From: Paenibacillus sp.
GTDB lineage: Bacteria; Bacteroidota; Bacteroidia; Bacteroidales; Muribaculaceae
Direction of reading: 5' to 3'
DNA: 64,000 bases
Assembly (NCBI GenBank): GCA_023663345.1
Contig: JAMPHR010000001.1
Coordinates: 1 to 64,000 of the forward strand
In this document: positions 1 through 64,000 of the stretch, piece after piece
Numbering within the stretch: position 1 is the first letter of the stretch
Layout of the letters: each line of letters opens with the position of its first letter
Notes under the pieces: model-generated
Databases searched by the model: none
What the model was told of the DNA's origin: nothing
The model's input: only the letters and a program-made list of their open reading frames with translations
Made by a program: the position numbers and the translations under genes

Positions 1-46
1 TTTACACACTATAATTTTTAACACTTTTCGCTTGCACAGGTCCTAG

Positions 47-122
47 ATTTCCCCACCACGAGGCCGGCAAGCAAATCGCCCGTAGGGCAAGATTTGCGCC
101 GTCGGGCGAGGTGTGGGGAAAT
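47..122. repeat. Nested inverted repeat, possible structured RNA or intergenic repeat
   Basis: Outer arms of 10 bases (47-56 and 113-122, ATTTCCCCAC and GTGGGGAAAT) enclose a second perfect hairpin. In it, GCAAATC (71-77) pairs with GATTTGC (91-97), and inside that GCCC (78-81) pairs with GGGC (85-88). It lies downstream of the acyltransferase gene read from the right. There is no clear T tract on the minus strand, so it is not a standard terminator. The rest of 1-274 shows AT-rich sequence and nothing else I can name. Confidence 0.5.
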
Positions 123-274
123 GAAATAAATGCCAATTTGGGCGTCGAAGACGTCCTATAATTCCCGCGTCCACCCTCACAGTTTTACCACCAATATAGC
201 CCTAAAATCCCTCTACACTTTATCTCCAACCCTGCTGTCTAAAAAACTAATCACTATACTCTATACTTTCCCCT

Positions 275-1327
275 CTATACTTCTTCATATCTATACTTTC
301 TCATATACCAGAAATAGGTCATTAGACGGCGTCTGACGACGTCAATCGTCGCACATGACACATATATACCCGCCACTAAGAAAATGGCCACAATGGAGAA
401 TTGTGTAAGCGACAGCGCGTTCCACAGAGTGATTACCGTAGGTTTCATCCATCCCACCCACACCTGAGGCGACTTATGGATGAGATATACCGCAAAAGCC
501 CCCGAGGCAAGAAGATTCACCTGCCGAGAACGGAACGACATCATGACAAACACAATGAAGAACGCCACCGACTCGGCAATTACGAGCGGAGAATTGTAGG
601 CAAACGCCATGGAGGATTCAAGTATCAGAGAGCTATATGCCACCCCTGCAGCCGTGAGGAGATACATCAGCAACGCCGGGAACATGATCCTGATCCTATC
701 GGCACGTCGCCAATAATCAATATCGGCAAACACACTCATCCTCATCCACCGGCCGATCATGTACATCATCACCAATTGTATCGGAGTATAACCTGTGGGA
801 TTGAACTCCATGCCCATCCCCCACCCTGCAGTGATATTGGCACATACAACCGCCATCACCACCATAGGCAACATTGCAGACGGAACCCTCTCCATAAGTC
901 CATTGATGGCAGGAGCAAGAATCATCAGAGCGAAATAGGCCGGGACGTACCAAAGATCGGTGCGGGTTATGACCCTGAGGCTGTCGGCAACCCCTGTCCA
1001 GGTGAACTGCCACGGATACACACAGCAATACACAAGATAGACCCCGCATGAATAGAGCATAACTGTCCCGAGAAACCTCACAGCCCCGCCGAGACGCAAT
1101 CTTATGCCGAAATAACCCGAGATGAGGGTAAAGCAATTAACCCCTATTATGGCGAACGATTCCACTATCACGCGCCACAAGCCACGGTCGGTGAGCTGGG
1201 AGAAATCGCCCACAGGACCCGGTAGCCCCAATGACGCCCCGTCCACATGGACCGTAAGCACCATGAGCATACTCACTATGCGCAGAGCCTCGAGATTGGA
1301 ACTCCTCGTCAAGCGTGCCGCCGGCAT
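275..1327 (-). CDS. Acyltransferase-3 family integral membrane protein
   Basis: This 350-residue protein is strongly hydrophobic, with about ten predicted membrane spans. It opens with the family's N-terminal signature, a basic stretch then NLEALRIVSMLMVLTVHV (about residues 10-28), where the His lies at the end of the first span as in acyltransferase-3 (OafA/NolL-like) proteins. Members move acetyl or other acyl groups onto sugars of exported glycans at the inner membrane. Its substrate cannot be told from sequence. It starts 13 bases after the barrel gene ends, so it is probably the last gene of the LysM-barrel-acyltransferase unit. The C-terminus is basic (RRRLMTYFWYMRKYRYEE). Family assignment is fairly sure; function is not. 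Confidence 0.75.
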   Translation of the reverse strand: MPAARLTRSSNLEALRIVSMLMVLTVHVDGASLGLPGPVGDFSQLTDRGLWRVIVESFAIIGVNCFTLISGYFGIRLRLGGAVRFLGTVMLYSCGVYLVYCCVYPWQFTWTGVADSLRVITRTDLWYVPAYFALMILAPAINGLMERVPSAMLPMVVMAVVCANITAGWGMGMEFNPTGYTPIQLVMMYMIGRWMRMSVFADIDYWRRADRIRIMFPALLMYLLTAAGVAYSSLILESSMAFAYNSPLVIAESVAFFIVFVMMSFRSRQVNLLASGAFAVYLIHKSPQVWVGWMKPTVITLWNALSLTQFSIVAIFLVAGIYVSCATIDVVRRRLMTYFWYMRKYRYEEV

Positions 1328-1340
1328 ACCTTAAATCCAA

Positions 1341-2060
1341 TTACAATATCCTGAAGAAGTAGGCAAGCGATACTTCGATCGATGATCCGCGCGAGGCGGC
1401 AAAGAAATCGCGCTTGGAGTCCTTGAATATATTGCCTATACCGAAATAGTAACGACCCTCGAGCAACAGCGAGTTGCGTCGGTTGATGAAGAATTCGACG
1501 CCCGCTCCACCGGCGATACCATAGTCAAACTTGTTCTCGACCTCCATCTTCATCTGCTCGTTGGTGCGCGTACCCTTGGGGAAATCGGGAATGGCATCAA
1601 GATTCTTATAGTCGAAATTGGCCGTTATCTTATCGCCGATCATAAAACCGGCCTCGGGGCCGAGATTAAAGAATCCCTTCACCTTCTTCGACCCGAAATA
1701 TATATGGGTGAGCAGAGGAATCTGAATATATGTGAGCTTTCTCTCATACTGGAACTGGGGAGCCTCGTCACGGGCGAAATCCTCCTTCCATCCGCGCTGG
1801 GTGATATTCACCTCGGCGATGAGGCCGAAGTACTTCTCCTCGGTATATCGGGCTGTCACTCCCATGGTGATGCCCTGTATCATGGACTGGTGTACCTCGG
1901 GGGTAAACGACATGCTCGACAATGTGGCACCGCCGCGCACTCCTATCGAAAAATTGGGTGAATACTCGCGCTGGGCCATGGCCACACCGGGCATCATGAA
2001 GATAGCCACAGCACACATCAGCAACGCACGGATGGCAGAATTGGGACTGATAGCCTTCAT
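1341..2060 (-). CDS. Outer-membrane beta-barrel protein, PorT-like
   Basis: The 239-residue protein has a signal peptide (about residues 1-29, ending near VAMAQ). It then alternates short amphipathic strands with turns and ends in a hydrophobic aromatic strand (VSLAYFFRIL), as in small Bacteroidetes outer-membrane barrels of the OMP_b-brl_2/PorT type. The start ATG overlaps the stop of the LysM gene by one base (TGATG at 2062-2058), which implies translational coupling. Its role is unknown. Being coupled to a LysM protein suggests a link between outer membrane and peptidoglycan, but that is inference. Confidence 0.75.
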   Translation of the reverse strand: MKAISPNSAIRALLMCAVAIFMMPGVAMAQREYSPNFSIGVRGGATLSSMSFTPEVHQSMIQGITMGVTARYTEEKYFGLIAEVNITQRGWKEDFARDEAPQFQYERKLTYIQIPLLTHIYFGSKKVKGFFNLGPEAGFMIGDKITANFDYKNLDAIPDFPKGTRTNEQMKMEVENKFDYGIAGGAGVEFFINRRNSLLLEGRYYFGIGNIFKDSKRDFFAASRGSSIEVSLAYFFRIL

Positions 2061-3988
2061 CAGATGCGGGATTTATCAATTACATTGCCCGGACGGAAAT
2101 TCACGAAGTAGAGAGCCTCGTTGTAGGATCCGGCTCCATCCTTGGGAGTAGTGAAGAAATATCCGTTCTGCACACCGTCGTATGTGCCGTTGTCATTGGC
2201 AAGATAGGGAATGATGAACATGCCGGTATCGAATCCGAGCAGTCCCTGGCGGGGTATCGCATTCTCCATGTGTCCGCCATACCACTTCTTGTATCGGGCA
2301 TCTATATCGGTGGTGCGCGGTGCCTCCTCGTCGGTATAGAAGCGTGAATACACGGTGGTGTTGAGATTGTGCATGTTTTCAAGCGTCTCGCCACGGAAAG
2401 TGGTCCACTCGGGGTATCCAAACATTCTCACTATCGGTGTCACAGCCTGGTCACGCCACTCTATTATACCGGGCATGAGTTTGTTAAGGTCGGCCTGACG
2501 GGCCGAGGTGGGAATGAAGGTATAATTACCGTCGGAAGGGAGGGCGCGCAGATCAGCGACATCAAGCCGACCGTCGACCTCGACCTCCATGTAGGTCTTG
2601 CCACGGGCCGAGAGCGACTCCTTGAGAGTCTCCACGAAATCGGCCTTGTCACCTGCAACACCCTTGATCGATACGAACACAGGGGTGGAGAATGAAAGCC
2701 TCTCCATCAATGCGTCGGCAGCCTTGCGGTACATCAGCGCACTGGGCAGATTGCACTGCATCATGGCAGGATTGGTGAGATAGGAGTCATCCTTCACAAG
2801 GAAAGTATTGAACACCTTTACATTGTTATTGCGCCCATACTCGGCAAGGATAGCCAACTGTGAGGCATTGTCGGGGGCTATGATAGCGTTGTGACGGCGG
2901 AAAGCCGAGTCAGTAAGCGCCTCCTTGATATTCAGTACAGATCCCTCGGTATCGTAGGCGGTGACATGGATGGGCGTACCGTTGTTGCGCAGACTGTCGA
3001 CCGCGATCAGGAAGCCCTTGTAGAACTCGGTATATCTCATCGCACTCTTGGAGGGGTTCTCCTCCTTGAGCATAAACGGAAGCATCACGGCCACCGAAAT
3101 CTCGCGCTTCTCCACTCCGGCATCAGCGGTTCCGGCAAGCGCACCGTCAGTAGTGGTCATGGCCACGGTATCAGCCGGAACGGTAGGCGGTAGCAAGGGC
3201 ATCGCTCTCACCGGGCCATCCTGAGTGTAGCCGGCATCATCTTTACGGGCCATGTCATCGGTCCCAGCCTGAGCTGTCACTCCCTCGGCAGGCACATTCT
3301 CCCCGGCATTTCCGGCAACCTCGGTCACTTCCACAGGGATATTGAGAACCTGGCCCTCACGCAGGGAATTGACTCCGGGATTGGCCGCCTCAAGCTCGGC
3401 AACCGACAGGCCGTGGGATACAGCGATGGAGTAGAAAGTCTCCTTCTTCTTCACCACATAGCCTTTCATCTCGGTCTTCTTAACCACGGGCTGAGGGACG
3501 CTCTCCACGGCTGTCTCCTCCTTGTCCACGGCCACATCCTCAGCCACGCCCGGCAACTTCACAGTGATGGTCTGGCCGGCCTTGAGGCCATTTTTGAGCA
3601 CGGGATTCTGTGCAATCACATCGTCGGTGGTCACGCCATACTTGTGGGCGATGCCGAAGATGGTCTCACCTTTCTGCACGTGATGCGTTATGACCTTTCC
3701 GGGAGCCTGGGCGGACGATGAGGCTGAGGCCGTCTCGACAGGGAAAAACAGTTTCATGCCCGAGCGCAGACCATCGGCAACCGATGGATTGTTGCGTATA
3801 AGCTCATCCTTGCTTATGCCAAGCTTGTAGCATAGCGAATAGACGGTCTCCTTGGATGTTACATCATAGTAATGATACTTCCGGCCCTGCACTGTGGTCA
3901 CAGGCAGATCCTTGATAGCAGCTTGCAGAGAAAATATCGAGGCTATCCCAAGCAGGGTAGCCATTGTTCCGAATCGTGAGAAATTCAT
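2060..3988 (-). CDS. Triple-LysM protein with C-terminal periplasmic-binding-protein fold
   Basis: The 642-residue protein has an N-terminal signal peptide (about 1-24) and three LysM repeats near residues 38-80, 100-144 and 175-219. Each carries the usual pattern ending in a NP and a G-x-x-(L/I) turn. A Thr/Ala/Pro-rich linker follows to about residue 290. From about 297 (ISVAVMLPFML) to the end it looks like a type-1 periplasmic-binding fold (Leu/Ile/Val-binding class). LysM binds peptidoglycan glycan strands, so the protein probably sits in the periplasm on the cell wall. Whether the C-terminal fold binds a ligand is unknown. It heads a three-gene unit, and a possible -7 element lies about 100 bases upstream. 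Confidence 0.8.
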   Translation of the reverse strand: MNFSRFGTMATLLGIASIFSLQAAIKDLPVTTVQGRKYHYYDVTSKETVYSLCYKLGISKDELIRNNPSVADGLRSGMKLFFPVETASASSSAQAPGKVITHHVQKGETIFGIAHKYGVTTDDVIAQNPVLKNGLKAGQTITVKLPGVAEDVAVDKEETAVESVPQPVVKKTEMKGYVVKKKETFYSIAVSHGLSVAELEAANPGVNSLREGQVLNIPVEVTEVAGNAGENVPAEGVTAQAGTDDMARKDDAGYTQDGPVRAMPLLPPTVPADTVAMTTTDGALAGTADAGVEKREISVAVMLPFMLKEENPSKSAMRYTEFYKGFLIAVDSLRNNGTPIHVTAYDTEGSVLNIKEALTDSAFRRHNAIIAPDNASQLAILAEYGRNNNVKVFNTFLVKDDSYLTNPAMMQCNLPSALMYRKAADALMERLSFSTPVFVSIKGVAGDKADFVETLKESLSARGKTYMEVEVDGRLDVADLRALPSDGNYTFIPTSARQADLNKLMPGIIEWRDQAVTPIVRMFGYPEWTTFRGETLENMHNLNTTVYSRFYTDEEAPRTTDIDARYKKWYGGHMENAIPRQGLLGFDTGMFIIPYLANDNGTYDGVQNGYFFTTPKDGAGSYNEALYFVNFRPGNVIDKSRI

Positions 3989-4085
3989 GGACTAACTAAA
4001 TGAAAAACTTTACGAAGTCTTTAGAGCGATCCGCATGGGTTGACAATACAGAGTGCGGTTATCACCTTGAATCGCTTGTGATTTG

Positions 4086-4093
4086 CAAAGTTA
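4086..4093 (-). promoter_or_regulatory. Possible -7 element of the LysM gene promoter
   Basis: The minus strand reads TAACTTTG, matching the Bacteroidetes TAnnTTTG -7 box, about 98 bases upstream of the LysM start codon. No good TTTG lies at the expected 19-21 base spacing, so this is a half-match only. Apart from this and the terminator at 4162-4191, the 228-base gap (3989-4216) holds nothing clear. Confidence 0.4.
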
Positions 4094-4161
4094 CAAAAAA
4101 TTCCGCAATCACCGCCACCTCAATTCCTAATTCTTGCTAATTAAAGAGTCCAATTAAAGAA

Positions 4162-4191
4162 GCGTGCCGACCCGCAAGAGGATCAGCACGC
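4162..4191 (-). terminator. Rho-independent terminator of the RG-II cluster
   Basis: On the minus strand GCGTGC pairs with GCACGC. Inside, after one mismatch, GATCC pairs with GGGTC around a 6-base loop. TTCTTT follows directly. It lies 26 bases past the stop of the last GH78 gene and upstream of the LysM promoter region, so it fits as the end of the enzyme transcript. Confidence 0.75.
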
Positions 4192-4216
4192 CACATTATA
4201 CATCAATATTCAATAA

Positions 4217-6985
4217 TCATAGGATATGGCCCGTAAGCCTATGCTTACCAGAAGTCATGGTGCGGGGCTTGTCATCGCCGGGCACATACACTTCGGCCGT
4301 GGTGTTGGCCGGGATTGTCACGTCAAGAGTCACGTTTCCGTCACCGCCACGGTGCCATTCCACCTCGACATCACCGTAAAGGGTCGCCGTGCGTCCCTTG
4401 GCCATAGTGAGGTCGCCCACGATCGCGGGCTTTATGATGAAATGCTGCATACCGGGACGCTCGGGATCGGCCTGGATGCCGAGCAACGAGCGGAACAGCC
4501 ACTCGTCGATCTGTCCCATCATGAAATGGTTCCACGATGAACCCTGGCGCGGATCCCACTGCTCGGTGAGAGTGGTAGCGCCGAACTTCTGCTGGAAACC
4601 ATAGCCCGGAGCATCGTAATGGTCGTGCATCTTCCACATGAGTGAATCCTGACCATTGTCGGAGAGGGCACGGAACAGATATCTGTTGCCGACATCACCG
4701 GTGGTGAGACGGTCGCCATGCTCACGTATATCCCCAATAAGATTGGCAAGCACGACATCGCGTTTACCATTAGGCACCATTCCGAGGAAGAGCGGAAGGG
4801 CATTGGAGGCCTGACTACCGGTGCCGTAATCGCCTGTGGACTCGTCGAAATACTTCTTGTTGAACGCTTTCTTCACCTCCTCGGCACGGGCAGAGTAGAG
4901 TTTCGCATCGGCATCGTTACCAGTCAGAGCCGCAGCCTTGGCAAGATAAAGCAGATCCATATAGTAATGGGCCGAACCCACAAGCCCCACGGGTGTATTG
5001 CGGGAGAATCCGGCTCGGAAATCTCCGTAATCGTACCAGTCGCCGAGGCCGAAATCAATGAGATTGCCGTCGGCACGGGTGCCGAGGTATTCTACATAAG
5101 CCTTCATCCTGGGATAATATTCACGTATCAGGCTGTCGTCTCCATAAGTTTCGTAGTACATCCATGGAGATACAAGGATTGTAGCGCCCCATTCGGGGGA
5201 TTCGGCAAACGGTTCCATCCCGGGGCCCTCGAACACTATATACTGCGGAGCAGTGGTGGGCACCATGCCGTCGGCACGCTGAGAGTCGGAAATATCGCGC
5301 ATCACCTTGGGCATATAATTAGCCAGATCATAATTATAGAAAAGGCTCGGACCATTGAGATGCACCTCCTCAAGCCATCCCAGCTTCTCGCGGTGGGGAC
5401 AATCGGTGAACACCGACTGCATATTGCTTCGCTGGGCATTACGGATCAAAGTGTGAGCACCGGTCAGCACAGGGCTGGAGCACTCAAACGCACTTATCTC
5501 GGGGGCTGAATTGTAGATGAAACATGACTTTATATCCTCGACAACAGGCAGATCCTGCGGGTTAGGCTCACCGGCAAGCACAGCTCCCTCGAGCTGGATG
5601 TAACGGAATCCGTAGTAAGAGAAACGCGGATGCCATGTCTCGGGACCATCCCCCTTGAGAGTATAGGTATAGATATGCTGGCGTCCTGTCTGCTTCTGAT
5701 TGGCCGCATTCTCGGGTGTGACACCCTCGGCCACAAGCATTGTGATCTTCTGTCCGGCCTTGCCCTGGACTGTGATCTGTGGGAAACCTGAGAGATTCTG
5801 CCCCATGTCAAGAAGTATGGCAGAAGGATCGATCTTACGCTTGGTCGATACGGAAGCCTTCTCCACCTCGTCGGCGGTGAGCTTATGGGTGCTCTTCACT
5901 CCGAAATGCTCCATTATCTTGACCGGAGGAGCCATCTGGGGAGTGAGTGCCCCCTTGGGTGCGCGCTGCACCACGGCATTGTGCCAACGGCTGTCGTTGA
6001 ATCCGGGAGTGTTCCAGCCTTTCTGCTCAAGGCGGGCATCGTAATCCTCACCTCCATACATCGAATGGAAAGTGATGGGACTGAGCGAGTATTTCCATGA
6101 GCCGTCGGTCGACACAACCTCGGTTGATCCATCGGTAAAGCGCACAAGCATCTTGAGCCACAGGGTCTCGGGACCGAAACCTATCTGAAGCTTGCTATAG
6201 CGGTCGCCCTTAACGACATTGTAGAATCCATTGCCGAGCAGAACGCCTATGGCATTTTCACCCCGGCGGAGCATATCGGTGACATCGTAAGTATTATAGT
6301 ACACGGTGTGGTCATAATCGCTCCACAGGGGGGTAAACTCCCCGTCGCCTACCTTATGGCCGTTGATGGAGAGCTCGTAATGACCGAGACCGCACACGTA
6401 TACAGTGGCATCGGCCACCTTGCGGGGCACATCAAAGTCCTTGCGCAGAAGGATGCTCCGGTAGGCAAGTGAATCAACTTTCTCCCATTTCTCCTTCACT
6501 TCGGGTTTCTTCCATTCCACGTAGCTGTAGTTGCGACCGGATGGTAACGCCGCCTTGTCGTAATCCACAGCTCCGATCCAATCACCTTTCAGAAAGGCGG
6601 CATCGGGAGCCACACGAAACTCTGCAGGAGTACTCCATGAGGACACCTTGCCAGACTTGTCCCACACCCTTACACGCCAGAAATAACGGGTGAGCGGATT
6701 GAGCGTAGGCCCTGCGTAGCGCACGAGCTGGCTGGCGGAGGATTCGACCTTTCCGGAATCCCACACCGACTGCTTGCGCTTTCCGTCGCGGGTAAACACC
6801 TCAATCTGGTAAGCCGACTGGAAAGTGCCGTCGGCACCCATCATCTGCCAGCCCAACCTCGGCTCCGAGGTGGGCAGGGCAAGCGGGTTATCGGTCATCT
6901 CGCATGTGAGGCGTGTGATCTCAAGGGCTTGAGAGGACACGAACGCACACAAGAGGCACATGTATAAAAATATTCTTCTTTTCAT
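4217..6985 (-). CDS. GH78 alpha-L-rhamnosidase
   Basis: This enzyme should release terminal alpha-L-rhamnose by inversion in the periplasm. The 922-residue protein has a signal peptide (about 1-20) and an N-terminal fibronectin-like and lectin-like region (about 25-350). A six-hairpin catalytic domain follows (about 450-815), then a C-terminal beta-sandwich. The family motif DCPHREKLGW starts at about residue 529. E534 fits the general acid and E809 (in TLTEQWD) fits the general base. At the later motif position that is usually Asp, Glu541 is found. I prefer the ATG at 6985 over the GTG at 6988; it gives a TGATG overlap with the preceding GH143-GH142 gene, so translation is probably coupled. 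It is the last gene of the cluster. Which RG-II rhamnose it cuts is not evident. Confidence 0.9.
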   Translation of the reverse strand: MKRRIFLYMCLLCAFVSSQALEITRLTCEMTDNPLALPTSEPRLGWQMMGADGTFQSAYQIEVFTRDGKRKQSVWDSGKVESSASQLVRYAGPTLNPLTRYFWRVRVWDKSGKVSSWSTPAEFRVAPDAAFLKGDWIGAVDYDKAALPSGRNYSYVEWKKPEVKEKWEKVDSLAYRSILLRKDFDVPRKVADATVYVCGLGHYELSINGHKVGDGEFTPLWSDYDHTVYYNTYDVTDMLRRGENAIGVLLGNGFYNVVKGDRYSKLQIGFGPETLWLKMLVRFTDGSTEVVSTDGSWKYSLSPITFHSMYGGEDYDARLEQKGWNTPGFNDSRWHNAVVQRAPKGALTPQMAPPVKIMEHFGVKSTHKLTADEVEKASVSTKRKIDPSAILLDMGQNLSGFPQITVQGKAGQKITMLVAEGVTPENAANQKQTGRQHIYTYTLKGDGPETWHPRFSYYGFRYIQLEGAVLAGEPNPQDLPVVEDIKSCFIYNSAPEISAFECSSPVLTGAHTLIRNAQRSNMQSVFTDCPHREKLGWLEEVHLNGPSLFYNYDLANYMPKVMRDISDSQRADGMVPTTAPQYIVFEGPGMEPFAESPEWGATILVSPWMYYETYGDDSLIREYYPRMKAYVEYLGTRADGNLIDFGLGDWYDYGDFRAGFSRNTPVGLVGSAHYYMDLLYLAKAAALTGNDADAKLYSARAEEVKKAFNKKYFDESTGDYGTGSQASNALPLFLGMVPNGKRDVVLANLIGDIREHGDRLTTGDVGNRYLFRALSDNGQDSLMWKMHDHYDAPGYGFQQKFGATTLTEQWDPRQGSSWNHFMMGQIDEWLFRSLLGIQADPERPGMQHFIIKPAIVGDLTMAKGRTATLYGDVEVEWHRGGDGNVTLDVTIPANTTAEVYVPGDDKPRTMTSGKHRLTGHIL

Positions 6986-9900
6986 CACAATACGTCTTTA
7001 CAGATGATACGGCCAAGCTCAGGAGAGTTACCAACAATCTTACCGTCAACCATGACACTCAGGCCCTTGCCCTTGTGATAACGGCTTCCATCCTTGTCCC
7101 AGATAATGGTGATATTACGGCCATGATAAGGCACGTTGTCAAGACAGAACCAATCCCATGTACCGGCAGGTACGAGAGGATTCACCTCAAGATCATTATC
7201 ATTGCGGGGACGCAGGCCACACAGACCGGTGATGACAAGATCATTGAATGTGGAATGGTTGTAATAACGGCTACGCTCCTGGTCGCCCTTGAGCCAGTAA
7301 CCGGTCACCTCGTCGAGATACTCGCCGATATATGGACGGCCACGGTGATGCTGAGACTCCACGTAACGCTTCATCTGAGCGAAATAGGTGCTGTCGTTCA
7401 CCACAGGATTCTCCTCGGTGTTCAGATAGTTGGCAAGCGCGGTGAGGGTCTGAGCTGACGCGAAAGGCCATATAGCACCGTCCCATTCACACTTTCCTAC
7501 TCCGTGGGTGCGGAATTCAGGATGACGGCGCTCGGCTGTGGTGAGACCGTAGGGAGCGGAGAAACCGTTTTCGTCGTTGAGCTGAAGCCAAGCCTCGTCA
7601 TACACACCCTTGTCTGGCAAATTGAAATACCAGGGGATATATCCGATGGCTTCACGCACCTGGGCGCATGTGTCGCCTCGCACTGTCTCAAAGAATGAAT
7701 GATCTTTGTTCCACAGGCGCGACTGGACGAGATCCTTGATCTCCTCGGCTTTATTCTCGTAGAGCTGCTGATCATCCTTTTTGCCGAGCTTCTCTGCTAT
7801 AGCAGCAAGAGCCTTGGCGTTGCCATACATGTAGGAATTGATGGTAGGACGGGCATACTTTTTCTTGCGTCCGCCGCTTATGCTCTCCTCCATGCCATCC
7901 TGCACATCACCCTGCCAGTATAGACCGTTGGGCAGACGGTGACTCTCCTCCCAGCGGGCATACTCGGCCTTGAGATCGGGATACATCTTGACAAGAGCGT
8001 CAAGATCTCCGTCGACCAGATAGCGGCCATAAACCGCATCAGGATTCCATGAGCTGAACTTCATCATCTTGTTCATGGGGCCACCGTCGTTGCCGTGATA
8101 CCATGTGTTGATGATACCGTCGAGATACTTGGGGTCGCGCAACCAACGGCTCTCGTAGATGTGATGGCCGATGGCACAAGCGATAAGGTTGTACTTGTCG
8201 GCATACGAACGATCAACCAAAAATTCGGTCATTCCGTATCCTACAGGTGTATCCTTGATATGCTTGCGCAAAGTCCACCAGCGATAGTAGTACATCTGCT
8301 CCATATCCTCATCGGGACACTCGAACAGAGGCACATTATCCTTCATCCAAGCCGAAGACTCGGAGTTAGGGATAGCCTGTGCGATATTCTCGTCCTCCAT
8401 GCCATTGAAATAATCAACATGATGGGCAAAATCGTCATACTTGAGTACGGCCGAGGAGGCATCGGCATCACGCGAGGAGGATTTGAAATTAGCGATGCGG
8501 TACACAGCCATCGGATCCACGTCATTGGCTCGGGGCATGTCATTGGTCTGGTCAGCCTCGGTGTCGACGTTGGGGAAATTGGAGTGAGGACCTGTGCGGA
8601 ACACCACACGCTCGATAGACTTAACAGGAGCGAAAAGCATACGGGTAGCCTTCTTTTCCCCGTTCACGTACACGGTGGAGTTGCGGTTGTCGACCGATAC
8701 ATCCACCTTCACATGATAAGGCTTGCCGGGCTCATAGTTAAGGATTTTTCCGTAGCGGGCACCACCCTTGGATCGGAATTCGCCTGACGGAGTGAGATCA
8801 AGACGGGCACAGGCGGTACCCTCGTCATCGACAAACTCGATGAGCAGGTTGCCATGATCATTCTGCTCGGCCATGAGGTCAAACTCCACAGTCAGCTCGC
8901 GTGTAGGGGGAATCTTGCGCTCTACCTTGGAGACATCATACGGATCCTTGTCGGAAAGAGTCAGCCAAGTGTTGGCATCCTTTTTCTCAAGCGATACGGG
9001 AGCCCACACGGGGGAATAGATATTCCACATTGTGAGATCGGCAAGAGCCGGATAGTCGGCGAAATTCTCATTGGCATGGGCCGAGGCAACAGTCTCGACG
9101 GGCACAGGTATGCGGGCCACCCACATATCCTCCTTACCCACGCTGTAAGTCACCCACAAATCACCATCGGCAGGCACACCGTTGCCCTCCTGGATACCGC
9201 GCACATACTGCGGACCAAACGACTTGTACTGCCCGGCATAACGCATAGGGGGCACCTCGCCGTGAACAAGGTTGAGCGTGGTGTAATCAAGACCATCGGA
9301 GCTCAACGAGATGGCGAGGGGCCAACGGAATTCGGAGGGGTTATATACGGTAGCATAAGTACCGTCAGAGAGCTTTTGGCCCCATATCTTGGCATTGCTG
9401 TTGACAAATCCCTTGGCACGCAACACAGGCTCATGCCAAGTGTTGCCACCATCCTTGCTCACCGAAGTGAGTGCATGTTTCCACAATCCGGCAATATCTC
9501 CGTTGGGGAGAGTGTACCAGCAGAAAGCCTTATAAGGCTTCTTCAACGGAATGGCAGGATCCTCGCGGTCGGCCTCCTCCACCCACTGCATACGATAGAG
9601 AGGATTGTCGATTATCTCCTTGCAAGCCTCACGGAAACCCTTGTCCTTGCTCTTGGTGTAGAAGGGATACAGGGTGTTCTTCTCGTTGAAATCATGATTG
9701 TAATAGATGAAATATATCGGACCGAACGAACCGTCGGGATATATCTCACGTACCACACGGCCAATTCCGTTGCCGTCGTTGGGGTCATCCTTGTGGTGCA
9801 AAGCGATACCATAGTTGCCGATAGCGAGCAGGCGACCCGACTTGGATACATAGAAACCCACACGCTGGTGCATCACAGCATCCATGTTTTTGGCTGTTAT

Positions 9901-10305
9901 GTCCGATCCGGCTTTGGTGAAGCCGTCGGGCACAGGATATACGGGAAACAGCACTTCAGGAGCCGACCATGTGTAACCGTCGGACGAGGTCTGAAGAAGT
10001 GTGCGGCCACCGCCAACATGCTCGTCAACGGGGTTGGAAAGATAGTGCATGTAGAACTTACCATTCCAATAGGCCATCATGGGCTGATGGTTGTAGGTCC
10101 ATCCGTTTTCGTTAGGTGAATACAGGTCGTAACGGCGGTTGGCACGCATTGTCTGAATGTTGTGTACGCCCACAGTAGGCGACAGGGCACCGTCGTGACG
10201 GTTGGGATTGGAGAGCTTCGATCCGGTGTAATGCACCAGGTCCTCGGCTCCTGCTCCCGATGCCACAGCGATGGCGGCACCCAACAGCATTAGTTTTGTT
10301 CTCAT
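6985..10305 (-). CDS. GH143-GH142 type two-domain enzyme (DHA hydrolase and beta-L-arabinofuranosidase)
   Basis: The 1106-residue protein has a signal peptide (about 1-20). Its N-terminal half is a beta-propeller (about 25-410) with an Asp-box-like SKDGGNTW segment, followed by a concanavalin-like beta-sandwich (about 420-610). The C-terminal half is an (alpha/alpha)6 toroid (about 650-1090), with trehalase-like features such as CEWDGAIWPFASAQ. This order matches the known RG-II enzyme whose GH143 part removes 2-keto-3-deoxy-lyxo-heptulosarate (DHA) and whose GH142 part removes beta-L-arabinofuranose, that is, side chain D. The assignment rests on architecture, length and the RG-II neighbours rather than on checked catalytic residues. 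Start ATG overlaps the stop of the GH43-like gene by four bases (ATGA). Confidence 0.72.
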   Translation of the reverse strand: MRTKLMLLGAAIAVASGAGAEDLVHYTGSKLSNPNRHDGALSPTVGVHNIQTMRANRRYDLYSPNENGWTYNHQPMMAYWNGKFYMHYLSNPVDEHVGGGRTLLQTSSDGYTWSAPEVLFPVYPVPDGFTKAGSDITAKNMDAVMHQRVGFYVSKSGRLLAIGNYGIALHHKDDPNDGNGIGRVVREIYPDGSFGPIYFIYYNHDFNEKNTLYPFYTKSKDKGFREACKEIIDNPLYRMQWVEEADREDPAIPLKKPYKAFCWYTLPNGDIAGLWKHALTSVSKDGGNTWHEPVLRAKGFVNSNAKIWGQKLSDGTYATVYNPSEFRWPLAISLSSDGLDYTTLNLVHGEVPPMRYAGQYKSFGPQYVRGIQEGNGVPADGDLWVTYSVGKEDMWVARIPVPVETVASAHANENFADYPALADLTMWNIYSPVWAPVSLEKKDANTWLTLSDKDPYDVSKVERKIPPTRELTVEFDLMAEQNDHGNLLIEFVDDEGTACARLDLTPSGEFRSKGGARYGKILNYEPGKPYHVKVDVSVDNRNSTVYVNGEKKATRMLFAPVKSIERVVFRTGPHSNFPNVDTEADQTNDMPRANDVDPMAVYRIANFKSSSRDADASSAVLKYDDFAHHVDYFNGMEDENIAQAIPNSESSAWMKDNVPLFECPDEDMEQMYYYRWWTLRKHIKDTPVGYGMTEFLVDRSYADKYNLIACAIGHHIYESRWLRDPKYLDGIINTWYHGNDGGPMNKMMKFSSWNPDAVYGRYLVDGDLDALVKMYPDLKAEYARWEESHRLPNGLYWQGDVQDGMEESISGGRKKKYARPTINSYMYGNAKALAAIAEKLGKKDDQQLYENKAEEIKDLVQSRLWNKDHSFFETVRGDTCAQVREAIGYIPWYFNLPDKGVYDEAWLQLNDENGFSAPYGLTTAERRHPEFRTHGVGKCEWDGAIWPFASAQTLTALANYLNTEENPVVNDSTYFAQMKRYVESQHHRGRPYIGEYLDEVTGYWLKGDQERSRYYNHSTFNDLVITGLCGLRPRNDNDLEVNPLVPAGTWDWFCLDNVPYHGRNITIIWDKDGSRYHKGKGLSVMVDGKIVGNSPELGRIICKDVL

Positions 10306-11258
10306 TTCTGTTTGCTTTTTTCTATAAGATTCTCAACAACGGATTTCGGAGCACGGAACACAGTGCCATGCTTGTGGCCGGCAGGAATGGAGATACTGTC
10401 GGTAACATCAGTGAAATGTATGAAATCCTTGGTCTTATGGGCACTGTAAATGAATTTTCTGTAAGTATCGTAATACACGTAATATTCATCACCTACCTTG
10501 GCTACCGACGGGCCTTCGGTAAAGGACTCGGTGAAAGGCTCGGAAGCCTCGGAATACGGGCCCTCGGCATTCTTGGCAAACGCGATCTTGATATTACGGT
10601 TGGGACGGGTATTGTCCTTGACCACCATCACATAATCCTCGGGGCCTCGCTTAACAAGAGTGGCATCGATACAGCTGAAACCAGGCTCATAGAACAGCTT
10701 GGGATCAGAGAATGTGACAAAATCCTTGGTAGTCACGCAATAGAGGCGATGATTGTTCTTCTCATCCTCGATACCCACATCAAAACCGGCGTCGGGCACA
10801 CAGGAGGCATATACGATCATGAACTGCTCCTTCTCATCATCGTAGAACAGTTCGGGAGCCCACAGGTTCTGGGCGGAAACCACCGAGTCCATTGCAGGAA
10901 TACGGCGCTGCTCGGTCCAGTTGACAAGATCCTTGGAACTTGCATAGCCGAATCCGGTGTCACCCTTCCATGCGATGGTCCACACGAGATGATAGGTGCT
11001 GTCAGGGCCTACAACGATCGACGGATCACGCATGATATTCTGCCCAAGCATAGGCTTTAGCCATGTTCCGGCGATGCTGTCCCAGTGGATACCGTCCTCA
11101 CTGTAAAGGAAGCGGAGACCCTCGTCGGCAGGTTCATGGAATGAGGTGAACATATAGAGCTGCTCTTCGGGCTGCTCGGATGCCTTATTGGCCGACTGGC
11201 AGGAATAAAGACCGGCAGTAAGCCCCATTGTAGCTATGATTGCTGTTAATAATTTCAT
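10302..11258 (-). CDS. GH43-like five-bladed propeller lipoprotein
   Basis: The 318-residue protein begins with a lipoprotein signal (lipobox GLYSC, Cys20), so it should be membrane-anchored. It has the five-bladed propeller pattern of clan GH-F. D78 in MRDPS fits the general base and E248 in FTEGPS fits the general acid. Most GH43 enzymes cut beta-xylosides or alpha-L-arabinosides; this one's substrate is unknown. It lies between the GH78-GH33-like gene (34-base gap) and the GH143-GH142 gene (4-base overlap), which act on the two-sugar side chains C and D, so a role on these or on a neighbouring linkage is inferred. It is one of only two obvious lipoproteins in the cluster. A non-catalytic binding role cannot be excluded. 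Confidence 0.7.
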   Translation of the reverse strand: MKLLTAIIATMGLTAGLYSCQSANKASEQPEEQLYMFTSFHEPADEGLRFLYSEDGIHWDSIAGTWLKPMLGQNIMRDPSIVVGPDSTYHLVWTIAWKGDTGFGYASSKDLVNWTEQRRIPAMDSVVSAQNLWAPELFYDDEKEQFMIVYASCVPDAGFDVGIEDEKNNHRLYCVTTKDFVTFSDPKLFYEPGFSCIDATLVKRGPEDYVMVVKDNTRPNRNIKIAFAKNAEGPYSEASEPFTESFTEGPSVAKVGDEYYVYYDTYRKFIYSAHKTKDFIHFTDVTDSISIPAGHKHGTVFRAPKSVVENLIEKSKQK

Positions 11259-11292
11259 GGTGGTAAAATAAGTTTCTCTTGGAATTAATGGT

Positions 11293-14200
11293 TTATAGAT
11301 CTATTTCGGCATGTTTGATGCGCTGGCGACGCCATGTGTACACCGCATGGAGCTTTCCATCCTTGCCCTGGATGATGCTGGGATAGGAATACTGGCTCAC
11401 GGGGCTATCCTCAAGAGTGATGACATTCTCCCAGTTGAGACCATCGTCCGACACAGCCACACACAGTGGAGTACGCACTCCCTTGGGTGTACCGTCGAGC
11501 GTAGCGAAATCGTTATATATAAGCACGTGACGACCATCGGCAAGAGTCACAGCATCGGTGCCTGAATTATTGTTAGGCATATCGATGAGTGTCATAGGTG
11601 TCCAGGTAGAGCCATTATCGGAACTCCAGCTTGTAGCCAGTTTGGCGTTACGTGTACGGCATATTATCTGCAGGCGTCCGTCGGCAAGCTTAAGGATGCT
11701 CGGCTGAATGGCATATATCGGTTCAAGTTTCTCCTTCTCGTTAGTACGGTAAGCAGAATCGGAGGGAAGCGCGCCAGTAGAATGCCATGTCTTGCCATTG
11801 TCATCGCTCATCTCGATCCATGCACGCCACCCTTTACCCTCGCGGCTACTTGGGGCGATGATGCGACCATTGATATACTCGGGCTTATTCTTGATCGGGC
11901 CAAGGATCCCTTCGGGAAGAGGCTCGCGGTCCGACCAGGTGATGCCACCGTCGGTCGAGCGTGTCACCCATCCGGTCCAATCGCCCACACTGGAGCCTAT
12001 CTTGAAGAACAGCATGATCTCATTCTTGCCGGGAATACGGAACAATACCGGGTTCCAGCAAGCTTTACGGCGGGCATTGGCAATATCACCCTTGAAATGA
12101 GGGCCTACAGGTCCGGCGGTTGCAGGAGTGGTCTCGGCATTGATGCCCGAAAGACCTGCAAGCTTGATGGTGGGATCGTTGAGATCAAACACACCGTCGG
12201 CTGCTATCACCGGCTCAGTCCACTCGGTAGCACCCTTAGGCTTACGGCATACCCATATCACACAATCGGGGTTTCTCTCCTTGGTGCCTCCGAAGAACGA
12301 AGCCACAAGGTCACCGTTGGGCATCTCCACAATGGTGGATCCATGACACTCGGGGAATGAGGTCGACTCATACAGGAATTCATCCACAAGTATGCCCTTG
12401 CGCTTGTTGCCGAGCGACGGATCCATCTTTATATCAAATGTGTACTTGCCGGATCCTACACTCCAATAGGAGTCATTTCCCTCGGTACGCACATATTTCG
12501 CGCCCTTGGCCTTTACGTTCTTCTTATCGGGTGTGGGAACACATACCATTGCAGTAGTATTGCAGGGGATCTCGATATTCCACACTATGTGCATTGGGGT
12601 CTTAACCCAACTGCTTCCGAGGAGACCGTAGGGGGTACGGTAGGTGGCACTGATGCTGTCGAGTTGCTGTATAGAGAAATCGGGCTTGAGAAGTATCTCC
12701 TTGTATCCCGGCTGGGCAGGATTAAATCCGGCGAGATCCTGATAATACCAGTTTAGGTGGTCACCGAGCATCATCACGTGGTTGTTGCTGTTCATACGCC
12801 AGCTTGCAGTATCGCCATTCCAAAGCTCCCATATCGTGGTGGCACCCTTGGAAATCTCGTATCCGTAGCTGGGATATGAAGTGTTGGTGGCCAGAAGGGC
12901 AGCAACATCACCCCGACCAATGCGTGAAAGCTCGCGCATGAGCCAGTTGACACCGATTACTCCGGTTGAGATATGCCCCTTGTTGGTCTCGATGATAGTC
13001 TTGATAAGATTATCGGCAACAGTCTCACGATATTCCGCAGGCACCATGTCGAAAGCAAGCGGAAGCACATTGGCGGTAGCGGTATTGTTACCGTAGAATA
13101 TGCTGTCGGGGTACAGGATATGAGGGGTCTTTACCGGCGAGGTACCTTTCTTCACTGTGAGGAAATGCTTGTTGAAAGCATCCTTCACCTTATCGGCATC
13201 AGCTTCCCAAGCTGATGCCTCGGCATCAAGACCCTGCAGACGGGCGAATTTGGCCATCATCTGGCACACCTTATAATAGTAAGCCGATGCGATGAGAGTG
13301 CCGTCGGTCTTACGGGCCGGATCCTGGCTATGCACCATCTCGGGTTTCTCGGGCGGAACGCACCAGTCACCATACTTATCAGCGGTGATAAGACCATCCT
13401 TGCTTGTATAATCCTCACGGATGTGGTGTAACCACTTCTTCATGGCATCGTAATTGCGCACGATGGGCTGGATGTTTCCGGTCTGCTCATAGAGCATGTC
13501 GCACACCACGGGAAGCGTGGACGACCATGTCATATCGGAAGTATAGTAGTTGTAATAGGCGGGAGCGATGTCGGGCAGACAGCCGTCCTCGCGTTGAGAT
13601 TCCCTCATGTCGTCCATCCACTTGGCGTAGAATGTTCCGTTGTCAAAGAGGAAATTCTCGCCCCAGGTACCCATGTTATGGTCTCCTGTCCACGGCTGAC
13701 GCTCATCGCGCTGGGGGCAATCGACCGGCACACCCTTATAGTTGCTCGCTATACCCCACCATGCATTGCGGTGGATGGCGTTCATAGTAGGATTGGAGCT
13801 GTGGAACGAACCATTGTCGGGCAGATTATCGTAAACAAACTCGGCCACGATATCCTCGGGCTTGAGATCCTTGAGGCCTGTTACCTCGACATACTGGAAG
13901 CCGTGATAGGAGAATTTAGGACTCCATTTCACACCTTTCTCAGTGCCGTTGGCAACGTATTTATCGGTGCTCTGGGCATGGCGGAGGTTCTCGACATTGA
14001 GCTGAGTGCTATCGGGTGAGATGCGCTCGGCATAGCGGATGAACACGGTGTCGCCCTTGGCCACATCGGAGATAGCGATCTTGACCCATCCGGCCATATT
14101 CTGGCCAAAATCCACAAGGAAACGATCACCGAGCTTACGCACCGACTTGGGGGTCAACGTGCGCATCACCTTCATGTTGGGGGCAGTGTTGCCACGCAGA

Positions 14201-15198
14201 GTGCCGTAGGGGAGTTCGGCCCGCTGGGCCTTGAGCCACTTGGAATCATCATATCCGGGGAGAGTCCAGTCGCCAAGCTCGAGAGAGGCGTCATATACCT
14301 CGCCGTCATACTCATTGTTGCTCCTGATAGGCCCCTTGGCTGTCAATGCCCACTTCTCATCGCTGTTGACACGTTGCTTGGTGCCATCGGTGTACTCGAT
14401 GATGAGATTCATGCGCATCTTGGGGTAGCCGAATGTGGGGATCTTATAGGGCTTGTAATTCTGACGCATGGTGTAGAAACGACCATTGCCGAGAGTCACA
14501 CCCACAGCATTGGCCTCACCATTACCTTTCAGCATATCGGTGACATCGTAAGAATTATAAAGGGTGGTGCGACGGTAATCGGTAGGCGCAGGCGCAAGCA
14601 CATCTTCACCGACCTTTTTTCCGTTAATATACATTTCATACAGGCCAAGACCTGAAATATGGGCCGTGGCTCGCTTAATCTGCTTTTTCTCGCTGTTGAA
14701 TTCCTTGCGGAGATAGCGAGAGCTCATACGGCTGTGGGAATCCTCAATATCCCATTCAAACGGACCTTCCCATCCAATCCAACGTCCGCCCCAATGACCT
14801 TCGCCAACGATACCCATGCCCCACTCGGCCATCGGGCTCCAGGGAGACTCGCCACGGGTGGTGGAAACCTTGACTTTCCAGTAGCAACGGGTGTTGTCGG
14901 CAATCTTCTTACCGGCATAAGGCACCCATACTGACTGGCCGGACTTCACTACGCCGGAATCCCAGATATCGGCCTTACCCTCGGCAAGCTTTTCAGGCTC
15001 GGATGCCACGAGTATATGATATGAGGTCTGCATGACGTCACGATCAGTGGATGTTATAATCCAACTGAGACGGGGCGATGGAGTCTCAATGTTAAGAGGT
15101 GTCACCAGTCCCTCGGTAGTGAGAGACCCGACATTCACAGCGGCTCTCATCCCTACTGAAACGAGAAACGTAAGCAACAGGATTGATATCCTATACAT
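11293..15198 (-). CDS. GH78 rhamnosidase fused to a GH33-like (sialidase-fold) hydrolase
   Basis: The 1301-residue protein has a signal peptide (about 1-19) and a complete GH78 module (about 20-925). Its motif DCPQRDER starts at residue 493; E499 fits the general acid and E791 (TIWELWNG) the base. A six-bladed sialidase-like propeller follows (about 930-1301) with the FRIP motif and three Asp-boxes (RSTDGGITW, MSDDNGKTW, SSDNGSTW). RG-II side chain C is alpha-L-rhamnose on Kdo, a ketosidic acid like sialic acid, so one polypeptide could remove the rhamnose and then the Kdo. A GH78-GH33 fusion is known from the B. thetaiotaomicron RG-II system as far as I recall. The next gene carries the chain D enzymes. 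A 110-base gap with a stem-loop separates it from GH140 upstream. Confidence 0.82.
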   Translation of the reverse strand: MYRISILLLTFLVSVGMRAAVNVGSLTTEGLVTPLNIETPSPRLSWIITSTDRDVMQTSYHILVASEPEKLAEGKADIWDSGVVKSGQSVWVPYAGKKIADNTRCYWKVKVSTTRGESPWSPMAEWGMGIVGEGHWGGRWIGWEGPFEWDIEDSHSRMSSRYLRKEFNSEKKQIKRATAHISGLGLYEMYINGKKVGEDVLAPAPTDYRRTTLYNSYDVTDMLKGNGEANAVGVTLGNGRFYTMRQNYKPYKIPTFGYPKMRMNLIIEYTDGTKQRVNSDEKWALTAKGPIRSNNEYDGEVYDASLELGDWTLPGYDDSKWLKAQRAELPYGTLRGNTAPNMKVMRTLTPKSVRKLGDRFLVDFGQNMAGWVKIAISDVAKGDTVFIRYAERISPDSTQLNVENLRHAQSTDKYVANGTEKGVKWSPKFSYHGFQYVEVTGLKDLKPEDIVAEFVYDNLPDNGSFHSSNPTMNAIHRNAWWGIASNYKGVPVDCPQRDERQPWTGDHNMGTWGENFLFDNGTFYAKWMDDMRESQREDGCLPDIAPAYYNYYTSDMTWSSTLPVVCDMLYEQTGNIQPIVRNYDAMKKWLHHIREDYTSKDGLITADKYGDWCVPPEKPEMVHSQDPARKTDGTLIASAYYYKVCQMMAKFARLQGLDAEASAWEADADKVKDAFNKHFLTVKKGTSPVKTPHILYPDSIFYGNNTATANVLPLAFDMVPAEYRETVADNLIKTIIETNKGHISTGVIGVNWLMRELSRIGRGDVAALLATNTSYPSYGYEISKGATTIWELWNGDTASWRMNSNNHVMMLGDHLNWYYQDLAGFNPAQPGYKEILLKPDFSIQQLDSISATYRTPYGLLGSSWVKTPMHIVWNIEIPCNTTAMVCVPTPDKKNVKAKGAKYVRTEGNDSYWSVGSGKYTFDIKMDPSLGNKRKGILVDEFLYESTSFPECHGSTIVEMPNGDLVASFFGGTKERNPDCVIWVCRKPKGATEWTEPVIAADGVFDLNDPTIKLAGLSGINAETTPATAGPVGPHFKGDIANARRKACWNPVLFRIPGKNEIMLFFKIGSSVGDWTGWVTRSTDGGITWSDREPLPEGILGPIKNKPEYINGRIIAPSSREGKGWRAWIEMSDDNGKTWHSTGALPSDSAYRTNEKEKLEPIYAIQPSILKLADGRLQIICRTRNAKLATSWSSDNGSTWTPMTLIDMPNNNSGTDAVTLADGRHVLIYNDFATLDGTPKGVRTPLCVAVSDDGLNWENVITLEDSPVSQYSYPSIIQGKDGKLHAVYTWRRQRIKHAEIDL

Positions 15199-15261
15199 AG
15201 TAATTACTAAGTTTTATCTGTGTGTTAATTTTTGCGACTTTATCACGCCACAATATATGCG

Positions 15262-15290
15262 CATGCTGTCCGCCACAGGCAGACAGCATG
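15262..15290. other. Intergenic stem-loop between GH140 and GH78-GH33-like genes
   Basis: CATGCTGTC (15262-15270) pairs perfectly with GACAGCATG (15282-15290) around an 11-base loop. On the transcribed minus strand no T tract follows, so it may act in RNA stability or processing rather than termination. Confidence 0.5.
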
Positions 15291-15308
15291 TTTATCACTT
15301 TATGTTGA

Positions 15309-16751
15309 TCAGTTACGGGTGGGAAGCATGGTCCAGTTCTTGCCGACGTAATCCTTATCGGAATCAACGGCGATGAGCACACGGTCGTTTCCGGCTCCGT
15401 GGCCACCGTCATACTGGAACGGAGTAACCTTGCTGTCAAACTCACCGGCATATTCAAGATGTCCGTCGGTGGGATCATACCACCATACGTTTTTCTTCTT
15501 ACCCGAGATCTTGGTGAGGTCAATCTCCATGGGACGGTTGGTGTAGTTGTAAACCAGAAGGTAGTCATTGCCACGGGTGGCGATGAGGCGGTCGTAACGG
15601 GTGCCATTCTCTCCGGCGATCACGCTCTGGTCAGGCACACGCTCGAAATAAGGGAACGCAAGGATGAGATTCTTGAGATGCTTCATCTGATTGAAGCCGG
15701 GATCCTTCATGCCTTCATACCAAGTTTTCTTAGCACCATAACCACCGACATTGGCAGGCTTAAGCATCTGCATGATGGAATTGTGGCCATAGGTGTGACC
15801 GAATGCACCGGCAAAGACTGCCCAGTAGGCATAGCGACGTACATCGGGAGCCTTCCACCAGGGCTGGGAAGGATCGTGAAGACCCTGGGGGATCTCCTCG
15901 TAGGAGGGCTCGGCATCGAAGATAGGCTTGCGGGGTTTCATAGCGAGACCTGCCTCGACGTAACGCCAGTTGTCCTCGGCCTGAGCAGCCTGGGCAGTGT
16001 CGTCACCATCGCCTCTCACCTGGTCATAACGACGGTGTCCGCTCTGGAACATATTGAAATCAAGCCAATCGGCATTGTGGAACCAGTTGATCGAAGAGGT
16101 ACGGCCAAAGGGATGATAGCTCATAAGGTGATTCTTGTCGATCGACTTGATGGTACGGGCCATGGTGTTCCACTGGTCGGGGTTGATATCACCCTTGATA
16201 TCACCACCCATCACCCATATAATATTGGGAGAATCCTTGTAGCGCTCGGCAAGGAATTTGCCATAAGCCTCGGCATCCTTGACACTCATTAGGCCGGCCT
16301 TTACAAGACCGCCCCAGATAGGCACCATAGCGATGTATATACCCTGATTCTCAGCCTGCTTTATGATATAGTCCATGTGATCCCAATATCCATATACACC
16401 CTTCTTGTTGATATTGGAGAAATCCCAACCGTCGGGGTTGGAAAGCTGGCCATAGAAGTTTATTGCCGGAACTCCATTGATAGTCTGTACCTGCACCACA
16501 TTATATCCGGCCTCACGGCAACCATTGAGATAATATGAAGCCTCGGAGCGGTCGAGACGCTCGGGGAGAAGCCATCCGGTCTCGCCCATCCAGAAGAAGG
16601 GACGACCGTTCTCGTGCTGGAGATAGGTGCCGTTGTCGGACACACGGAGCTTTCCATTGTCCCAAGGCTTATAGACAGTCTTTACAGGATCCTGGGCATA
16701 CACTGAGGTAATGGCGGCAAGGAATAGTAGAATTAAGGTTAGTTTTTTCAT
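15309..16751 (-). CDS. GH140 apiosidase
   Basis: The 480-residue protein has a signal peptide (about 1-19). A TIM-barrel of the DUF4038 class follows (about 30-375), then a small C-terminal beta-sandwich, formerly labelled a collagen-binding domain of putative cellulases. D184 (MGGDIKGD) and E281 (FDAEPSYEE) fit the acid/base and nucleophile of the founding GH140 enzyme, whose residues I recall as Asp187 and Glu284 with the same 97-residue spacing. GH140 cuts between D-apiose and the galacturonic acid backbone of RG-II, freeing side chains A and B whole. It is a highly specific marker of RG-II use. It follows GH95 after a 107-base gap holding a stem-loop. Confidence 0.92.
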   Translation of the reverse strand: MKKLTLILLFLAAITSVYAQDPVKTVYKPWDNGKLRVSDNGTYLQHENGRPFFWMGETGWLLPERLDRSEASYYLNGCREAGYNVVQVQTINGVPAINFYGQLSNPDGWDFSNINKKGVYGYWDHMDYIIKQAENQGIYIAMVPIWGGLVKAGLMSVKDAEAYGKFLAERYKDSPNIIWVMGGDIKGDINPDQWNTMARTIKSIDKNHLMSYHPFGRTSSINWFHNADWLDFNMFQSGHRRYDQVRGDGDDTAQAAQAEDNWRYVEAGLAMKPRKPIFDAEPSYEEIPQGLHDPSQPWWKAPDVRRYAYWAVFAGAFGHTYGHNSIMQMLKPANVGGYGAKKTWYEGMKDPGFNQMKHLKNLILAFPYFERVPDQSVIAGENGTRYDRLIATRGNDYLLVYNYTNRPMEIDLTKISGKKKNVWWYDPTDGHLEYAGEFDSKVTPFQYDGGHGAGNDRVLIAVDSDKDYVGKNWTMLPTRN

Positions 16752-16803
16752 TATAAGTAACTGGTAATATAATTATTCTATAAGGATTGTCAGAAATACA
16801 GAT

Positions 16804-16850
16804 CCACCTGAATCACGCGACACTCCATTGAAGGCGCATGATTCAAGTGG
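16804..16850. other. Intergenic stem-loop between GH95 and GH140 genes
   Basis: CCAC-c-TGAATCA (16804-16815) pairs with TGATTCA-a-GTGG (16839-16850), 11 paired bases with one mismatch and a 23-base loop. No T tract follows on the minus strand. It sits 8 bases upstream (plus coordinates) of the GH95 stop. Confidence 0.45.
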
Positions 16851-16858
16851 TGATTATA

Positions 16859-19303
16859 TCACTTACCGGTGAGGATGTAAGTCTCGCCGGCCTTGGTGGG
16901 AAGATCGTAAAGATATGTTTTCTTCAGATCGACAGGATTGAGCTTGGCTTCAGGGCTAACAATAGGAGCGGGTGTCTCATATACCGAGAACAAGGAATTG
17001 GGATTCTCACCCTTAGCCTGCTTAAGACCTTTGCCCTTGATGGGAGTGAGAGTACGCAGACGGCATACACCACCAAGGGTCGATGTAATCTTCACCGTCT
17101 CGATCTTACCGCCACGCCACATGAGGTCGATCTCAAAACCGCCACGGGCACGCAACCCCTTGATCTCGCCGTCGGGCCATACCGACGGAAGCGCAGGCAA
17201 CAGATATATGAAACCGTCGTGGCTCTGCATGAGCATCTCGGCAATACCGGCCACACAGCCGAAGTTGCCATCGATCTGGAACGGCGGGTGAGCATCGAAA
17301 AGATTGGGATATGTGCCACCTTTCTTCTTCTCATTGCGCACAAGGGTGAGCTGGTCAGTAATCAGCTTGTAGGCATGATCGCCGTCGAGCATACGTGCCC
17401 ACAAACATACTTTCCATCCCATACTCCAGCCGGTGGACGGGTCGCCACGGTGTATGAGCGAGGTGCGGGCGGCATCGAAGAGTTCGGGGGTGCGGAACGG
17501 TGAGATCTGATTAGAAGGATACATACCGTACAAATGTGACACGTGACGATGGGTGTCCTCAGGATCATCCCAGTCTCCGGCCCACTCCTGGAGCTGTCCC
17601 CAACGACCAATGCGCATGGGAGAAATCTCTTTCACACGGGTCTTGAGACGATCGGCAAATTCCTTGTCGGTGTCAAGAATGGCTGCAGCGGTGATCACAT
17701 TGTCCCAAAGCTCGGTGACAAGCTGATTATCCATTGTGGCACCGGCAGTGGTGGTAGCGTTATGACCCTTGGGGGTGTTCTCGGGAGAATTGCTGGGGCA
17801 TATCACAAGCATACCATTCTCAGGATCATAGACCATAGTAGCATCATAGAACTCGGCCGCACCCTTCATGATAGGATAGGCTTCCTTCAGGAACTCTACA
17901 TCGCCTGTGTGGAGATAATGCTCCCACAGATGACGGCTGAGCCATGCTCCGCCACCGAGCCACATACCCGAGGGGGCATTGTCAATGGCTCCGGTCACAC
18001 GCCAGATGTCGGTGTTGTGATGGAGCACCCATCCCGGGGCATCGTACATGATTTTGGCTGTCTCGGCACCGGTCTCACTAACCTCCTTGATGAGCTTGAA
18101 CAACGGCTCGTTGAGGTGAGTGAGGTTGGTGACTTCGGAGGGCCAATAGTTCATCTCAAGATTGATATTGCAAGTGTACTTGCTGTCCCACGACGGGAAC
18201 ATCTTGTCGTTCCATATACCCTGCAGATTGGCAGGCTGGCATCCGGGCTGAGAGCTTGACACAAGCAGATAACGACCAAACTTATAATATGTTGCCACGA
18301 GGTGAGAATCGTGAGTGTCCTTGAAGCGCTCAACACGTATATCGGTGGGCACGTCGGCATACTTGTCAGGCCCCAGATCAAGCGAGGAGGATCCTATCTC
18401 CTTCTGATAGAAATCCACATGCTCCTTTTTGGCCTGGGAATAGGGGCGTGTTGCAGCCGTGTCAAGATATTTCTTGGCCCTGGCAACCTCATCGCCTGTT
18501 ATATCCTTGTAGTTATTGAAATTGGTGGCAATCGAGGTGTAAATCACAGCCTCGTCGGCATTTTCTACCGAAAGCACTCCGTCGCGCGACGAAACCTTTC
18601 CTCCTTTGGCCACCGCACGGGCTCGACCCTGAAACTCGACCTTACCTTTAAGTCCCTCATGATTGGAGCTGACACCGCTAAGTGTAATATCATCGCCCTC
18701 GGATGCAATCATTACATCGGGATGGGGCGTGGTAAGTGTGGCATTGAAAGTAACGCTTCCGGGCTTATCGGCCGTGATGCGCGTAACCACTACCTGGTCA
18801 GGGAATGAAGCGAATGTCTCACGGGTAAAGTTCACGCCATCCACAGAGTACTTGACCACTGTGCGGGCTGAATCGAGGCTGAGTTCACGATAATAATTGT
18901 CATATCGTGTATGTCCGGGGAATGTTATGCGCAGATCGCCAAAGGGCTGATATGGCATACCCTGATTTTTATGAGACTTCACATGTGCGGTACACATGTC
19001 CTGAGCCTCACGATACTTTCCTTCAAAAACGAGCTGTCTGATCTTAGGGATCCACTCCTTGGCATCAGGATTGGCATTATTGTTGGGCTGGCCGGCCCAG
19101 ATAGTCTCCTCGTTGAGCTGAATCTGCTCGGCGGCAGGATTGCCATAAACCATAGCGCCAAGACGACCATTTCCAAGAGGCAATGCCTCAGTCCACACCT
19201 GTGCCGGGGTGTCATACCACAATTTATACTCCTGCTCGGCTGAAGCCTCGAACGCAAGCATGGATATGACGGAAAAAAACAAAGATTTTGACAGTAATTT
19301 CAT
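16859..19303 (-). CDS. GH95 alpha-L-galactosidase/alpha-L-fucosidase
   Basis: From the ATG at 19303 the protein has 814 residues with a clean signal peptide ([10 protein letters not shown] to FEASAEQ). An upstream ATG at 19360 is in frame, but the promoter (19325-19356) lies inside that extension, so I reject it. The order is an N-terminal beta-sandwich domain, a linker and an (alpha/alpha)6 barrel. N379 and N381 (NINLEMNYW), E508 (PSNSPEN) and D678 (QIDGNFG) match the catalytic Asn pair, acid and base of the bifidobacterial GH95 fucosidase. In RG-II breakdown a GH95 enzyme removes terminal L-galactose, which differs from L-fucose only in its C6 hydroxyl, from side chain A. It starts the second transcription unit of the cluster. 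Confidence 0.9.
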
Positions 19304-19324
19304 GGAAGATTTCATTAATAAAGG

Positions 19325-19356
19325 CAAAATTAATAAATATATCTCATTTCCACAAA
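19325..19356 (-). promoter_or_regulatory. Promoter of the GH95 transcription unit
   Basis: On the minus strand, TTTG (19356-19353), a 20-base spacer and TAATTTTG (19332-19325) give an exact match to the Bacteroidetes -33/-7 promoter. Transcription should start near 19318, 15 bases before the ATG at 19303. It lies just downstream of the terminator at 19420-19452, so GH95 and the genes after it can be made independently of the upstream genes. Confidence 0.8.
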
Positions 19357-19419
19357 TCATTTGTCAGATGTATCGGCTTGTAAATCGCATAGTTCACGCA
19401 TTGAGCGATAAAAAATAAA

Positions 19420-19452
19420 GCTCCCGGCTGATGTTGGGATCAAACCGGGAGC
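19420..19452 (-). terminator. Terminator after the PL1 gene
   Basis: GCTCCCGG (19420-19427) pairs with CCGGGAGC (19445-19452). On the minus strand it is followed by TTTATTTTTTA. It stands 25 bases past the PL1 stop and splits the enzyme cluster into two transcription units. AAAAG/CTTTT flanks lengthen the stem, so it could work in both directions. Confidence 0.85.
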
Positions 19453-19476
19453 TTTTATTAAGTGTAGAACTCACAC

Positions 19477-21099
19477 TTATTCAGCGAGTTCATTGGCATA
19501 CACCTCAATCCATGCGTATCCGCTGGGTGAAATTTTTGCAGAATCGGAAGGATCTTTGGGATCAAGACCATTTTTCTTTTCCCAATCGTCGGGCAGTCCG
19601 TCGCCATCGGTATCGACACGCGGTTTGCCCTTATATTCAGGAAGACCACCTACCTGACGGGGATCGGTGATGATACCGTACTTGTAGGAATCGACAGGCA
19701 GACGACGCTTCACGTAAGGAGACACAGCCTCGTATTTGTCGGCATCCTTGGCATAGATAGCCTTTCCGGTAGCTACCGACTTGATCACACGCGCATCAAC
19801 AGCGTCACGACGGGGCTTGGTGGCACCGGCATTGTTGAGCACATGGTCATAAGCGGCCTTGGTATCCATGATGGTCACATCGGCCATAGGGAAAGGCATG
19901 TTGACCTTGATGTCGGCAATGCGATCGGAAACCTTTATATTATCGGGAAGCTGCACACCTCCGGCCCAGTTGTCGGCTGTAACAGTCTCATTGCCCCACA
20001 CGACATTTCCGTCGACATAGGCACGACCGAACTGCCCCTTGTGGGCGGGATCACGTCCGGCTTCCATCTTCACGATGCGATAACGGATAGGAGCATCGGG
20101 AGCGTTGGTATCGGTGATGGGGCCGGGCTTGAAGTTGTTGTTGATAATGTTGAGGCGGCTGGTGTTGTCACCACCATCAACCGAACGATTCCACCAGTTA
20201 TAGGTGACGTTGTTGATGAAGTTGAATCCGGCATTCATGCCAATGGAGCAGTTGCGGGAGATGTTGGAGGCAAACAGATTTCGGGCAAAGGTGCTGTTAT
20301 GACCACCGATAGTGGCACCGAAAGCATGATTGTAGGTATCGAGAGCCTCGGAGAAGATACTGTTCTGAATGGTGATGTTCACGGTGGGCAGTTTGTCGCC
20401 ATGGCCTGTCTCAGGATTGCGGTTGTACACGTGACGGTAAACCGACATGTTCTCGTCAAGACCCCAAGATGCCGACACGTGGTCGATCATGATATTCCCC
20501 ACAGCATTTCCGCCAAGGGCATCATCGCGGAAAGCGACATCCATGGCACCACGACGGAAGCGCATGTGACGTACAACGACATCGTGGGTGTCAATAAGGA
20601 ACGAGGCTCCGGTCACACATACACCATCGCCGGGAGCTGTCTGGCCAAGGATGGTAAGGTAAGGAGCACGGACATTTATCGGCGACTCAAGCTTTATGAC
20701 GCCAGAGACATTGAACACCACGATGCGGGCACCACCGGTCTCACAGGCCTCACGAAGAGTGCCGGGACCGCGATCGGCAAGCGAAGTCACCACGATAACC
20801 TTTCCGTCACGTCCACCGGGGGTATATGCACCACCACCCTCAGCTCCGGGGAAAGCTACAATCTCGCTCTGGATAAGGTCGCCGGGATATTGGGCCCAAG
20901 GACGATAGGGACGGCCTTTCTCGGCCTCCTCCTTCATGACTATAGGATAGGCCTTTTCCCATGCCTGATCAGACAAGGCTTCCCACTCGGCTTCCTGCCG
21001 GGCAGCACGAGCCTTCACCGAATCGGGGATCTGGGGATACTGAGCCGCAATGTCCATCGAGGCAAGGGCTACAGCCGCTAATAATACAATTCGTTTCAT
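19477..21099 (-). CDS. PL1 family pectate lyase
   Basis: The 540-residue protein has a signal peptide (about 1-19). An N-terminal helical stretch (about 20-75) precedes a right-handed parallel beta-helix with the typical lyase opening, AFPGAEGGGAYTPGGRDG and VTSLADRGPGTLREA, and ladder Asn residues (ADNWAGG, NNVTYNWWNRS). PRRDAVDARV (about 425-435) fits the conserved C-terminal segment of the family. At the C-terminus DTDGDGLPDDWEKKNGLDP is a thrombospondin-3-like calcium-binding loop. The enzyme should cut the de-esterified homogalacturonan backbone by beta-elimination. It has a plain signal peptide and no lipobox, so it is probably periplasmic. Last gene of the first transcription unit, 43 bases after the GH2 gene. 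Confidence 0.88.
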   Translation of the reverse strand: MKRIVLLAAVALASMDIAAQYPQIPDSVKARAARQEAEWEALSDQAWEKAYPIVMKEEAEKGRPYRPWAQYPGDLIQSEIVAFPGAEGGGAYTPGGRDGKVIVVTSLADRGPGTLREACETGGARIVVFNVSGVIKLESPINVRAPYLTILGQTAPGDGVCVTGASFLIDTHDVVVRHMRFRRGAMDVAFRDDALGGNAVGNIMIDHVSASWGLDENMSVYRHVYNRNPETGHGDKLPTVNITIQNSIFSEALDTYNHAFGATIGGHNSTFARNLFASNISRNCSIGMNAGFNFINNVTYNWWNRSVDGGDNTSRLNIINNNFKPGPITDTNAPDAPIRYRIVKMEAGRDPAHKGQFGRAYVDGNVVWGNETVTADNWAGGVQLPDNIKVSDRIADIKVNMPFPMADVTIMDTKAAYDHVLNNAGATKPRRDAVDARVIKSVATGKAIYAKDADKYEAVSPYVKRRLPVDSYKYGIITDPRQVGGLPEYKGKPRVDTDGDGLPDDWEKKNGLDPKDPSDSAKISPSGYAWIEVYANELAE

Positions 21100-21142
21100 T
21101 GTTTAAGGTAAAATTATGATTGGTCTAATGTATTCGAAGCTA

Positions 21143-23761
21143 TTACTTCTGGATTCCGAATTCCTGCTGCTGGAGATCCACTTCCTCGAGAATCTTACGC
21201 TTTTCATCCTCGGAAAGAGCAGGAACATTCTTGCTATCGGCACGATCGGTCTTGACAGTGGTGCCGGCTGTACGGACATCGGTGTAAAGAGCTGGAATTG
21301 TGGCGGGAACACTCTCAATTACCAATTCGGCAGGAGTGGGCGCATGAGTGCCGGGGGCTTCGACTCTCGCGGTAATCTTGATCTTGCCAGGATTACGGGT
21401 GGTTCGGATCAGAACAGGAGCCGAACCCCACTCCACTGGACGTGGATTGGCATGGATGGAAGCATCGCCGATGATCTCACCCTCACCCTCAACGGTGAAC
21501 ACAATGTTCTCCTTGGCAAGACGACGGACATTGCCATTATCGTCAGTGACCTCGGCCACAACCACAATAAAGTCGGATCCGTCAGCCACGAGCGGTTTGC
21601 CATTCCAATCGGCATAGAGGCGCAGCTTAGTGGAACGACGCGAAGGCATCTTGCGCTGTGTAGCCACGACTTTGCCGTCAACGATACCCTCGGCCACAAG
21701 ATTTACAGCCTGCCAATTCTTGTTGGTATAGCTATAGCCACGTGCTTCCCAGAAATCCCACACATCCTTGAATACCACAGGAGCCGATGGCATGTGGCCT
21801 TCCTCATGAAGCACAGGCAGAGTCCAGGACTTGGCACCATCGTAGATAGAAAGACGCACGGAATCGCAATTACTGAACACCACGACATCGGGATCGGAGA
21901 ACTGGGTCATTTCGTGCATGATATAAACCATGGGACCTGACTCGGCCACAGGATGCTCGAGATCGTGAGCTGTCTGGCTATGGAACATGTGGTAAGCATA
22001 CTTGGGCTGACGGAAGGCGTCGTATATTCCACCCCAATAAGGATCGGGATGATAGCCGCGCTGGTGATCGAAGGGGTGCCACTGAGCTCCGCCGATGAAT
22101 TTGCCGGTAGTACGGTAAAGCCCGTCGTAGGTCTTGGCAAGCGACAGAGCCTGCACCTTCATGGGACGCTCGCCCCAGCTGCGGGACGCACGGTTATCAT
22201 TGTTGTGTGCATACCAGTCATCCACATTCTCGCCAAACTCGCGGGTAAATATGTTCTGACGTGGAGCATCGGCCTTCTCATCATCTCCAGGCCAGCCATA
22301 TACGAGGTCATAATTCTCTTTCACGCCGGCAGAGTGCATATCGGCTGCGGCGATGGGGCGTCCGGGATAAGGGTACTCATCTTTGGTAATCTGGAGAGCC
22401 TCGAGAGAGAAATTCTCGGGATAACGGGTCTCATTCAGGATAGGTTCCCACATGAGTACCGACGGATGGTTACGGTCGCGACGAATGATGGAGCGGGTGT
22501 TCTCATGGACACGCTCGGCAAACTGAGGATCCTTATTCCAATACTGCCAACCCGGGGTAGCGACAATAACGAAGAGGCCGAGTTCATCGCAGGCATCCAT
22601 GAATGAAGGATCCTGAGGATAGTGGGCCACACGGATGATGCGGCAACCGGCGTCGCGCAGACGCTTGGCATCGCGCCACTGCTGGGAATTAGGAACAGCA
22701 TTGCCTACGTAAGCGAAATCCTGGTGACGGTTGGCACCGATAAGCTGGCCGAAAGGTTTGCCATTGAGGAAGAATCCTTTGTCGCCATCAAAATGGAAAT
22801 AACGTATGCCCACGCGGGTGGCACCGCCATCAATGGTTGTCTTACCGTCCTTTACACGTGATTCCACACGATAAAGCACAGGCGAATCGGGCGACCAAAG
22901 TTCAGGATTCTTGACCTGAATCTTCTGTGCGACAGAGCGGTTCTCTCCGGCCTTGAGGGTTACAGGGGTGCTGACTTTGCGCACGAGCTTGCCCTGGGGA
23001 TCGATCAGCGAAGTCTCCACAGTGACCTTACGAGGCACACGACCATTATTGGCAAGGTCTGTATCAATATTTACATCAGCGGATTTATCGGAAACCTTGT
23101 CAAAATGAACGAAGACACCGCCACCGGCCACCTTGCCGGCCTCGACAGGATCAGTGATAGCTACGGGATTCTTGGCAATCATCCACACATCACGGTAGAT
23201 ACCGCCATGATAGGCGAAGTCAAGCGAATGTTGGGGCTTACCGGGAGGGAATGTCTTGTCGTCGCTGTTGTCGGCCATGACGGCTACCATACACTCCTCG
23301 CCCGGCTTCACACCGGCCTCGGTGAGCGAAATAGTCACGGGAAGATAGCCACCGAAGTTTTCCTTGACCTCACGTCCGTTCACATAGAACTTCTGCTTGC
23401 CCATGACAGCCTCGAAATGCAGTGTCACATCCTTGCCCTTGGTATCCTCGGGCATTACAAAATGCTTGCGGTACCAGGCTTTACCTTGGTAGTTGCGACA
23501 ACCGCTGCCTTCGGCGGGAAGCAATTCCACAGTGTGAGGTGTAGATACCACTTCCCATGACGAATCATCGAGCGTGGTTGAGGCTCCATCGGCCACATCG
23601 CCCAGATGATAACGCCAACCGTTGTTAAAATCATAAACCACCCTGCCGGAATCATCCAACGGGAAAAAACCGGCCACGGAAATCTCCTGAGGGGTTATCT
23701 CTCCGGCCATCGCCATCAGAGGCAACAGCAGGAGGGAAATAATACTGGAAAATATTTTCAT
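21143..23761 (-). CDS. GH2 family glycosidase
   Basis: The 872-residue protein has a signal peptide (about 1-19) and the GH2 order of jelly-roll (about 40-190), immunoglobulin-like domain (about 200-310) and TIM barrel (about 315-600), followed by further beta-sandwich domains and a charged C-terminal helix. E444 (PILNE) fits the acid/base and E508 (TREFGEN) the nucleophile. GH2 enzymes in RG-II systems act as beta-galactosidase, beta-glucuronidase and alpha-L-arabinopyranosidase, and I cannot tell which this one is. It starts 9 bases after the GH139-like gene, whose inferred target is also on side chain B. Confidence 0.85.
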   Translation of the reverse strand: MKIFSSIISLLLLPLMAMAGEITPQEISVAGFFPLDDSGRVVYDFNNGWRYHLGDVADGASTTLDDSSWEVVSTPHTVELLPAEGSGCRNYQGKAWYRKHFVMPEDTKGKDVTLHFEAVMGKQKFYVNGREVKENFGGYLPVTISLTEAGVKPGEECMVAVMADNSDDKTFPPGKPQHSLDFAYHGGIYRDVWMIAKNPVAITDPVEAGKVAGGGVFVHFDKVSDKSADVNIDTDLANNGRVPRKVTVETSLIDPQGKLVRKVSTPVTLKAGENRSVAQKIQVKNPELWSPDSPVLYRVESRVKDGKTTIDGGATRVGIRYFHFDGDKGFFLNGKPFGQLIGANRHQDFAYVGNAVPNSQQWRDAKRLRDAGCRIIRVAHYPQDPSFMDACDELGLFVIVATPGWQYWNKDPQFAERVHENTRSIIRRDRNHPSVLMWEPILNETRYPENFSLEALQITKDEYPYPGRPIAAADMHSAGVKENYDLVYGWPGDDEKADAPRQNIFTREFGENVDDWYAHNNDNRASRSWGERPMKVQALSLAKTYDGLYRTTGKFIGGAQWHPFDHQRGYHPDPYWGGIYDAFRQPKYAYHMFHSQTAHDLEHPVAESGPMVYIMHEMTQFSDPDVVVFSNCDSVRLSIYDGAKSWTLPVLHEEGHMPSAPVVFKDVWDFWEARGYSYTNKNWQAVNLVAEGIVDGKVVATQRKMPSRRSTKLRLYADWNGKPLVADGSDFIVVVAEVTDDNGNVRRLAKENIVFTVEGEGEIIGDASIHANPRPVEWGSAPVLIRTTRNPGKIKITARVEAPGTHAPTPAELVIESVPATIPALYTDVRTAGTTVKTDRADSKNVPALSEDEKRKILEEVDLQQQEFGIQK

Positions 23762-23770
23762 GATAAGATG

Positions 23771-26077
23771 TTATTTCTGCTTTAAAGAATCAGGCAATAC
23801 AATATCGTCGATACGTGAGGATGGAGTTACGTTCAGATAGACTATCTTTCCGTCCTTAAGTTTAACCTCCACCTCAGTTTTTTCAGGAGCGTGCAACTTG
23901 AAACTTATATCACGGTCGAGAGGCCAGGACGGAAGAATATAGATTTTCTTCCCGTCAGCATCGGTCTGCAACAACATTTCCTGCAGTCCTATCATAGCGC
24001 TGCCGCCCCAGTTGTGATCAGGAGTCCAGTCATAACCCGGGCCGAAGAACGCGGGGAAACGGTGGGAACCGTCAGTAAACTTCTGGGAGGTGAGGTCAAA
24101 CGCCTCATCTACAAGACCAAGACGCGCCGCCCAAATGTTGTCCTGCTTCCATCCCGTAGACGAACGGAATTTCAGAGCATCGGGATCATATAGATATGTA
24201 TTCCTGGCAATCTGAAGACCAGCACTGTCGCTCACTGTGACACCATAGAATTTCCATGGCCACACGGGATAAAGCTGAGGAGTCTCCACGTTGTTGATAC
24301 GTTCCCAAGTCTTGGCGGGAGCAATCATGGTGTGGCCGTCGAGGGTGCGCAACGGCATCTCGGGGATACGTTCCAGAATCTCAGTCCATTTTGATACAGC
24401 AGTGTCGCCATGAGCCTTCATATAGTCGATATACTCTCCGGTCACACGACGGAGTGCCGATATTGTGGATGACGCATTGTTGGTCATCTTGTAGGTCTCG
24501 CAACCCGATCCGGGGAAAAGTATGAGTTTACCATCTCCGTCAAGGCTTTTGCTACCACGGCGCGATGCAAGATAGCGGTAATGCTCATCGAAGAATGTGA
24601 GCGATTTCTCAATCAGCGGACGATACTTTGAAATATCAGTTCCGTCGTAACGGGCGCTCTCAAGCATCATCTGACAGAATTCAAGCACCGTATCCCACTC
24701 GTATTCGAGCCAAGCGTTGTATTCCACTCCGGGATCAGCCCAAGCCGGACGCTTGGTGCCGTATTCCATCATATTGGGAAGGCCGAAAAGCTCAATCTGC
24801 TCTGCAAAACAGGCTCCGTCATGCCCCCAATATACCTTGGAGCGCAGACAAGCATTATCGAGCATACGATTATAGAAATCAAACTGAGGAGTCATCATGT
24901 CAAAATCACCGCTCTTGAGCATAGGCCAATAAACGAGACGCTGATTCTGGGCTGTCATGGTGCCCCCACCCCAATTACGGTAATCGGGAGTGAAAATCTG
25001 GTCCTCCTTCACATGGTGCGGATCGAAGGTAAAGAGTCCGCCATTGAACTTAGTAGGCTCCTTGCCATAAGCATTGCAACCAAGCATGTAACGGAACAGC
25101 GTGTAATTACGGGCTATACGACCTACTATGCTGTCGTTATCATCGGGCGATGATATATAGCTCCTGTCCCAATATCTACGCCACCATTCACGGGAAGCCT
25201 TGCGGTCATTACGCAGATTGACCGAACGTTCCACATTGTCAAGAGCGGCCGTCCAATCTCCGAGATCCTTGGTCTGCTGATTATTGAATGAAATCGTGTA
25301 ATGATGCTTACGGGCCGGCTTTACGCTTTCGAAATTCCAGGCACGGTAGTCGGTACCGTCATACACGCCATCGGTAGTGCCGACGAAACGCATATTATCG
25401 CAACTCAGACGGCCTCCGGATGTAAGGTTGGCCAACGGATTCCACAGACGGTGCTTTACCGAATCAAGTCCTTCGCGGGCAACGGTCATGTCAAACACCG
25501 TTTCATGGGGATTGGCATGGAAGAAGGTAACAGCGTTACCGGATGCTGACACCGAGTCGCGAGTAGTCATCAGACCCTTGGGTGACGACCATTTCCATGA
25601 ATTCTGACGGCCCTCTCCTTTCTTGAAAGGACGGTCGGCATATCGCCAATTCTCATAAGACAATGTTGGTGATATCGCTTTGGGGCTCTCTACCTCGACA
25701 TGTACGACAGGGCGGAATACATCGGCCCACACCGTAACCTTGGAACCGTTGACATCAAGAGTGCAGTATCCCTCATCGAGTTTCAGCCGCTGAGAAAAGC
25801 CCGATGCTTTGTCGCCAGGCACATTCAATCTCACACGCCCCTGCTTCAAGAGAGTACCGTGCTCATCGTAAGCCCCGCTACGTCCCATATAAAAGAGGAT
25901 GTCTCCATTATCCTCGGCCCACACATTGAGGCCGATATCTCCTCCGCCAACAGGCATTGAGGCGGATGAATCAATGCTCGGGGTGTCCCATACATAATCA
26001 GCAGGAACACCAGCCGAGACATTAAGCATCATGGCGAGACCAATGCCCACCAGTGAATATCGCTTCATGAGAATCAT
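23771..26077 (-). CDS. DUF5703-type glycosidase, probable GH139 2-O-methyl-L-fucosidase
   Basis: The 768-residue protein has a signal peptide. It opens with a region like the N-terminal domain DUF5703 (MPVGGGDIGLNVWAEDNGDI, about 42-62). The rest looks like an (alpha/alpha)6 barrel (about 320-700) with a C-terminal beta-sandwich. Large secreted proteins of this build include, as I recall, the GH139 enzyme that takes 2-O-methyl-alpha-L-fucose from RG-II side chain B. The cluster has no other GH139 candidate. Start is ambiguous: ATG at 26077 overlaps the esterase stop by four bases (ATGA), while ATG at 26068 gives a more usual signal peptide. The family call is an inference from context and overall look. 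Confidence 0.6.
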   Translation of the reverse strand: MILMKRYSLVGIGLAMMLNVSAGVPADYVWDTPSIDSSASMPVGGGDIGLNVWAEDNGDILFYMGRSGAYDEHGTLLKQGRVRLNVPGDKASGFSQRLKLDEGYCTLDVNGSKVTVWADVFRPVVHVEVESPKAISPTLSYENWRYADRPFKKGEGRQNSWKWSSPKGLMTTRDSVSASGNAVTFFHANPHETVFDMTVAREGLDSVKHRLWNPLANLTSGGRLSCDNMRFVGTTDGVYDGTDYRAWNFESVKPARKHHYTISFNNQQTKDLGDWTAALDNVERSVNLRNDRKASREWWRRYWDRSYISSPDDNDSIVGRIARNYTLFRYMLGCNAYGKEPTKFNGGLFTFDPHHVKEDQIFTPDYRNWGGGTMTAQNQRLVYWPMLKSGDFDMMTPQFDFYNRMLDNACLRSKVYWGHDGACFAEQIELFGLPNMMEYGTKRPAWADPGVEYNAWLEYEWDTVLEFCQMMLESARYDGTDISKYRPLIEKSLTFFDEHYRYLASRRGSKSLDGDGKLILFPGSGCETYKMTNNASSTISALRRVTGEYIDYMKAHGDTAVSKWTEILERIPEMPLRTLDGHTMIAPAKTWERINNVETPQLYPVWPWKFYGVTVSDSAGLQIARNTYLYDPDALKFRSSTGWKQDNIWAARLGLVDEAFDLTSQKFTDGSHRFPAFFGPGYDWTPDHNWGGSAMIGLQEMLLQTDADGKKIYILPSWPLDRDISFKLHAPEKTEVEVKLKDGKIVYLNVTPSSRIDDIVLPDSLKQK

Positions 26078-27549
26078 TTTTTAATCGGACGATCATCAGG
26101 CCAATCGTCAGAGCGGAATGATGATACAGGCAGACCGTCGGTGCTGAACAGATCGCCCTCAGAGGCGTTCTCAAAAGCATAACGCACAGCTACAGGATAA
26201 GGGACCTTGTCACTCTTCACCATCACTTTGCTACGCGAAATCCATGCTTTGGCCGGATAGAACACGCGGTCGGCACCTGCAAGCTGGAACTGATTGGACT
26301 CAAAACTATGCTTGCCTGCTATCCACTCGGGGGCACGGTCAAAGCTGACTACAACCGTATCACCCTTAACTTCCATGGATTTGTACACAGGGCTCTCGCA
26401 TCCTATACCTTTCACTCCATAGGTCTTGCCAAGAGCGAGGAGAGCAAGTCGCTCGCCGGGAGTACGCTTATTGGACGGATGGATGCCTCCGGCCCAACCT
26501 GCGTCCATGAGCACAGCCATGCCGGTATTTGGTACAAGATTCTCGACACGGGCCTGTGCCTCGCGAAGATATGCCGAATTGATTATCTCTTTTCCGGTTT
26601 CGGTGATAATAGAATAATCGTAAGGCGCGATCTGGCAATAGTAGAACGGGAATTCTCCCTGCCCCCACAAGTTACGCCAGCCCTTGATCATGGTAGAGAA
26701 CATGTCGGTATATGTGTGGGCACGATTCCAATTGTCCTCACCCTGATACCATATCACTCCACGCATGGGGAGACCGATAAAGGGGTTGAGCATACCTTTG
26801 AAAAGAACGCTCGGAGTGCGGTTCTTGGATTTGATCTCACCGTCAACAGCAGGAATATTGGCAGCGGCTTCAGGGAAAGTGGCGAGCATCTCGTCGTTCA
26901 TCCAAGCCTCACAAGCCGATCCGCCCCATGCCACTACAATCAGTCCAACGGGAACATCGAGATAATCCTCGATGCGACGGCCGAAGAAATAGGCAGTGGC
27001 ACTGAAATTGCGTACAGATTCAGGAGAAGCCTCGCTCCAAGAACCGGTAACATCATCAACGGGCACGGTGGATGAATTACGTTTCACAGTGAACAGTCGC
27101 AAGTCGGGATTACGGCTCTCGAGGATAGCCATGTTAGCACCATCAACCGGCTGATTCTTGAAACCCTTCATGGGCATCTCCATATTGCTCTGTCCGGAGC
27201 AAAGCCACACTTCACCAAGCATGACGTTATTAAGGGTCACAGGGGTACCGTCACTTACAGTGACATTGTAGGGACCACCGGCTTCCGGAGTGGGAAACGA
27301 TATCATCCACTTGCCGTCCTTTCCGCACTTTGCCTTATAAGTATCAGTAGTCCATCCAGGAGATACGGTAACAGTGGATCCGGGAGTAGCCTCACCCCAC
27401 ATCTTGGCTTCAGTCTGCTGCTGAATCACCATATTGTCAGAAAAGAAAGCAGGCATTTTCACCTCGGCCTGCGCTACAAGGCCCATGGCCAGAAGTGCAA
27501 GCGCACCCAGGCCTCGAGTCATATATCGACGATTCTTAATCATTTCCAT
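26074..27549 (-). CDS. SGNH carbohydrate acetylesterase (sialate O-acetylesterase-like)
   Basis: The 491-residue protein has a signal peptide (about 1-28). It carries the SASA/DUF303 pattern: GEVWLCSGQSNMEMP holds the nucleophile Ser121, and GGIHPSNK supplies His357, with an Asp a few residues before it (MDAGW). A beta-sandwich precedes the hydrolase fold and a small one follows. Its close relatives remove O-acetyl groups from sugars and are not limited to sialic acid. RG-II carries O-acetyl on the aceric acid and the 2-O-methyl-fucose of side chain B. Between GH106 (3-base gap) and the GH139-like gene (4-base overlap), this esterase probably clears these acetyl groups. Confidence 0.82.
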   Translation of the reverse strand: MEMIKNRRYMTRGLGALALLAMGLVAQAEVKMPAFFSDNMVIQQQTEAKMWGEATPGSTVTVSPGWTTDTYKAKCGKDGKWMISFPTPEAGGPYNVTVSDGTPVTLNNVMLGEVWLCSGQSNMEMPMKGFKNQPVDGANMAILESRNPDLRLFTVKRNSSTVPVDDVTGSWSEASPESVRNFSATAYFFGRRIEDYLDVPVGLIVVAWGGSACEAWMNDEMLATFPEAAANIPAVDGEIKSKNRTPSVLFKGMLNPFIGLPMRGVIWYQGEDNWNRAHTYTDMFSTMIKGWRNLWGQGEFPFYYCQIAPYDYSIITETGKEIINSAYLREAQARVENLVPNTGMAVLMDAGWAGGIHPSNKRTPGERLALLALGKTYGVKGIGCESPVYKSMEVKGDTVVVSFDRAPEWIAGKHSFESNQFQLAGADRVFYPAKAWISRSKVMVKSDKVPYPVAVRYAFENASEGDLFSTDGLPVSSFRSDDWPDDRPIKK

Positions 27550-27552
27550 TGC

Positions 27553-30500
27553 TTATTTTTCAGTTATTACAATCAGTTTAAGCGGACCGGTAAGACCTGC
27601 AGGTATGAGAGTCTTCTCAGCCCTGCGATACTTGCCGTTGGTCCATATTCCATCAAAAGGAGCTTTGCCCTCATCGGCACCCAATAAGGCATTGGCCCAT
27701 GTGTTGGTAACAGCGATGCTAAGGTTGTTCTTACCTTTCTTTACAGCATCGGTGATATCCACCTGATATGGTGCTGTCCAGACAATGCCACACTCCTTGC
27801 CATTGACCACAACGGTAGCGACATCGTGGAGGCCATCGAGATTCAACATCACACGGTCATTCTTTCCAAATTTAGGTGCCTTGAAAGTGGTAGTGTAGGT
27901 GGCTGTTCCGGAGTAATATTTCACATCGTTATCCTCACTTGAGGTCCAGTCGAAAATTGAATCAGATACAATCTCACGGCCTGTGGTATCAAACTTGATA
28001 TTCCATTTCCCGACATTCAGATCCATGGACTTTTCTTCACGAGCAGGAGCCGTGCCGGACACAGCATCGGTAGGCTCACTGAACACAATGAAGGCCGACC
28101 CTGCCACAGCAAGATCCATCTTTACCTCAGTGCGACCATCTGCTATCTTCCAGTCGAGGTTACGGTCGATTGTTCCCGTCATCGGATCCCATAGTTCGGG
28201 CACACGGCCGGTGACGCGGAATGACGCGGTGAACTCACGGGGAGTTTCCTCCTGGTTGGATATGAAATAGAGATCCACATTATCATCGTTGTTGCGACGA
28301 TGGGTCCAGGCCACATTTTCAAGAAGCTCGACATCGCGTTCAAGGCCATAGACACTGAAATCATCTTTGACATAAGGCAGTTCAGGAACTATCACGCCAG
28401 CCTTGATCAGCTCGTCAACCTTGGATCTGACCTCAGGACTGAGAGTCGTATCGGGCATCAGCTGGTGGGCAAGCGGAAGTACAAGCACCCTATAGGAAGC
28501 TCCGCCGGGCAATTCCACACGACCATCCTTGACCGATGCAAGACGCAACAGGGCATCCTTGTTCATGGAGTCATAATTGTATCCACGCATAGGATTGATC
28601 CACTTCTCGGGATCAGCCATATTAGCCGAATGGGAAACGCCTACAGGCTTTACCCGAAGCGGCTGACCGACATTGGCAAGACGCTGGCGCTCGGATTCAA
28701 CTCTTTCAGATCCAAAGATACCGGGGAGTGATGGCACAAGACGATCGGGAAGTATCGCACGGCGAGGCATCTCCTCACCGGTAAATACCGCAATATCAAT
28801 AACGGGACTACCATACTGCAACAAGGCCTGGCAACGACGCATATAGTCGGTCAAAGCTTTACCGCCATCGCCATACCATGTATTATCACGCTGGAAGAAC
28901 AATCCGATACCATCAAGCGTCATTCCGGGTTTCTTATCCAGATACGGATTATGGGCATTCACATGATAGAATATGCGGTTGATTCCAAGAGCATAATTCC
29001 GATCAAGAAGAGTCTTGAGTGTGGCCGGAGTCTCGTCCCACGTACCACGAAGTTCGGTGAAACCCTCGGCCTGAACTATGTTCTTTCCATATACATGCGC
29101 ACCATGAATGGCATCGATCATGTCATTGGGCTTATCATGCGTGGGGCTGTTGAGCCAAAATTCGCCCATGGGATAGTCCACCTTGGCATAGTGCATCATG
29201 CCGTCACTCACCATGGTAGGAGACACACACTCGGCTGAAAAATAGCAGTCGTACTCCTTAGCTTTCTCAGCAAGAACAGTGTAGAATACATCCACTACAA
29301 GTTCGGCCATCGTGGTGCGTATGTCGCGGAGCACCTTCTCGGAGGTCTCGGCATTGTCCATGGGGATTCCGGCATAAAGAGGCAGATAGGGCATCAGATC
29401 ATATCCGCGACGACGTTTGAATTCAGAAGCGAAATTGTCGCTCCAGTTCTGGCTGCCACATTCCCAACTGTCGACGTGCATATATTTCAGCACACGGCGT
29501 GCCAACTCGGGATCCAATTCATGGAACACACGGCCAAACCAGTTGTCAAATTGTTTTGCGACAGCATCAGGACTGAATTTGTCACATTCAAGCCCCTTAC
29601 CTGCTCCACCGGTTGCATTGGTGTGGCCGGTAGAAGTGTGGCCTATACGCAATATACGCCATTCACCCTCGGGAAGAGATGCTGAAAGCGCACCATTCTT
29701 CAGATCCTTGGTAAGATCGATTACTTCACCGGTCTGAATACAGGCCTCAGAGGGGACCTCGGAATCGGTCGTTGCCTCAGCCACGCGCCATACCCGTCCG
29801 GATTTTCCTTCCCAATGGTTTATCTTAGGCTCGCCACTGAGGATAATGTCATTGACCTTGAGGTTGGGTTTCCATTTAGCCGCATCGAGATCCTCGCTTG
29901 CTGGCTCACTTCCCTCGGGAGTCCAATAGAAGCGGAAATAACGAGCAGTTGTCTCGGGCAAAGAATAAGTGTTGTTCTCATCGGTATTCTGCCAACCGTG
30001 ACGCGGTGGCACCAACTGTTTCACCTCCTTGAACACCTTACCGTCGTCGCTGGCTTTCACATTCAGGCGGTTGGCCTGATAGTTATTGCCTTTCAGCACT
30101 ATCTCAAGGCTTCTAACTGTCACAGGAGAAGGATATTCATACTGAATCCAGCAGGGGACTGACGAGCGTATCACACCCTTGTCATCGATATTGACACCCT
30201 TTCCGGCAGGGACATCAGCGTCAAGGTTGCCACATGTTATCACGGGTTTCGTGAGTATGGAGCTTCCTTTTACAGGCATGGCATATACGGCTATATCCTT
30301 GTAATATCCCTCCTTCATTTCAGGCATGGGGAGCTTTATACCCGAAAGTTTCCCTCCAGGCACTACTGTGTCGGAGAACACCACTTTCTGCATGGATTCC
30401 TTGGGTGAGATCCAAGGGCCACCTGCAAGCGCGAATCCATCGCATATATGCATTCCGAGCTTCAACCCAAGGCTGTCGGCAATCTCCATGCTACGCCCTA

Positions 30501-30789
30501 CCAGGCGCCACCACTCGGGAGAAAGCTGCGGAGCTTTCCCCTCATATTCAGGAGCAGCCTCGACGGTCTTGATAGGCATTAGATAAGTGCCACCGAGGCC
30601 AACATTCTTCATGGCCTCAAGGTCGGCCTTGACACCTTCCTCGGTGACGGCCCCATACATCCAGTACCAGAACGACCACGGACGGGCATCATAGGACGGA
30701 TTGAGGAATGACTGCTCAAGGCGTGACGCAGCCGACGCTGAAAGCGAGAGCAACGCCACCGAGAGCAATATCTTATTTCGTATTTTCAT
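27553..30789 (-). CDS. GH106 alpha-L-rhamnosidase
   Basis: From the ATG at 30789 the protein has 1078 residues and a signal peptide (MKIRNKILLSVALLSLSASA). The in-frame TTG at 30804 is a less likely start. The N-terminus has the GH106 opening RPWSFWYWMYGAVTEEGVKA and GGTYLMPI (about 35-75), a TIM barrel with inserted beta-sandwich domains, and a C-terminal galactose-binding-like domain ending near LIVITEK. GH106 removes alpha-L-rhamnose with a calcium-dependent inverting mechanism. In RG-II work a GH106 enzyme acts on rhamnose of side chain B. It is 21 bases from the GH2 gene upstream and 3 from the esterase downstream. Confidence 0.9.
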   Translation of the reverse strand: MKIRNKILLSVALLSLSASAASRLEQSFLNPSYDARPWSFWYWMYGAVTEEGVKADLEAMKNVGLGGTYLMPIKTVEAAPEYEGKAPQLSPEWWRLVGRSMEIADSLGLKLGMHICDGFALAGGPWISPKESMQKVVFSDTVVPGGKLSGIKLPMPEMKEGYYKDIAVYAMPVKGSSILTKPVITCGNLDADVPAGKGVNIDDKGVIRSSVPCWIQYEYPSPVTVRSLEIVLKGNNYQANRLNVKASDDGKVFKEVKQLVPPRHGWQNTDENNTYSLPETTARYFRFYWTPEGSEPASEDLDAAKWKPNLKVNDIILSGEPKINHWEGKSGRVWRVAEATTDSEVPSEACIQTGEVIDLTKDLKNGALSASLPEGEWRILRIGHTSTGHTNATGGAGKGLECDKFSPDAVAKQFDNWFGRVFHELDPELARRVLKYMHVDSWECGSQNWSDNFASEFKRRRGYDLMPYLPLYAGIPMDNAETSEKVLRDIRTTMAELVVDVFYTVLAEKAKEYDCYFSAECVSPTMVSDGMMHYAKVDYPMGEFWLNSPTHDKPNDMIDAIHGAHVYGKNIVQAEGFTELRGTWDETPATLKTLLDRNYALGINRIFYHVNAHNPYLDKKPGMTLDGIGLFFQRDNTWYGDGGKALTDYMRRCQALLQYGSPVIDIAVFTGEEMPRRAILPDRLVPSLPGIFGSERVESERQRLANVGQPLRVKPVGVSHSANMADPEKWINPMRGYNYDSMNKDALLRLASVKDGRVELPGGASYRVLVLPLAHQLMPDTTLSPEVRSKVDELIKAGVIVPELPYVKDDFSVYGLERDVELLENVAWTHRRNNDDNVDLYFISNQEETPREFTASFRVTGRVPELWDPMTGTIDRNLDWKIADGRTEVKMDLAVAGSAFIVFSEPTDAVSGTAPAREEKSMDLNVGKWNIKFDTTGREIVSDSIFDWTSSEDNDVKYYSGTATYTTTFKAPKFGKNDRVMLNLDGLHDVATVVVNGKECGIVWTAPYQVDITDAVKKGKNNLSIAVTNTWANALLGADEGKAPFDGIWTNGKYRRAEKTLIPAGLTGPLKLIVITEK

Positions 30790-30810
30790 TACGATAAGTT
30801 TCAACCTGTT

Positions 30811-33648
30811 TTATTCAAATCGGAATCCAACGCGACCGGTGTACTGGCCTGCAACCCACTTGGGCTGAGATGAAGGACCGGCGAGATCGGTAGTATTCAC
30901 TTTGTTTCTTACGGGAGGTATCACTTCCATTACAGCAATACCAGTCTTGGGAAGCTCATAGAGAATATGATCACGACCGTCGCGAGGCTCATATACACCG
31001 ATGTATCCACCGGGAGTCTCGTTGATTATACCTATGGTACCATCCTGAGTCTTGATATCCATCCAATCGACATTGGCGAAATAGCCCTTGAATTCGGGAT
31101 ATGTGAAGCTTTCGGCTGGAATAGGATCATTGTAATCATTCTCCCACAGACCATACTGTGGACCATGGAGGCGATTCTGCCATACACGATAGGGACCATC
31201 ACCGACCCAACGCTTGCTCAAGACTTTATCCTCGGGGAAATCAAACTTAACACCCATCAGATCGATCACACCATTGAAGTTGTAGGCAAAGTCAAGAGTT
31301 GAGCTTCCGTCGGGAGCAATTGTCCATGTAGCATTGTCAAGATTGCCGAGCTTATAATCAGCCTTTACAACCACGTTGTTACCAGACTTCTCAGCCTTGA
31401 TGCCAACAAACTTGCCGGCATCCTCAAACTCGGTATACTGGGTCTTTTTCTTCTCGGCCTGGGGATCGTCGTGATTATAGAATCCGTCCATAGAACGGTC
31501 AGAACGTTTTGCAACAATCACACGGGGACCATCGGTCAATGCGATATGGTGACCATTGACATCCACACCCTTGAGCTGACCATTCTTCTTGCTGAAATGA
31601 TAGGTACGGCCATTGGCACTCACTGTAAGCTCTTCGGCTGTCTCGTTCCACTGGGGAGCGGCACCCTTGATTTCAGCGGTCTGTACTTTGTCACCCTGGA
31701 TCTTGTGAGACCATGTGAACAGGTCCTTACCGTAATTATCAGTAACTGTAAGTTCGAGTGCATCAGCACCGGATTTCAGAGCAGGGATAGTCACCTTTCC
31801 TGACTGACGGGCAGGGATGTCGGGAAGTTTCACTGTTCCCTCGGCAACCACTTTCACCTTACCGTTGGAACCGGGAGCGGGCATGGCGAGCTGCTTCCAT
31901 GTGAGCGAGCAATCACGAAGATTGGTAAAGTCGTAACGGTTTTCAATGTCAAGCACGCCGTCGAAATCGCGTCCGAAGCCGGTATTCATAATCTGTATGG
32001 GACACCATACTTCCTTTACAGTCCAGTAGCTACCCTCTTTCTCATGGTGGGGACCTACGATACCATCGGCACCGTAATTACCGCAATTGTCAATGAAGCC
32101 ATCCATGTCAACACGCTTCACACCCTCATCGGCAAGCACCCAGAGGAAGCCTCCGGCGCAACGGGGATGATTGCGCATCATCTCCCAGTAATCATAAAGG
32201 CCGGCGCCGTGACCACCGTCATAAAGACCGTGGAGGAATTCTGTGGGCATGAATATCTCGGGCAGACGCATGTAGTTCTGACTCTCGCCATAGGAACGGT
32301 AGTGCATGGTCTCGAATCCGCCGAAGTTACCCTGGGGATGTAACACAGGACGCTTCTGAGGATCATACTTGTGGAACTCACCGTTAAGCTCATCGTTCCA
32401 ACCCTTCTCGTTGCCATTGCTCCACCAGATGATGCTCGGATGGTTGACATCGCGTTCCACCATCTCCTTGACAAGTTTCTGACCGTTGATGGTCTCATGC
32501 TTACCGTGCCAGCCAGTCAGCTCATCCATCACATAAAGTCCGAGCGAGTCGCATATTTCATAGAACTCGGGATCGGCAGGATAGTGGGAAAGACGCACAG
32601 CATTCATATTCATGGATTTGATGAGCTCGACGTCCTCAAGATTCTTGGCCCAGCTGAGTGTACGGCCACTCTCAGGACGGAAACTATGACGGTTGACACC
32701 ACGGATATTGATCTTCTTTCCATTGATATAGAGACCATCGCTCTCGCGAACCTCGATGGTACGGAATCCAAATTTCTCATTCTCCTTGTGAAGAACTTTT
32801 CCAGATGCATCCGAAAGTGTGAGTTCAGCATTGTACAATACCGGAGTCTCGGCACTCCAGGTAGCAGGATCATCAACCTTTACTTTCACCTGAGTATCTC
32901 CCTGGCCTGGACGGAGAGGAGTGACTGACTCCCCTACTTTCTTGCCGTTGCGGTCGGTGATCACAGTGGTGATCTTACCACCCTCAACAGGCATACTCAA
33001 TGTGCAGTCAGCAGTAAACGAACCGTCGGCCTTAGCATCAATAGCGATATGCTTAAGGTTGAGGGCAGGGCGCGCTATCATGAATACCGGACGCCACAGT
33101 CCACCGAAATTCCAGTAGTCGGCGCGACGCTCGGCGAGGTTCACTCCGGCATTCTCACTCTCCTTGGCCACAGTAACCTCAAGACGATTCTTCTTTTTAG
33201 GTCCAAAGAACACACGGTCGCTCACATCGTAGGTGATACGATAGAATCCACCCTGATGCTTGGAACCAGCCTTGCGCCCGTTAATGAGAACATCGGTATC
33301 GGTCATCGAAGCCTCGAATATCAACTCGATCTGCTTGCCACGCCACGATTCAGGAAGCTCAAATTCATATTTGTACTTTCCTTTCTCATCGGCCGCTCCT
33401 TCGGGAAATGCCTTACCATAGAATTTCATTCCATACTGGTAGGTACCGAAGCCTTGTAGCTCCCAACACGAAGGGACACCGATCTTGGTCCACTTCCCTG
33501 AATTGTTACCGTCGGTACACATAAAGTCCCATTCCACCATGTCGTCACAACCTTTACCAGAAAGATACTGACGCTCGGTGGTGACCGACTGGGCCATCAT
33601 CGTCATGCCGGCAAGCATGGAACAGATAGTTACTGCAGTTTTTTTCAT
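30811..33648 (-). CDS. GH2 family glycosidase with atypical nucleophile segment
   Basis: The 945-residue protein has a signal peptide (about 1-19), then jelly-roll (about 30-195), immunoglobulin-like (about 200-305) and TIM-barrel (about 306-575) domains, with a long C-terminal region of beta-sandwiches that includes a beta-galactosidase small-chain-like part (about 640-940). E414 (WWSNGNEKG) is the acid/base. E470 (MPTEFLHG) fits the nucleophile, although the usual (S/T)E(Y/F)(A/G)H context is altered. In RG-II side chains GH2 enzymes cut beta-D-galactose and alpha-L-arabinopyranose; this one could be either. The gap to the LacZ-like gene is 44 bases. Confidence 0.85.
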   Translation of the reverse strand: MKKTAVTICSMLAGMTMMAQSVTTERQYLSGKGCDDMVEWDFMCTDGNNSGKWTKIGVPSCWELQGFGTYQYGMKFYGKAFPEGAADEKGKYKYEFELPESWRGKQIELIFEASMTDTDVLINGRKAGSKHQGGFYRITYDVSDRVFFGPKKKNRLEVTVAKESENAGVNLAERRADYWNFGGLWRPVFMIARPALNLKHIAIDAKADGSFTADCTLSMPVEGGKITTVITDRNGKKVGESVTPLRPGQGDTQVKVKVDDPATWSAETPVLYNAELTLSDASGKVLHKENEKFGFRTIEVRESDGLYINGKKINIRGVNRHSFRPESGRTLSWAKNLEDVELIKSMNMNAVRLSHYPADPEFYEICDSLGLYVMDELTGWHGKHETINGQKLVKEMVERDVNHPSIIWWSNGNEKGWNDELNGEFHKYDPQKRPVLHPQGNFGGFETMHYRSYGESQNYMRLPEIFMPTEFLHGLYDGGHGAGLYDYWEMMRNHPRCAGGFLWVLADEGVKRVDMDGFIDNCGNYGADGIVGPHHEKEGSYWTVKEVWCPIQIMNTGFGRDFDGVLDIENRYDFTNLRDCSLTWKQLAMPAPGSNGKVKVVAEGTVKLPDIPARQSGKVTIPALKSGADALELTVTDNYGKDLFTWSHKIQGDKVQTAEIKGAAPQWNETAEELTVSANGRTYHFSKKNGQLKGVDVNGHHIALTDGPRVIVAKRSDRSMDGFYNHDDPQAEKKKTQYTEFEDAGKFVGIKAEKSGNNVVVKADYKLGNLDNATWTIAPDGSSTLDFAYNFNGVIDLMGVKFDFPEDKVLSKRWVGDGPYRVWQNRLHGPQYGLWENDYNDPIPAESFTYPEFKGYFANVDWMDIKTQDGTIGIINETPGGYIGVYEPRDGRDHILYELPKTGIAVMEVIPPVRNKVNTTDLAGPSSQPKWVAGQYTGRVGFRFE

Positions 33649-33692
33649 TGTATATTTTAGATTTATTTTTTTCGTGATAATGATGGGGGTGA

Positions 33693-41116
<7,424 letters not shown>

Positions 41117-41147
41117 GAAATAGGGGTGTAGTTACTTATACAAGAGA

Positions 41148-43844
41148 TCAATAGAACAGCCAATCCATGGCCTCGTCAGTGCCGGCAAGTGCGGCATTAC
41201 GCGCCTTGAGTTCATCGGATGTGAGTCCGAGCACCAGAGCATAGCCCTTGGGAAGCAGAAGCGAATGGGTGCCTGGACCGAAGTTATAGGCATGGATATT
41301 GGCAAGAGGCATATTTTCAAGATGGATCGCATTAGTGAGGACCGGCTCGGCCTGTCCATACTCACTGGCCGAAGCATCGGTCTCGAGTTTTGGAGCCTTG
41401 GCATACTTCTTCTGATCATCCTTGAAATAACCTATGAGCAATTTGACCGGAAATTTGCATGTAAACTCGATCTTAGTACCATCCTTACGTTGTCCGTCTC
41501 CGTTCACCACAAATGCTGTGAGGCCTTCAAGCTCGGGAGCCAACCCTTGGATCTTAGCTTCAGGCATATTTGAAAGGAGCGATGCACCCTCGGTGAGCTT
41601 CACTCGCTTCCAGTTGCCGTTCACCTTCACATCAGCATCCTTGACAGGTTCGATCTTGCTATCGGTCTCGGAGTACTTTCCGGCGGCCTTATCCTTGAGC
41701 ATAGCTACATTATTCTTATAGTTTTCAAGCTCAGCCTTGTAATGCTCGTAGAGTTCAGCCCAAGTCTTGTTCTTACCATTATCTCCAGCGATGGGGATAC
41801 GACGCATAGAGGTCTGCATACTGTTGGCATACAGGTAGGTGCTATTCGTAAGATCTACAAGCTGACGATAGTAGTCGAGACTCTCTTCAAGCAGAGGAAG
41901 GGCGGCATCGAGATATTTCAGATCCTTGGTCCACTGATAATTCAGCACCTCACGGGCAGCCTTGACCTTGCGGTCAAAGAAATAGGCAAACAGACGGTAA
42001 CACTGCATGTCGTTGCTCAGACGCGCAAACTCTTCATTATTGGCATCGACACTGCCACTCACACTTTCTATGGCAGCGACAGCCTTATCACCATGCTCAA
42101 CGCACTGGGCCGTAATGTCGAGAGGCAACTCACCGACATGGGGTTGTCCCTTGTGCTCTTTCTCAACAAACTCGATCAATTTTTCACCCTCTGGACCGCA
42201 ACTCTCATAGAATCCCGGATATATCGTGTACTTATAGGGGTTGACAAGCTGACTCATGAACATTCCGAGGAGAAGCGTCTGACGGTTGCCCTCGGTGATG
42301 CCGAAACGACGGAGCAGTTTGGGAGCAATCTCACCTGACTGCTCATAGGCCTCACGCACTGCCGCACCCTTATCATCGGAAAGGCCGTATGTGCGGGCAA
42401 AGCGGTGGTTCCAATATTTCTTTTCATCCTCACGGTCGCGACGGCAGTTCCATGCGTAACGTCCCCAACCCTCATACCATGTGCTGTCACGCACCAACTG
42501 CAATTCACGGCCTCCGGGGATACTGTCGGCCGTATAAGGCCAATCCCAATAGGAAGCCTGAGGATAAAGATGGAGAGCATTGGCACCATGCACATCGTGC
42601 ATAGCTGTCACGGCTTTCTGGATAAAATCGGGAGAGCTCCAACGCCATGGCTCAAGATTGGCGAGAATATGTACATTGCTGATATGCACACTTCCAAGCG
42701 AACTGAGACCACGATGTATCTCGGTCCATGGTCCACGAGGCTCATAGGTAGTGAGCGACTCGCCATTGTACTTGTGCATGGTATAGAGATTCTTGTAGAG
42801 AGGAAGGGCCGCATCCATCACCATCTTGCAATCGGTATCATGGGCACGGAGGAGCAACGGGGGCTCATCGGTGCGACCAAGCTTGGCAAGGCCGTCCTTC
42901 ACTCCTGGGATGATGGTCTCAGTGAACCATACCACATCATCCTCATAAGTATCCATAGCCTCTCCGAGACACACGAGCAGCCCCACATTAGGATACTTCT
43001 CGATAAACGCGGCAACGCTCTTGCGGGTGTAATCGCTCACCAGCGGAGTGATGGGACGATTGCGATCCTGGGTCTTGAGGCCGTAATGTTCGGCAAAGGG
43101 TTTGGAGAGAAGGATGTTGTAGAACATCTGGATAACGAAGATGCCACGCTTGTCGGCCTCAGATGTTATGAATGAGAACATCTCCTCATTCTTCTTGAAA
43201 GTCTCGTCATCCACTTCCACTGCAAACGGGTAATCCTCGAGTTTCACAAGTGAAGCGAAAGGATGACCGTTCCACAGATAGAGCGAATTCATGCGATTTT
43301 CCACAAGCATATCAAGATATTTCACCCACAGTTCCTTGTCATAGAACCAAGGGAAGTTCTCAGGTGTATATGGGTACTCATATACGCTACGACCGGGGAG
43401 CAGATAGGGTTTCTGAACACCCACACATGCACCACGGAGCACCATCTCGGGAGCATCAGTGAAAGATCCGGGTAGGTTGTCAAGATTCCCATCGGCCTGA
43501 ACACGGTCGATGAGTTCACGGCAAGCGTAGATAACACCCGAACCGTCATTGCCCATCACATCAATGGTATCACCCGAGGTTGTGATTGTGAACCCCTCCT
43601 TGGGACCAATGCTGTCGGTAGCCTGGGAGAGACGTATGAGTCTGACATCGTTCTTTCCATCAGGGATGGTCTCGAGGACTTCATAACCGTTGGCCTCGAG
43701 GGCTGTTTTGAGATGCCCGGCAGCAAATTTTACTCGATTGGAGGCATCATCGCCATACTCTATTGCTACTGACGGACGGCTGGAGCAACTCCATACCGCC
43801 AATGCCATCAGGCTGAGGGCAAATGTCTTGATCACTCGATTCAT
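41148..43844 (-). CDS. GH138 alpha-galacturonidase lipoprotein
   Basis: The 898-residue protein has a lipoprotein signal with lipobox AVWSC (Cys20). An N-terminal GH20/GH67-like alpha/beta domain (about 25-125) leads into a TIM barrel (about 130-470), a helical region (about 480-740) and a C-terminal beta-sandwich. E295 (CLGEAMD) and E362 (YNGESL) lie one residue off the catalytic pair I recall for the founding GH138 enzyme (Glu294 and Glu361). GH138 removes alpha-1,2-linked galacturonic acid from the rhamnose of RG-II side chain A. This family is rare outside RG-II systems. It precedes GH137-GH2 by 31 bases and follows GH78 by 5. Confidence 0.88.
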   Translation of the reverse strand: MNRVIKTFALSLMALAVWSCSSRPSVAIEYGDDASNRVKFAAGHLKTALEANGYEVLETIPDGKNDVRLIRLSQATDSIGPKEGFTITTSGDTIDVMGNDGSGVIYACRELIDRVQADGNLDNLPGSFTDAPEMVLRGACVGVQKPYLLPGRSVYEYPYTPENFPWFYDKELWVKYLDMLVENRMNSLYLWNGHPFASLVKLEDYPFAVEVDDETFKKNEEMFSFITSEADKRGIFVIQMFYNILLSKPFAEHYGLKTQDRNRPITPLVSDYTRKSVAAFIEKYPNVGLLVCLGEAMDTYEDDVVWFTETIIPGVKDGLAKLGRTDEPPLLLRAHDTDCKMVMDAALPLYKNLYTMHKYNGESLTTYEPRGPWTEIHRGLSSLGSVHISNVHILANLEPWRWSSPDFIQKAVTAMHDVHGANALHLYPQASYWDWPYTADSIPGGRELQLVRDSTWYEGWGRYAWNCRRDREDEKKYWNHRFARTYGLSDDKGAAVREAYEQSGEIAPKLLRRFGITEGNRQTLLLGMFMSQLVNPYKYTIYPGFYESCGPEGEKLIEFVEKEHKGQPHVGELPLDITAQCVEHGDKAVAAIESVSGSVDANNEEFARLSNDMQCYRLFAYFFDRKVKAAREVLNYQWTKDLKYLDAALPLLEESLDYYRQLVDLTNSTYLYANSMQTSMRRIPIAGDNGKNKTWAELYEHYKAELENYKNNVAMLKDKAAGKYSETDSKIEPVKDADVKVNGNWKRVKLTEGASLLSNMPEAKIQGLAPELEGLTAFVVNGDGQRKDGTKIEFTCKFPVKLLIGYFKDDQKKYAKAPKLETDASASEYGQAEPVLTNAIHLENMPLANIHAYNFGPGTHSLLLPKGYALVLGLTSDELKARNAALAGTDEAMDWLFY

Positions 43845-43849
43845 TTGTC

Positions 43850-46051
43850 TTAAATATGCTTGTAAGTTACTTTTATTTCCTTGTCAGTATCTATTCTCAA
43901 CCGATAACTGTCCTTGCCGGTCTTTTCCACAGTACCATAGGTTGACTTGGGTGTCTTTTTTGACTTGAAATAGAGATAGCCCTCTCCCTCCGTCGCTTTC
44001 ACCTTGATCTCGCGCTCGTTGACATAAAGAGAGATCTCGCCGTTGGGAGTCGGCACAGTTCCCTCCATCCATTTGAGGCCTCCCAACTCAGGGGTGATGG
44101 AAAATTCCTGATATCCAGGTTTCATAGGCTTTACTCCCAGATAATACTTGCCGAGCAGATATATAGGACTTGCTCCCCAGGCATGGCACAGGCTCTTGCC
44201 ATAGGGACGGCCATACATGGCAAGGTGCTGCGTTCCGGAATCGGAAGGAACATATTTCTCCCAGAACGATGTTGCACCCTCACGTAACATACCACCCCAG
44301 TAGTCCTTGATCTCGCCAAGCACCTGGGTCTGCATTCCCTGACCGCATAGAGCTTCAAGCTCATAAAAACGCATATAAGGAGTGGTAATTGCCGGAACTT
44401 CGGGATTGAGCATGACGTTTTTCATAACAGACTCGGTAGTAGGCTCATCGAAGAAACCATAATTAATGGCAAACATATTGGCAAACTTGTTGATCTGATC
44501 GCTCTGCTTCCCGTTCTCGACATTATGTACAAGAGCCTGACGCTTATCATTCCAGAATGTGGGGAGGAGTTTGTCCTTAAGTTCACCGGCAAGTTTTCCG
44601 TATTTCGAGGCATCAGCAGTATCACCCACGATATCGGCACACATCTTCATAGTCTCAAGACTCCTACATAACAACACCTGCTCAAACGATAGGGCACCCT
44701 GCTTGCTCATGGGAAAATCGGCCCAGTCGACAAAGACCCAGTCACCAGTCATACCCTCGAGCATGCCATCCTTATTGGTGCGGGAGAGCACATAGTCCAT
44801 AAGTGTCTGCATACGGGGATAAATCTCCTTGACAAACTCCTTATCACCCGAATAAAGATAGTAGTCGTATATACCGTTGAACCAATACATGGTATAATCC
44901 ATGATGGTATTGATATGGGCTGTAACGGGATCCTTGCCACGGAGCAGACGGGTGGTGCGCTTCACTGTGGGGCTATCAAAAAACAGATAATAGTTCATAA
45001 GATAGCTCTGCACAGCATCTCCGCTCCACACCCAACGGTCACGCTTGATTCCATCGATAAAGAACTCGCGGGTAGTGAGGTGCATGGTGTAGGCACCAAC
45101 ATCCCATATACGATTGATCTCGGGATCGCTGCACTTGAATGATCCGCGGTATTCCACAGGGGCATATTCGTATAGCATGGCTATGTCACCGACGTTGACA
45201 CCCTCCTCAGGTGCCACATATACGTAGCGGAAAGCCTTGGTATTGTCAAGAGTATAGTCCCCTGAATTTTTTCTTACGGCATTCGTGGCAAGATCGGTGA
45301 CCTCATCGCCTGAGAAGCGTATCTTGTCGAGAGTCTCGCAATATTCCATGTCGAGTGCTTCCTCTGGACTCTCACCATAATATATATTGATTATTCCGTT
45401 GCCAACAGGATTCTTAAGCACTACACGACCGAAGGTCTCCTTGCCGAAGTCGTAAAGCTTACCTCCGTCGGCAGTCTTTTCAGTTACCGATACATACTGC
45501 ATGGGCTCGAGCTTGAGACTGTAGGCTGAAGGGGGATTGTCAATATCATTGAAGTCCCAGTATCCTGCAGAAGCATACTCTGTAGCTGAAGTGTCACTGG
45601 CCTTTCCGCTCTCGTCAATCCACTCCTTGTCCTCATTGGTCACACGCCAGGAGGAATCGGTGTTGACCGTAGAACCCTTGACATAAAGAGCCGGAGGGGT
45701 GGACTGATTCCACACCTTTATATTGAGCTTATGCTTGCCGGCAGGGATCTTAAAAGTTGAAGGCTGGCCGAACTGCAGTTTGCCGTCAAGTTTTACATTG
45801 TACTTGCCTTCGGCCTTTATGGTAATTTCTTCCTCTGCCGGAAGATCGAGGTCTTTACTGAACTCCACAGTCACGAAATGGCTGTCGGTCTTCCAGAACG
45901 GAGGGAAGAATGCTCCGCGCTCGGTGCGGTTATTGTTCATGCGATTACCGAGCCATATCTCATAGTCTCCTGGATACCATATCCATGTCTGTGCAGATGC
46001 CATTATACCCATGGCGAGTGCTCCGGCCAGTGTGGCCCATCTTTTATTCAT
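43850..46051 (-). CDS. GH78 alpha-L-rhamnosidase, short form with Asp at the acid site
   Basis: The 733-residue protein has a signal peptide (about 1-20), a beta-sandwich region (about 25-300), the six-hairpin barrel (about 305-630) and a C-terminal beta-sandwich (about 635-733). It lacks the extra N-terminal fibronectin-like domain of the two longer GH78 proteins here. The motif reads DGIKRDRWVWSGD (from D333) in place of DCPxRE, so Asp338 stands where Glu is the general acid in most members. E598 (SFWEKY) fits the base. The variant motif is also seen in other Bacteroidetes rhamnosidases, so activity is expected. It lies 3 bases after GH141 and 5 before GH138, as part of the tightly packed head of the cluster. 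Confidence 0.88.
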   Translation of the reverse strand: MNKRWATLAGALAMGIMASAQTWIWYPGDYEIWLGNRMNNNRTERGAFFPPFWKTDSHFVTVEFSKDLDLPAEEEITIKAEGKYNVKLDGKLQFGQPSTFKIPAGKHKLNIKVWNQSTPPALYVKGSTVNTDSSWRVTNEDKEWIDESGKASDTSATEYASAGYWDFNDIDNPPSAYSLKLEPMQYVSVTEKTADGGKLYDFGKETFGRVVLKNPVGNGIINIYYGESPEEALDMEYCETLDKIRFSGDEVTDLATNAVRKNSGDYTLDNTKAFRYVYVAPEEGVNVGDIAMLYEYAPVEYRGSFKCSDPEINRIWDVGAYTMHLTTREFFIDGIKRDRWVWSGDAVQSYLMNYYLFFDSPTVKRTTRLLRGKDPVTAHINTIMDYTMYWFNGIYDYYLYSGDKEFVKEIYPRMQTLMDYVLSRTNKDGMLEGMTGDWVFVDWADFPMSKQGALSFEQVLLCRSLETMKMCADIVGDTADASKYGKLAGELKDKLLPTFWNDKRQALVHNVENGKQSDQINKFANMFAINYGFFDEPTTESVMKNVMLNPEVPAITTPYMRFYELEALCGQGMQTQVLGEIKDYWGGMLREGATSFWEKYVPSDSGTQHLAMYGRPYGKSLCHAWGASPIYLLGKYYLGVKPMKPGYQEFSITPELGGLKWMEGTVPTPNGEISLYVNEREIKVKATEGEGYLYFKSKKTPKSTYGTVEKTGKDSYRLRIDTDKEIKVTYKHI

Positions 46052-46054
46052 GAC

Positions 46055-47878
46055 TTATAGGGATTTAAGGTATTTAAATTCTTTTGTGAGTCCGGCGTTG
46101 TCACGTATAGCCTCATCGACACCTGGTCCATTGTTCTCCCACACGTTGCCGGGACCATTGGCATTCTGGAGGTATTTCTCGGCTTCGGTCCAGTTGTCCT
46201 TCACATTGATAAAAGAAGAACCCTCGTCGGTGTAAAGATAGAACCAGTGGTTGGGGTCGTGGGCATAACCGGGGACGTAGATGTCACGCACACAGTTTTC
46301 GGTGACCCAGCTGTGTGGCTGCGATCCGAGAGTATATACACCTGCCACGTCATACATGTGCTTGGCATAGTGGTGTATCAGGTTGGCATGAACGCGGTTG
46401 TTGCGCATACAATTGACTGTGCGGATCCAGCCCCAGCCGAGGTTGATGCCGCTATAGGATACGTCGTTAATCTCGTTGTGTTCGATGTTGATGTCACGCA
46501 CATATCCGGCACAGATTCCGAGAGTGCCCCAGTCCTCATTGGTTACGTCAGTTATAAGATTGTTGGCTATGGTGAGGCCCGAGCATACCTCACGTCCATC
46601 GGCCGGATCGTAAGGGAGATGTGTTTCGTGTGATTCAGGACTGAAGCTACCCACTACAATGCCGTTTCCGGCTATGTCGCGGAACAGACAACCCTCTATG
46701 AGACCTCCACGAGTACCCCACTCATAGTCGAGACCAGAGGAACCAAGATGCTCGAAACGGCATTTGAGAAAGTCGATGCTGTTGGCACCGCTCACCTCCA
46801 CAGCTGCCTCGGGACGGCCAAGCCAACCCTGATTGTCAAGCTTATGATTCTGGTACCGCTCCATCTTGGGTTTGATCTTATATCCATCGGTCATATACAT
46901 GCCAGCCTGAAGAGGAACATGGCCCATGAGCGATGGACGCATCCATGTGGTGTACTCGAAACCTATGTTCTCGAAACGCACATTCTCAACCGGACGGTCG
47001 AGTGTACCCTCAATATTGACCAGAGTCTCCACTGCAGGCACTGTAGCCTCGGTAACGGTCTCGCCTTGACGGGGATAGTAGTATAATTTGCGGGTATCAA
47101 TGTCGTGATACCACTCGCCGGGCTGATCGAGTAACTCGCGGGCATTGGTGAGATAGAATGCCGAGTTATGACCGTCGGTAGTTACCATGGGGCGTGGCCA
47201 CGGATGCTCAAACTGGATTCGGCTCTCTGGGTTATGAAACCTTACCGCCGCACTATCGCCCTGAATCTCAATTGACTTAATACGGAGATTGGCCACACAC
47301 CACATCTCGTGGAGCACCATCTCAGCATAGGGGGATTTCTGTATCTTCTTCACAGCCTCAGCCGGTACCCACAGGATCTCGTTGACAGGATCGTTGTTGA
47401 TGATGCGGTACATCTTCTCAAAATCATCCACATCACGTGCTCTCACAGCTTTCTTACCGTTGACATAGAGTTGACGGAAGTCGAGGGGACGACCGTTGAA
47501 TTGAGGCACATCGGCAACCATGAGCTTGCCTTGACGCTTCCATCCAGTAATGCTGACGCCACCACTGATCCATGCGCCACCATCGGATTTTATCACAGTG
47601 GGAGATGACGGGGTTCCACTGTCCTCGGGACGTACAAACACGGGCTCGTAGACATTGTAGGTGCCCGGAGCCATGTGAATGGTAATTCCCGACTCTATGC
47701 CCTGAGCCTTGGTACGTCTCATCTCGCGAGCCTGGCGGAGTGCTGAGGTAAGGGTGGCTTTGGGTGAGGAGGCGGTACCATCGTTGCTGTCGAGGCCCGA
47801 CGGGGAAACGTAGACATCAGCCGCACTGAGAGTGAGCACTGAGAGCAGCATCGCTGCACTTATGGATGATTTCTTCAT
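46055..47878 (-). CDS. GH141 parallel beta-helix glycosidase (alpha-L-fucosidase type)
   Basis: The 607-residue protein has a signal peptide (about 1-19), then DVYVSPSGLDSNDGTASSPK, the usual opening of right-handed beta-helix enzymes, and inserted beta-sandwich strands (about 85-270). The helix follows (about 275-600), with acidic clusters SSGLDYEWGT and MYDVAGVYT that could hold the catalytic acids. The founding GH141 member removes alpha-L-fucose from RG-II side chain A; another GH141 acts on xylan. The RG-II neighbours favour fucosidase. It begins 127 bases after GH127, across a strong stem-loop. Confidence 0.85.
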   Translation of the reverse strand: MKKSSISAAMLLSVLTLSAADVYVSPSGLDSNDGTASSPKATLTSALRQAREMRRTKAQGIESGITIHMAPGTYNVYEPVFVRPEDSGTPSSPTVIKSDGGAWISGGVSITGWKRQGKLMVADVPQFNGRPLDFRQLYVNGKKAVRARDVDDFEKMYRIINNDPVNEILWVPAEAVKKIQKSPYAEMVLHEMWCVANLRIKSIEIQGDSAAVRFHNPESRIQFEHPWPRPMVTTDGHNSAFYLTNARELLDQPGEWYHDIDTRKLYYYPRQGETVTEATVPAVETLVNIEGTLDRPVENVRFENIGFEYTTWMRPSLMGHVPLQAGMYMTDGYKIKPKMERYQNHKLDNQGWLGRPEAAVEVSGANSIDFLKCRFEHLGSSGLDYEWGTRGGLIEGCLFRDIAGNGIVVGSFSPESHETHLPYDPADGREVCSGLTIANNLITDVTNEDWGTLGICAGYVRDINIEHNEINDVSYSGINLGWGWIRTVNCMRNNRVHANLIHHYAKHMYDVAGVYTLGSQPHSWVTENCVRDIYVPGYAHDPNHWFYLYTDEGSSFINVKDNWTEAEKYLQNANGPGNVWENNGPGVDEAIRDNAGLTKEFKYLKSL

Positions 47879-47954
47879 TTAAGGTTAGTCGCTATGTACT
47901 TTATAAGGATATTGAACGCCCTCGGTAAAAACAGGCTTATAAAAACGGTATAAA

Positions 47955-47978
47955 GTGGCCACGAAAATCCGTGGCCAC
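47955..47978 (-). terminator. Strong stem-loop between GH127 and GH141, possible attenuator
   Basis: GTGGCCACG (47955-47963) pairs perfectly with CGTGGCCAC (47970-47978) around a 6-base loop. On the minus strand TTTATACCGTTTTTA follows, a broken T tract. It is 28 bases past the GH127 stop. No TAnnTTTG promoter is visible before GH141, so the structure probably ends or processes only part of the transcripts. Confidence 0.6.
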
Positions 47979-48005
47979 TGTGTGAGGCTGCTATTGCAGT
48001 GGGTT

Positions 48006-50093
48006 TCAGCGTGCAAGGGGAAGCCAGACGCTCATCTCGGCCTTGTCGCGGTTGCCCCAGGCATAGTAGGGTATGAGGGTGACATTGACTGTCTTGCCGG
48101 CATCGGCCACCTCGCGGTAGAGTTTGCCGGTCCAGTCTCCACCATTCACAAGGCGTGCCTGAGTGTCGAGTACGGTCATCTTGCTTCCGGCTATTTCTGT
48201 CTCTCTGGGAGTAAAAGTGGCATTGGCAGGTATGAGTACGTCGTCGAGTTTCTTTCCACCCTCGATGTCGATACCTTCAAGGCAATACACAATGGGTCCA
48301 CGCTTCACGGCCACATGGTTACGGGTCTCCTCAACAAGAGGATTGGACTCAAGCAGCTTGGTGCGCATTTCCATGTCGAGCACTATTTCATCTCCAGGTT
48401 TCCATGAACGGTCAAGAGTGATATAGCTGTCGGGAACCACCTTCACATTCTCGGGATTACCGTTGACTGTAACAGTGGCCTTGTCACACCATGAAGGGAT
48501 GCGGAGCTTGACGACAAAGTTCTTCTTGCCTGGCACCTGGTTGAGTGTGAGCGTCACTTTACCATCATAGGGATAGGCTGTGTGCTGTGTCACCTCGAGA
48601 GGACGTTTCTTGCCAAGCGATGTGCGCAGCTCGCTGTCTCCATAGAGGTTGCACCACAGGGTGCTGTCATTGACGGTATAGGCATAGTTCTGAGCCTCGC
48701 AGATGGTGCGGAGGGTATTAGGCGGACAGCAGAAGCAACTGATGTACTCCTCACGTGTCTTTGGCCAGCGCAGGGTGTAAGGCAGGTCATCACTCATGCG
48801 CAGAGGGTTGGTGTAGAAGTAGCGCTTACCGTCGAGGCTGACACCGCTGAGCACACTGTTGTAGAGAGCAGTCTCCACGATGTCGGCATACTTAGCATCG
48901 CCTGTCGACTCGAGCATACGCCAATTGAAGAGCATGTTGCCGATATTGGCACAGGTCTCGTTGTGGGCAGTGCTGTTGGGCAACTGATAAGGACGGCCAT
49001 AGCTCTGGTGTACCTTCTGTATGCTGTCAGGCTCGTAGCAAGTACCGTCGGGCGAAGTTCCGTCATAAAGGGCACCACAAGCTCCTGTAATATACATCTT
49101 GCGGTTCACAATATCGTCCCAGATGCTTGTGAGGTTTTTCATGAGCTGCTCCTCACCTGTCTCGGCATAGAGGTCGGCCACTCCGGCATACAGGTAGTTG
49201 GCACGCACGGCATGACCCATTGCGTTGTACTGGTCACGGAAGGGGATACGGTCCTGGTTATCGTCGGTTCCGTTCTCCACCAGACCACGTATGTTTATAA
49301 GGTTGTTGGCCAGATCCAGATAGCGTGGATTGCCTGTCTCGCGGTACATTTCCACCACACCCATATAGTGGGAGGGGCATATAGCGTTGCGGGCCAGCTC
49401 GGCTGATGCAGTCTCGTAGAAATGACACAGGAAGTCGGTGGCCTTGACAGCTGCGTCAAACAGCTCGGTCTTGCCTGTGGCTCTCTTGTGGATGATTCCG
49501 GCCATCATGAGGTGACCGAGGTTGTAGGTCTCGAAGTTGAGACGGTTGGCGAAAGCGCCCTTCTCATCCTCGGCTCCCACCTTGGTGCCAATCACTGTCT
49601 GAGCCTTGTGGGCGGTGTGGGTATCGACTCCACGGTTACGTTCATCAATGATCACAGGTGTGTGGATGTATCCGTCCTCTCTCTGGGCCTTCACCACCTG
49701 CTCGATGAACTTGTCCATGAGAGCATCGAGCTTAGGATCCTTGTTGACGGCATAGACAGCAGCAACAGCCTCGAGCCACTTGTACATGTCACCATCGTGG
49801 AAAGGGGGACCCCAGTGTTCACCGGGGCATGTACCAGCAGCGATCTCGAAGTTACGGAATCCATGGGACACGTCAGGATCGGCCCATGTCTCCCACATGC
49901 TCTGCAGGGATGTGCCACTATACACTCCGAATCGCTCGCCCCAAAATCCGCCTGTCCACTTCACCGCTCCGAGGGGGGTATTGGACATTACGGCATGACG
50001 ACTGCGCGAAGTGTCGGTAAGACCGTTATTCTGCGCTGATAATCCGAGCGATAACACTACGCCCGATAGTAGAATACCAAGTTTTTGATACAC
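48006..50093 (-). CDS. GH127 family enzyme, candidate aceric acid hydrolase
   Basis: The 695-residue protein starts with GTG at 50093 (no in-frame ATG between an upstream stop and this codon) and has a signal peptide (about 1-20). It has the GH127 (alpha/alpha)6 barrel (about 40-450) and C-terminal beta-sandwiches. E379 and C381 (NETCAN) with C455 and C456 (SCFCCPPN) match the zinc site and catalytic Cys of the bifidobacterial beta-L-arabinofuranosidase, with very similar spacing. In the RG-II pathway a GH127 enzyme removes aceric acid from side chain B, and beta-L-arabinofuranose is the classic alternative. It is the first gene of the cluster, with a full promoter about 46 bases upstream. 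Confidence 0.88.
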   Translation of the reverse strand: MYQKLGILLSGVVLSLGLSAQNNGLTDTSRSRHAVMSNTPLGAVKWTGGFWGERFGVYSGTSLQSMWETWADPDVSHGFRNFEIAAGTCPGEHWGPPFHDGDMYKWLEAVAAVYAVNKDPKLDALMDKFIEQVVKAQREDGYIHTPVIIDERNRGVDTHTAHKAQTVIGTKVGAEDEKGAFANRLNFETYNLGHLMMAGIIHKRATGKTELFDAAVKATDFLCHFYETASAELARNAICPSHYMGVVEMYRETGNPRYLDLANNLINIRGLVENGTDDNQDRIPFRDQYNAMGHAVRANYLYAGVADLYAETGEEQLMKNLTSIWDDIVNRKMYITGACGALYDGTSPDGTCYEPDSIQKVHQSYGRPYQLPNSTAHNETCANIGNMLFNWRMLESTGDAKYADIVETALYNSVLSGVSLDGKRYFYTNPLRMSDDLPYTLRWPKTREEYISCFCCPPNTLRTICEAQNYAYTVNDSTLWCNLYGDSELRTSLGKKRPLEVTQHTAYPYDGKVTLTLNQVPGKKNFVVKLRIPSWCDKATVTVNGNPENVKVVPDSYITLDRSWKPGDEIVLDMEMRTKLLESNPLVEETRNHVAVKRGPIVYCLEGIDIEGGKKLDDVLIPANATFTPRETEIAGSKMTVLDTQARLVNGGDWTGKLYREVADAGKTVNVTLIPYYAWGNRDKAEMSVWLPLAR

Positions 50094-50138
50094 AATCGTA
50101 TGGAATTAGATATAAGTTACTTTAGCTTTTCAATTACG

Positions 50139-50170
50139 CAAAGTTAAAGAAAAATAGTCGTTTAGACAAC
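50139..50170 (-). promoter_or_regulatory. Promoter of the RG-II enzyme cluster
   Basis: On the minus strand GTTG (50170-50167), a 20-base spacer and TAACTTTG (50146-50139) fit the Bacteroidetes promoter. Transcription should start near 50132, leaving a leader of about 40 bases before the GTG start of GH127. Confidence 0.8.
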
Positions 50171-50171
50171 T

Positions 50172-50193
50172 TTTCGTAACGATAATTTCGTAA
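50172..50193. repeat. 8-base direct repeats touching the cluster promoter, candidate activator site
   Basis: TTTCGTAA occurs at 50172-50179 and again at 50186-50193, 14 bases apart start to start. The first copy lies one base outside the -33 box of the GH127 promoter. Paired direct repeats just upstream of the promoter are the usual layout for an activator such as a hybrid two-component or AraC-type regulator. No such regulator gene is in the window. Confidence 0.55.
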
Positions 50194-50224
50194 AATTCAA
50201 TAAATTCACATCACAATAACCCCT

Positions 50225-50249
50225 TAAGAGTGTATAAATGACACTCTTA
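50225..50249. promoter_or_regulatory. 9-base palindrome between the divergent promoters, candidate operator
   Basis: TAAGAGTGT (50225-50233) and ACACTCTTA (50241-50249) are perfect inverted repeats with a 7-base spacer. They lie between the cluster promoter and the GH31 promoter. It could bind a dimeric regulator; as RNA it would also form a hairpin, but neither predicted transcript covers it. The rest of the 301-base gap (50094-50394) shows no gene. Confidence 0.5.
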
Positions 50250-50307
50250 CGCTTATTCACTGTGTTTCAACATTTTTTGATCATTAGGGTCGAATTTCCC
50301 ATGAGGG

Positions 50308-50339
50308 CTTGCTATATCGGGCCATTATCACTAACTTTG
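50308..50339 (+). promoter_or_regulatory. Promoter of the GH31 gene
   Basis: CTTG (50308-50311), a 20-base spacer and TAACTTTG (50332-50339) fit the Bacteroidetes promoter, with a start expected near 50346 and a leader of about 49 bases before the ATG at 50395. Confidence 0.8.
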
Positions 50340-50394
50340 CACACATACATTATACTTTACACAACTTTCTTTCACAAGCGCACACTTCCCGATT

Positions 50395-52785
50395 ATGAAT
50401 CGAACATTTACCGTCGCCACAATCGCCGTGGCCTCAGTGCTGTCATTATCGCTCAGCCCGCTCGCATCGCTCGCCGACACTGTGAGCGTCACCACCGGGC
50501 AGGGACGCAAGGTGGTGGTCAGGACTATCACCCCCAACATCATCCGCGTAGAGAACTATCCCACAGAATCAGCCCCATCGGCCACCCTCACCCCATCACC
50601 CGCCTCGGCCCCAGATACCGTGAAGTGCTCGGCATCCACTTCAGGGCCTTTGCATATATTCACGACCCCGACCGGCGTGACCGTGAGAGTAAACTCCACT
50701 ACCGGAGCCGTCGACATCAACGCCGGAGCCGACAGGGCTGTCAGCGACAATGGACTGAGATTATTGGCCAACGGACGACAGAGCCTGTCGCTTTCCACAA
50801 TGGGCGGAGGATCATTCTACGGAGCCGGAGAGAGGGGCTATAGTTTCAATCTCGCTGGTGACACGCTGGTGATGTACAACAAGCAGAACTATGGATATAC
50901 CGCCGGAGAGGAGCGCATCAAACAGATGAACATCACCATGCCACTGTTCCTGAGTTCCAACGGATATGCAGTACTGTTTGATGACTATGCAGCCGCCGAG
51001 ATGGTGATGTCCAACCCAGTAGTTTACACCACCGAATCCTCAGTACCCGTATCATACTACTTCATTAACTCCACAGGATCACTTGCCTCGCTCACAAGCA
51101 AGCTATCAACCATTACCGGCCGTCAGGACCTACCTCCATTGTGGGCCCTGGGATATATTACATCGAAATACGGCTACCGCACCCAGGCTGAAACCGAGGG
51201 AGTGATCGATACCCTCAAGCGTGCCGGATATCCGGTGGACGGAATAGTACTCGACCTATATTGGTATGGCAAGGAACAGGACATGGGACGCCTCGAATGG
51301 GCCCCCGACCAGTGGCCCGACCATAAGGCCATGCTGGCCCGGCTGAAAAAGCGCGGAGTCAACACAGTGACTATCTCACAGCCATACGTGTTGCGCAACG
51401 GTCGCGGAGCATCCAACTACACGAAACTCAGCAACGGCGGTATGCTCCTGCGTGATTCCACTGGAGGCCCACAGGAAGTACAGATATGGGTAGGTGAAGG
51501 GGGTATGTTCGACGTATCCAACCCTGACACCCGAGCATGGTTACGAGACAGGTATCGTTCGCTCACACTCGACGGTATAGGAGGATGGTGGGGAGATCTG
51601 GGAGAACCTGAAGTACACCCTGAGACTGGAGTACATGCCAATGGACTCCACACCCGACTATACCACAACAGGTACGGTAACGACTGGAGTTCCATAATAT
51701 ATGACCTCTATCGCGAGGAGTTCCCCGACACCCGACTAATGACACTTATGCGTGGCGGCACCACCGGACTCCAGCAGTACAGCGTGTTCCCATGGTCGAC
51801 CGACGTGTCTCGCTCCTGGGGTGGCCTCAAACCACAGATCACCATCATGCTCAACTCAGGCTTGAGCGGACTGGGCTACATGAGCCACGATGTGGGAGGA
51901 TTTGCCATCGACGAGACTGCCCCTTACGATCCCGAGCTATATGTACGCTGGCTGCAATTAGGTACATTCTCTCCCGTGCTACGCACCCACTCCCAGCGCT
52001 CGGCCGAGCCTTATTGCTATCCCGAACATCAGGCGATAATCCTCCCTCTCATCAAGGAGCGCTACCGCTGGTTGCCTTATAACTATACCCTGGCATGGGA
52101 AAACGCCTCACAGGGGCTCCCGTTGGTACGTCCGCTAAACTTCTATACATCCGGAAGCAATCTTCACGACGACATCACCGATCAATATCTATGGGGTCGC
52201 GACCTGCTTGTGGCTCCTGTGCTCACCCAAGGTGCAACCTCACGAACAATAGTATTCCCTGCCGACGGTAGCGACTGGGTGGATCTCGCCGATCCCTCCC
52301 GGGTGTATCACAGCGGTGACACAATAGCCTCCTACCCTGCCCCGCTTGACGTGTTACCTCTATTTGTTCGTGGCGGATCATTCATTCCCACCGCCGACTA
52401 TGACATGGCCAACACGGGCGACTACCGAACTGACCGCTATACGGTGAACTACTATCCCACTCATGGCAAGTCGGATTACACACTCTATGAGGATGACCTC
52501 ACCTCCCCCACTTCTCTTCGCGACGGCGCCTATAGCCTCATCAACTTCGAAGGGGACGCTTCAGCCGAGGCTATCGACATAAAGGTGTCAACTACAGGCC
52601 ACCTCGCTATACCCAAAGGGGGCACACGGCTCACATTCAAGATACACCGGATAAACTCAACCCCTGCCTCGGTGACTGTAGACGGCCAAAAAGCCAAAGG
52701 TTGGCGCTATGATGCCACCACCTCTACCCTCTCGATCCCCGTCACACTCAAGTCAACGCCAGTCAACGTCCACGTCGCCCTATAA
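50395..52785 (+). CDS. GH31 family enzyme (alpha-glucosidase, transglucosylase or alpha-xylosidase)
   Basis: The 796-residue protein has a signal peptide (about 1-27), an N-terminal beta-sandwich (about 30-230), a TIM barrel (about 240-590) and two C-terminal beta-sandwiches. D401 (GWWGDLGEPE) is the nucleophile and D470 (FPWSTDVSRSW) the acid/base. The GDLGEPE sequence recalls a Cellvibrio GH31 alpha-transglucosylase (Agd31B), which points to alpha-glucan. Its place, read divergently from the RG-II cluster, makes a pectin role possible: alpha-xylosidases are also GH31, and RG-II side chain A carries 2-O-methyl-alpha-xylose. It is the only plus-strand gene between the cluster and the envelope genes, and a 15-base-stem terminator follows. 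Confidence 0.9.
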   Translation: MNRTFTVATIAVASVLSLSLSPLASLADTVSVTTGQGRKVVVRTITPNIIRVENYPTESAPSATLTPSPASAPDTVKCSASTSGPLHIFTTPTGVTVRVNSTTGAVDINAGADRAVSDNGLRLLANGRQSLSLSTMGGGSFYGAGERGYSFNLAGDTLVMYNKQNYGYTAGEERIKQMNITMPLFLSSNGYAVLFDDYAAAEMVMSNPVVYTTESSVPVSYYFINSTGSLASLTSKLSTITGRQDLPPLWALGYITSKYGYRTQAETEGVIDTLKRAGYPVDGIVLDLYWYGKEQDMGRLEWAPDQWPDHKAMLARLKKRGVNTVTISQPYVLRNGRGASNYTKLSNGGMLLRDSTGGPQEVQIWVGEGGMFDVSNPDTRAWLRDRYRSLTLDGIGGWWGDLGEPEVHPETGVHANGLHTRLYHNRYGNDWSSIIYDLYREEFPDTRLMTLMRGGTTGLQQYSVFPWSTDVSRSWGGLKPQITIMLNSGLSGLGYMSHDVGGFAIDETAPYDPELYVRWLQLGTFSPVLRTHSQRSAEPYCYPEHQAIILPLIKERYRWLPYNYTLAWENASQGLPLVRPLNFYTSGSNLHDDITDQYLWGRDLLVAPVLTQGATSRTIVFPADGSDWVDLADPSRVYHSGDTIASYPAPLDVLPLFVRGGSFIPTADYDMANTGDYRTDRYTVNYYPTHGKSDYTLYEDDLTSPTSLRDGAYSLINFEGDASAEAIDIKVSTTGHLAIPKGGTRLTFKIHRINSTPASVTVDGQKAKGWRYDATTSTLSIPVTLKSTPVNVHVAL

Positions 52786-52830
52786 CCTATCCCACAGGAC
52801 AGGTACATACAAATCCAATAGTAGAGATAT

Positions 52831-52854
52831 TACATAGTGCCATATCCCTATGTA
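52831..52854. other. Small inverted repeat downstream of GH31
   Basis: TACATAG (52831-52837) pairs with CTATGTA (52848-52854) around a 10-base loop. It precedes the stronger terminator at 52882 and may be incidental. Confidence 0.3.
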
Positions 52855-52881
52855 TTGTACATTGATATTGCCAATAATCAC

Positions 52882-52913
52882 GATCTTACCCACTGTCAAC
52901 AGTGGGTAAGATC
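52882..52913 (+). terminator. Terminator of the GH31 gene
   Basis: A perfect 15-base stem, GATCTTACCCACTGT (52882-52896) and its complement (52899-52913), is followed by TATTTAA. It lies 97 bases past the GH31 stop. The T tract is short, but the stem is the strongest in the window. Confidence 0.7.
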
Positions 52914-52977
52914 TATTTAAGCCTCCCCAAACTTTCAAATCTATTCTGAAAAATACCTCTATACTAAAACAAAGGAG

Positions 52978-53018
52978 ACCGCAGTCCTGTGTCGTGATGA
53001 CTACCAGGGGGCTGCGGT
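52978..53018 (-). terminator. Terminator of the OmpA gene
   Basis: On the minus strand ACCGCAG pairs with CTGCGGT, with an inner CCTG/CAGG pair, and CTCCTTTGTTTTAG follows. It lies 58 bases past the OmpA stop, facing the GH31 terminator. Confidence 0.65.
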
Positions 53019-53075
53019 TCCGGTTTGAGAGTATTACTCAAAGACTCTGTTTCCAGTTTCTGAGTTTATCTACTG

Positions 53076-54206
53076 TTATTTTGCTATAGCTATCGCCACA
53101 CGGTTCATATCATTCTCACGGAACGGTTGCTCGGTGTCACCCTCAGCATCAACCGATATACGCAGAGTATCGATACCACCTTTGCGGAGAGCATCGGCTA
53201 CGCTCTGGGCGCGGAATTTCGATAACTTCATGTTGTAGGTAGCATTTCCTGTACCCTTGTCGGCATATCCGGTAATGGATACTTTAGCTTCAGGATTGGC
53301 CTTGAGATATTCGATGAGTTCGGCAATCTTGACCGATTCCTTCTCGGAGATCTTGGATGAGTTGATGGTGAAGAATATATCTTCCTTGAGAGGCTGAGGC
53401 TTCTTTACTTCCACTGGAGCAGGGGCAGGAGCGGGAGCAGGAGCCGGTTGGGGTGCGGGAGTTGCCTCGGGTTCCTCAACTACCTCGACGGCCTGAACAG
53501 TCTCGATGACTTTAGTCTTGGTCTTGCCGAAACTGATAGTCACACCTACCAGTCCATTGAACTGCCAGTCACTGTTCTTACCTTTCTTGGAATTGAAATG
53601 ATCGGGGAGAAGGTTGGCATTGGCCTCAATATTGAGAGCTACACACTTGCTGAGATTGATATCTACGCCGAGGCCGGCACGACCGGCAATAAAGGCACGC
53701 TTTCCGCTCCACAGATGCTCGAAACGGTATCCCTGGGCGGCGATCTCGTTGGCCTGATTGTTATGGAAGCCTACAGCTGCACCGATGCCTAAGAAGCCGT
53801 AGAAGTCGAGTGTACGGTAAGGATTGTATCCGCAGAAGAGATTGGTGAGCGACAGCATGGCATCCACGTTACCCTGTACATAATTGAATTTGTAATGGGT
53901 CATAGGACTTACCCACGCACCCTTAGCCTGCCATCCACTGGCTCCGGCACGAAGTCCGAATAAGGGGGAGAATCTGTAGCCTACATTGACTGCGGCCGCA
54001 GGTGAGATCAGGTGTTTGAAATCGGTTTCACCCACGGTGTAACCGCCGCCCACCTGGAGCTGCATGAACCAATGAGGATTGAATTCCACTTCTTCAGTGA
54101 CATTTACTGTAGTCGATGATGAGCTTTCTTGAGCGGTTGCCATGAATGGCAATGACGAACACATAAGAGTGAAAGCTATGGCCAGATTTTTGTTGATATG
54201 TTTCAT
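53076..54206 (-). CDS. OmpA family outer-membrane protein
   Basis: The 376-residue protein has a signal peptide (about 1-26), an eight-strand barrel (about 45-230), an acidic then Pro/Ala repeat linker (about 236-268) and a C-terminal OmpA peptidoglycan-binding domain (about 272-376). TGYADKGTGNATYNMKLSKFRA holds the Asp that binds diaminopimelate, and the Arg partner sits in ENDMNRVAIA. It should tie the outer membrane to the cell wall. It is transcribed alone: terminators flank it, and the next gene upstream is 215 bases away. No convincing promoter was found in the AT-rich 54207-54300. Confidence 0.92.
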   Translation of the reverse strand: MKHINKNLAIAFTLMCSSLPFMATAQESSSSTTVNVTEEVEFNPHWFMQLQVGGGYTVGETDFKHLISPAAAVNVGYRFSPLFGLRAGASGWQAKGAWVSPMTHYKFNYVQGNVDAMLSLTNLFCGYNPYRTLDFYGFLGIGAAVGFHNNQANEIAAQGYRFEHLWSGKRAFIAGRAGLGVDINLSKCVALNIEANANLLPDHFNSKKGKNSDWQFNGLVGVTISFGKTKTKVIETVQAVEVVEEPEATPAPQPAPAPAPAPAPVEVKKPQPLKEDIFFTINSSKISEKESVKIAELIEYLKANPEAKVSITGYADKGTGNATYNMKLSKFRAQSVADALRKGGIDTLRISVDAEGDTEQPFRENDMNRVAIAIAK

Positions 54207-54356
54207 AAATAAATAGGTTTTATAATGTTAAAACAAATTTCACAAATTTTGTTTAACGAATTACCAAGAAACATAAACAATTAACAATCAAATGTTTATT
54301 TTGCGACACAAATGTAGCATCATACGCAACAGAAGTAACGAGAGTGGAGAAACACA

Positions 54357-54394
54357 ACAGGCACCCTGCAAAGTTGCGTATGCCGGGTGCCTGT
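54357..54394 (-). terminator. Terminator of the large barrel gene, with alternative pairing
   Basis: ACAGGCACCC (54357-54366) pairs with GGGTGCCTGT (54385-54394), 27 bases past the gene's stop, and TGTGTTTC follows on the minus strand. The loop contains GTTGCGTATG (54373-54382), the exact complement of CATACGCAAC at 54321-54330 just beyond, so the loop could pair with downstream RNA. Confidence 0.7.
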
Positions 54395-54421
54395 TATATG
54401 TAATGATAAAATTAGCAGAGA

Positions 54422-57277
54422 TCAGAATCTACGATCGGGGCGTCCACCGCCGAATCCACCGGGACGTCCACCAGGACCACCATGACCACCAGGACCATGA
54501 CCTTCGTTGAATCCCTTGGGCTCGTTGCCCTTACCGAAGGTGTTAAAGCGATAGGATACTGAGAGCATAAAGTAGCGTGTCAGCACATTTGTCTCGGTAT
54601 CGTCCATATAGTTTGCGTTGATGCTTCGGCTGATGCTGTTGACCTGGTTGAGAAGGTCATAGACACGCAATGAAACCGTGAGAGCCTTGCTCTTGAGCAA
54701 CTGCTGGGAGATTGAGGCATTCCACATCCAGGTATTGGTGTTGAAGCCGGCCGAATATCCCTTGGTGGCAGTGTAGTTGACATCGCTCTGGATGGTCAGC
54801 CCCCACGAGGTGTAGTAGGAAGCATCGAGACGTCCTCCGTAGCGGTGGATGGTAGCGTTGCTCGCTGTCTGCACCGAGTTGTTGGAGTACTGGATATTGT
54901 ATTGCGGACGCAACTCAATCTCGAAATTATCGGGACGGAAAGCTATACCCGGGCTCTCAAACACACTGAAATTACGGGCCTTATTGCGCTCTCCGTTGTT
55001 GTAACCTATATTCTGTGATGCATTACCGAATATGTGGTTGGAGATGGTCCATTTCTTGTTTCTAAGAGGCATCGACATCATATTCATGAGTCGAGCGTTC
55101 CACACACCGTTGACGTTGGTGTAGGTAGTGGTGCGTGTGGCGTTGGCATCGTACGTGGTCTTGGATATGATGGAGTTCTGGTTGAACGTGAAGTCAAAAT
55201 TGAACATCATCGAGCGCTGTGCCTCCATATTGAAGTCCTGGAAGCGCAGGTTGAGATTATGGGCAAACGATGGCTTCAGGTCAGGGTTACCTATAATCAC
55301 GTTCATGGGGTCGGTGACATCTGGCACAGGCTGGAGCTGAGACATAGATGGCTGCGATGAACGTCCGCGATAGTTGGCTTGGAATGAGCGACGCTTGCTG
55401 AACTTATAACGCATACGCAAGTATGGAGCGTAGTTCCACACCCAACGGGTGTCGATGTTGCGGTTGGAGTTGATGAGGTCGGTCGATTTCGACATCTGTG
55501 GCACGAGAGCGAGACCCACTTCATAGTTCATGTTCTTGCCGGTCTTTTTATATCCGAGACGTATGTTCTGATTGAAATAATTGTTGCGGAAGCTGTTGGA
55601 GAGATCCTCGTTGAGCACAAGATCCTCAAGCGGGGTCAATGGGTCGTCGTAGTCGTAGGAAAGGCGGTCGGCATTGTTCCACCTATAGTTCATGCGATAG
55701 CTGAATACTATAGAGTTACCATTGGCGGGGTTACCAAGGGGTTCGGTCCAGGTGAACTGTCCCATCACCTGATTGTTCCAGGTGTGAGAGTTGACGTATT
55801 GATCCTGGTCTTCAATGAGATAGTCATCGGTCGTAGGATCATCCTCCTCAGCATCCATTTCGTCAAGTATCTTCTTTATGATATGGGAGAACGAATATTG
55901 ATATTCCCTCACATTTGACATCGAGTAGCTACCGCTTACCGACAGTGAGCGGCCTCGATGACTGTTGAACTGATGGGAATATATGAGCCGGCCGGAAGCT
56001 TCGTAGGAGTTACCTCGCGAGTTGACATTGTTGTCGGTTGAGCTGACTATGTCATTTCCGTCGGTGTTATAGCGTGGATCTCGGTTGATTGTGTTCTCCC
56101 ATGAATATGCATTCTGATGATTGAAACGGAATTCGGGACGGAACTCGAGGGTGTTGAACGAGTCAGGCTTCCATTGCATTCGCAGATTGGCGCTCACGTT
56201 ATTAGATCGATCACGGGCAAGATTCTCTATCTTGGAGTATGTGGAATAACCAGTGAAGAAGTATTCGCGGTTCTGACGCTTAGACGACGAGCGGTCAGTG
56301 TTAGAGAACATTATATCTCCTCCTATACGGAATATCTCCTCGTTACCGACATTGAAATTGAGTCCTATGGCACGTGATATAGTGGTTCCACCCTGTCCGC
56401 GGGGTCCACGGAAACGTGAACCGTTGCTGTCGGTAAAGCCTATCTGGTTAATGTTATTGAGATTGCCGAGGAATGTCAACTGATTGCCATCCCAGAAACG
56501 GTTGATATTGAACGAGGCGGCATATCGGCTATCAGTACCGTATCCGGCCTCGGCTGTGCCAAACCATCCGTTGTCCATGCCTCTTTTCACTGTAAGGTTG
56601 ATCACGGTCTCATCCTCACCGTCGTCAACGCCCGTGAGGCGGGCCATGTCGCTCTTACGGTCCACAACCTGGAGCTTGTCGATCATATTAGCGGGAAGAT
56701 TTTTGGAGGCTACCTGAGGATCGTCGCTGAAGAACTCTTTACCGTTGACCAAAATCTTGGTGATAGATTTGCCCTGAGCTGTAATCTTGCCATCGCTATC
56801 GACCTCTACGCCAGGCAAACGCTTGAGCAGATCCTCAACCACAGCATTGGGCTGTGTGTGGTAGGAGTCAGCGTTGTATTCCACGGTATCTTCCATTACC
56901 TTGATGGGGGTTTTGGTGGCCACAACATTGACCACGCCGAGAAGCTGAGACGATTCCTTCATCTCAATGACTCCAAGACGCATGTTGGAGCCGGCGTTTC
57001 CGTTAAGATCCTGATAGTAGTCGGAATATCCTATATAGGTTACCGAAAGTATATAGTTGCCTTTTTTGACACCCTGTATGGTAAACTTACCGTCGAGATT
57101 GGTAGTGACACCCTTGACAAATGCGCTATCCTTAGCAGCAAGTAGCCTGACGGTCGCTTCCATCAGCGGGTCGGTGGTGGCAGCATCCTTTACAGTGCCT
57201 GTGATGTTAAATGCAAATGAAGTGAATGGGATGAGGAGGAGGGTAAACGCGAGCAGTGCGTGGGTGATACGTGTCAT
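54422..57277 (-). CDS. TonB-receptor-like outer-membrane barrel with carboxypeptidase-regulatory domain
   Basis: The 951-residue protein has a signal peptide (about 1-22), a carboxypeptidase-regulatory-like beta-sandwich (about 23-110), a plug-like domain (about 118-230) and a long barrel of the OMP_b-brl_3 type (to about 920). It ends in a 30-residue tail of Gly, Pro, His and Arg. It lacks a SusD partner gene and does not look like SusC, so sugar import is unlikely. Relatives are common in Bacteroidetes and mostly uncharacterised. The tail after the last strand is unusual, because barrels normally end in an aromatic residue. Confidence 0.82.
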   Translation of the reverse strand: MTRITHALLAFTLLLIPFTSFAFNITGTVKDAATTDPLMEATVRLLAAKDSAFVKGVTTNLDGKFTIQGVKKGNYILSVTYIGYSDYYQDLNGNAGSNMRLGVIEMKESSQLLGVVNVVATKTPIKVMEDTVEYNADSYHTQPNAVVEDLLKRLPGVEVDSDGKITAQGKSITKILVNGKEFFSDDPQVASKNLPANMIDKLQVVDRKSDMARLTGVDDGEDETVINLTVKRGMDNGWFGTAEAGYGTDSRYAASFNINRFWDGNQLTFLGNLNNINQIGFTDSNGSRFRGPRGQGGTTISRAIGLNFNVGNEEIFRIGGDIMFSNTDRSSSKRQNREYFFTGYSTYSKIENLARDRSNNVSANLRMQWKPDSFNTLEFRPEFRFNHQNAYSWENTINRDPRYNTDGNDIVSSTDNNVNSRGNSYEASGRLIYSHQFNSHRGRSLSVSGSYSMSNVREYQYSFSHIIKKILDEMDAEEDDPTTDDYLIEDQDQYVNSHTWNNQVMGQFTWTEPLGNPANGNSIVFSYRMNYRWNNADRLSYDYDDPLTPLEDLVLNEDLSNSFRNNYFNQNIRLGYKKTGKNMNYEVGLALVPQMSKSTDLINSNRNIDTRWVWNYAPYLRMRYKFSKRRSFQANYRGRSSQPSMSQLQPVPDVTDPMNVIIGNPDLKPSFAHNLNLRFQDFNMEAQRSMMFNFDFTFNQNSIISKTTYDANATRTTTYTNVNGVWNARLMNMMSMPLRNKKWTISNHIFGNASQNIGYNNGERNKARNFSVFESPGIAFRPDNFEIELRPQYNIQYSNNSVQTASNATIHRYGGRLDASYYTSWGLTIQSDVNYTATKGYSAGFNTNTWMWNASISQQLLKSKALTVSLRVYDLLNQVNSISRSINANYMDDTETNVLTRYFMLSVSYRFNTFGKGNEPKGFNEGHGPGGHGGPGGRPGGFGGGRPDRRF

Positions 57278-57432
57278 CGTAATACTGAAGTCTTGTGGTG
57301 ATGGTGACTGTTATAGTTGAACTGTTACGTTATTATTGACCGTGATTTTATCCTAAAGTTTAATCTCCGTTAATCAATATTTTGTTAAAACTTGTAAACC
57401 GAACGGACTTATTGTAGCCACAGCAGATGATG

Positions 57433-57485
57433 ACGGAGCACTGGAATCCGCAGTCTTAACCGAGACTTTGGAACCGGTGCTCCGT
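57433..57485. other. Nested inverted repeat downstream of mlaD gene
   Basis: ACGGAGCAC (57433-57441) pairs with GTGCTCCGT (57477-57485), and inside AGTCT (57452-57456) pairs with AGACT (57463-57467). There is no T tract on the minus strand. It may be a structured transcript end or a small intergenic repeat. Confidence 0.4.
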
Positions 57486-57492
57486 AAGGATG

Positions 57493-57539
57493 TGACACAA
57501 TTTATAAATCGCTTCCCCTTACGGGGAGGTGCTGTGTCA
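57493..57539. other. Inverted repeat overlapping the mlaD stop codon
   Basis: TGACACA (57493-57499) pairs with TGTGTCA (57533-57539), with an inner CCCC/GGGG stem (57515-57518, 57523-57526) and a 4-base loop. The stop codon of the MlaD gene is inside the right arm. Together with the repeat at 57433-57485 it makes the end of this transcript highly structured. Confidence 0.4.
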
Positions 57540-58451
57540 GAATATCTTTATGCTGGGGATATATCGTTTGGGCTGACGCTTGAGGTCGATAAGAATACTA
57601 TCGACATGAGCAACCGAATTATTAAGGTTATTGTACAGCCCCGGATCATTGAGCAGAAGGCCGAGCGACGAGTTAGTAGAATTGAGTTTCTTAGTTGCCT
57701 CGTCAAGATTGGCCGTGATGGAGTTGACATTACGCATGGTTGAGTCGAGAGGCATGTTCTTGAGGTCATCGGAAAGCACTGCAAGAGCTTTGGAGACCTG
57801 CGAGATGTTGGCTGAGATCTCGTTTACATTGGACATCGTGGCACTTGTATTGTTGAGCAGGGCAGGTACAGCACGGTTGAGACTTGTGGTGGTAGCCTCA
57901 AGGTTGGCCAAGATGGCATCAAGGCGTTTCACTGAACTTGTGAGGGCCGGATCAGAGGCTACGGCAGTGAGTGCCACTACAAGCGAGTCGATATGAGGAG
58001 CAATCTGCATTACTGTAGGCATGAGTTCGGTGGAGACCTTATCCATGAGACCCGATCCATTGATACCGGCTATCTTGTCACCAACGTTGAGCATTGTTGT
58101 CGATGTACCCATCTTGAGCTCGATGGTGGAGGTGCCGAGCATGTCGGTGACGATAACAGCTTCAGTACCCTGGGGGAGACGCAGTTTCTTGTCGAGACTC
58201 AATTCCACTTTCACATGACCGGGATTATCGTACTCGTAGGCTATTTCCTTCACAAGTCCCACCTTGTAACCGTTTAGAGTGATCGGAGCTGACTGGGCAA
58301 GTCCGGTAACATTGGTGTAAGATGCGTAATAGTAATTTGAGTCTTTGAAGATATTGACTCCCTTGAGATAGTTGATGCCAAACACGAGCACAAGGAGTGC
58401 TATGAGCACTGATGTACCTATGATTATTTCGCGTGAGAATAGCTTCTTCAT
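57537..58451 (-). CDS. MlaD/MCE domain protein
   Basis: The 304-residue protein has one N-terminal membrane span (about 8-28) and a MCE domain (about 36-115, including APITLNGYKVGLVKEI). A long region of predicted helix (about 130-290) follows. It is the substrate-binding part of an Mla-type phospholipid transport system between the membranes, anchored in the inner membrane. Partner genes mlaE and mlaF are not in the window. It is 72 bases after the amidase gene on the same strand, a pairing common in Bacteroidetes. Confidence 0.88.
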   Translation of the reverse strand: MKKLFSREIIIGTSVLIALLVLVFGINYLKGVNIFKDSNYYYASYTNVTGLAQSAPITLNGYKVGLVKEIAYEYDNPGHVKVELSLDKKLRLPQGTEAVIVTDMLGTSTIELKMGTSTTMLNVGDKIAGINGSGLMDKVSTELMPTVMQIAPHIDSLVVALTAVASDPALTSSVKRLDAILANLEATTTSLNRAVPALLNNTSATMSNVNEISANISQVSKALAVLSDDLKNMPLDSTMRNVNSITANLDEATKKLNSTNSSLGLLLNDPGLYNNLNNSVAHVDSILIDLKRQPKRYIPSIKIF

Positions 58452-58523
58452 AATCCGGATTATATGTCTGTTTTTTTATGTTTACTGAGTATAGTGGAGA
58501 GTGAGAATGAGAGTGTGGAGGAT

Positions 58524-59657
58524 TTATTTCACCCTTTTCCCATTGCGTGTCTTGATCACAAAAGCATCAGGAAATTTCTTCTTAACCTTCTTGAGCTCGC
58601 GGTTGGCCTCAGCCATTGAGTAGTATGCTCCATAGGTATACTTTATCATTCCTCCGTCCTTGTAGGAGTCTACAGGACTGAGCTTCTTGAAGCGTGCGTC
58701 CCCCTTTCGTATGGCCTTGGGTGCTGTCAGGAACTGTATCTTGTACACTATGTCCCGATCTTTTTCTCCATTGGTTTCGGCCTTGGTGACAGGGGTGCCA
58801 TCGGGGACAGTCTCCTCGGGTTCCGGCCTGGCCTTGGAAGCAGGATGAGGCCTGGGATTACTTTTGGTAGTGGCCCGTGATGACGATGTAGTACGGTAGC
58901 GTTCCACTCCGTTGTAGATGGCCCGGGCGAGCTTGGTGCTTCCGGCATCGGATGACATGAAAGTCTCCATAGCAGGATTGCATATAAAGTCGAGCTCTAC
59001 GAGTATGGCAGGCATACTTGTGCGCACGAGCACCCAGAACGGGGCTTGCCTCACTCCATTATTTTTTCTTCCCGCATGGCGCACCAACTGATTCTGCACG
59101 GCCTCGGCCAGCGCTATGCTTTGGTCCATATTTTTATGCTGCATCATCTCGAATGCTATGTAGCTTTCGGTCGACGACGGATCAAATCCCTGGTAAGTGG
59201 ATGTGTAGTCATCCTCCATCTTCATAACTTCGTTCTCGCGCATAGCCACACTGAGGTTAGTGTCACTCTTGTCGAGACCGAGGGTGTAGACAGCGGCTCC
59301 GTTGATGCGCTTGTGCATAGGTGATTTCTTGGATATGGAGTTGGCATGTATGGATATGAATATATCAGCATGTTTGCCGTTGGCTATGTCGGCACGTCGT
59401 TGCAGTGGGATGAAACGGTCATCGTCGCGGGTCATCACCACCTTCACGTCGTCCATTCCGTCCTGGAGCATCTTCTGAAGCTTGCGGGCAACCTTTAGAT
59501 TGACGGTTTTTTCGTTTGTACGAGCTCCGAGAGCTCCAGCGTCTTTGCCTCCATGCCCCGGGTCTATCACCACCACATAGTCCTTGGCTTGCATCGGCGG
59601 GGCAGCTACTGCTGAGATCATCAGCAGGCACAACAGAGTATGTAGTAAGCGATGCAT
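58524..59657 (-). CDS. N-acetylmuramoyl-L-alanine amidase with C-terminal SPOR-like domain
   Basis: The 377-residue protein has a signal peptide (about 1-24). The amidase-3 domain (about 27-235) shows VVIDPGHGGKDAGALG, FISIHANS and VELDFICNP, carrying the zinc His and Glu residues and the catalytic Glu. After a Ser/Pro/Arg linker, a SPOR-like domain (about 295-377) should bind denuded glycan strands at the division site. It cuts the bond between muramic acid and the stem peptide during cell separation. A TAATTTTG -7 box lies on the minus strand at 59703-59696, about 40 bases upstream, without a clear -33 partner. Confidence 0.92.
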   Translation of the reverse strand: MHRLLHTLLCLLMISAVAAPPMQAKDYVVVIDPGHGGKDAGALGARTNEKTVNLKVARKLQKMLQDGMDDVKVVMTRDDDRFIPLQRRADIANGKHADIFISIHANSISKKSPMHKRINGAAVYTLGLDKSDTNLSVAMRENEVMKMEDDYTSTYQGFDPSSTESYIAFEMMQHKNMDQSIALAEAVQNQLVRHAGRKNNGVRQAPFWVLVRTSMPAILVELDFICNPAMETFMSSDAGSTKLARAIYNGVERYRTTSSSRATTKSNPRPHPASKARPEPEETVPDGTPVTKAETNGEKDRDIVYKIQFLTAPKAIRKGDARFKKLSPVDSYKDGGMIKYTYGAYYSMAEANRELKKVKKKFPDAFVIKTRNGKRVK

Positions 59658-59742
59658 AATATGGAATAGAAGTGCTATATTTCAGTTACAACGTGCAAAA
59701 TTAACAAAAGAAAACCAATTTGAAGCCACGGATTACCAAAAA

Positions 59743-59774
59743 TTGGCTTATGTGCGAAAAAATATCTAATTTTG
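59743..59774 (+). promoter_or_regulatory. Promoter of the gldB gene
   Basis: TTG (59743-59745), a 21-base spacer and TAATTTTG (59767-59774) fit the Bacteroidetes promoter. The start near 59781 lies after the in-frame codon at 59772 and before the ATG at 59826, which decides for the later start. Confidence 0.7.
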
Positions 59775-59825
59775 GAGAAAAATATATTTCCTTACAGGCC
59801 GTCGGACATCCGGGCCATATTGTGT

Positions 59826-60779
59826 ATGAAAAATATCCGTATAATATGTGCGGCCTGCCTGACGGTGATGGTGGCCGCCGTGTCCCAATCGTGTGGAGGC
59901 AACATCGGTGATGCGACTCTTCACCGACTCGACCTGCAATTGTCACAAGGAGAGGTGCCAGAGGATTCGCTCATGTTCCGCGCAGCCGAGAGGCTGTTTG
60001 AGATGTGTGGCTACGGACCATTGTATCAACTCAGTGCAGGGGATTACGCCTCCAAGCCATCCATACTCGAGCACAGGGAGGCCGTGGAAAGAGAATTTGC
60101 CGATATGTCTCATGAGAGCCGAGCAATAGGCAAGGCGTTTGACCGCCTGCACGCTGAGCTTCCGGGTGCAGTGATCCCAAGGCTATTCACCATCATATCA
60201 CCCTACACCCAATCGATATTTGTGGATGACACCACAATGTATATCGGATTGAATCACTATCTTGGCACGAGCTACGAAAAATACGAATACTTTCCTGAAT
60301 ACGTGCGTCGTCTTAAAGTACGCCCACGTTTGCCTATTGATGTTGTGGAAGCCATAGTGCGCACTTCCTACCCTTACGAGGGGGGCGAGTACCCCCAAAC
60401 GGTGTCACGACTGGCATACGAGGGCGCTGTCGCCGAGGCTGTAATGAGAATAACAAGCAAGGATGAGGCTATGGTAATGGGATATGCCGACAAGGATTAC
60501 CTCTGGCTCAGGGATCACGAACATGAGATGTGGGACACACTTGTGTCTCGACAGTTGCTGTTCAGTTCTGACAATGCTGTGATACGTTCTCTCGTGGGTG
60601 TTAATCCCGCATCTATGATCCTATCGTCCGATGCTCCCGGATGGGCCGGCCGTTACATAGGCCACCGATTGGTGGAGTCCTACTTGTCGGGCCATTCAGG
60701 AACTTCCCTTGAGACACTCCTCTCGCCCGATTTCTACAGATCCCCCTCATTGCTCGGCGATGCCGGATATAATCCATGA
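59826..60779 (+). CDS. gldB: GldB family lipoprotein
   Basis: From the ATG at 59826 the protein has 317 residues, with a lipoprotein signal and lipobox VSQSC (Cys23). The body matches the GldB family: LEHREAVEREFADM, a stretch with YIGLNHYLG, and the C-terminal GYIxHxxVESYLS-like segment (GRYIGHRLVESYL). GldB was found as a gliding protein in Flavobacterium but is also present in non-gliding Bacteroidales, where it is thought to serve membrane or type IX-related functions. It is read opposite to the amidase gene from a shared 168-base region. Confidence 0.88.
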   Translation: MKNIRIICAACLTVMVAAVSQSCGGNIGDATLHRLDLQLSQGEVPEDSLMFRAAERLFEMCGYGPLYQLSAGDYASKPSILEHREAVEREFADMSHESRAIGKAFDRLHAELPGAVIPRLFTIISPYTQSIFVDDTTMYIGLNHYLGTSYEKYEYFPEYVRRLKVRPRLPIDVVEAIVRTSYPYEGGEYPQTVSRLAYEGAVAEAVMRITSKDEAMVMGYADKDYLWLRDHEHEMWDTLVSRQLLFSSDNAVIRSLVGVNPASMILSSDAPGWAGRYIGHRLVESYLSGHSGTSLETLLSPDFYRSPSLLGDAGYNP

Positions 60780-60816
60780 TGGAAACATGATGAAGGGACT
60801 CTCCCCTACATGAGCC

Positions 60817-60848
60817 TCAGTCCCATTCCGAAAGCAGAATGAGACTGA
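60817..60848. other. Stem-loop after gldB
   Basis: TCAGTC-c-CATTC (60817-60828) pairs with GAATG-a-GACTGA (60837-60848), 11 pairs with one mismatch and an 8-base loop. It lies 37 bases past the gldB stop and between two converging genes. No T tract, so termination is only a guess. Confidence 0.45.
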
Positions 60849-60903
60849 AACTAATAGTGTAAACCGTGAACTGAGATTCCGGCTATGGTGGATGGAGATA
60901 AAA

Positions 60904-61140
60904 TCATCGGGATGCGTAGGAGAGCACAGTGGGACTCTCGACATCGACTCCGTATTCACGTGCTCGCTCGAGGATAGCCCTTGCGAGCTTTGGTTTCAGA
61001 TCCTCGGGACAATACCGGAAGTAGGCCTCTGCCGCTCTCACGTGTGCAGCATCGGGCATTGGGTACTCACGACGCTCCGGGAGTCCGTAGACGCTATCGG
61101 GGAGTTCTTTACGCTCCTCGTAAGATATACGGTCGCTCAT
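60904..61140 (-). CDS. Small DUF6582-like protein
   Basis: The 78-residue protein is soluble and charged, with no signal. It shows the pattern KELPDSVYGLPERREYPMPDAAHVRAAEAYFRYC, resembling a short domain (DUF6582) found in some bacterial and phage proteins of unknown function. It starts 15 bases after the stop of the small barrel gene and so probably shares its transcript. The pairing of a cytoplasmic protein and a barrel has no obvious reason. Confidence 0.65.
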   Translation of the reverse strand: MSDRISYEERKELPDSVYGLPERREYPMPDAAHVRAAEAYFRYCPEDLKPKLARAILERAREYGVDVESPTVLSYASR

Positions 61141-61155
61141 AATGGTAATAATGCT

Positions 61156-61671
61156 TTAGAGGTTAAGGCGGAATCCTACCTGCAGGAGACCTTGTGCTCC
61201 GAAACCTAACTCTCCAAACATCGAGGCTACACGCGATAATCCGACCTCAGCTCCGATGGGTGATACCTGGAATGCGAAGTATGCCTTGTTTTCCGACCAG
61301 TCATCGACGGTAATGTGAGTGATGTCGACACCGGCAGCAGCATGGGCATAGAGACGTACTATGGAATTGCGCCAGTAGTCATACTTGCCGTTGAGCATTA
61401 TCACATGATAGTAGGCATTGGCATCGTCGATATGCTTGTAGGAGGCTGAGGAGAATGTGTAGGTGAATCCGAGGTCAAACGATGGAGCAACCCTGAAGTT
61501 CACACCCGCAGTGAGCGCTCCCCAAGCGTTGTTGATTGATCCCCCGTCGTGCATGTCGGTGCAATCCATCTGAGTGTAGCCACCGTAACCGATATGGAGC
61601 TGGGTTCGCTGTGCGCTGGCTCCGAAAGCGAGCCCGAGTATGGCACACATTGCAAGTAGGAATTTTTTCAT
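61156..61671 (-). CDS. Small outer-membrane beta-barrel protein
   Basis: The 171-residue protein has a signal peptide (about 1-20) and eight likely strands with alternating residues, ending QGLLQVGFRLNL. It fits the small OMP_b-brl class of Bacteroidetes. Function unknown. It lies 64 bases past the transporter gene's stop on the same strand. Confidence 0.75.
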   Translation of the reverse strand: MKKFLLAMCAILGLAFGASAQRTQLHIGYGGYTQMDCTDMHDGGSINNAWGALTAGVNFRVAPSFDLGFTYTFSSASYKHIDDANAYYHVIMLNGKYDYWRNSIVRLYAHAAAGVDITHITVDDWSENKAYFAFQVSPIGAEVGLSRVASMFGELGFGAQGLLQVGFRLNL

Positions 61672-61735
61672 AACGAAATAGTTGTTTAGAAGATTTAATA
61701 CAACCTAATAAACACTAATGGTTATAAAAAAGTTC

Positions 61736-63397
61736 TCAGATGAACGCGAGAATTATCAGTTGGGCTACTATTACCCGACAGAACATGGAGAGCGGATAGA
61801 CGGTGGCGTAGCTCACAGTGGCATAGTCGCCGGGCACTATATCGTTGGTATAGTTGAGAGCCATGGGATTGGCCATGCTTCCGCACAGCATACCACACGT
61901 GAGACCGAAGTCCATGCGACACAGTTTCAAAGCCACTGCCCCCATTATGAGCACAGGCACCACCGTGATGAGAAATCCCAGCAATATCCACACCAATCCC
62001 TCGGGGCGCATGATCGTGTCTATGAAGTGGCCTCCTGCCTCAAGACCAAGACAGGCCAGATAGAGTGACAGACCTATGCCTCGCAACATCAGGTTGGCAC
62101 TACGTGTGGTATAGGTCACAAGGCGAAACTGAGGGCCGAACCGGCCGATAAGTATGCCCACTATTATCGGTCCTCCTGCCAGGCCGAGCTTGATGGGGGT
62201 TGAGATGCCCGGCACGGCTATGGGAATGGCTCCGAGAATAAGTCCAAGCACTATTCCCACAAATATGGCCCCGAGATTGGGCTCCTTGAGCTTTATATCG
62301 GTGTTGCCAAGTATCTGTTCCACCTTCTCAATATCGGCGGCATATCCTACCACCGTGAGAATGTCGCCGAGTTGAAGCACCAGTTCGGGAGTGGCGAGCA
62401 GGTAAAGGCCACTGCGGTTTACACGGCTTATATTAATATGGTACTGTTTGCGCAGATGGAGCGATCCCAGCTTACGTCCGTTGATAGCTGACCGGCTCAC
62501 GATGATGCGCCGCGAGATGAGCTGATTGTCGATGGCGTTCCAGTCGATATCCTTCTTGTTCCAGTCGCGGTCCTCCTGACGGCCAAACATTACTTTAAGT
62601 TTACCACAATCAGCCGGAGTAGTAATCACAAGGAGATGATCGTCCTTCCGCAACATGGTGTCAGAGTCAGGCAACACCACCTCTCCCTCGTGCCACAGAC
62701 GGGAGATCACAAAGGGAGTCTTGGCAAGTGCCGAGATCTCGCGCACACTCATATCATAGATCGCCGGATTGCACACCTGAAATTCGGCTATGAACGTGGT
62801 ATCGGGTTCTTCAGCAGGCGATGACAGCGATGTACCAGGACGTATCATAAGCTTACGCATAAGTATGATAGCAAGTATAACACCCACCACGCCGAGCGGA
62901 TAGGTGACCGCACAGCTCAATGCCGCCCCGTTGGCCGAGATTCCTGCCTGCTGCAATGCTTGCTGAGCCGCACCGAGAGCCGGGGTATTGGTCGAGGCTC
63001 CACACAGGATTCCGGTGGCATCGCCTATAGGTATGTCCATAGTGAGGCTGAATGCCACAGCCATCACTGTACCTATTGCAAGCACTCCGAGTCCAAGTAG
63101 ATTGAGAGAGAGACCACCGGTGCGGAACGAGCTGAAAAAGCCAGGACCGACTTTAAGACCAAGCTCGTAGACGAAAAGCACGAGGCCCAGATTCTGGGTA
63201 TAACGCAATATCACTGGATCGATCGACAGGCCTATATGACCGGCAAGGATTCCGGCGAAGAATACAAAAGTGACACCAAGCGAGATGCCCCATACACGTA
63301 TTTTACCCAAGCCGAGACCTACGGCTATGATAACCGATATGATTATCACGGCCTGAAGGGCGGTATGGGCGGTAAACAGTTCTATAATCCAGTCCAC
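61736..63397 (-). CDS. AspT/YidE-type transporter with TrkA-C domains
   Basis: The 553-residue protein has two membrane halves (about 1-185 and 370-553), each with the duplicated YidE/YbjL domain of the aspartate:alanine antiporter family. The first carries GILCGASTNTPALGAA and the second GMLCGSMANPMALNY. Between them are two soluble TrkA-C-like domains (about 200-365), which usually bind a regulatory ligand. Substrate unknown; a small acid or amino acid is likely. The start is 59 bases from the gmd terminator. Confidence 0.88.
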   Translation of the reverse strand: MDWIIELFTAHTALQAVIIISVIIAVGLGLGKIRVWGISLGVTFVFFAGILAGHIGLSIDPVILRYTQNLGLVLFVYELGLKVGPGFFSSFRTGGLSLNLLGLGVLAIGTVMAVAFSLTMDIPIGDATGILCGASTNTPALGAAQQALQQAGISANGAALSCAVTYPLGVVGVILAIILMRKLMIRPGTSLSSPAEEPDTTFIAEFQVCNPAIYDMSVREISALAKTPFVISRLWHEGEVVLPDSDTMLRKDDHLLVITTPADCGKLKVMFGRQEDRDWNKKDIDWNAIDNQLISRRIIVSRSAINGRKLGSLHLRKQYHINISRVNRSGLYLLATPELVLQLGDILTVVGYAADIEKVEQILGNTDIKLKEPNLGAIFVGIVLGLILGAIPIAVPGISTPIKLGLAGGPIIVGILIGRFGPQFRLVTYTTRSANLMLRGIGLSLYLACLGLEAGGHFIDTIMRPEGLVWILLGFLITVVPVLIMGAVALKLCRMDFGLTCGMLCGSMANPMALNYTNDIVPGDYATVSYATVYPLSMFCRVIVAQLIILAFI

Positions 63398-63456
63398 AGT
63401 AATGCGAAAGTTATAGGGGTGAAAATTCAGCTAATGGGAGCGGAGAGCATAAACAA

Positions 63457-63478
63457 GGGGAGATACGCCTACCTCCCC
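63457..63478 (-). terminator. Terminator of gmd
   Basis: On the minus strand GGGGAG and CTCCCC form a stem around a 10-base loop, followed by TTGTTTATG. It lies 35 bases past the gmd stop. Confidence 0.7.
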
Positions 63479-63513
63479 TCGTTGTAATTATTATTACGGA
63501 CAGAACCGTTATA

Positions 63514-64000
63514 TTACTTCACGATACCTTTCTCGAGATACTCGGCAAGATTGGTACGCACCTTCTCGCCGGCACGTTCGATAGCCACCTTGGCCATATC
63601 GGCATCGACCATGAGATTGACCAGCTCTTCAAATGAGGTCTTCTTCGAGGGATCCCATCCCAGTTTGCCCTTAGCCTTGGTGGGATCGCCCCACAGATTG
63701 ACCACGTCGGTAGGACGGTAGAAGTCGGGCGACACCTCTATCACCACCTTGCCTGTGGCGATGTCTATGCCCTTCTCATCGGCACCCTCACCCTCAAACC
63801 GCAGCTCGATACCTGCACGGCGGAAAGCCAACTGACAGAACTCACGCACTGAATGTTGCTCACCGGTGGCTATCACATAGTCCTCAGGCTTGGGCTGCTG
63901 AAGTATCAGCCACATACACTCCACATAATCCTTGGCATACCCCCAGTCGCGGAGCGAGGAAAGGTTGCCAAGATACAGTTTATCCTGCTTGCCTTGGGCG
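63514..64000 (-). CDS. gmd: GDP-mannose 4,6-dehydratase, 3' part (runs off the window)
   Basis: The open frame reaches the right edge, and 162 residues of the C-terminal part are visible. GNLSSLRDWGYAKDYVECMW is the family's substrate-binding stretch, followed by GEQHSVREF, and DFYRPTDVVNLWGDPTKAK, typical of bacterial Gmd. The enzyme makes GDP-4-keto-6-deoxy-mannose from GDP-mannose on the way to GDP-L-fucose or GDP-rhamnose in the cytoplasm. The start and the NAD-binding part lie outside. Confidence 0.95.
   Translation of the reverse strand, partial: AQGKQDKLYLGNLSSLRDWGYAKDYVECMWLILQQPKPEDYVIATGEQHSVREFCQLAFRRAGIELRFEGEGADEKGIDIATGKVVIEVSPDFYRPTDVVNLWGDPTKAKGKLGWDPSKKTSFEELVNLMVDADMAKVAIERAGEKVRTNLAEYLEKGIVK

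Follow-up and report, generated by a model that had tools for sequence, protein, structure and literature searches.

The RG-II locus of Bacteroides thetaiotaomicron contains SusC/SusD pairs. PUL calling usually relies on SusC/SusD genes adjacent to the enzymes, so that an enzyme-only cluster can be overlooked and the organism carrying it misread as a scavenger. In excerpts of its published account, this locus (BT0977-BT1030) is described with the HTCS BT0981, and a figure legend in the same article mentions two RG-II-responsive PULs without an associated regulator (PMC3243724). Excerpts of two further reports describe BT1682/BT1683 as an orphan SusC/D-like RG-II transporter of B. thetaiotaomicron (PMC6776043), and PUL 2 of Bacteroides xylanisolvens XB1A (BXY_06320-06540) as a proposed RG-II PUL that is induced by pectin and has no identified regulator, which according to the authors may sit in a sequence gap (PMC4769552).

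The cluster described here, located within bases 1 to 64,000 of contig C11 (the window, that is, the whole stretch of DNA analysed), resembles BT0977-BT1030 in its enzyme families, and several of its proteins match solved enzymes of that locus. Unlike BT0977-BT1030, with its HTCS and SusC/SusD pairs, it has neither in or near it; XB1A PUL 2 has one SusC/D pair whereas the present cluster has none, and no regulator has been identified for either. By analogy, a split between enzymes and importer has a precedent and is not new in kind, because BT1682/BT1683 has been reported as an orphan RG-II transporter; the pair termed A2 below resembles it in arrangement, as an orphan pair without conserved enzyme neighbours. 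Among the articles listed for Muribaculaceae, titles and opening lines of abstracts showed no RG-II locus, and neither the listed articles nor the excerpts described a split form fixed in this genus, two co-occurring orphan pairs or a shared motif.

We consider it probable that this cluster is the periplasmic enzyme arm of a system whose outer-membrane import arm, the SusC/SusD pairs A2 and A, is encoded elsewhere, with two-unit transcription of the cluster and a shared regulator. RG-II, or a partly cut form of it, would be bound and imported by A2 and A, and the enzymes of the 18 genes would then dismantle it in the periplasm. The cluster probably comprises two transcription units (GH127 to PL1; GH95 to GH78), and the occurrence of CTTATTGTA upstream of both units and of A2 in most relatives examined would point to one regulator. 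Presence or absence in relatives and the promoter motif name the likely importers, and the RG-II transport step therefore becomes directly testable.

The enzyme cluster and its flanks

Contig C11 (712,221 bases, its first base being window base 1) belongs to a genome of 2.64 Mb in 22 contigs that is 86.6% complete (G000, hereafter the own genome). The preliminary description had proposed about 21 catalytic domains in 18 consecutive minus-strand genes, and both counts were borne out: the genes at 4217-50093 all lie on the minus strand with intergenic gaps of -4 to 127 nt, and 21 catalytic domains are recognised from Pfam and PDB matches, three genes being two-enzyme fusions. The features are as follows.

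50139..50169, minus strand: promoter-like TTG-N20-TAACTTTG upstream of GH127 (promoter pattern scan)
48006..50093, minus strand: GH127, first gene of the cluster (Pfam PF07944; PDB 5mqo, presumably the aceric acid hydrolase BT1003, E=0 over 8-695)
46055..47878, minus strand: GH141, BT_1002-like (PF21231; PDB 5mqp 'Glycoside hydrolase BT_1002', E=0)
43850..46051, minus strand: alpha-L-rhamnosidase-like enzyme (PF21209, PF17389)
41148..43844, minus strand: GH138 alpha-D-galacturonidase (PDB 6hzf, BPa0997, E=0; NCBIfam NF049878, 1420 bits against a cut-off of 1300)
36941..41116, minus strand: GH137-GH2 fusion with a malectin domain (PDB 5mt2/5mui over residues 2-373, E 2.5e-199; Pfam GH2 and malectin; the N-terminal domain is presumably GH137)
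33693..36938, minus strand: GH2, LacZ-type (family searches)
30811..33648, minus strand: GH2 (family searches)
27553..30804, minus strand: GH106 alpha-L-rhamnosidase (PF17132; PDB 5mqm/5mwk, E=0 over 14-1079)
26074..27549, minus strand: SASA-type carbohydrate esterase (PF03629)
23771..26077, minus strand: DUF5703 protein, GH139-like (PF18961; GH139 is an assumed label)
21143..23761, minus strand: GH2 (family searches)
19477..21099, minus strand: PL1-like pectate lyase (PDB 9buj pectate lyase, E 7e-39)
19361..19476, minus strand: PL1-GH95 gap with a terminator-like hairpin (-21.7 kcal/mol, then TTATTTTT)
19325..19355, minus strand: promoter-like TTG-N20-TAATTTTG at the GH95 start (promoter pattern scan)
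16859..19360, minus strand: GH95 (PF22124)
15309..16751, minus strand: GH140 apiosidase (PF13204; PDB 3kzs/5msy, E 1e-219)
11293..15198, minus strand: GH78-GH33-like fusion (PF17389 and PF13088; the second domain is presumably GH33)
10302..11258, minus strand: GH43 (PF04616)
6985..10305, minus strand: GH143-GH142, labels that we assume, BT_1020-like (PF24067 'BT_1020-like' and PF22422; PDB 5mqr, E=0 over 20-1105)
4217..6988, minus strand: GH78, last gene of the cluster (family search)
4161..4192, minus strand: terminator-like hairpin 3' of the last GH78 (13 pairs, then a T-rich tail)

Among these enzymes are the families that we take to be linked to RG-II, each in its own right, namely GH137, GH138, GH140, GH141, GH142/143 and the aceric acid GH127. 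Seven of the 18 proteins (GH138, GH137, GH143-GH142, GH141, GH127, GH106 and GH140) match solved structures of RG-II enzymes in the PDB, six of them near full length and the seventh by its GH137 domain alone, which upholds the earlier statement that families tied to RG-II are present. Some other GH labels, like that of GH139, and most BT numbers are assumed. The PL1-like protein scored 128 bits against NCBIfam PelZ, far under the cut-off of 840. The closest named matches of the GH138 protein (83-84%) were MAGs labelled Muribaculaceae, Bacteroides and Staphylococcus, the last apparently mislabelled; the family is probably Muribaculaceae.

Each of the 18 proteins starts with a signal-like hydrophobic segment, and a simple rule detects no strict lipobox in any of them, which suggests that the enzymes are exported to the periplasm. 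A cysteine near residue 20 of the GH138 and GH43 proteins would be acceptable under a looser lipobox rule.

The locus thus has the enzyme families of an RG-II PUL, with neither SusC/SusD within it nor a linked regulator. None of the 28 window proteins scanned was a SusD, a TonB-plug or a hybrid two-component protein, and family searches of the whole assembly (32 SusD_RagB and 39 SusD-like_3 matches, in overlapping lists) gave neither a SusD nor a PF00593 receptor within the window; on C11, PF00593 first matches at 129.3 kb, in a gene that starts at 127.6 kb. When the 76 ORFs of C11:1-127 kb were searched with profiles made from the SusC and SusD proteins of the own genome, no SusC emerged, and the sole SusD match was a 193-aa ORF at 100.2 kb with a weak score of 10.6 bits. 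An HTCS query from G165 matched one protein in this interval, at 96.8 kb (24% over 242 aa). The absence of SusC/SusD and HTCS genes from the cluster and its flanks, as first reported, was therefore confirmed, the left flank being the 4.2 kb between the last gene and the contig end; SusC/SusD genes just outside the window, which were to count against the earlier reading, are absent on the right up to C11:127 kb and may still lie on the left, because the contig ends there. The window holds a single large outer-membrane barrel, at 54422-57277 (PF14905 and CarboxypepD_reg), with no adjoining SusD.

GH138 was found in 17 of 393 genomes of the order (E<=1e-50) and in 10 of 397 of the family (E<=1e-100), the own genome being included in both counts, and nine of these ten belong to one genus of 27 genomes. 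All seven same-genus relatives in which the cluster was compared (G394=G581, G395=G632, G402=G593, G527, G612, G431 and G451) have the same gene order, and the cluster of an eighth GH138 relative, G622, was covered in part (L099). The enzyme-only arrangement is thus a lineage trait. With the own genome left out, GH143-142 occurs in 8/8 genomes of the genus with GH138 and in 3/18 without it. The more distant G397 and G399 differ in having SusC/SusD pairs next to the enzymes. In G395 two small ORFs separate PL1 from GH95, and some cluster genes of G612 are split across two frames.

The DUF6298 module and a BT1017-like esterase

In one close relative (G395=G632), a module of DUF6298, PL1, SusD and SusC, here called B, sits 4-16 kb beyond the last GH78, and a DUF6298 gene lies less than 10 kb from the cluster in G527 and G431. 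The own genome apart, DUF6298 is present in all eight genomes of the genus with GH138 and was not found in any of the 18 that lack GH138, a pattern which suggests an RG-II-linked family; in G394 and G402 the distance from DUF6298 to a SusD match is about 6 kb, and G612 has two DUF6298 copies, one of them some 85 kb from the cluster if the contig is circular. These observations, together with window base 1 being the contig end, would fit an ordinary PUL cut by the assembly, whose main importer is the B module just past that end. We find this unlikely, since DUF6298 lies about 1.55 Mb from the cluster on a 2.63 Mb contig in G581 (=G394) and on a contig other than that of the cluster in G451, the B-module DUF6298 is on the opposite strand where it is near the cluster and has no match in the own assembly, and the 4.2 kb before the contig end hold other genes and the terminator-like hairpin. 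Import by unlinked pairs remains the preferred reading.

Besides, seven of the eight GH138 relatives carry at the cluster end a 446-aa BT1017-like esterase with a GxSxGG motif and no DUF3826 match. Its candidate residues S283, D353 (or D350) and H389, assigned by motif position, are close, when compared by motif position only, to those given in an excerpt on the BT1017 pectin methylesterase (S282, D352 and H388; PMC7939467). This esterase type, known from the relatives, was not found in the genome of the window: there was none in 857 kb of it, and no match at E<=1e-70 among 12 of 52 candidates scored.

Candidate importers encoded elsewhere

Two loci were located from the SusC/SusD genes beside the enzymes of G397 and G399. 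A2 is an unlinked SusC/SusD pair at C11:697.5-702.6 kb (similarity to those queries of 72% over 85% of the query for SusC and 62% for SusD), and A, at C11:188.9-199.9 kb, consists of two tandem pairs with full-length SusC and SusD frames (52-53% for SusC and 41-43% for SusD). The A2 susC of the own genome has a frame break close to the start, at a homopolymer, a common place for assembly error, and relatives have intact copies; this break and the failure to find the esterase may reflect real losses or assembly gaps. Both, together with the DUF6298 that was not found, would suit a strain that has lost RG-II import and whose enzymes act on small fragments freed by others, the scavenging offered as an option in the preliminary description. 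We regard such a loss as quite unlikely, since the A pairs are present as a tandem duplicate with full-length frames, all 18 enzyme genes are open frames with counterparts 72-92% identical in three relatives, and the A2 break falls at a homopolymer in a genome that is 86.6% complete; the signal-like starts without a strict lipobox, which fit periplasmic enzymes needing an importer, further weaken scavenging alone, and what was not found or is broken keeps some room for it.

To return to A2 as an importer, its flanks in eight loci of the genus contain no homologue of the cluster enzymes and its neighbours mostly differ, so that it is an orphan pair, without conserved enzyme neighbours; it stands alone in B. 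xylanisolvens as well, with exceptions in G399, where it adjoins RG-II genes, and in P. vulgatus, where it lies beside A and a DUF6298 gene. The own genome and G527 have five A2 neighbours in common.

The A2 SusD was found in 8 of 397 family genomes (E<=1e-70, with three candidates scored per genome where more matched), all eight being among the ten with GH138. Among the 26 other genomes of the genus, it occurs in seven of the eight with GH138 and in 0/18 of the others (Fisher 1.2e-5, although genomes of one genus share ancestry and are not independent), and the A SusD gives equal counts (7/8 and 0/18). No match to A2 was obtained in G581 or in G760, a GH138 genome of another genus, and none to A in G622 or G760. 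Four other SusDs of the own genome served as controls, with orthologues defined by at least 50% identity and up to 12 candidates per genome, so that the counts are lower bounds: C11:182.9 kb had orthologues in 3/8 genomes with GH138 and 9/18 without, C11:632.8 kb in 4/8 and 3/18, C16:264.6 kb in 1/8 and 0/18, and C15:487.2 kb in none of the 26. None of the four shows a link to GH138 comparable to that of A2 and A.

Of 20 GH138 genomes from other genera, only seven gave an A2 match (48% identity or more), and in six of these seven it lies on a contig other than that of GH138 or at a distance of some 300-740 kb. In a quick tree of SusDs, A2 and A appeared as two clades of 15 SusDs with support of 100 each, separate from the other SusDs of the own genome; PDB searches with both returned distant SusDs only. 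That the co-occurrence simply mirrors phylogeny, the GH138 genomes being a subclade with many genes in common, A2 and A included, is improbable: nine of the ten family genomes with GH138 do fall in one genus and the counts are uncorrected for kinship, yet the four control SusDs lack such a restriction (12 candidates scored per genome), SusDs of the A2 and A clades are found in GH138 genomes of other genera as well, and the promoter motif independently ties A2 to the cluster.

Altogether, sequence comparison points to the unlinked pairs A2 and A as likely importers, and we infer that RG-II is their ligand. The preliminary description had placed both import and control elsewhere and proposed a search of the rest of the genome for SusC/SusD and HTCS genes; that search yielded two co-occurring unlinked pairs, one of which shares the motif, in support of the first part, and gave no regulator that could be assigned for the second.

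The promoter motif and probable transcription units

In seven relatives of the genus, CTTATTGTA occurs upstream of GH127, 48-50 nt before a TAACTTTG or TATCTTTG box that itself starts 36-43 nt before the gene, the TAACTTTG-type box being, as we take it, a Bacteroides-type promoter motif. The loci scanned were those fetched around the cluster, A2 and A, and 765 kb of genus loci held 32 copies of CTTATTGTA against about 3.3 expected under a Markov model: nine before GH127, six reversed before GH95, seven before susC A2 and ten elsewhere, one of these counted twice in overlapping loci. The longer pattern CTTATTGTA-N42-58-TAnnTTTG occurred nine times in 691 kb of genus loci, seven of the nine before GH127 and two before susC A2. 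Other RG-II loci (916 kb) had a single occurrence, at a gene start, and 857 kb of the own genome had none.

Moreover, a matrix built from the seven GH127 sites of relatives was run over 369 boxes, 362 of them held out, and the A2 promoters of G632, G451, G431 and G593 were four of the top five held-out boxes, with that of G612 within the top eight; the hypergeometric values of 2.5e-7 (top five) and 2.3e-8 (top eight) carry a smaller effective weight because the promoters are orthologous and because the choice of loci centred on the cluster, A2 and A. For G527 and G622, the A2 promoter did not rank. In the own genome the GH127 site is degenerate (score 5.8, 17th in the list for that genome), no matrix or motif site precedes susC A2, and exact TTATTGTA occurs in one of 26 other susC upstreams, taken as a control. 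The upstream regions of susC A in G000, G451 and G581 gave no motif, nor did those of SusC and DUF6298 in the B module of G395. One CTTATTGTA copy lies 367 nt upstream of A in G581, on the other strand. The motif is thus shared by the cluster and A2 in relatives, and we infer their co-regulation in vivo.

The cluster probably forms two transcription units, GH127 to PL1 and GH95 to GH78, and not one transcript, because the PL1-GH95 gap carries a hairpin with a T tail, a promoter-like site lies at GH95 and a reversed CTTATTGTA copy precedes GH95 in six of seven relatives. By rule, the hairpin and T tail were present in three of seven gaps examined (G000, G527 and G612), the G395 gap being left out of the count. 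The promoter-like pattern had three matches in the window against 0.46 expected, and the true GH95 start is probably downstream of the longest-ORF start, because the site falls within that ORF. The PL1-GH95 hairpin is absent from the list of a simple terminator scan.

On a wider scale, we tentatively suggest, as something that may well not hold, that RG-II use in this genus is a dispersed regulon and not a PUL, made of a two-unit enzyme cluster, two orphan importers and a SusC/SusD-PL1-DUF6298 module that are mostly unlinked and co-inherited, in which the cluster and one importer would share an operator (CTTATTGTA, 48-55 nt before the -7 box) and one trans-acting regulator, A2 being a common RG-II importer of many Bacteroidales.

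Several candidates for the regulator were set aside. An RNA family was rejected, as Rfam gave no match at the gathering score. An ECF-sigma/anti-sigma system beside A2 was rejected as well: the neighbours in G632 are a lipocalin-like protein, a glycosyltransferase, a phosphoribosyltransferase and a phosphatase, and in the own genome four upstream proteins have no Pfam match and a histidine kinase lies downstream. The 1344-aa HTCS beside A, at C11:204.5 kb, adjoins a GH115 gene and has no homologue in the A loci of G451 or G581. In place of a conserved divergent regulator before GH127 there is a GH29-type fucosidase in G394 and a GH31 in the own genome; in three other relatives, a gene similar in length to the G394 fucosidase is divergent from GH127.

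Genes to the right of the cluster

The genes of the window beyond the right end of the rhamnogalacturonan-II (RG-II) enzyme cluster include:
50395-52785, divergent from the cluster: GH31 gene
54422-57277, near the cluster: outer-membrane barrel protein with PF14905 and CarboxypepD_reg domains

Comparison of the loci placed a GH29-type fucosidase of the related genome G394 at the position taken by GH31 in the window, and genes of similar length occupy this position in the relatives G527, G431 and G612. The barrel protein was not matched by the SusC profile and is without a SusD partner.

Candidate importers elsewhere in the genome

Among the unlinked SusC/SusD pairs considered as candidate RG-II importers, pair A is tandemly duplicated in the window's own genome (L043 and L044; C11:188.9-199.9 kb), whereas the other genomes of the genus with A have a single SusD match each. 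In the same genome, the frame of the susC of pair A2 (L051; C11:697.5-700.6 kb) is broken close to its start, at a homopolymeric tract, which may be due to an assembly error, slippage or decay.

DUF6298 and unusual records among GH138 carriers

DUF6298 proteins of approximately 1030 aa (L187, L192, and L062) occur alongside RG-II genes and, within the genus, DUF6298 was found only in genomes carrying GH138. The relative G632 has a second set of GH143-142, BT1017-like esterase and DUF6298 on another contig (C1:0.8-11.5 kb).

A 2.63 Mb MAG contig labeled Staphylococcus sp. (L100; JAMPDC010000001.1) bears the Bacteroidota RG-II cluster, and this label is probably wrong. Additionally, GH138 is divided between two frames (L017 and L018) in one distant genome (G357), with internal stop codons in one of the parts.
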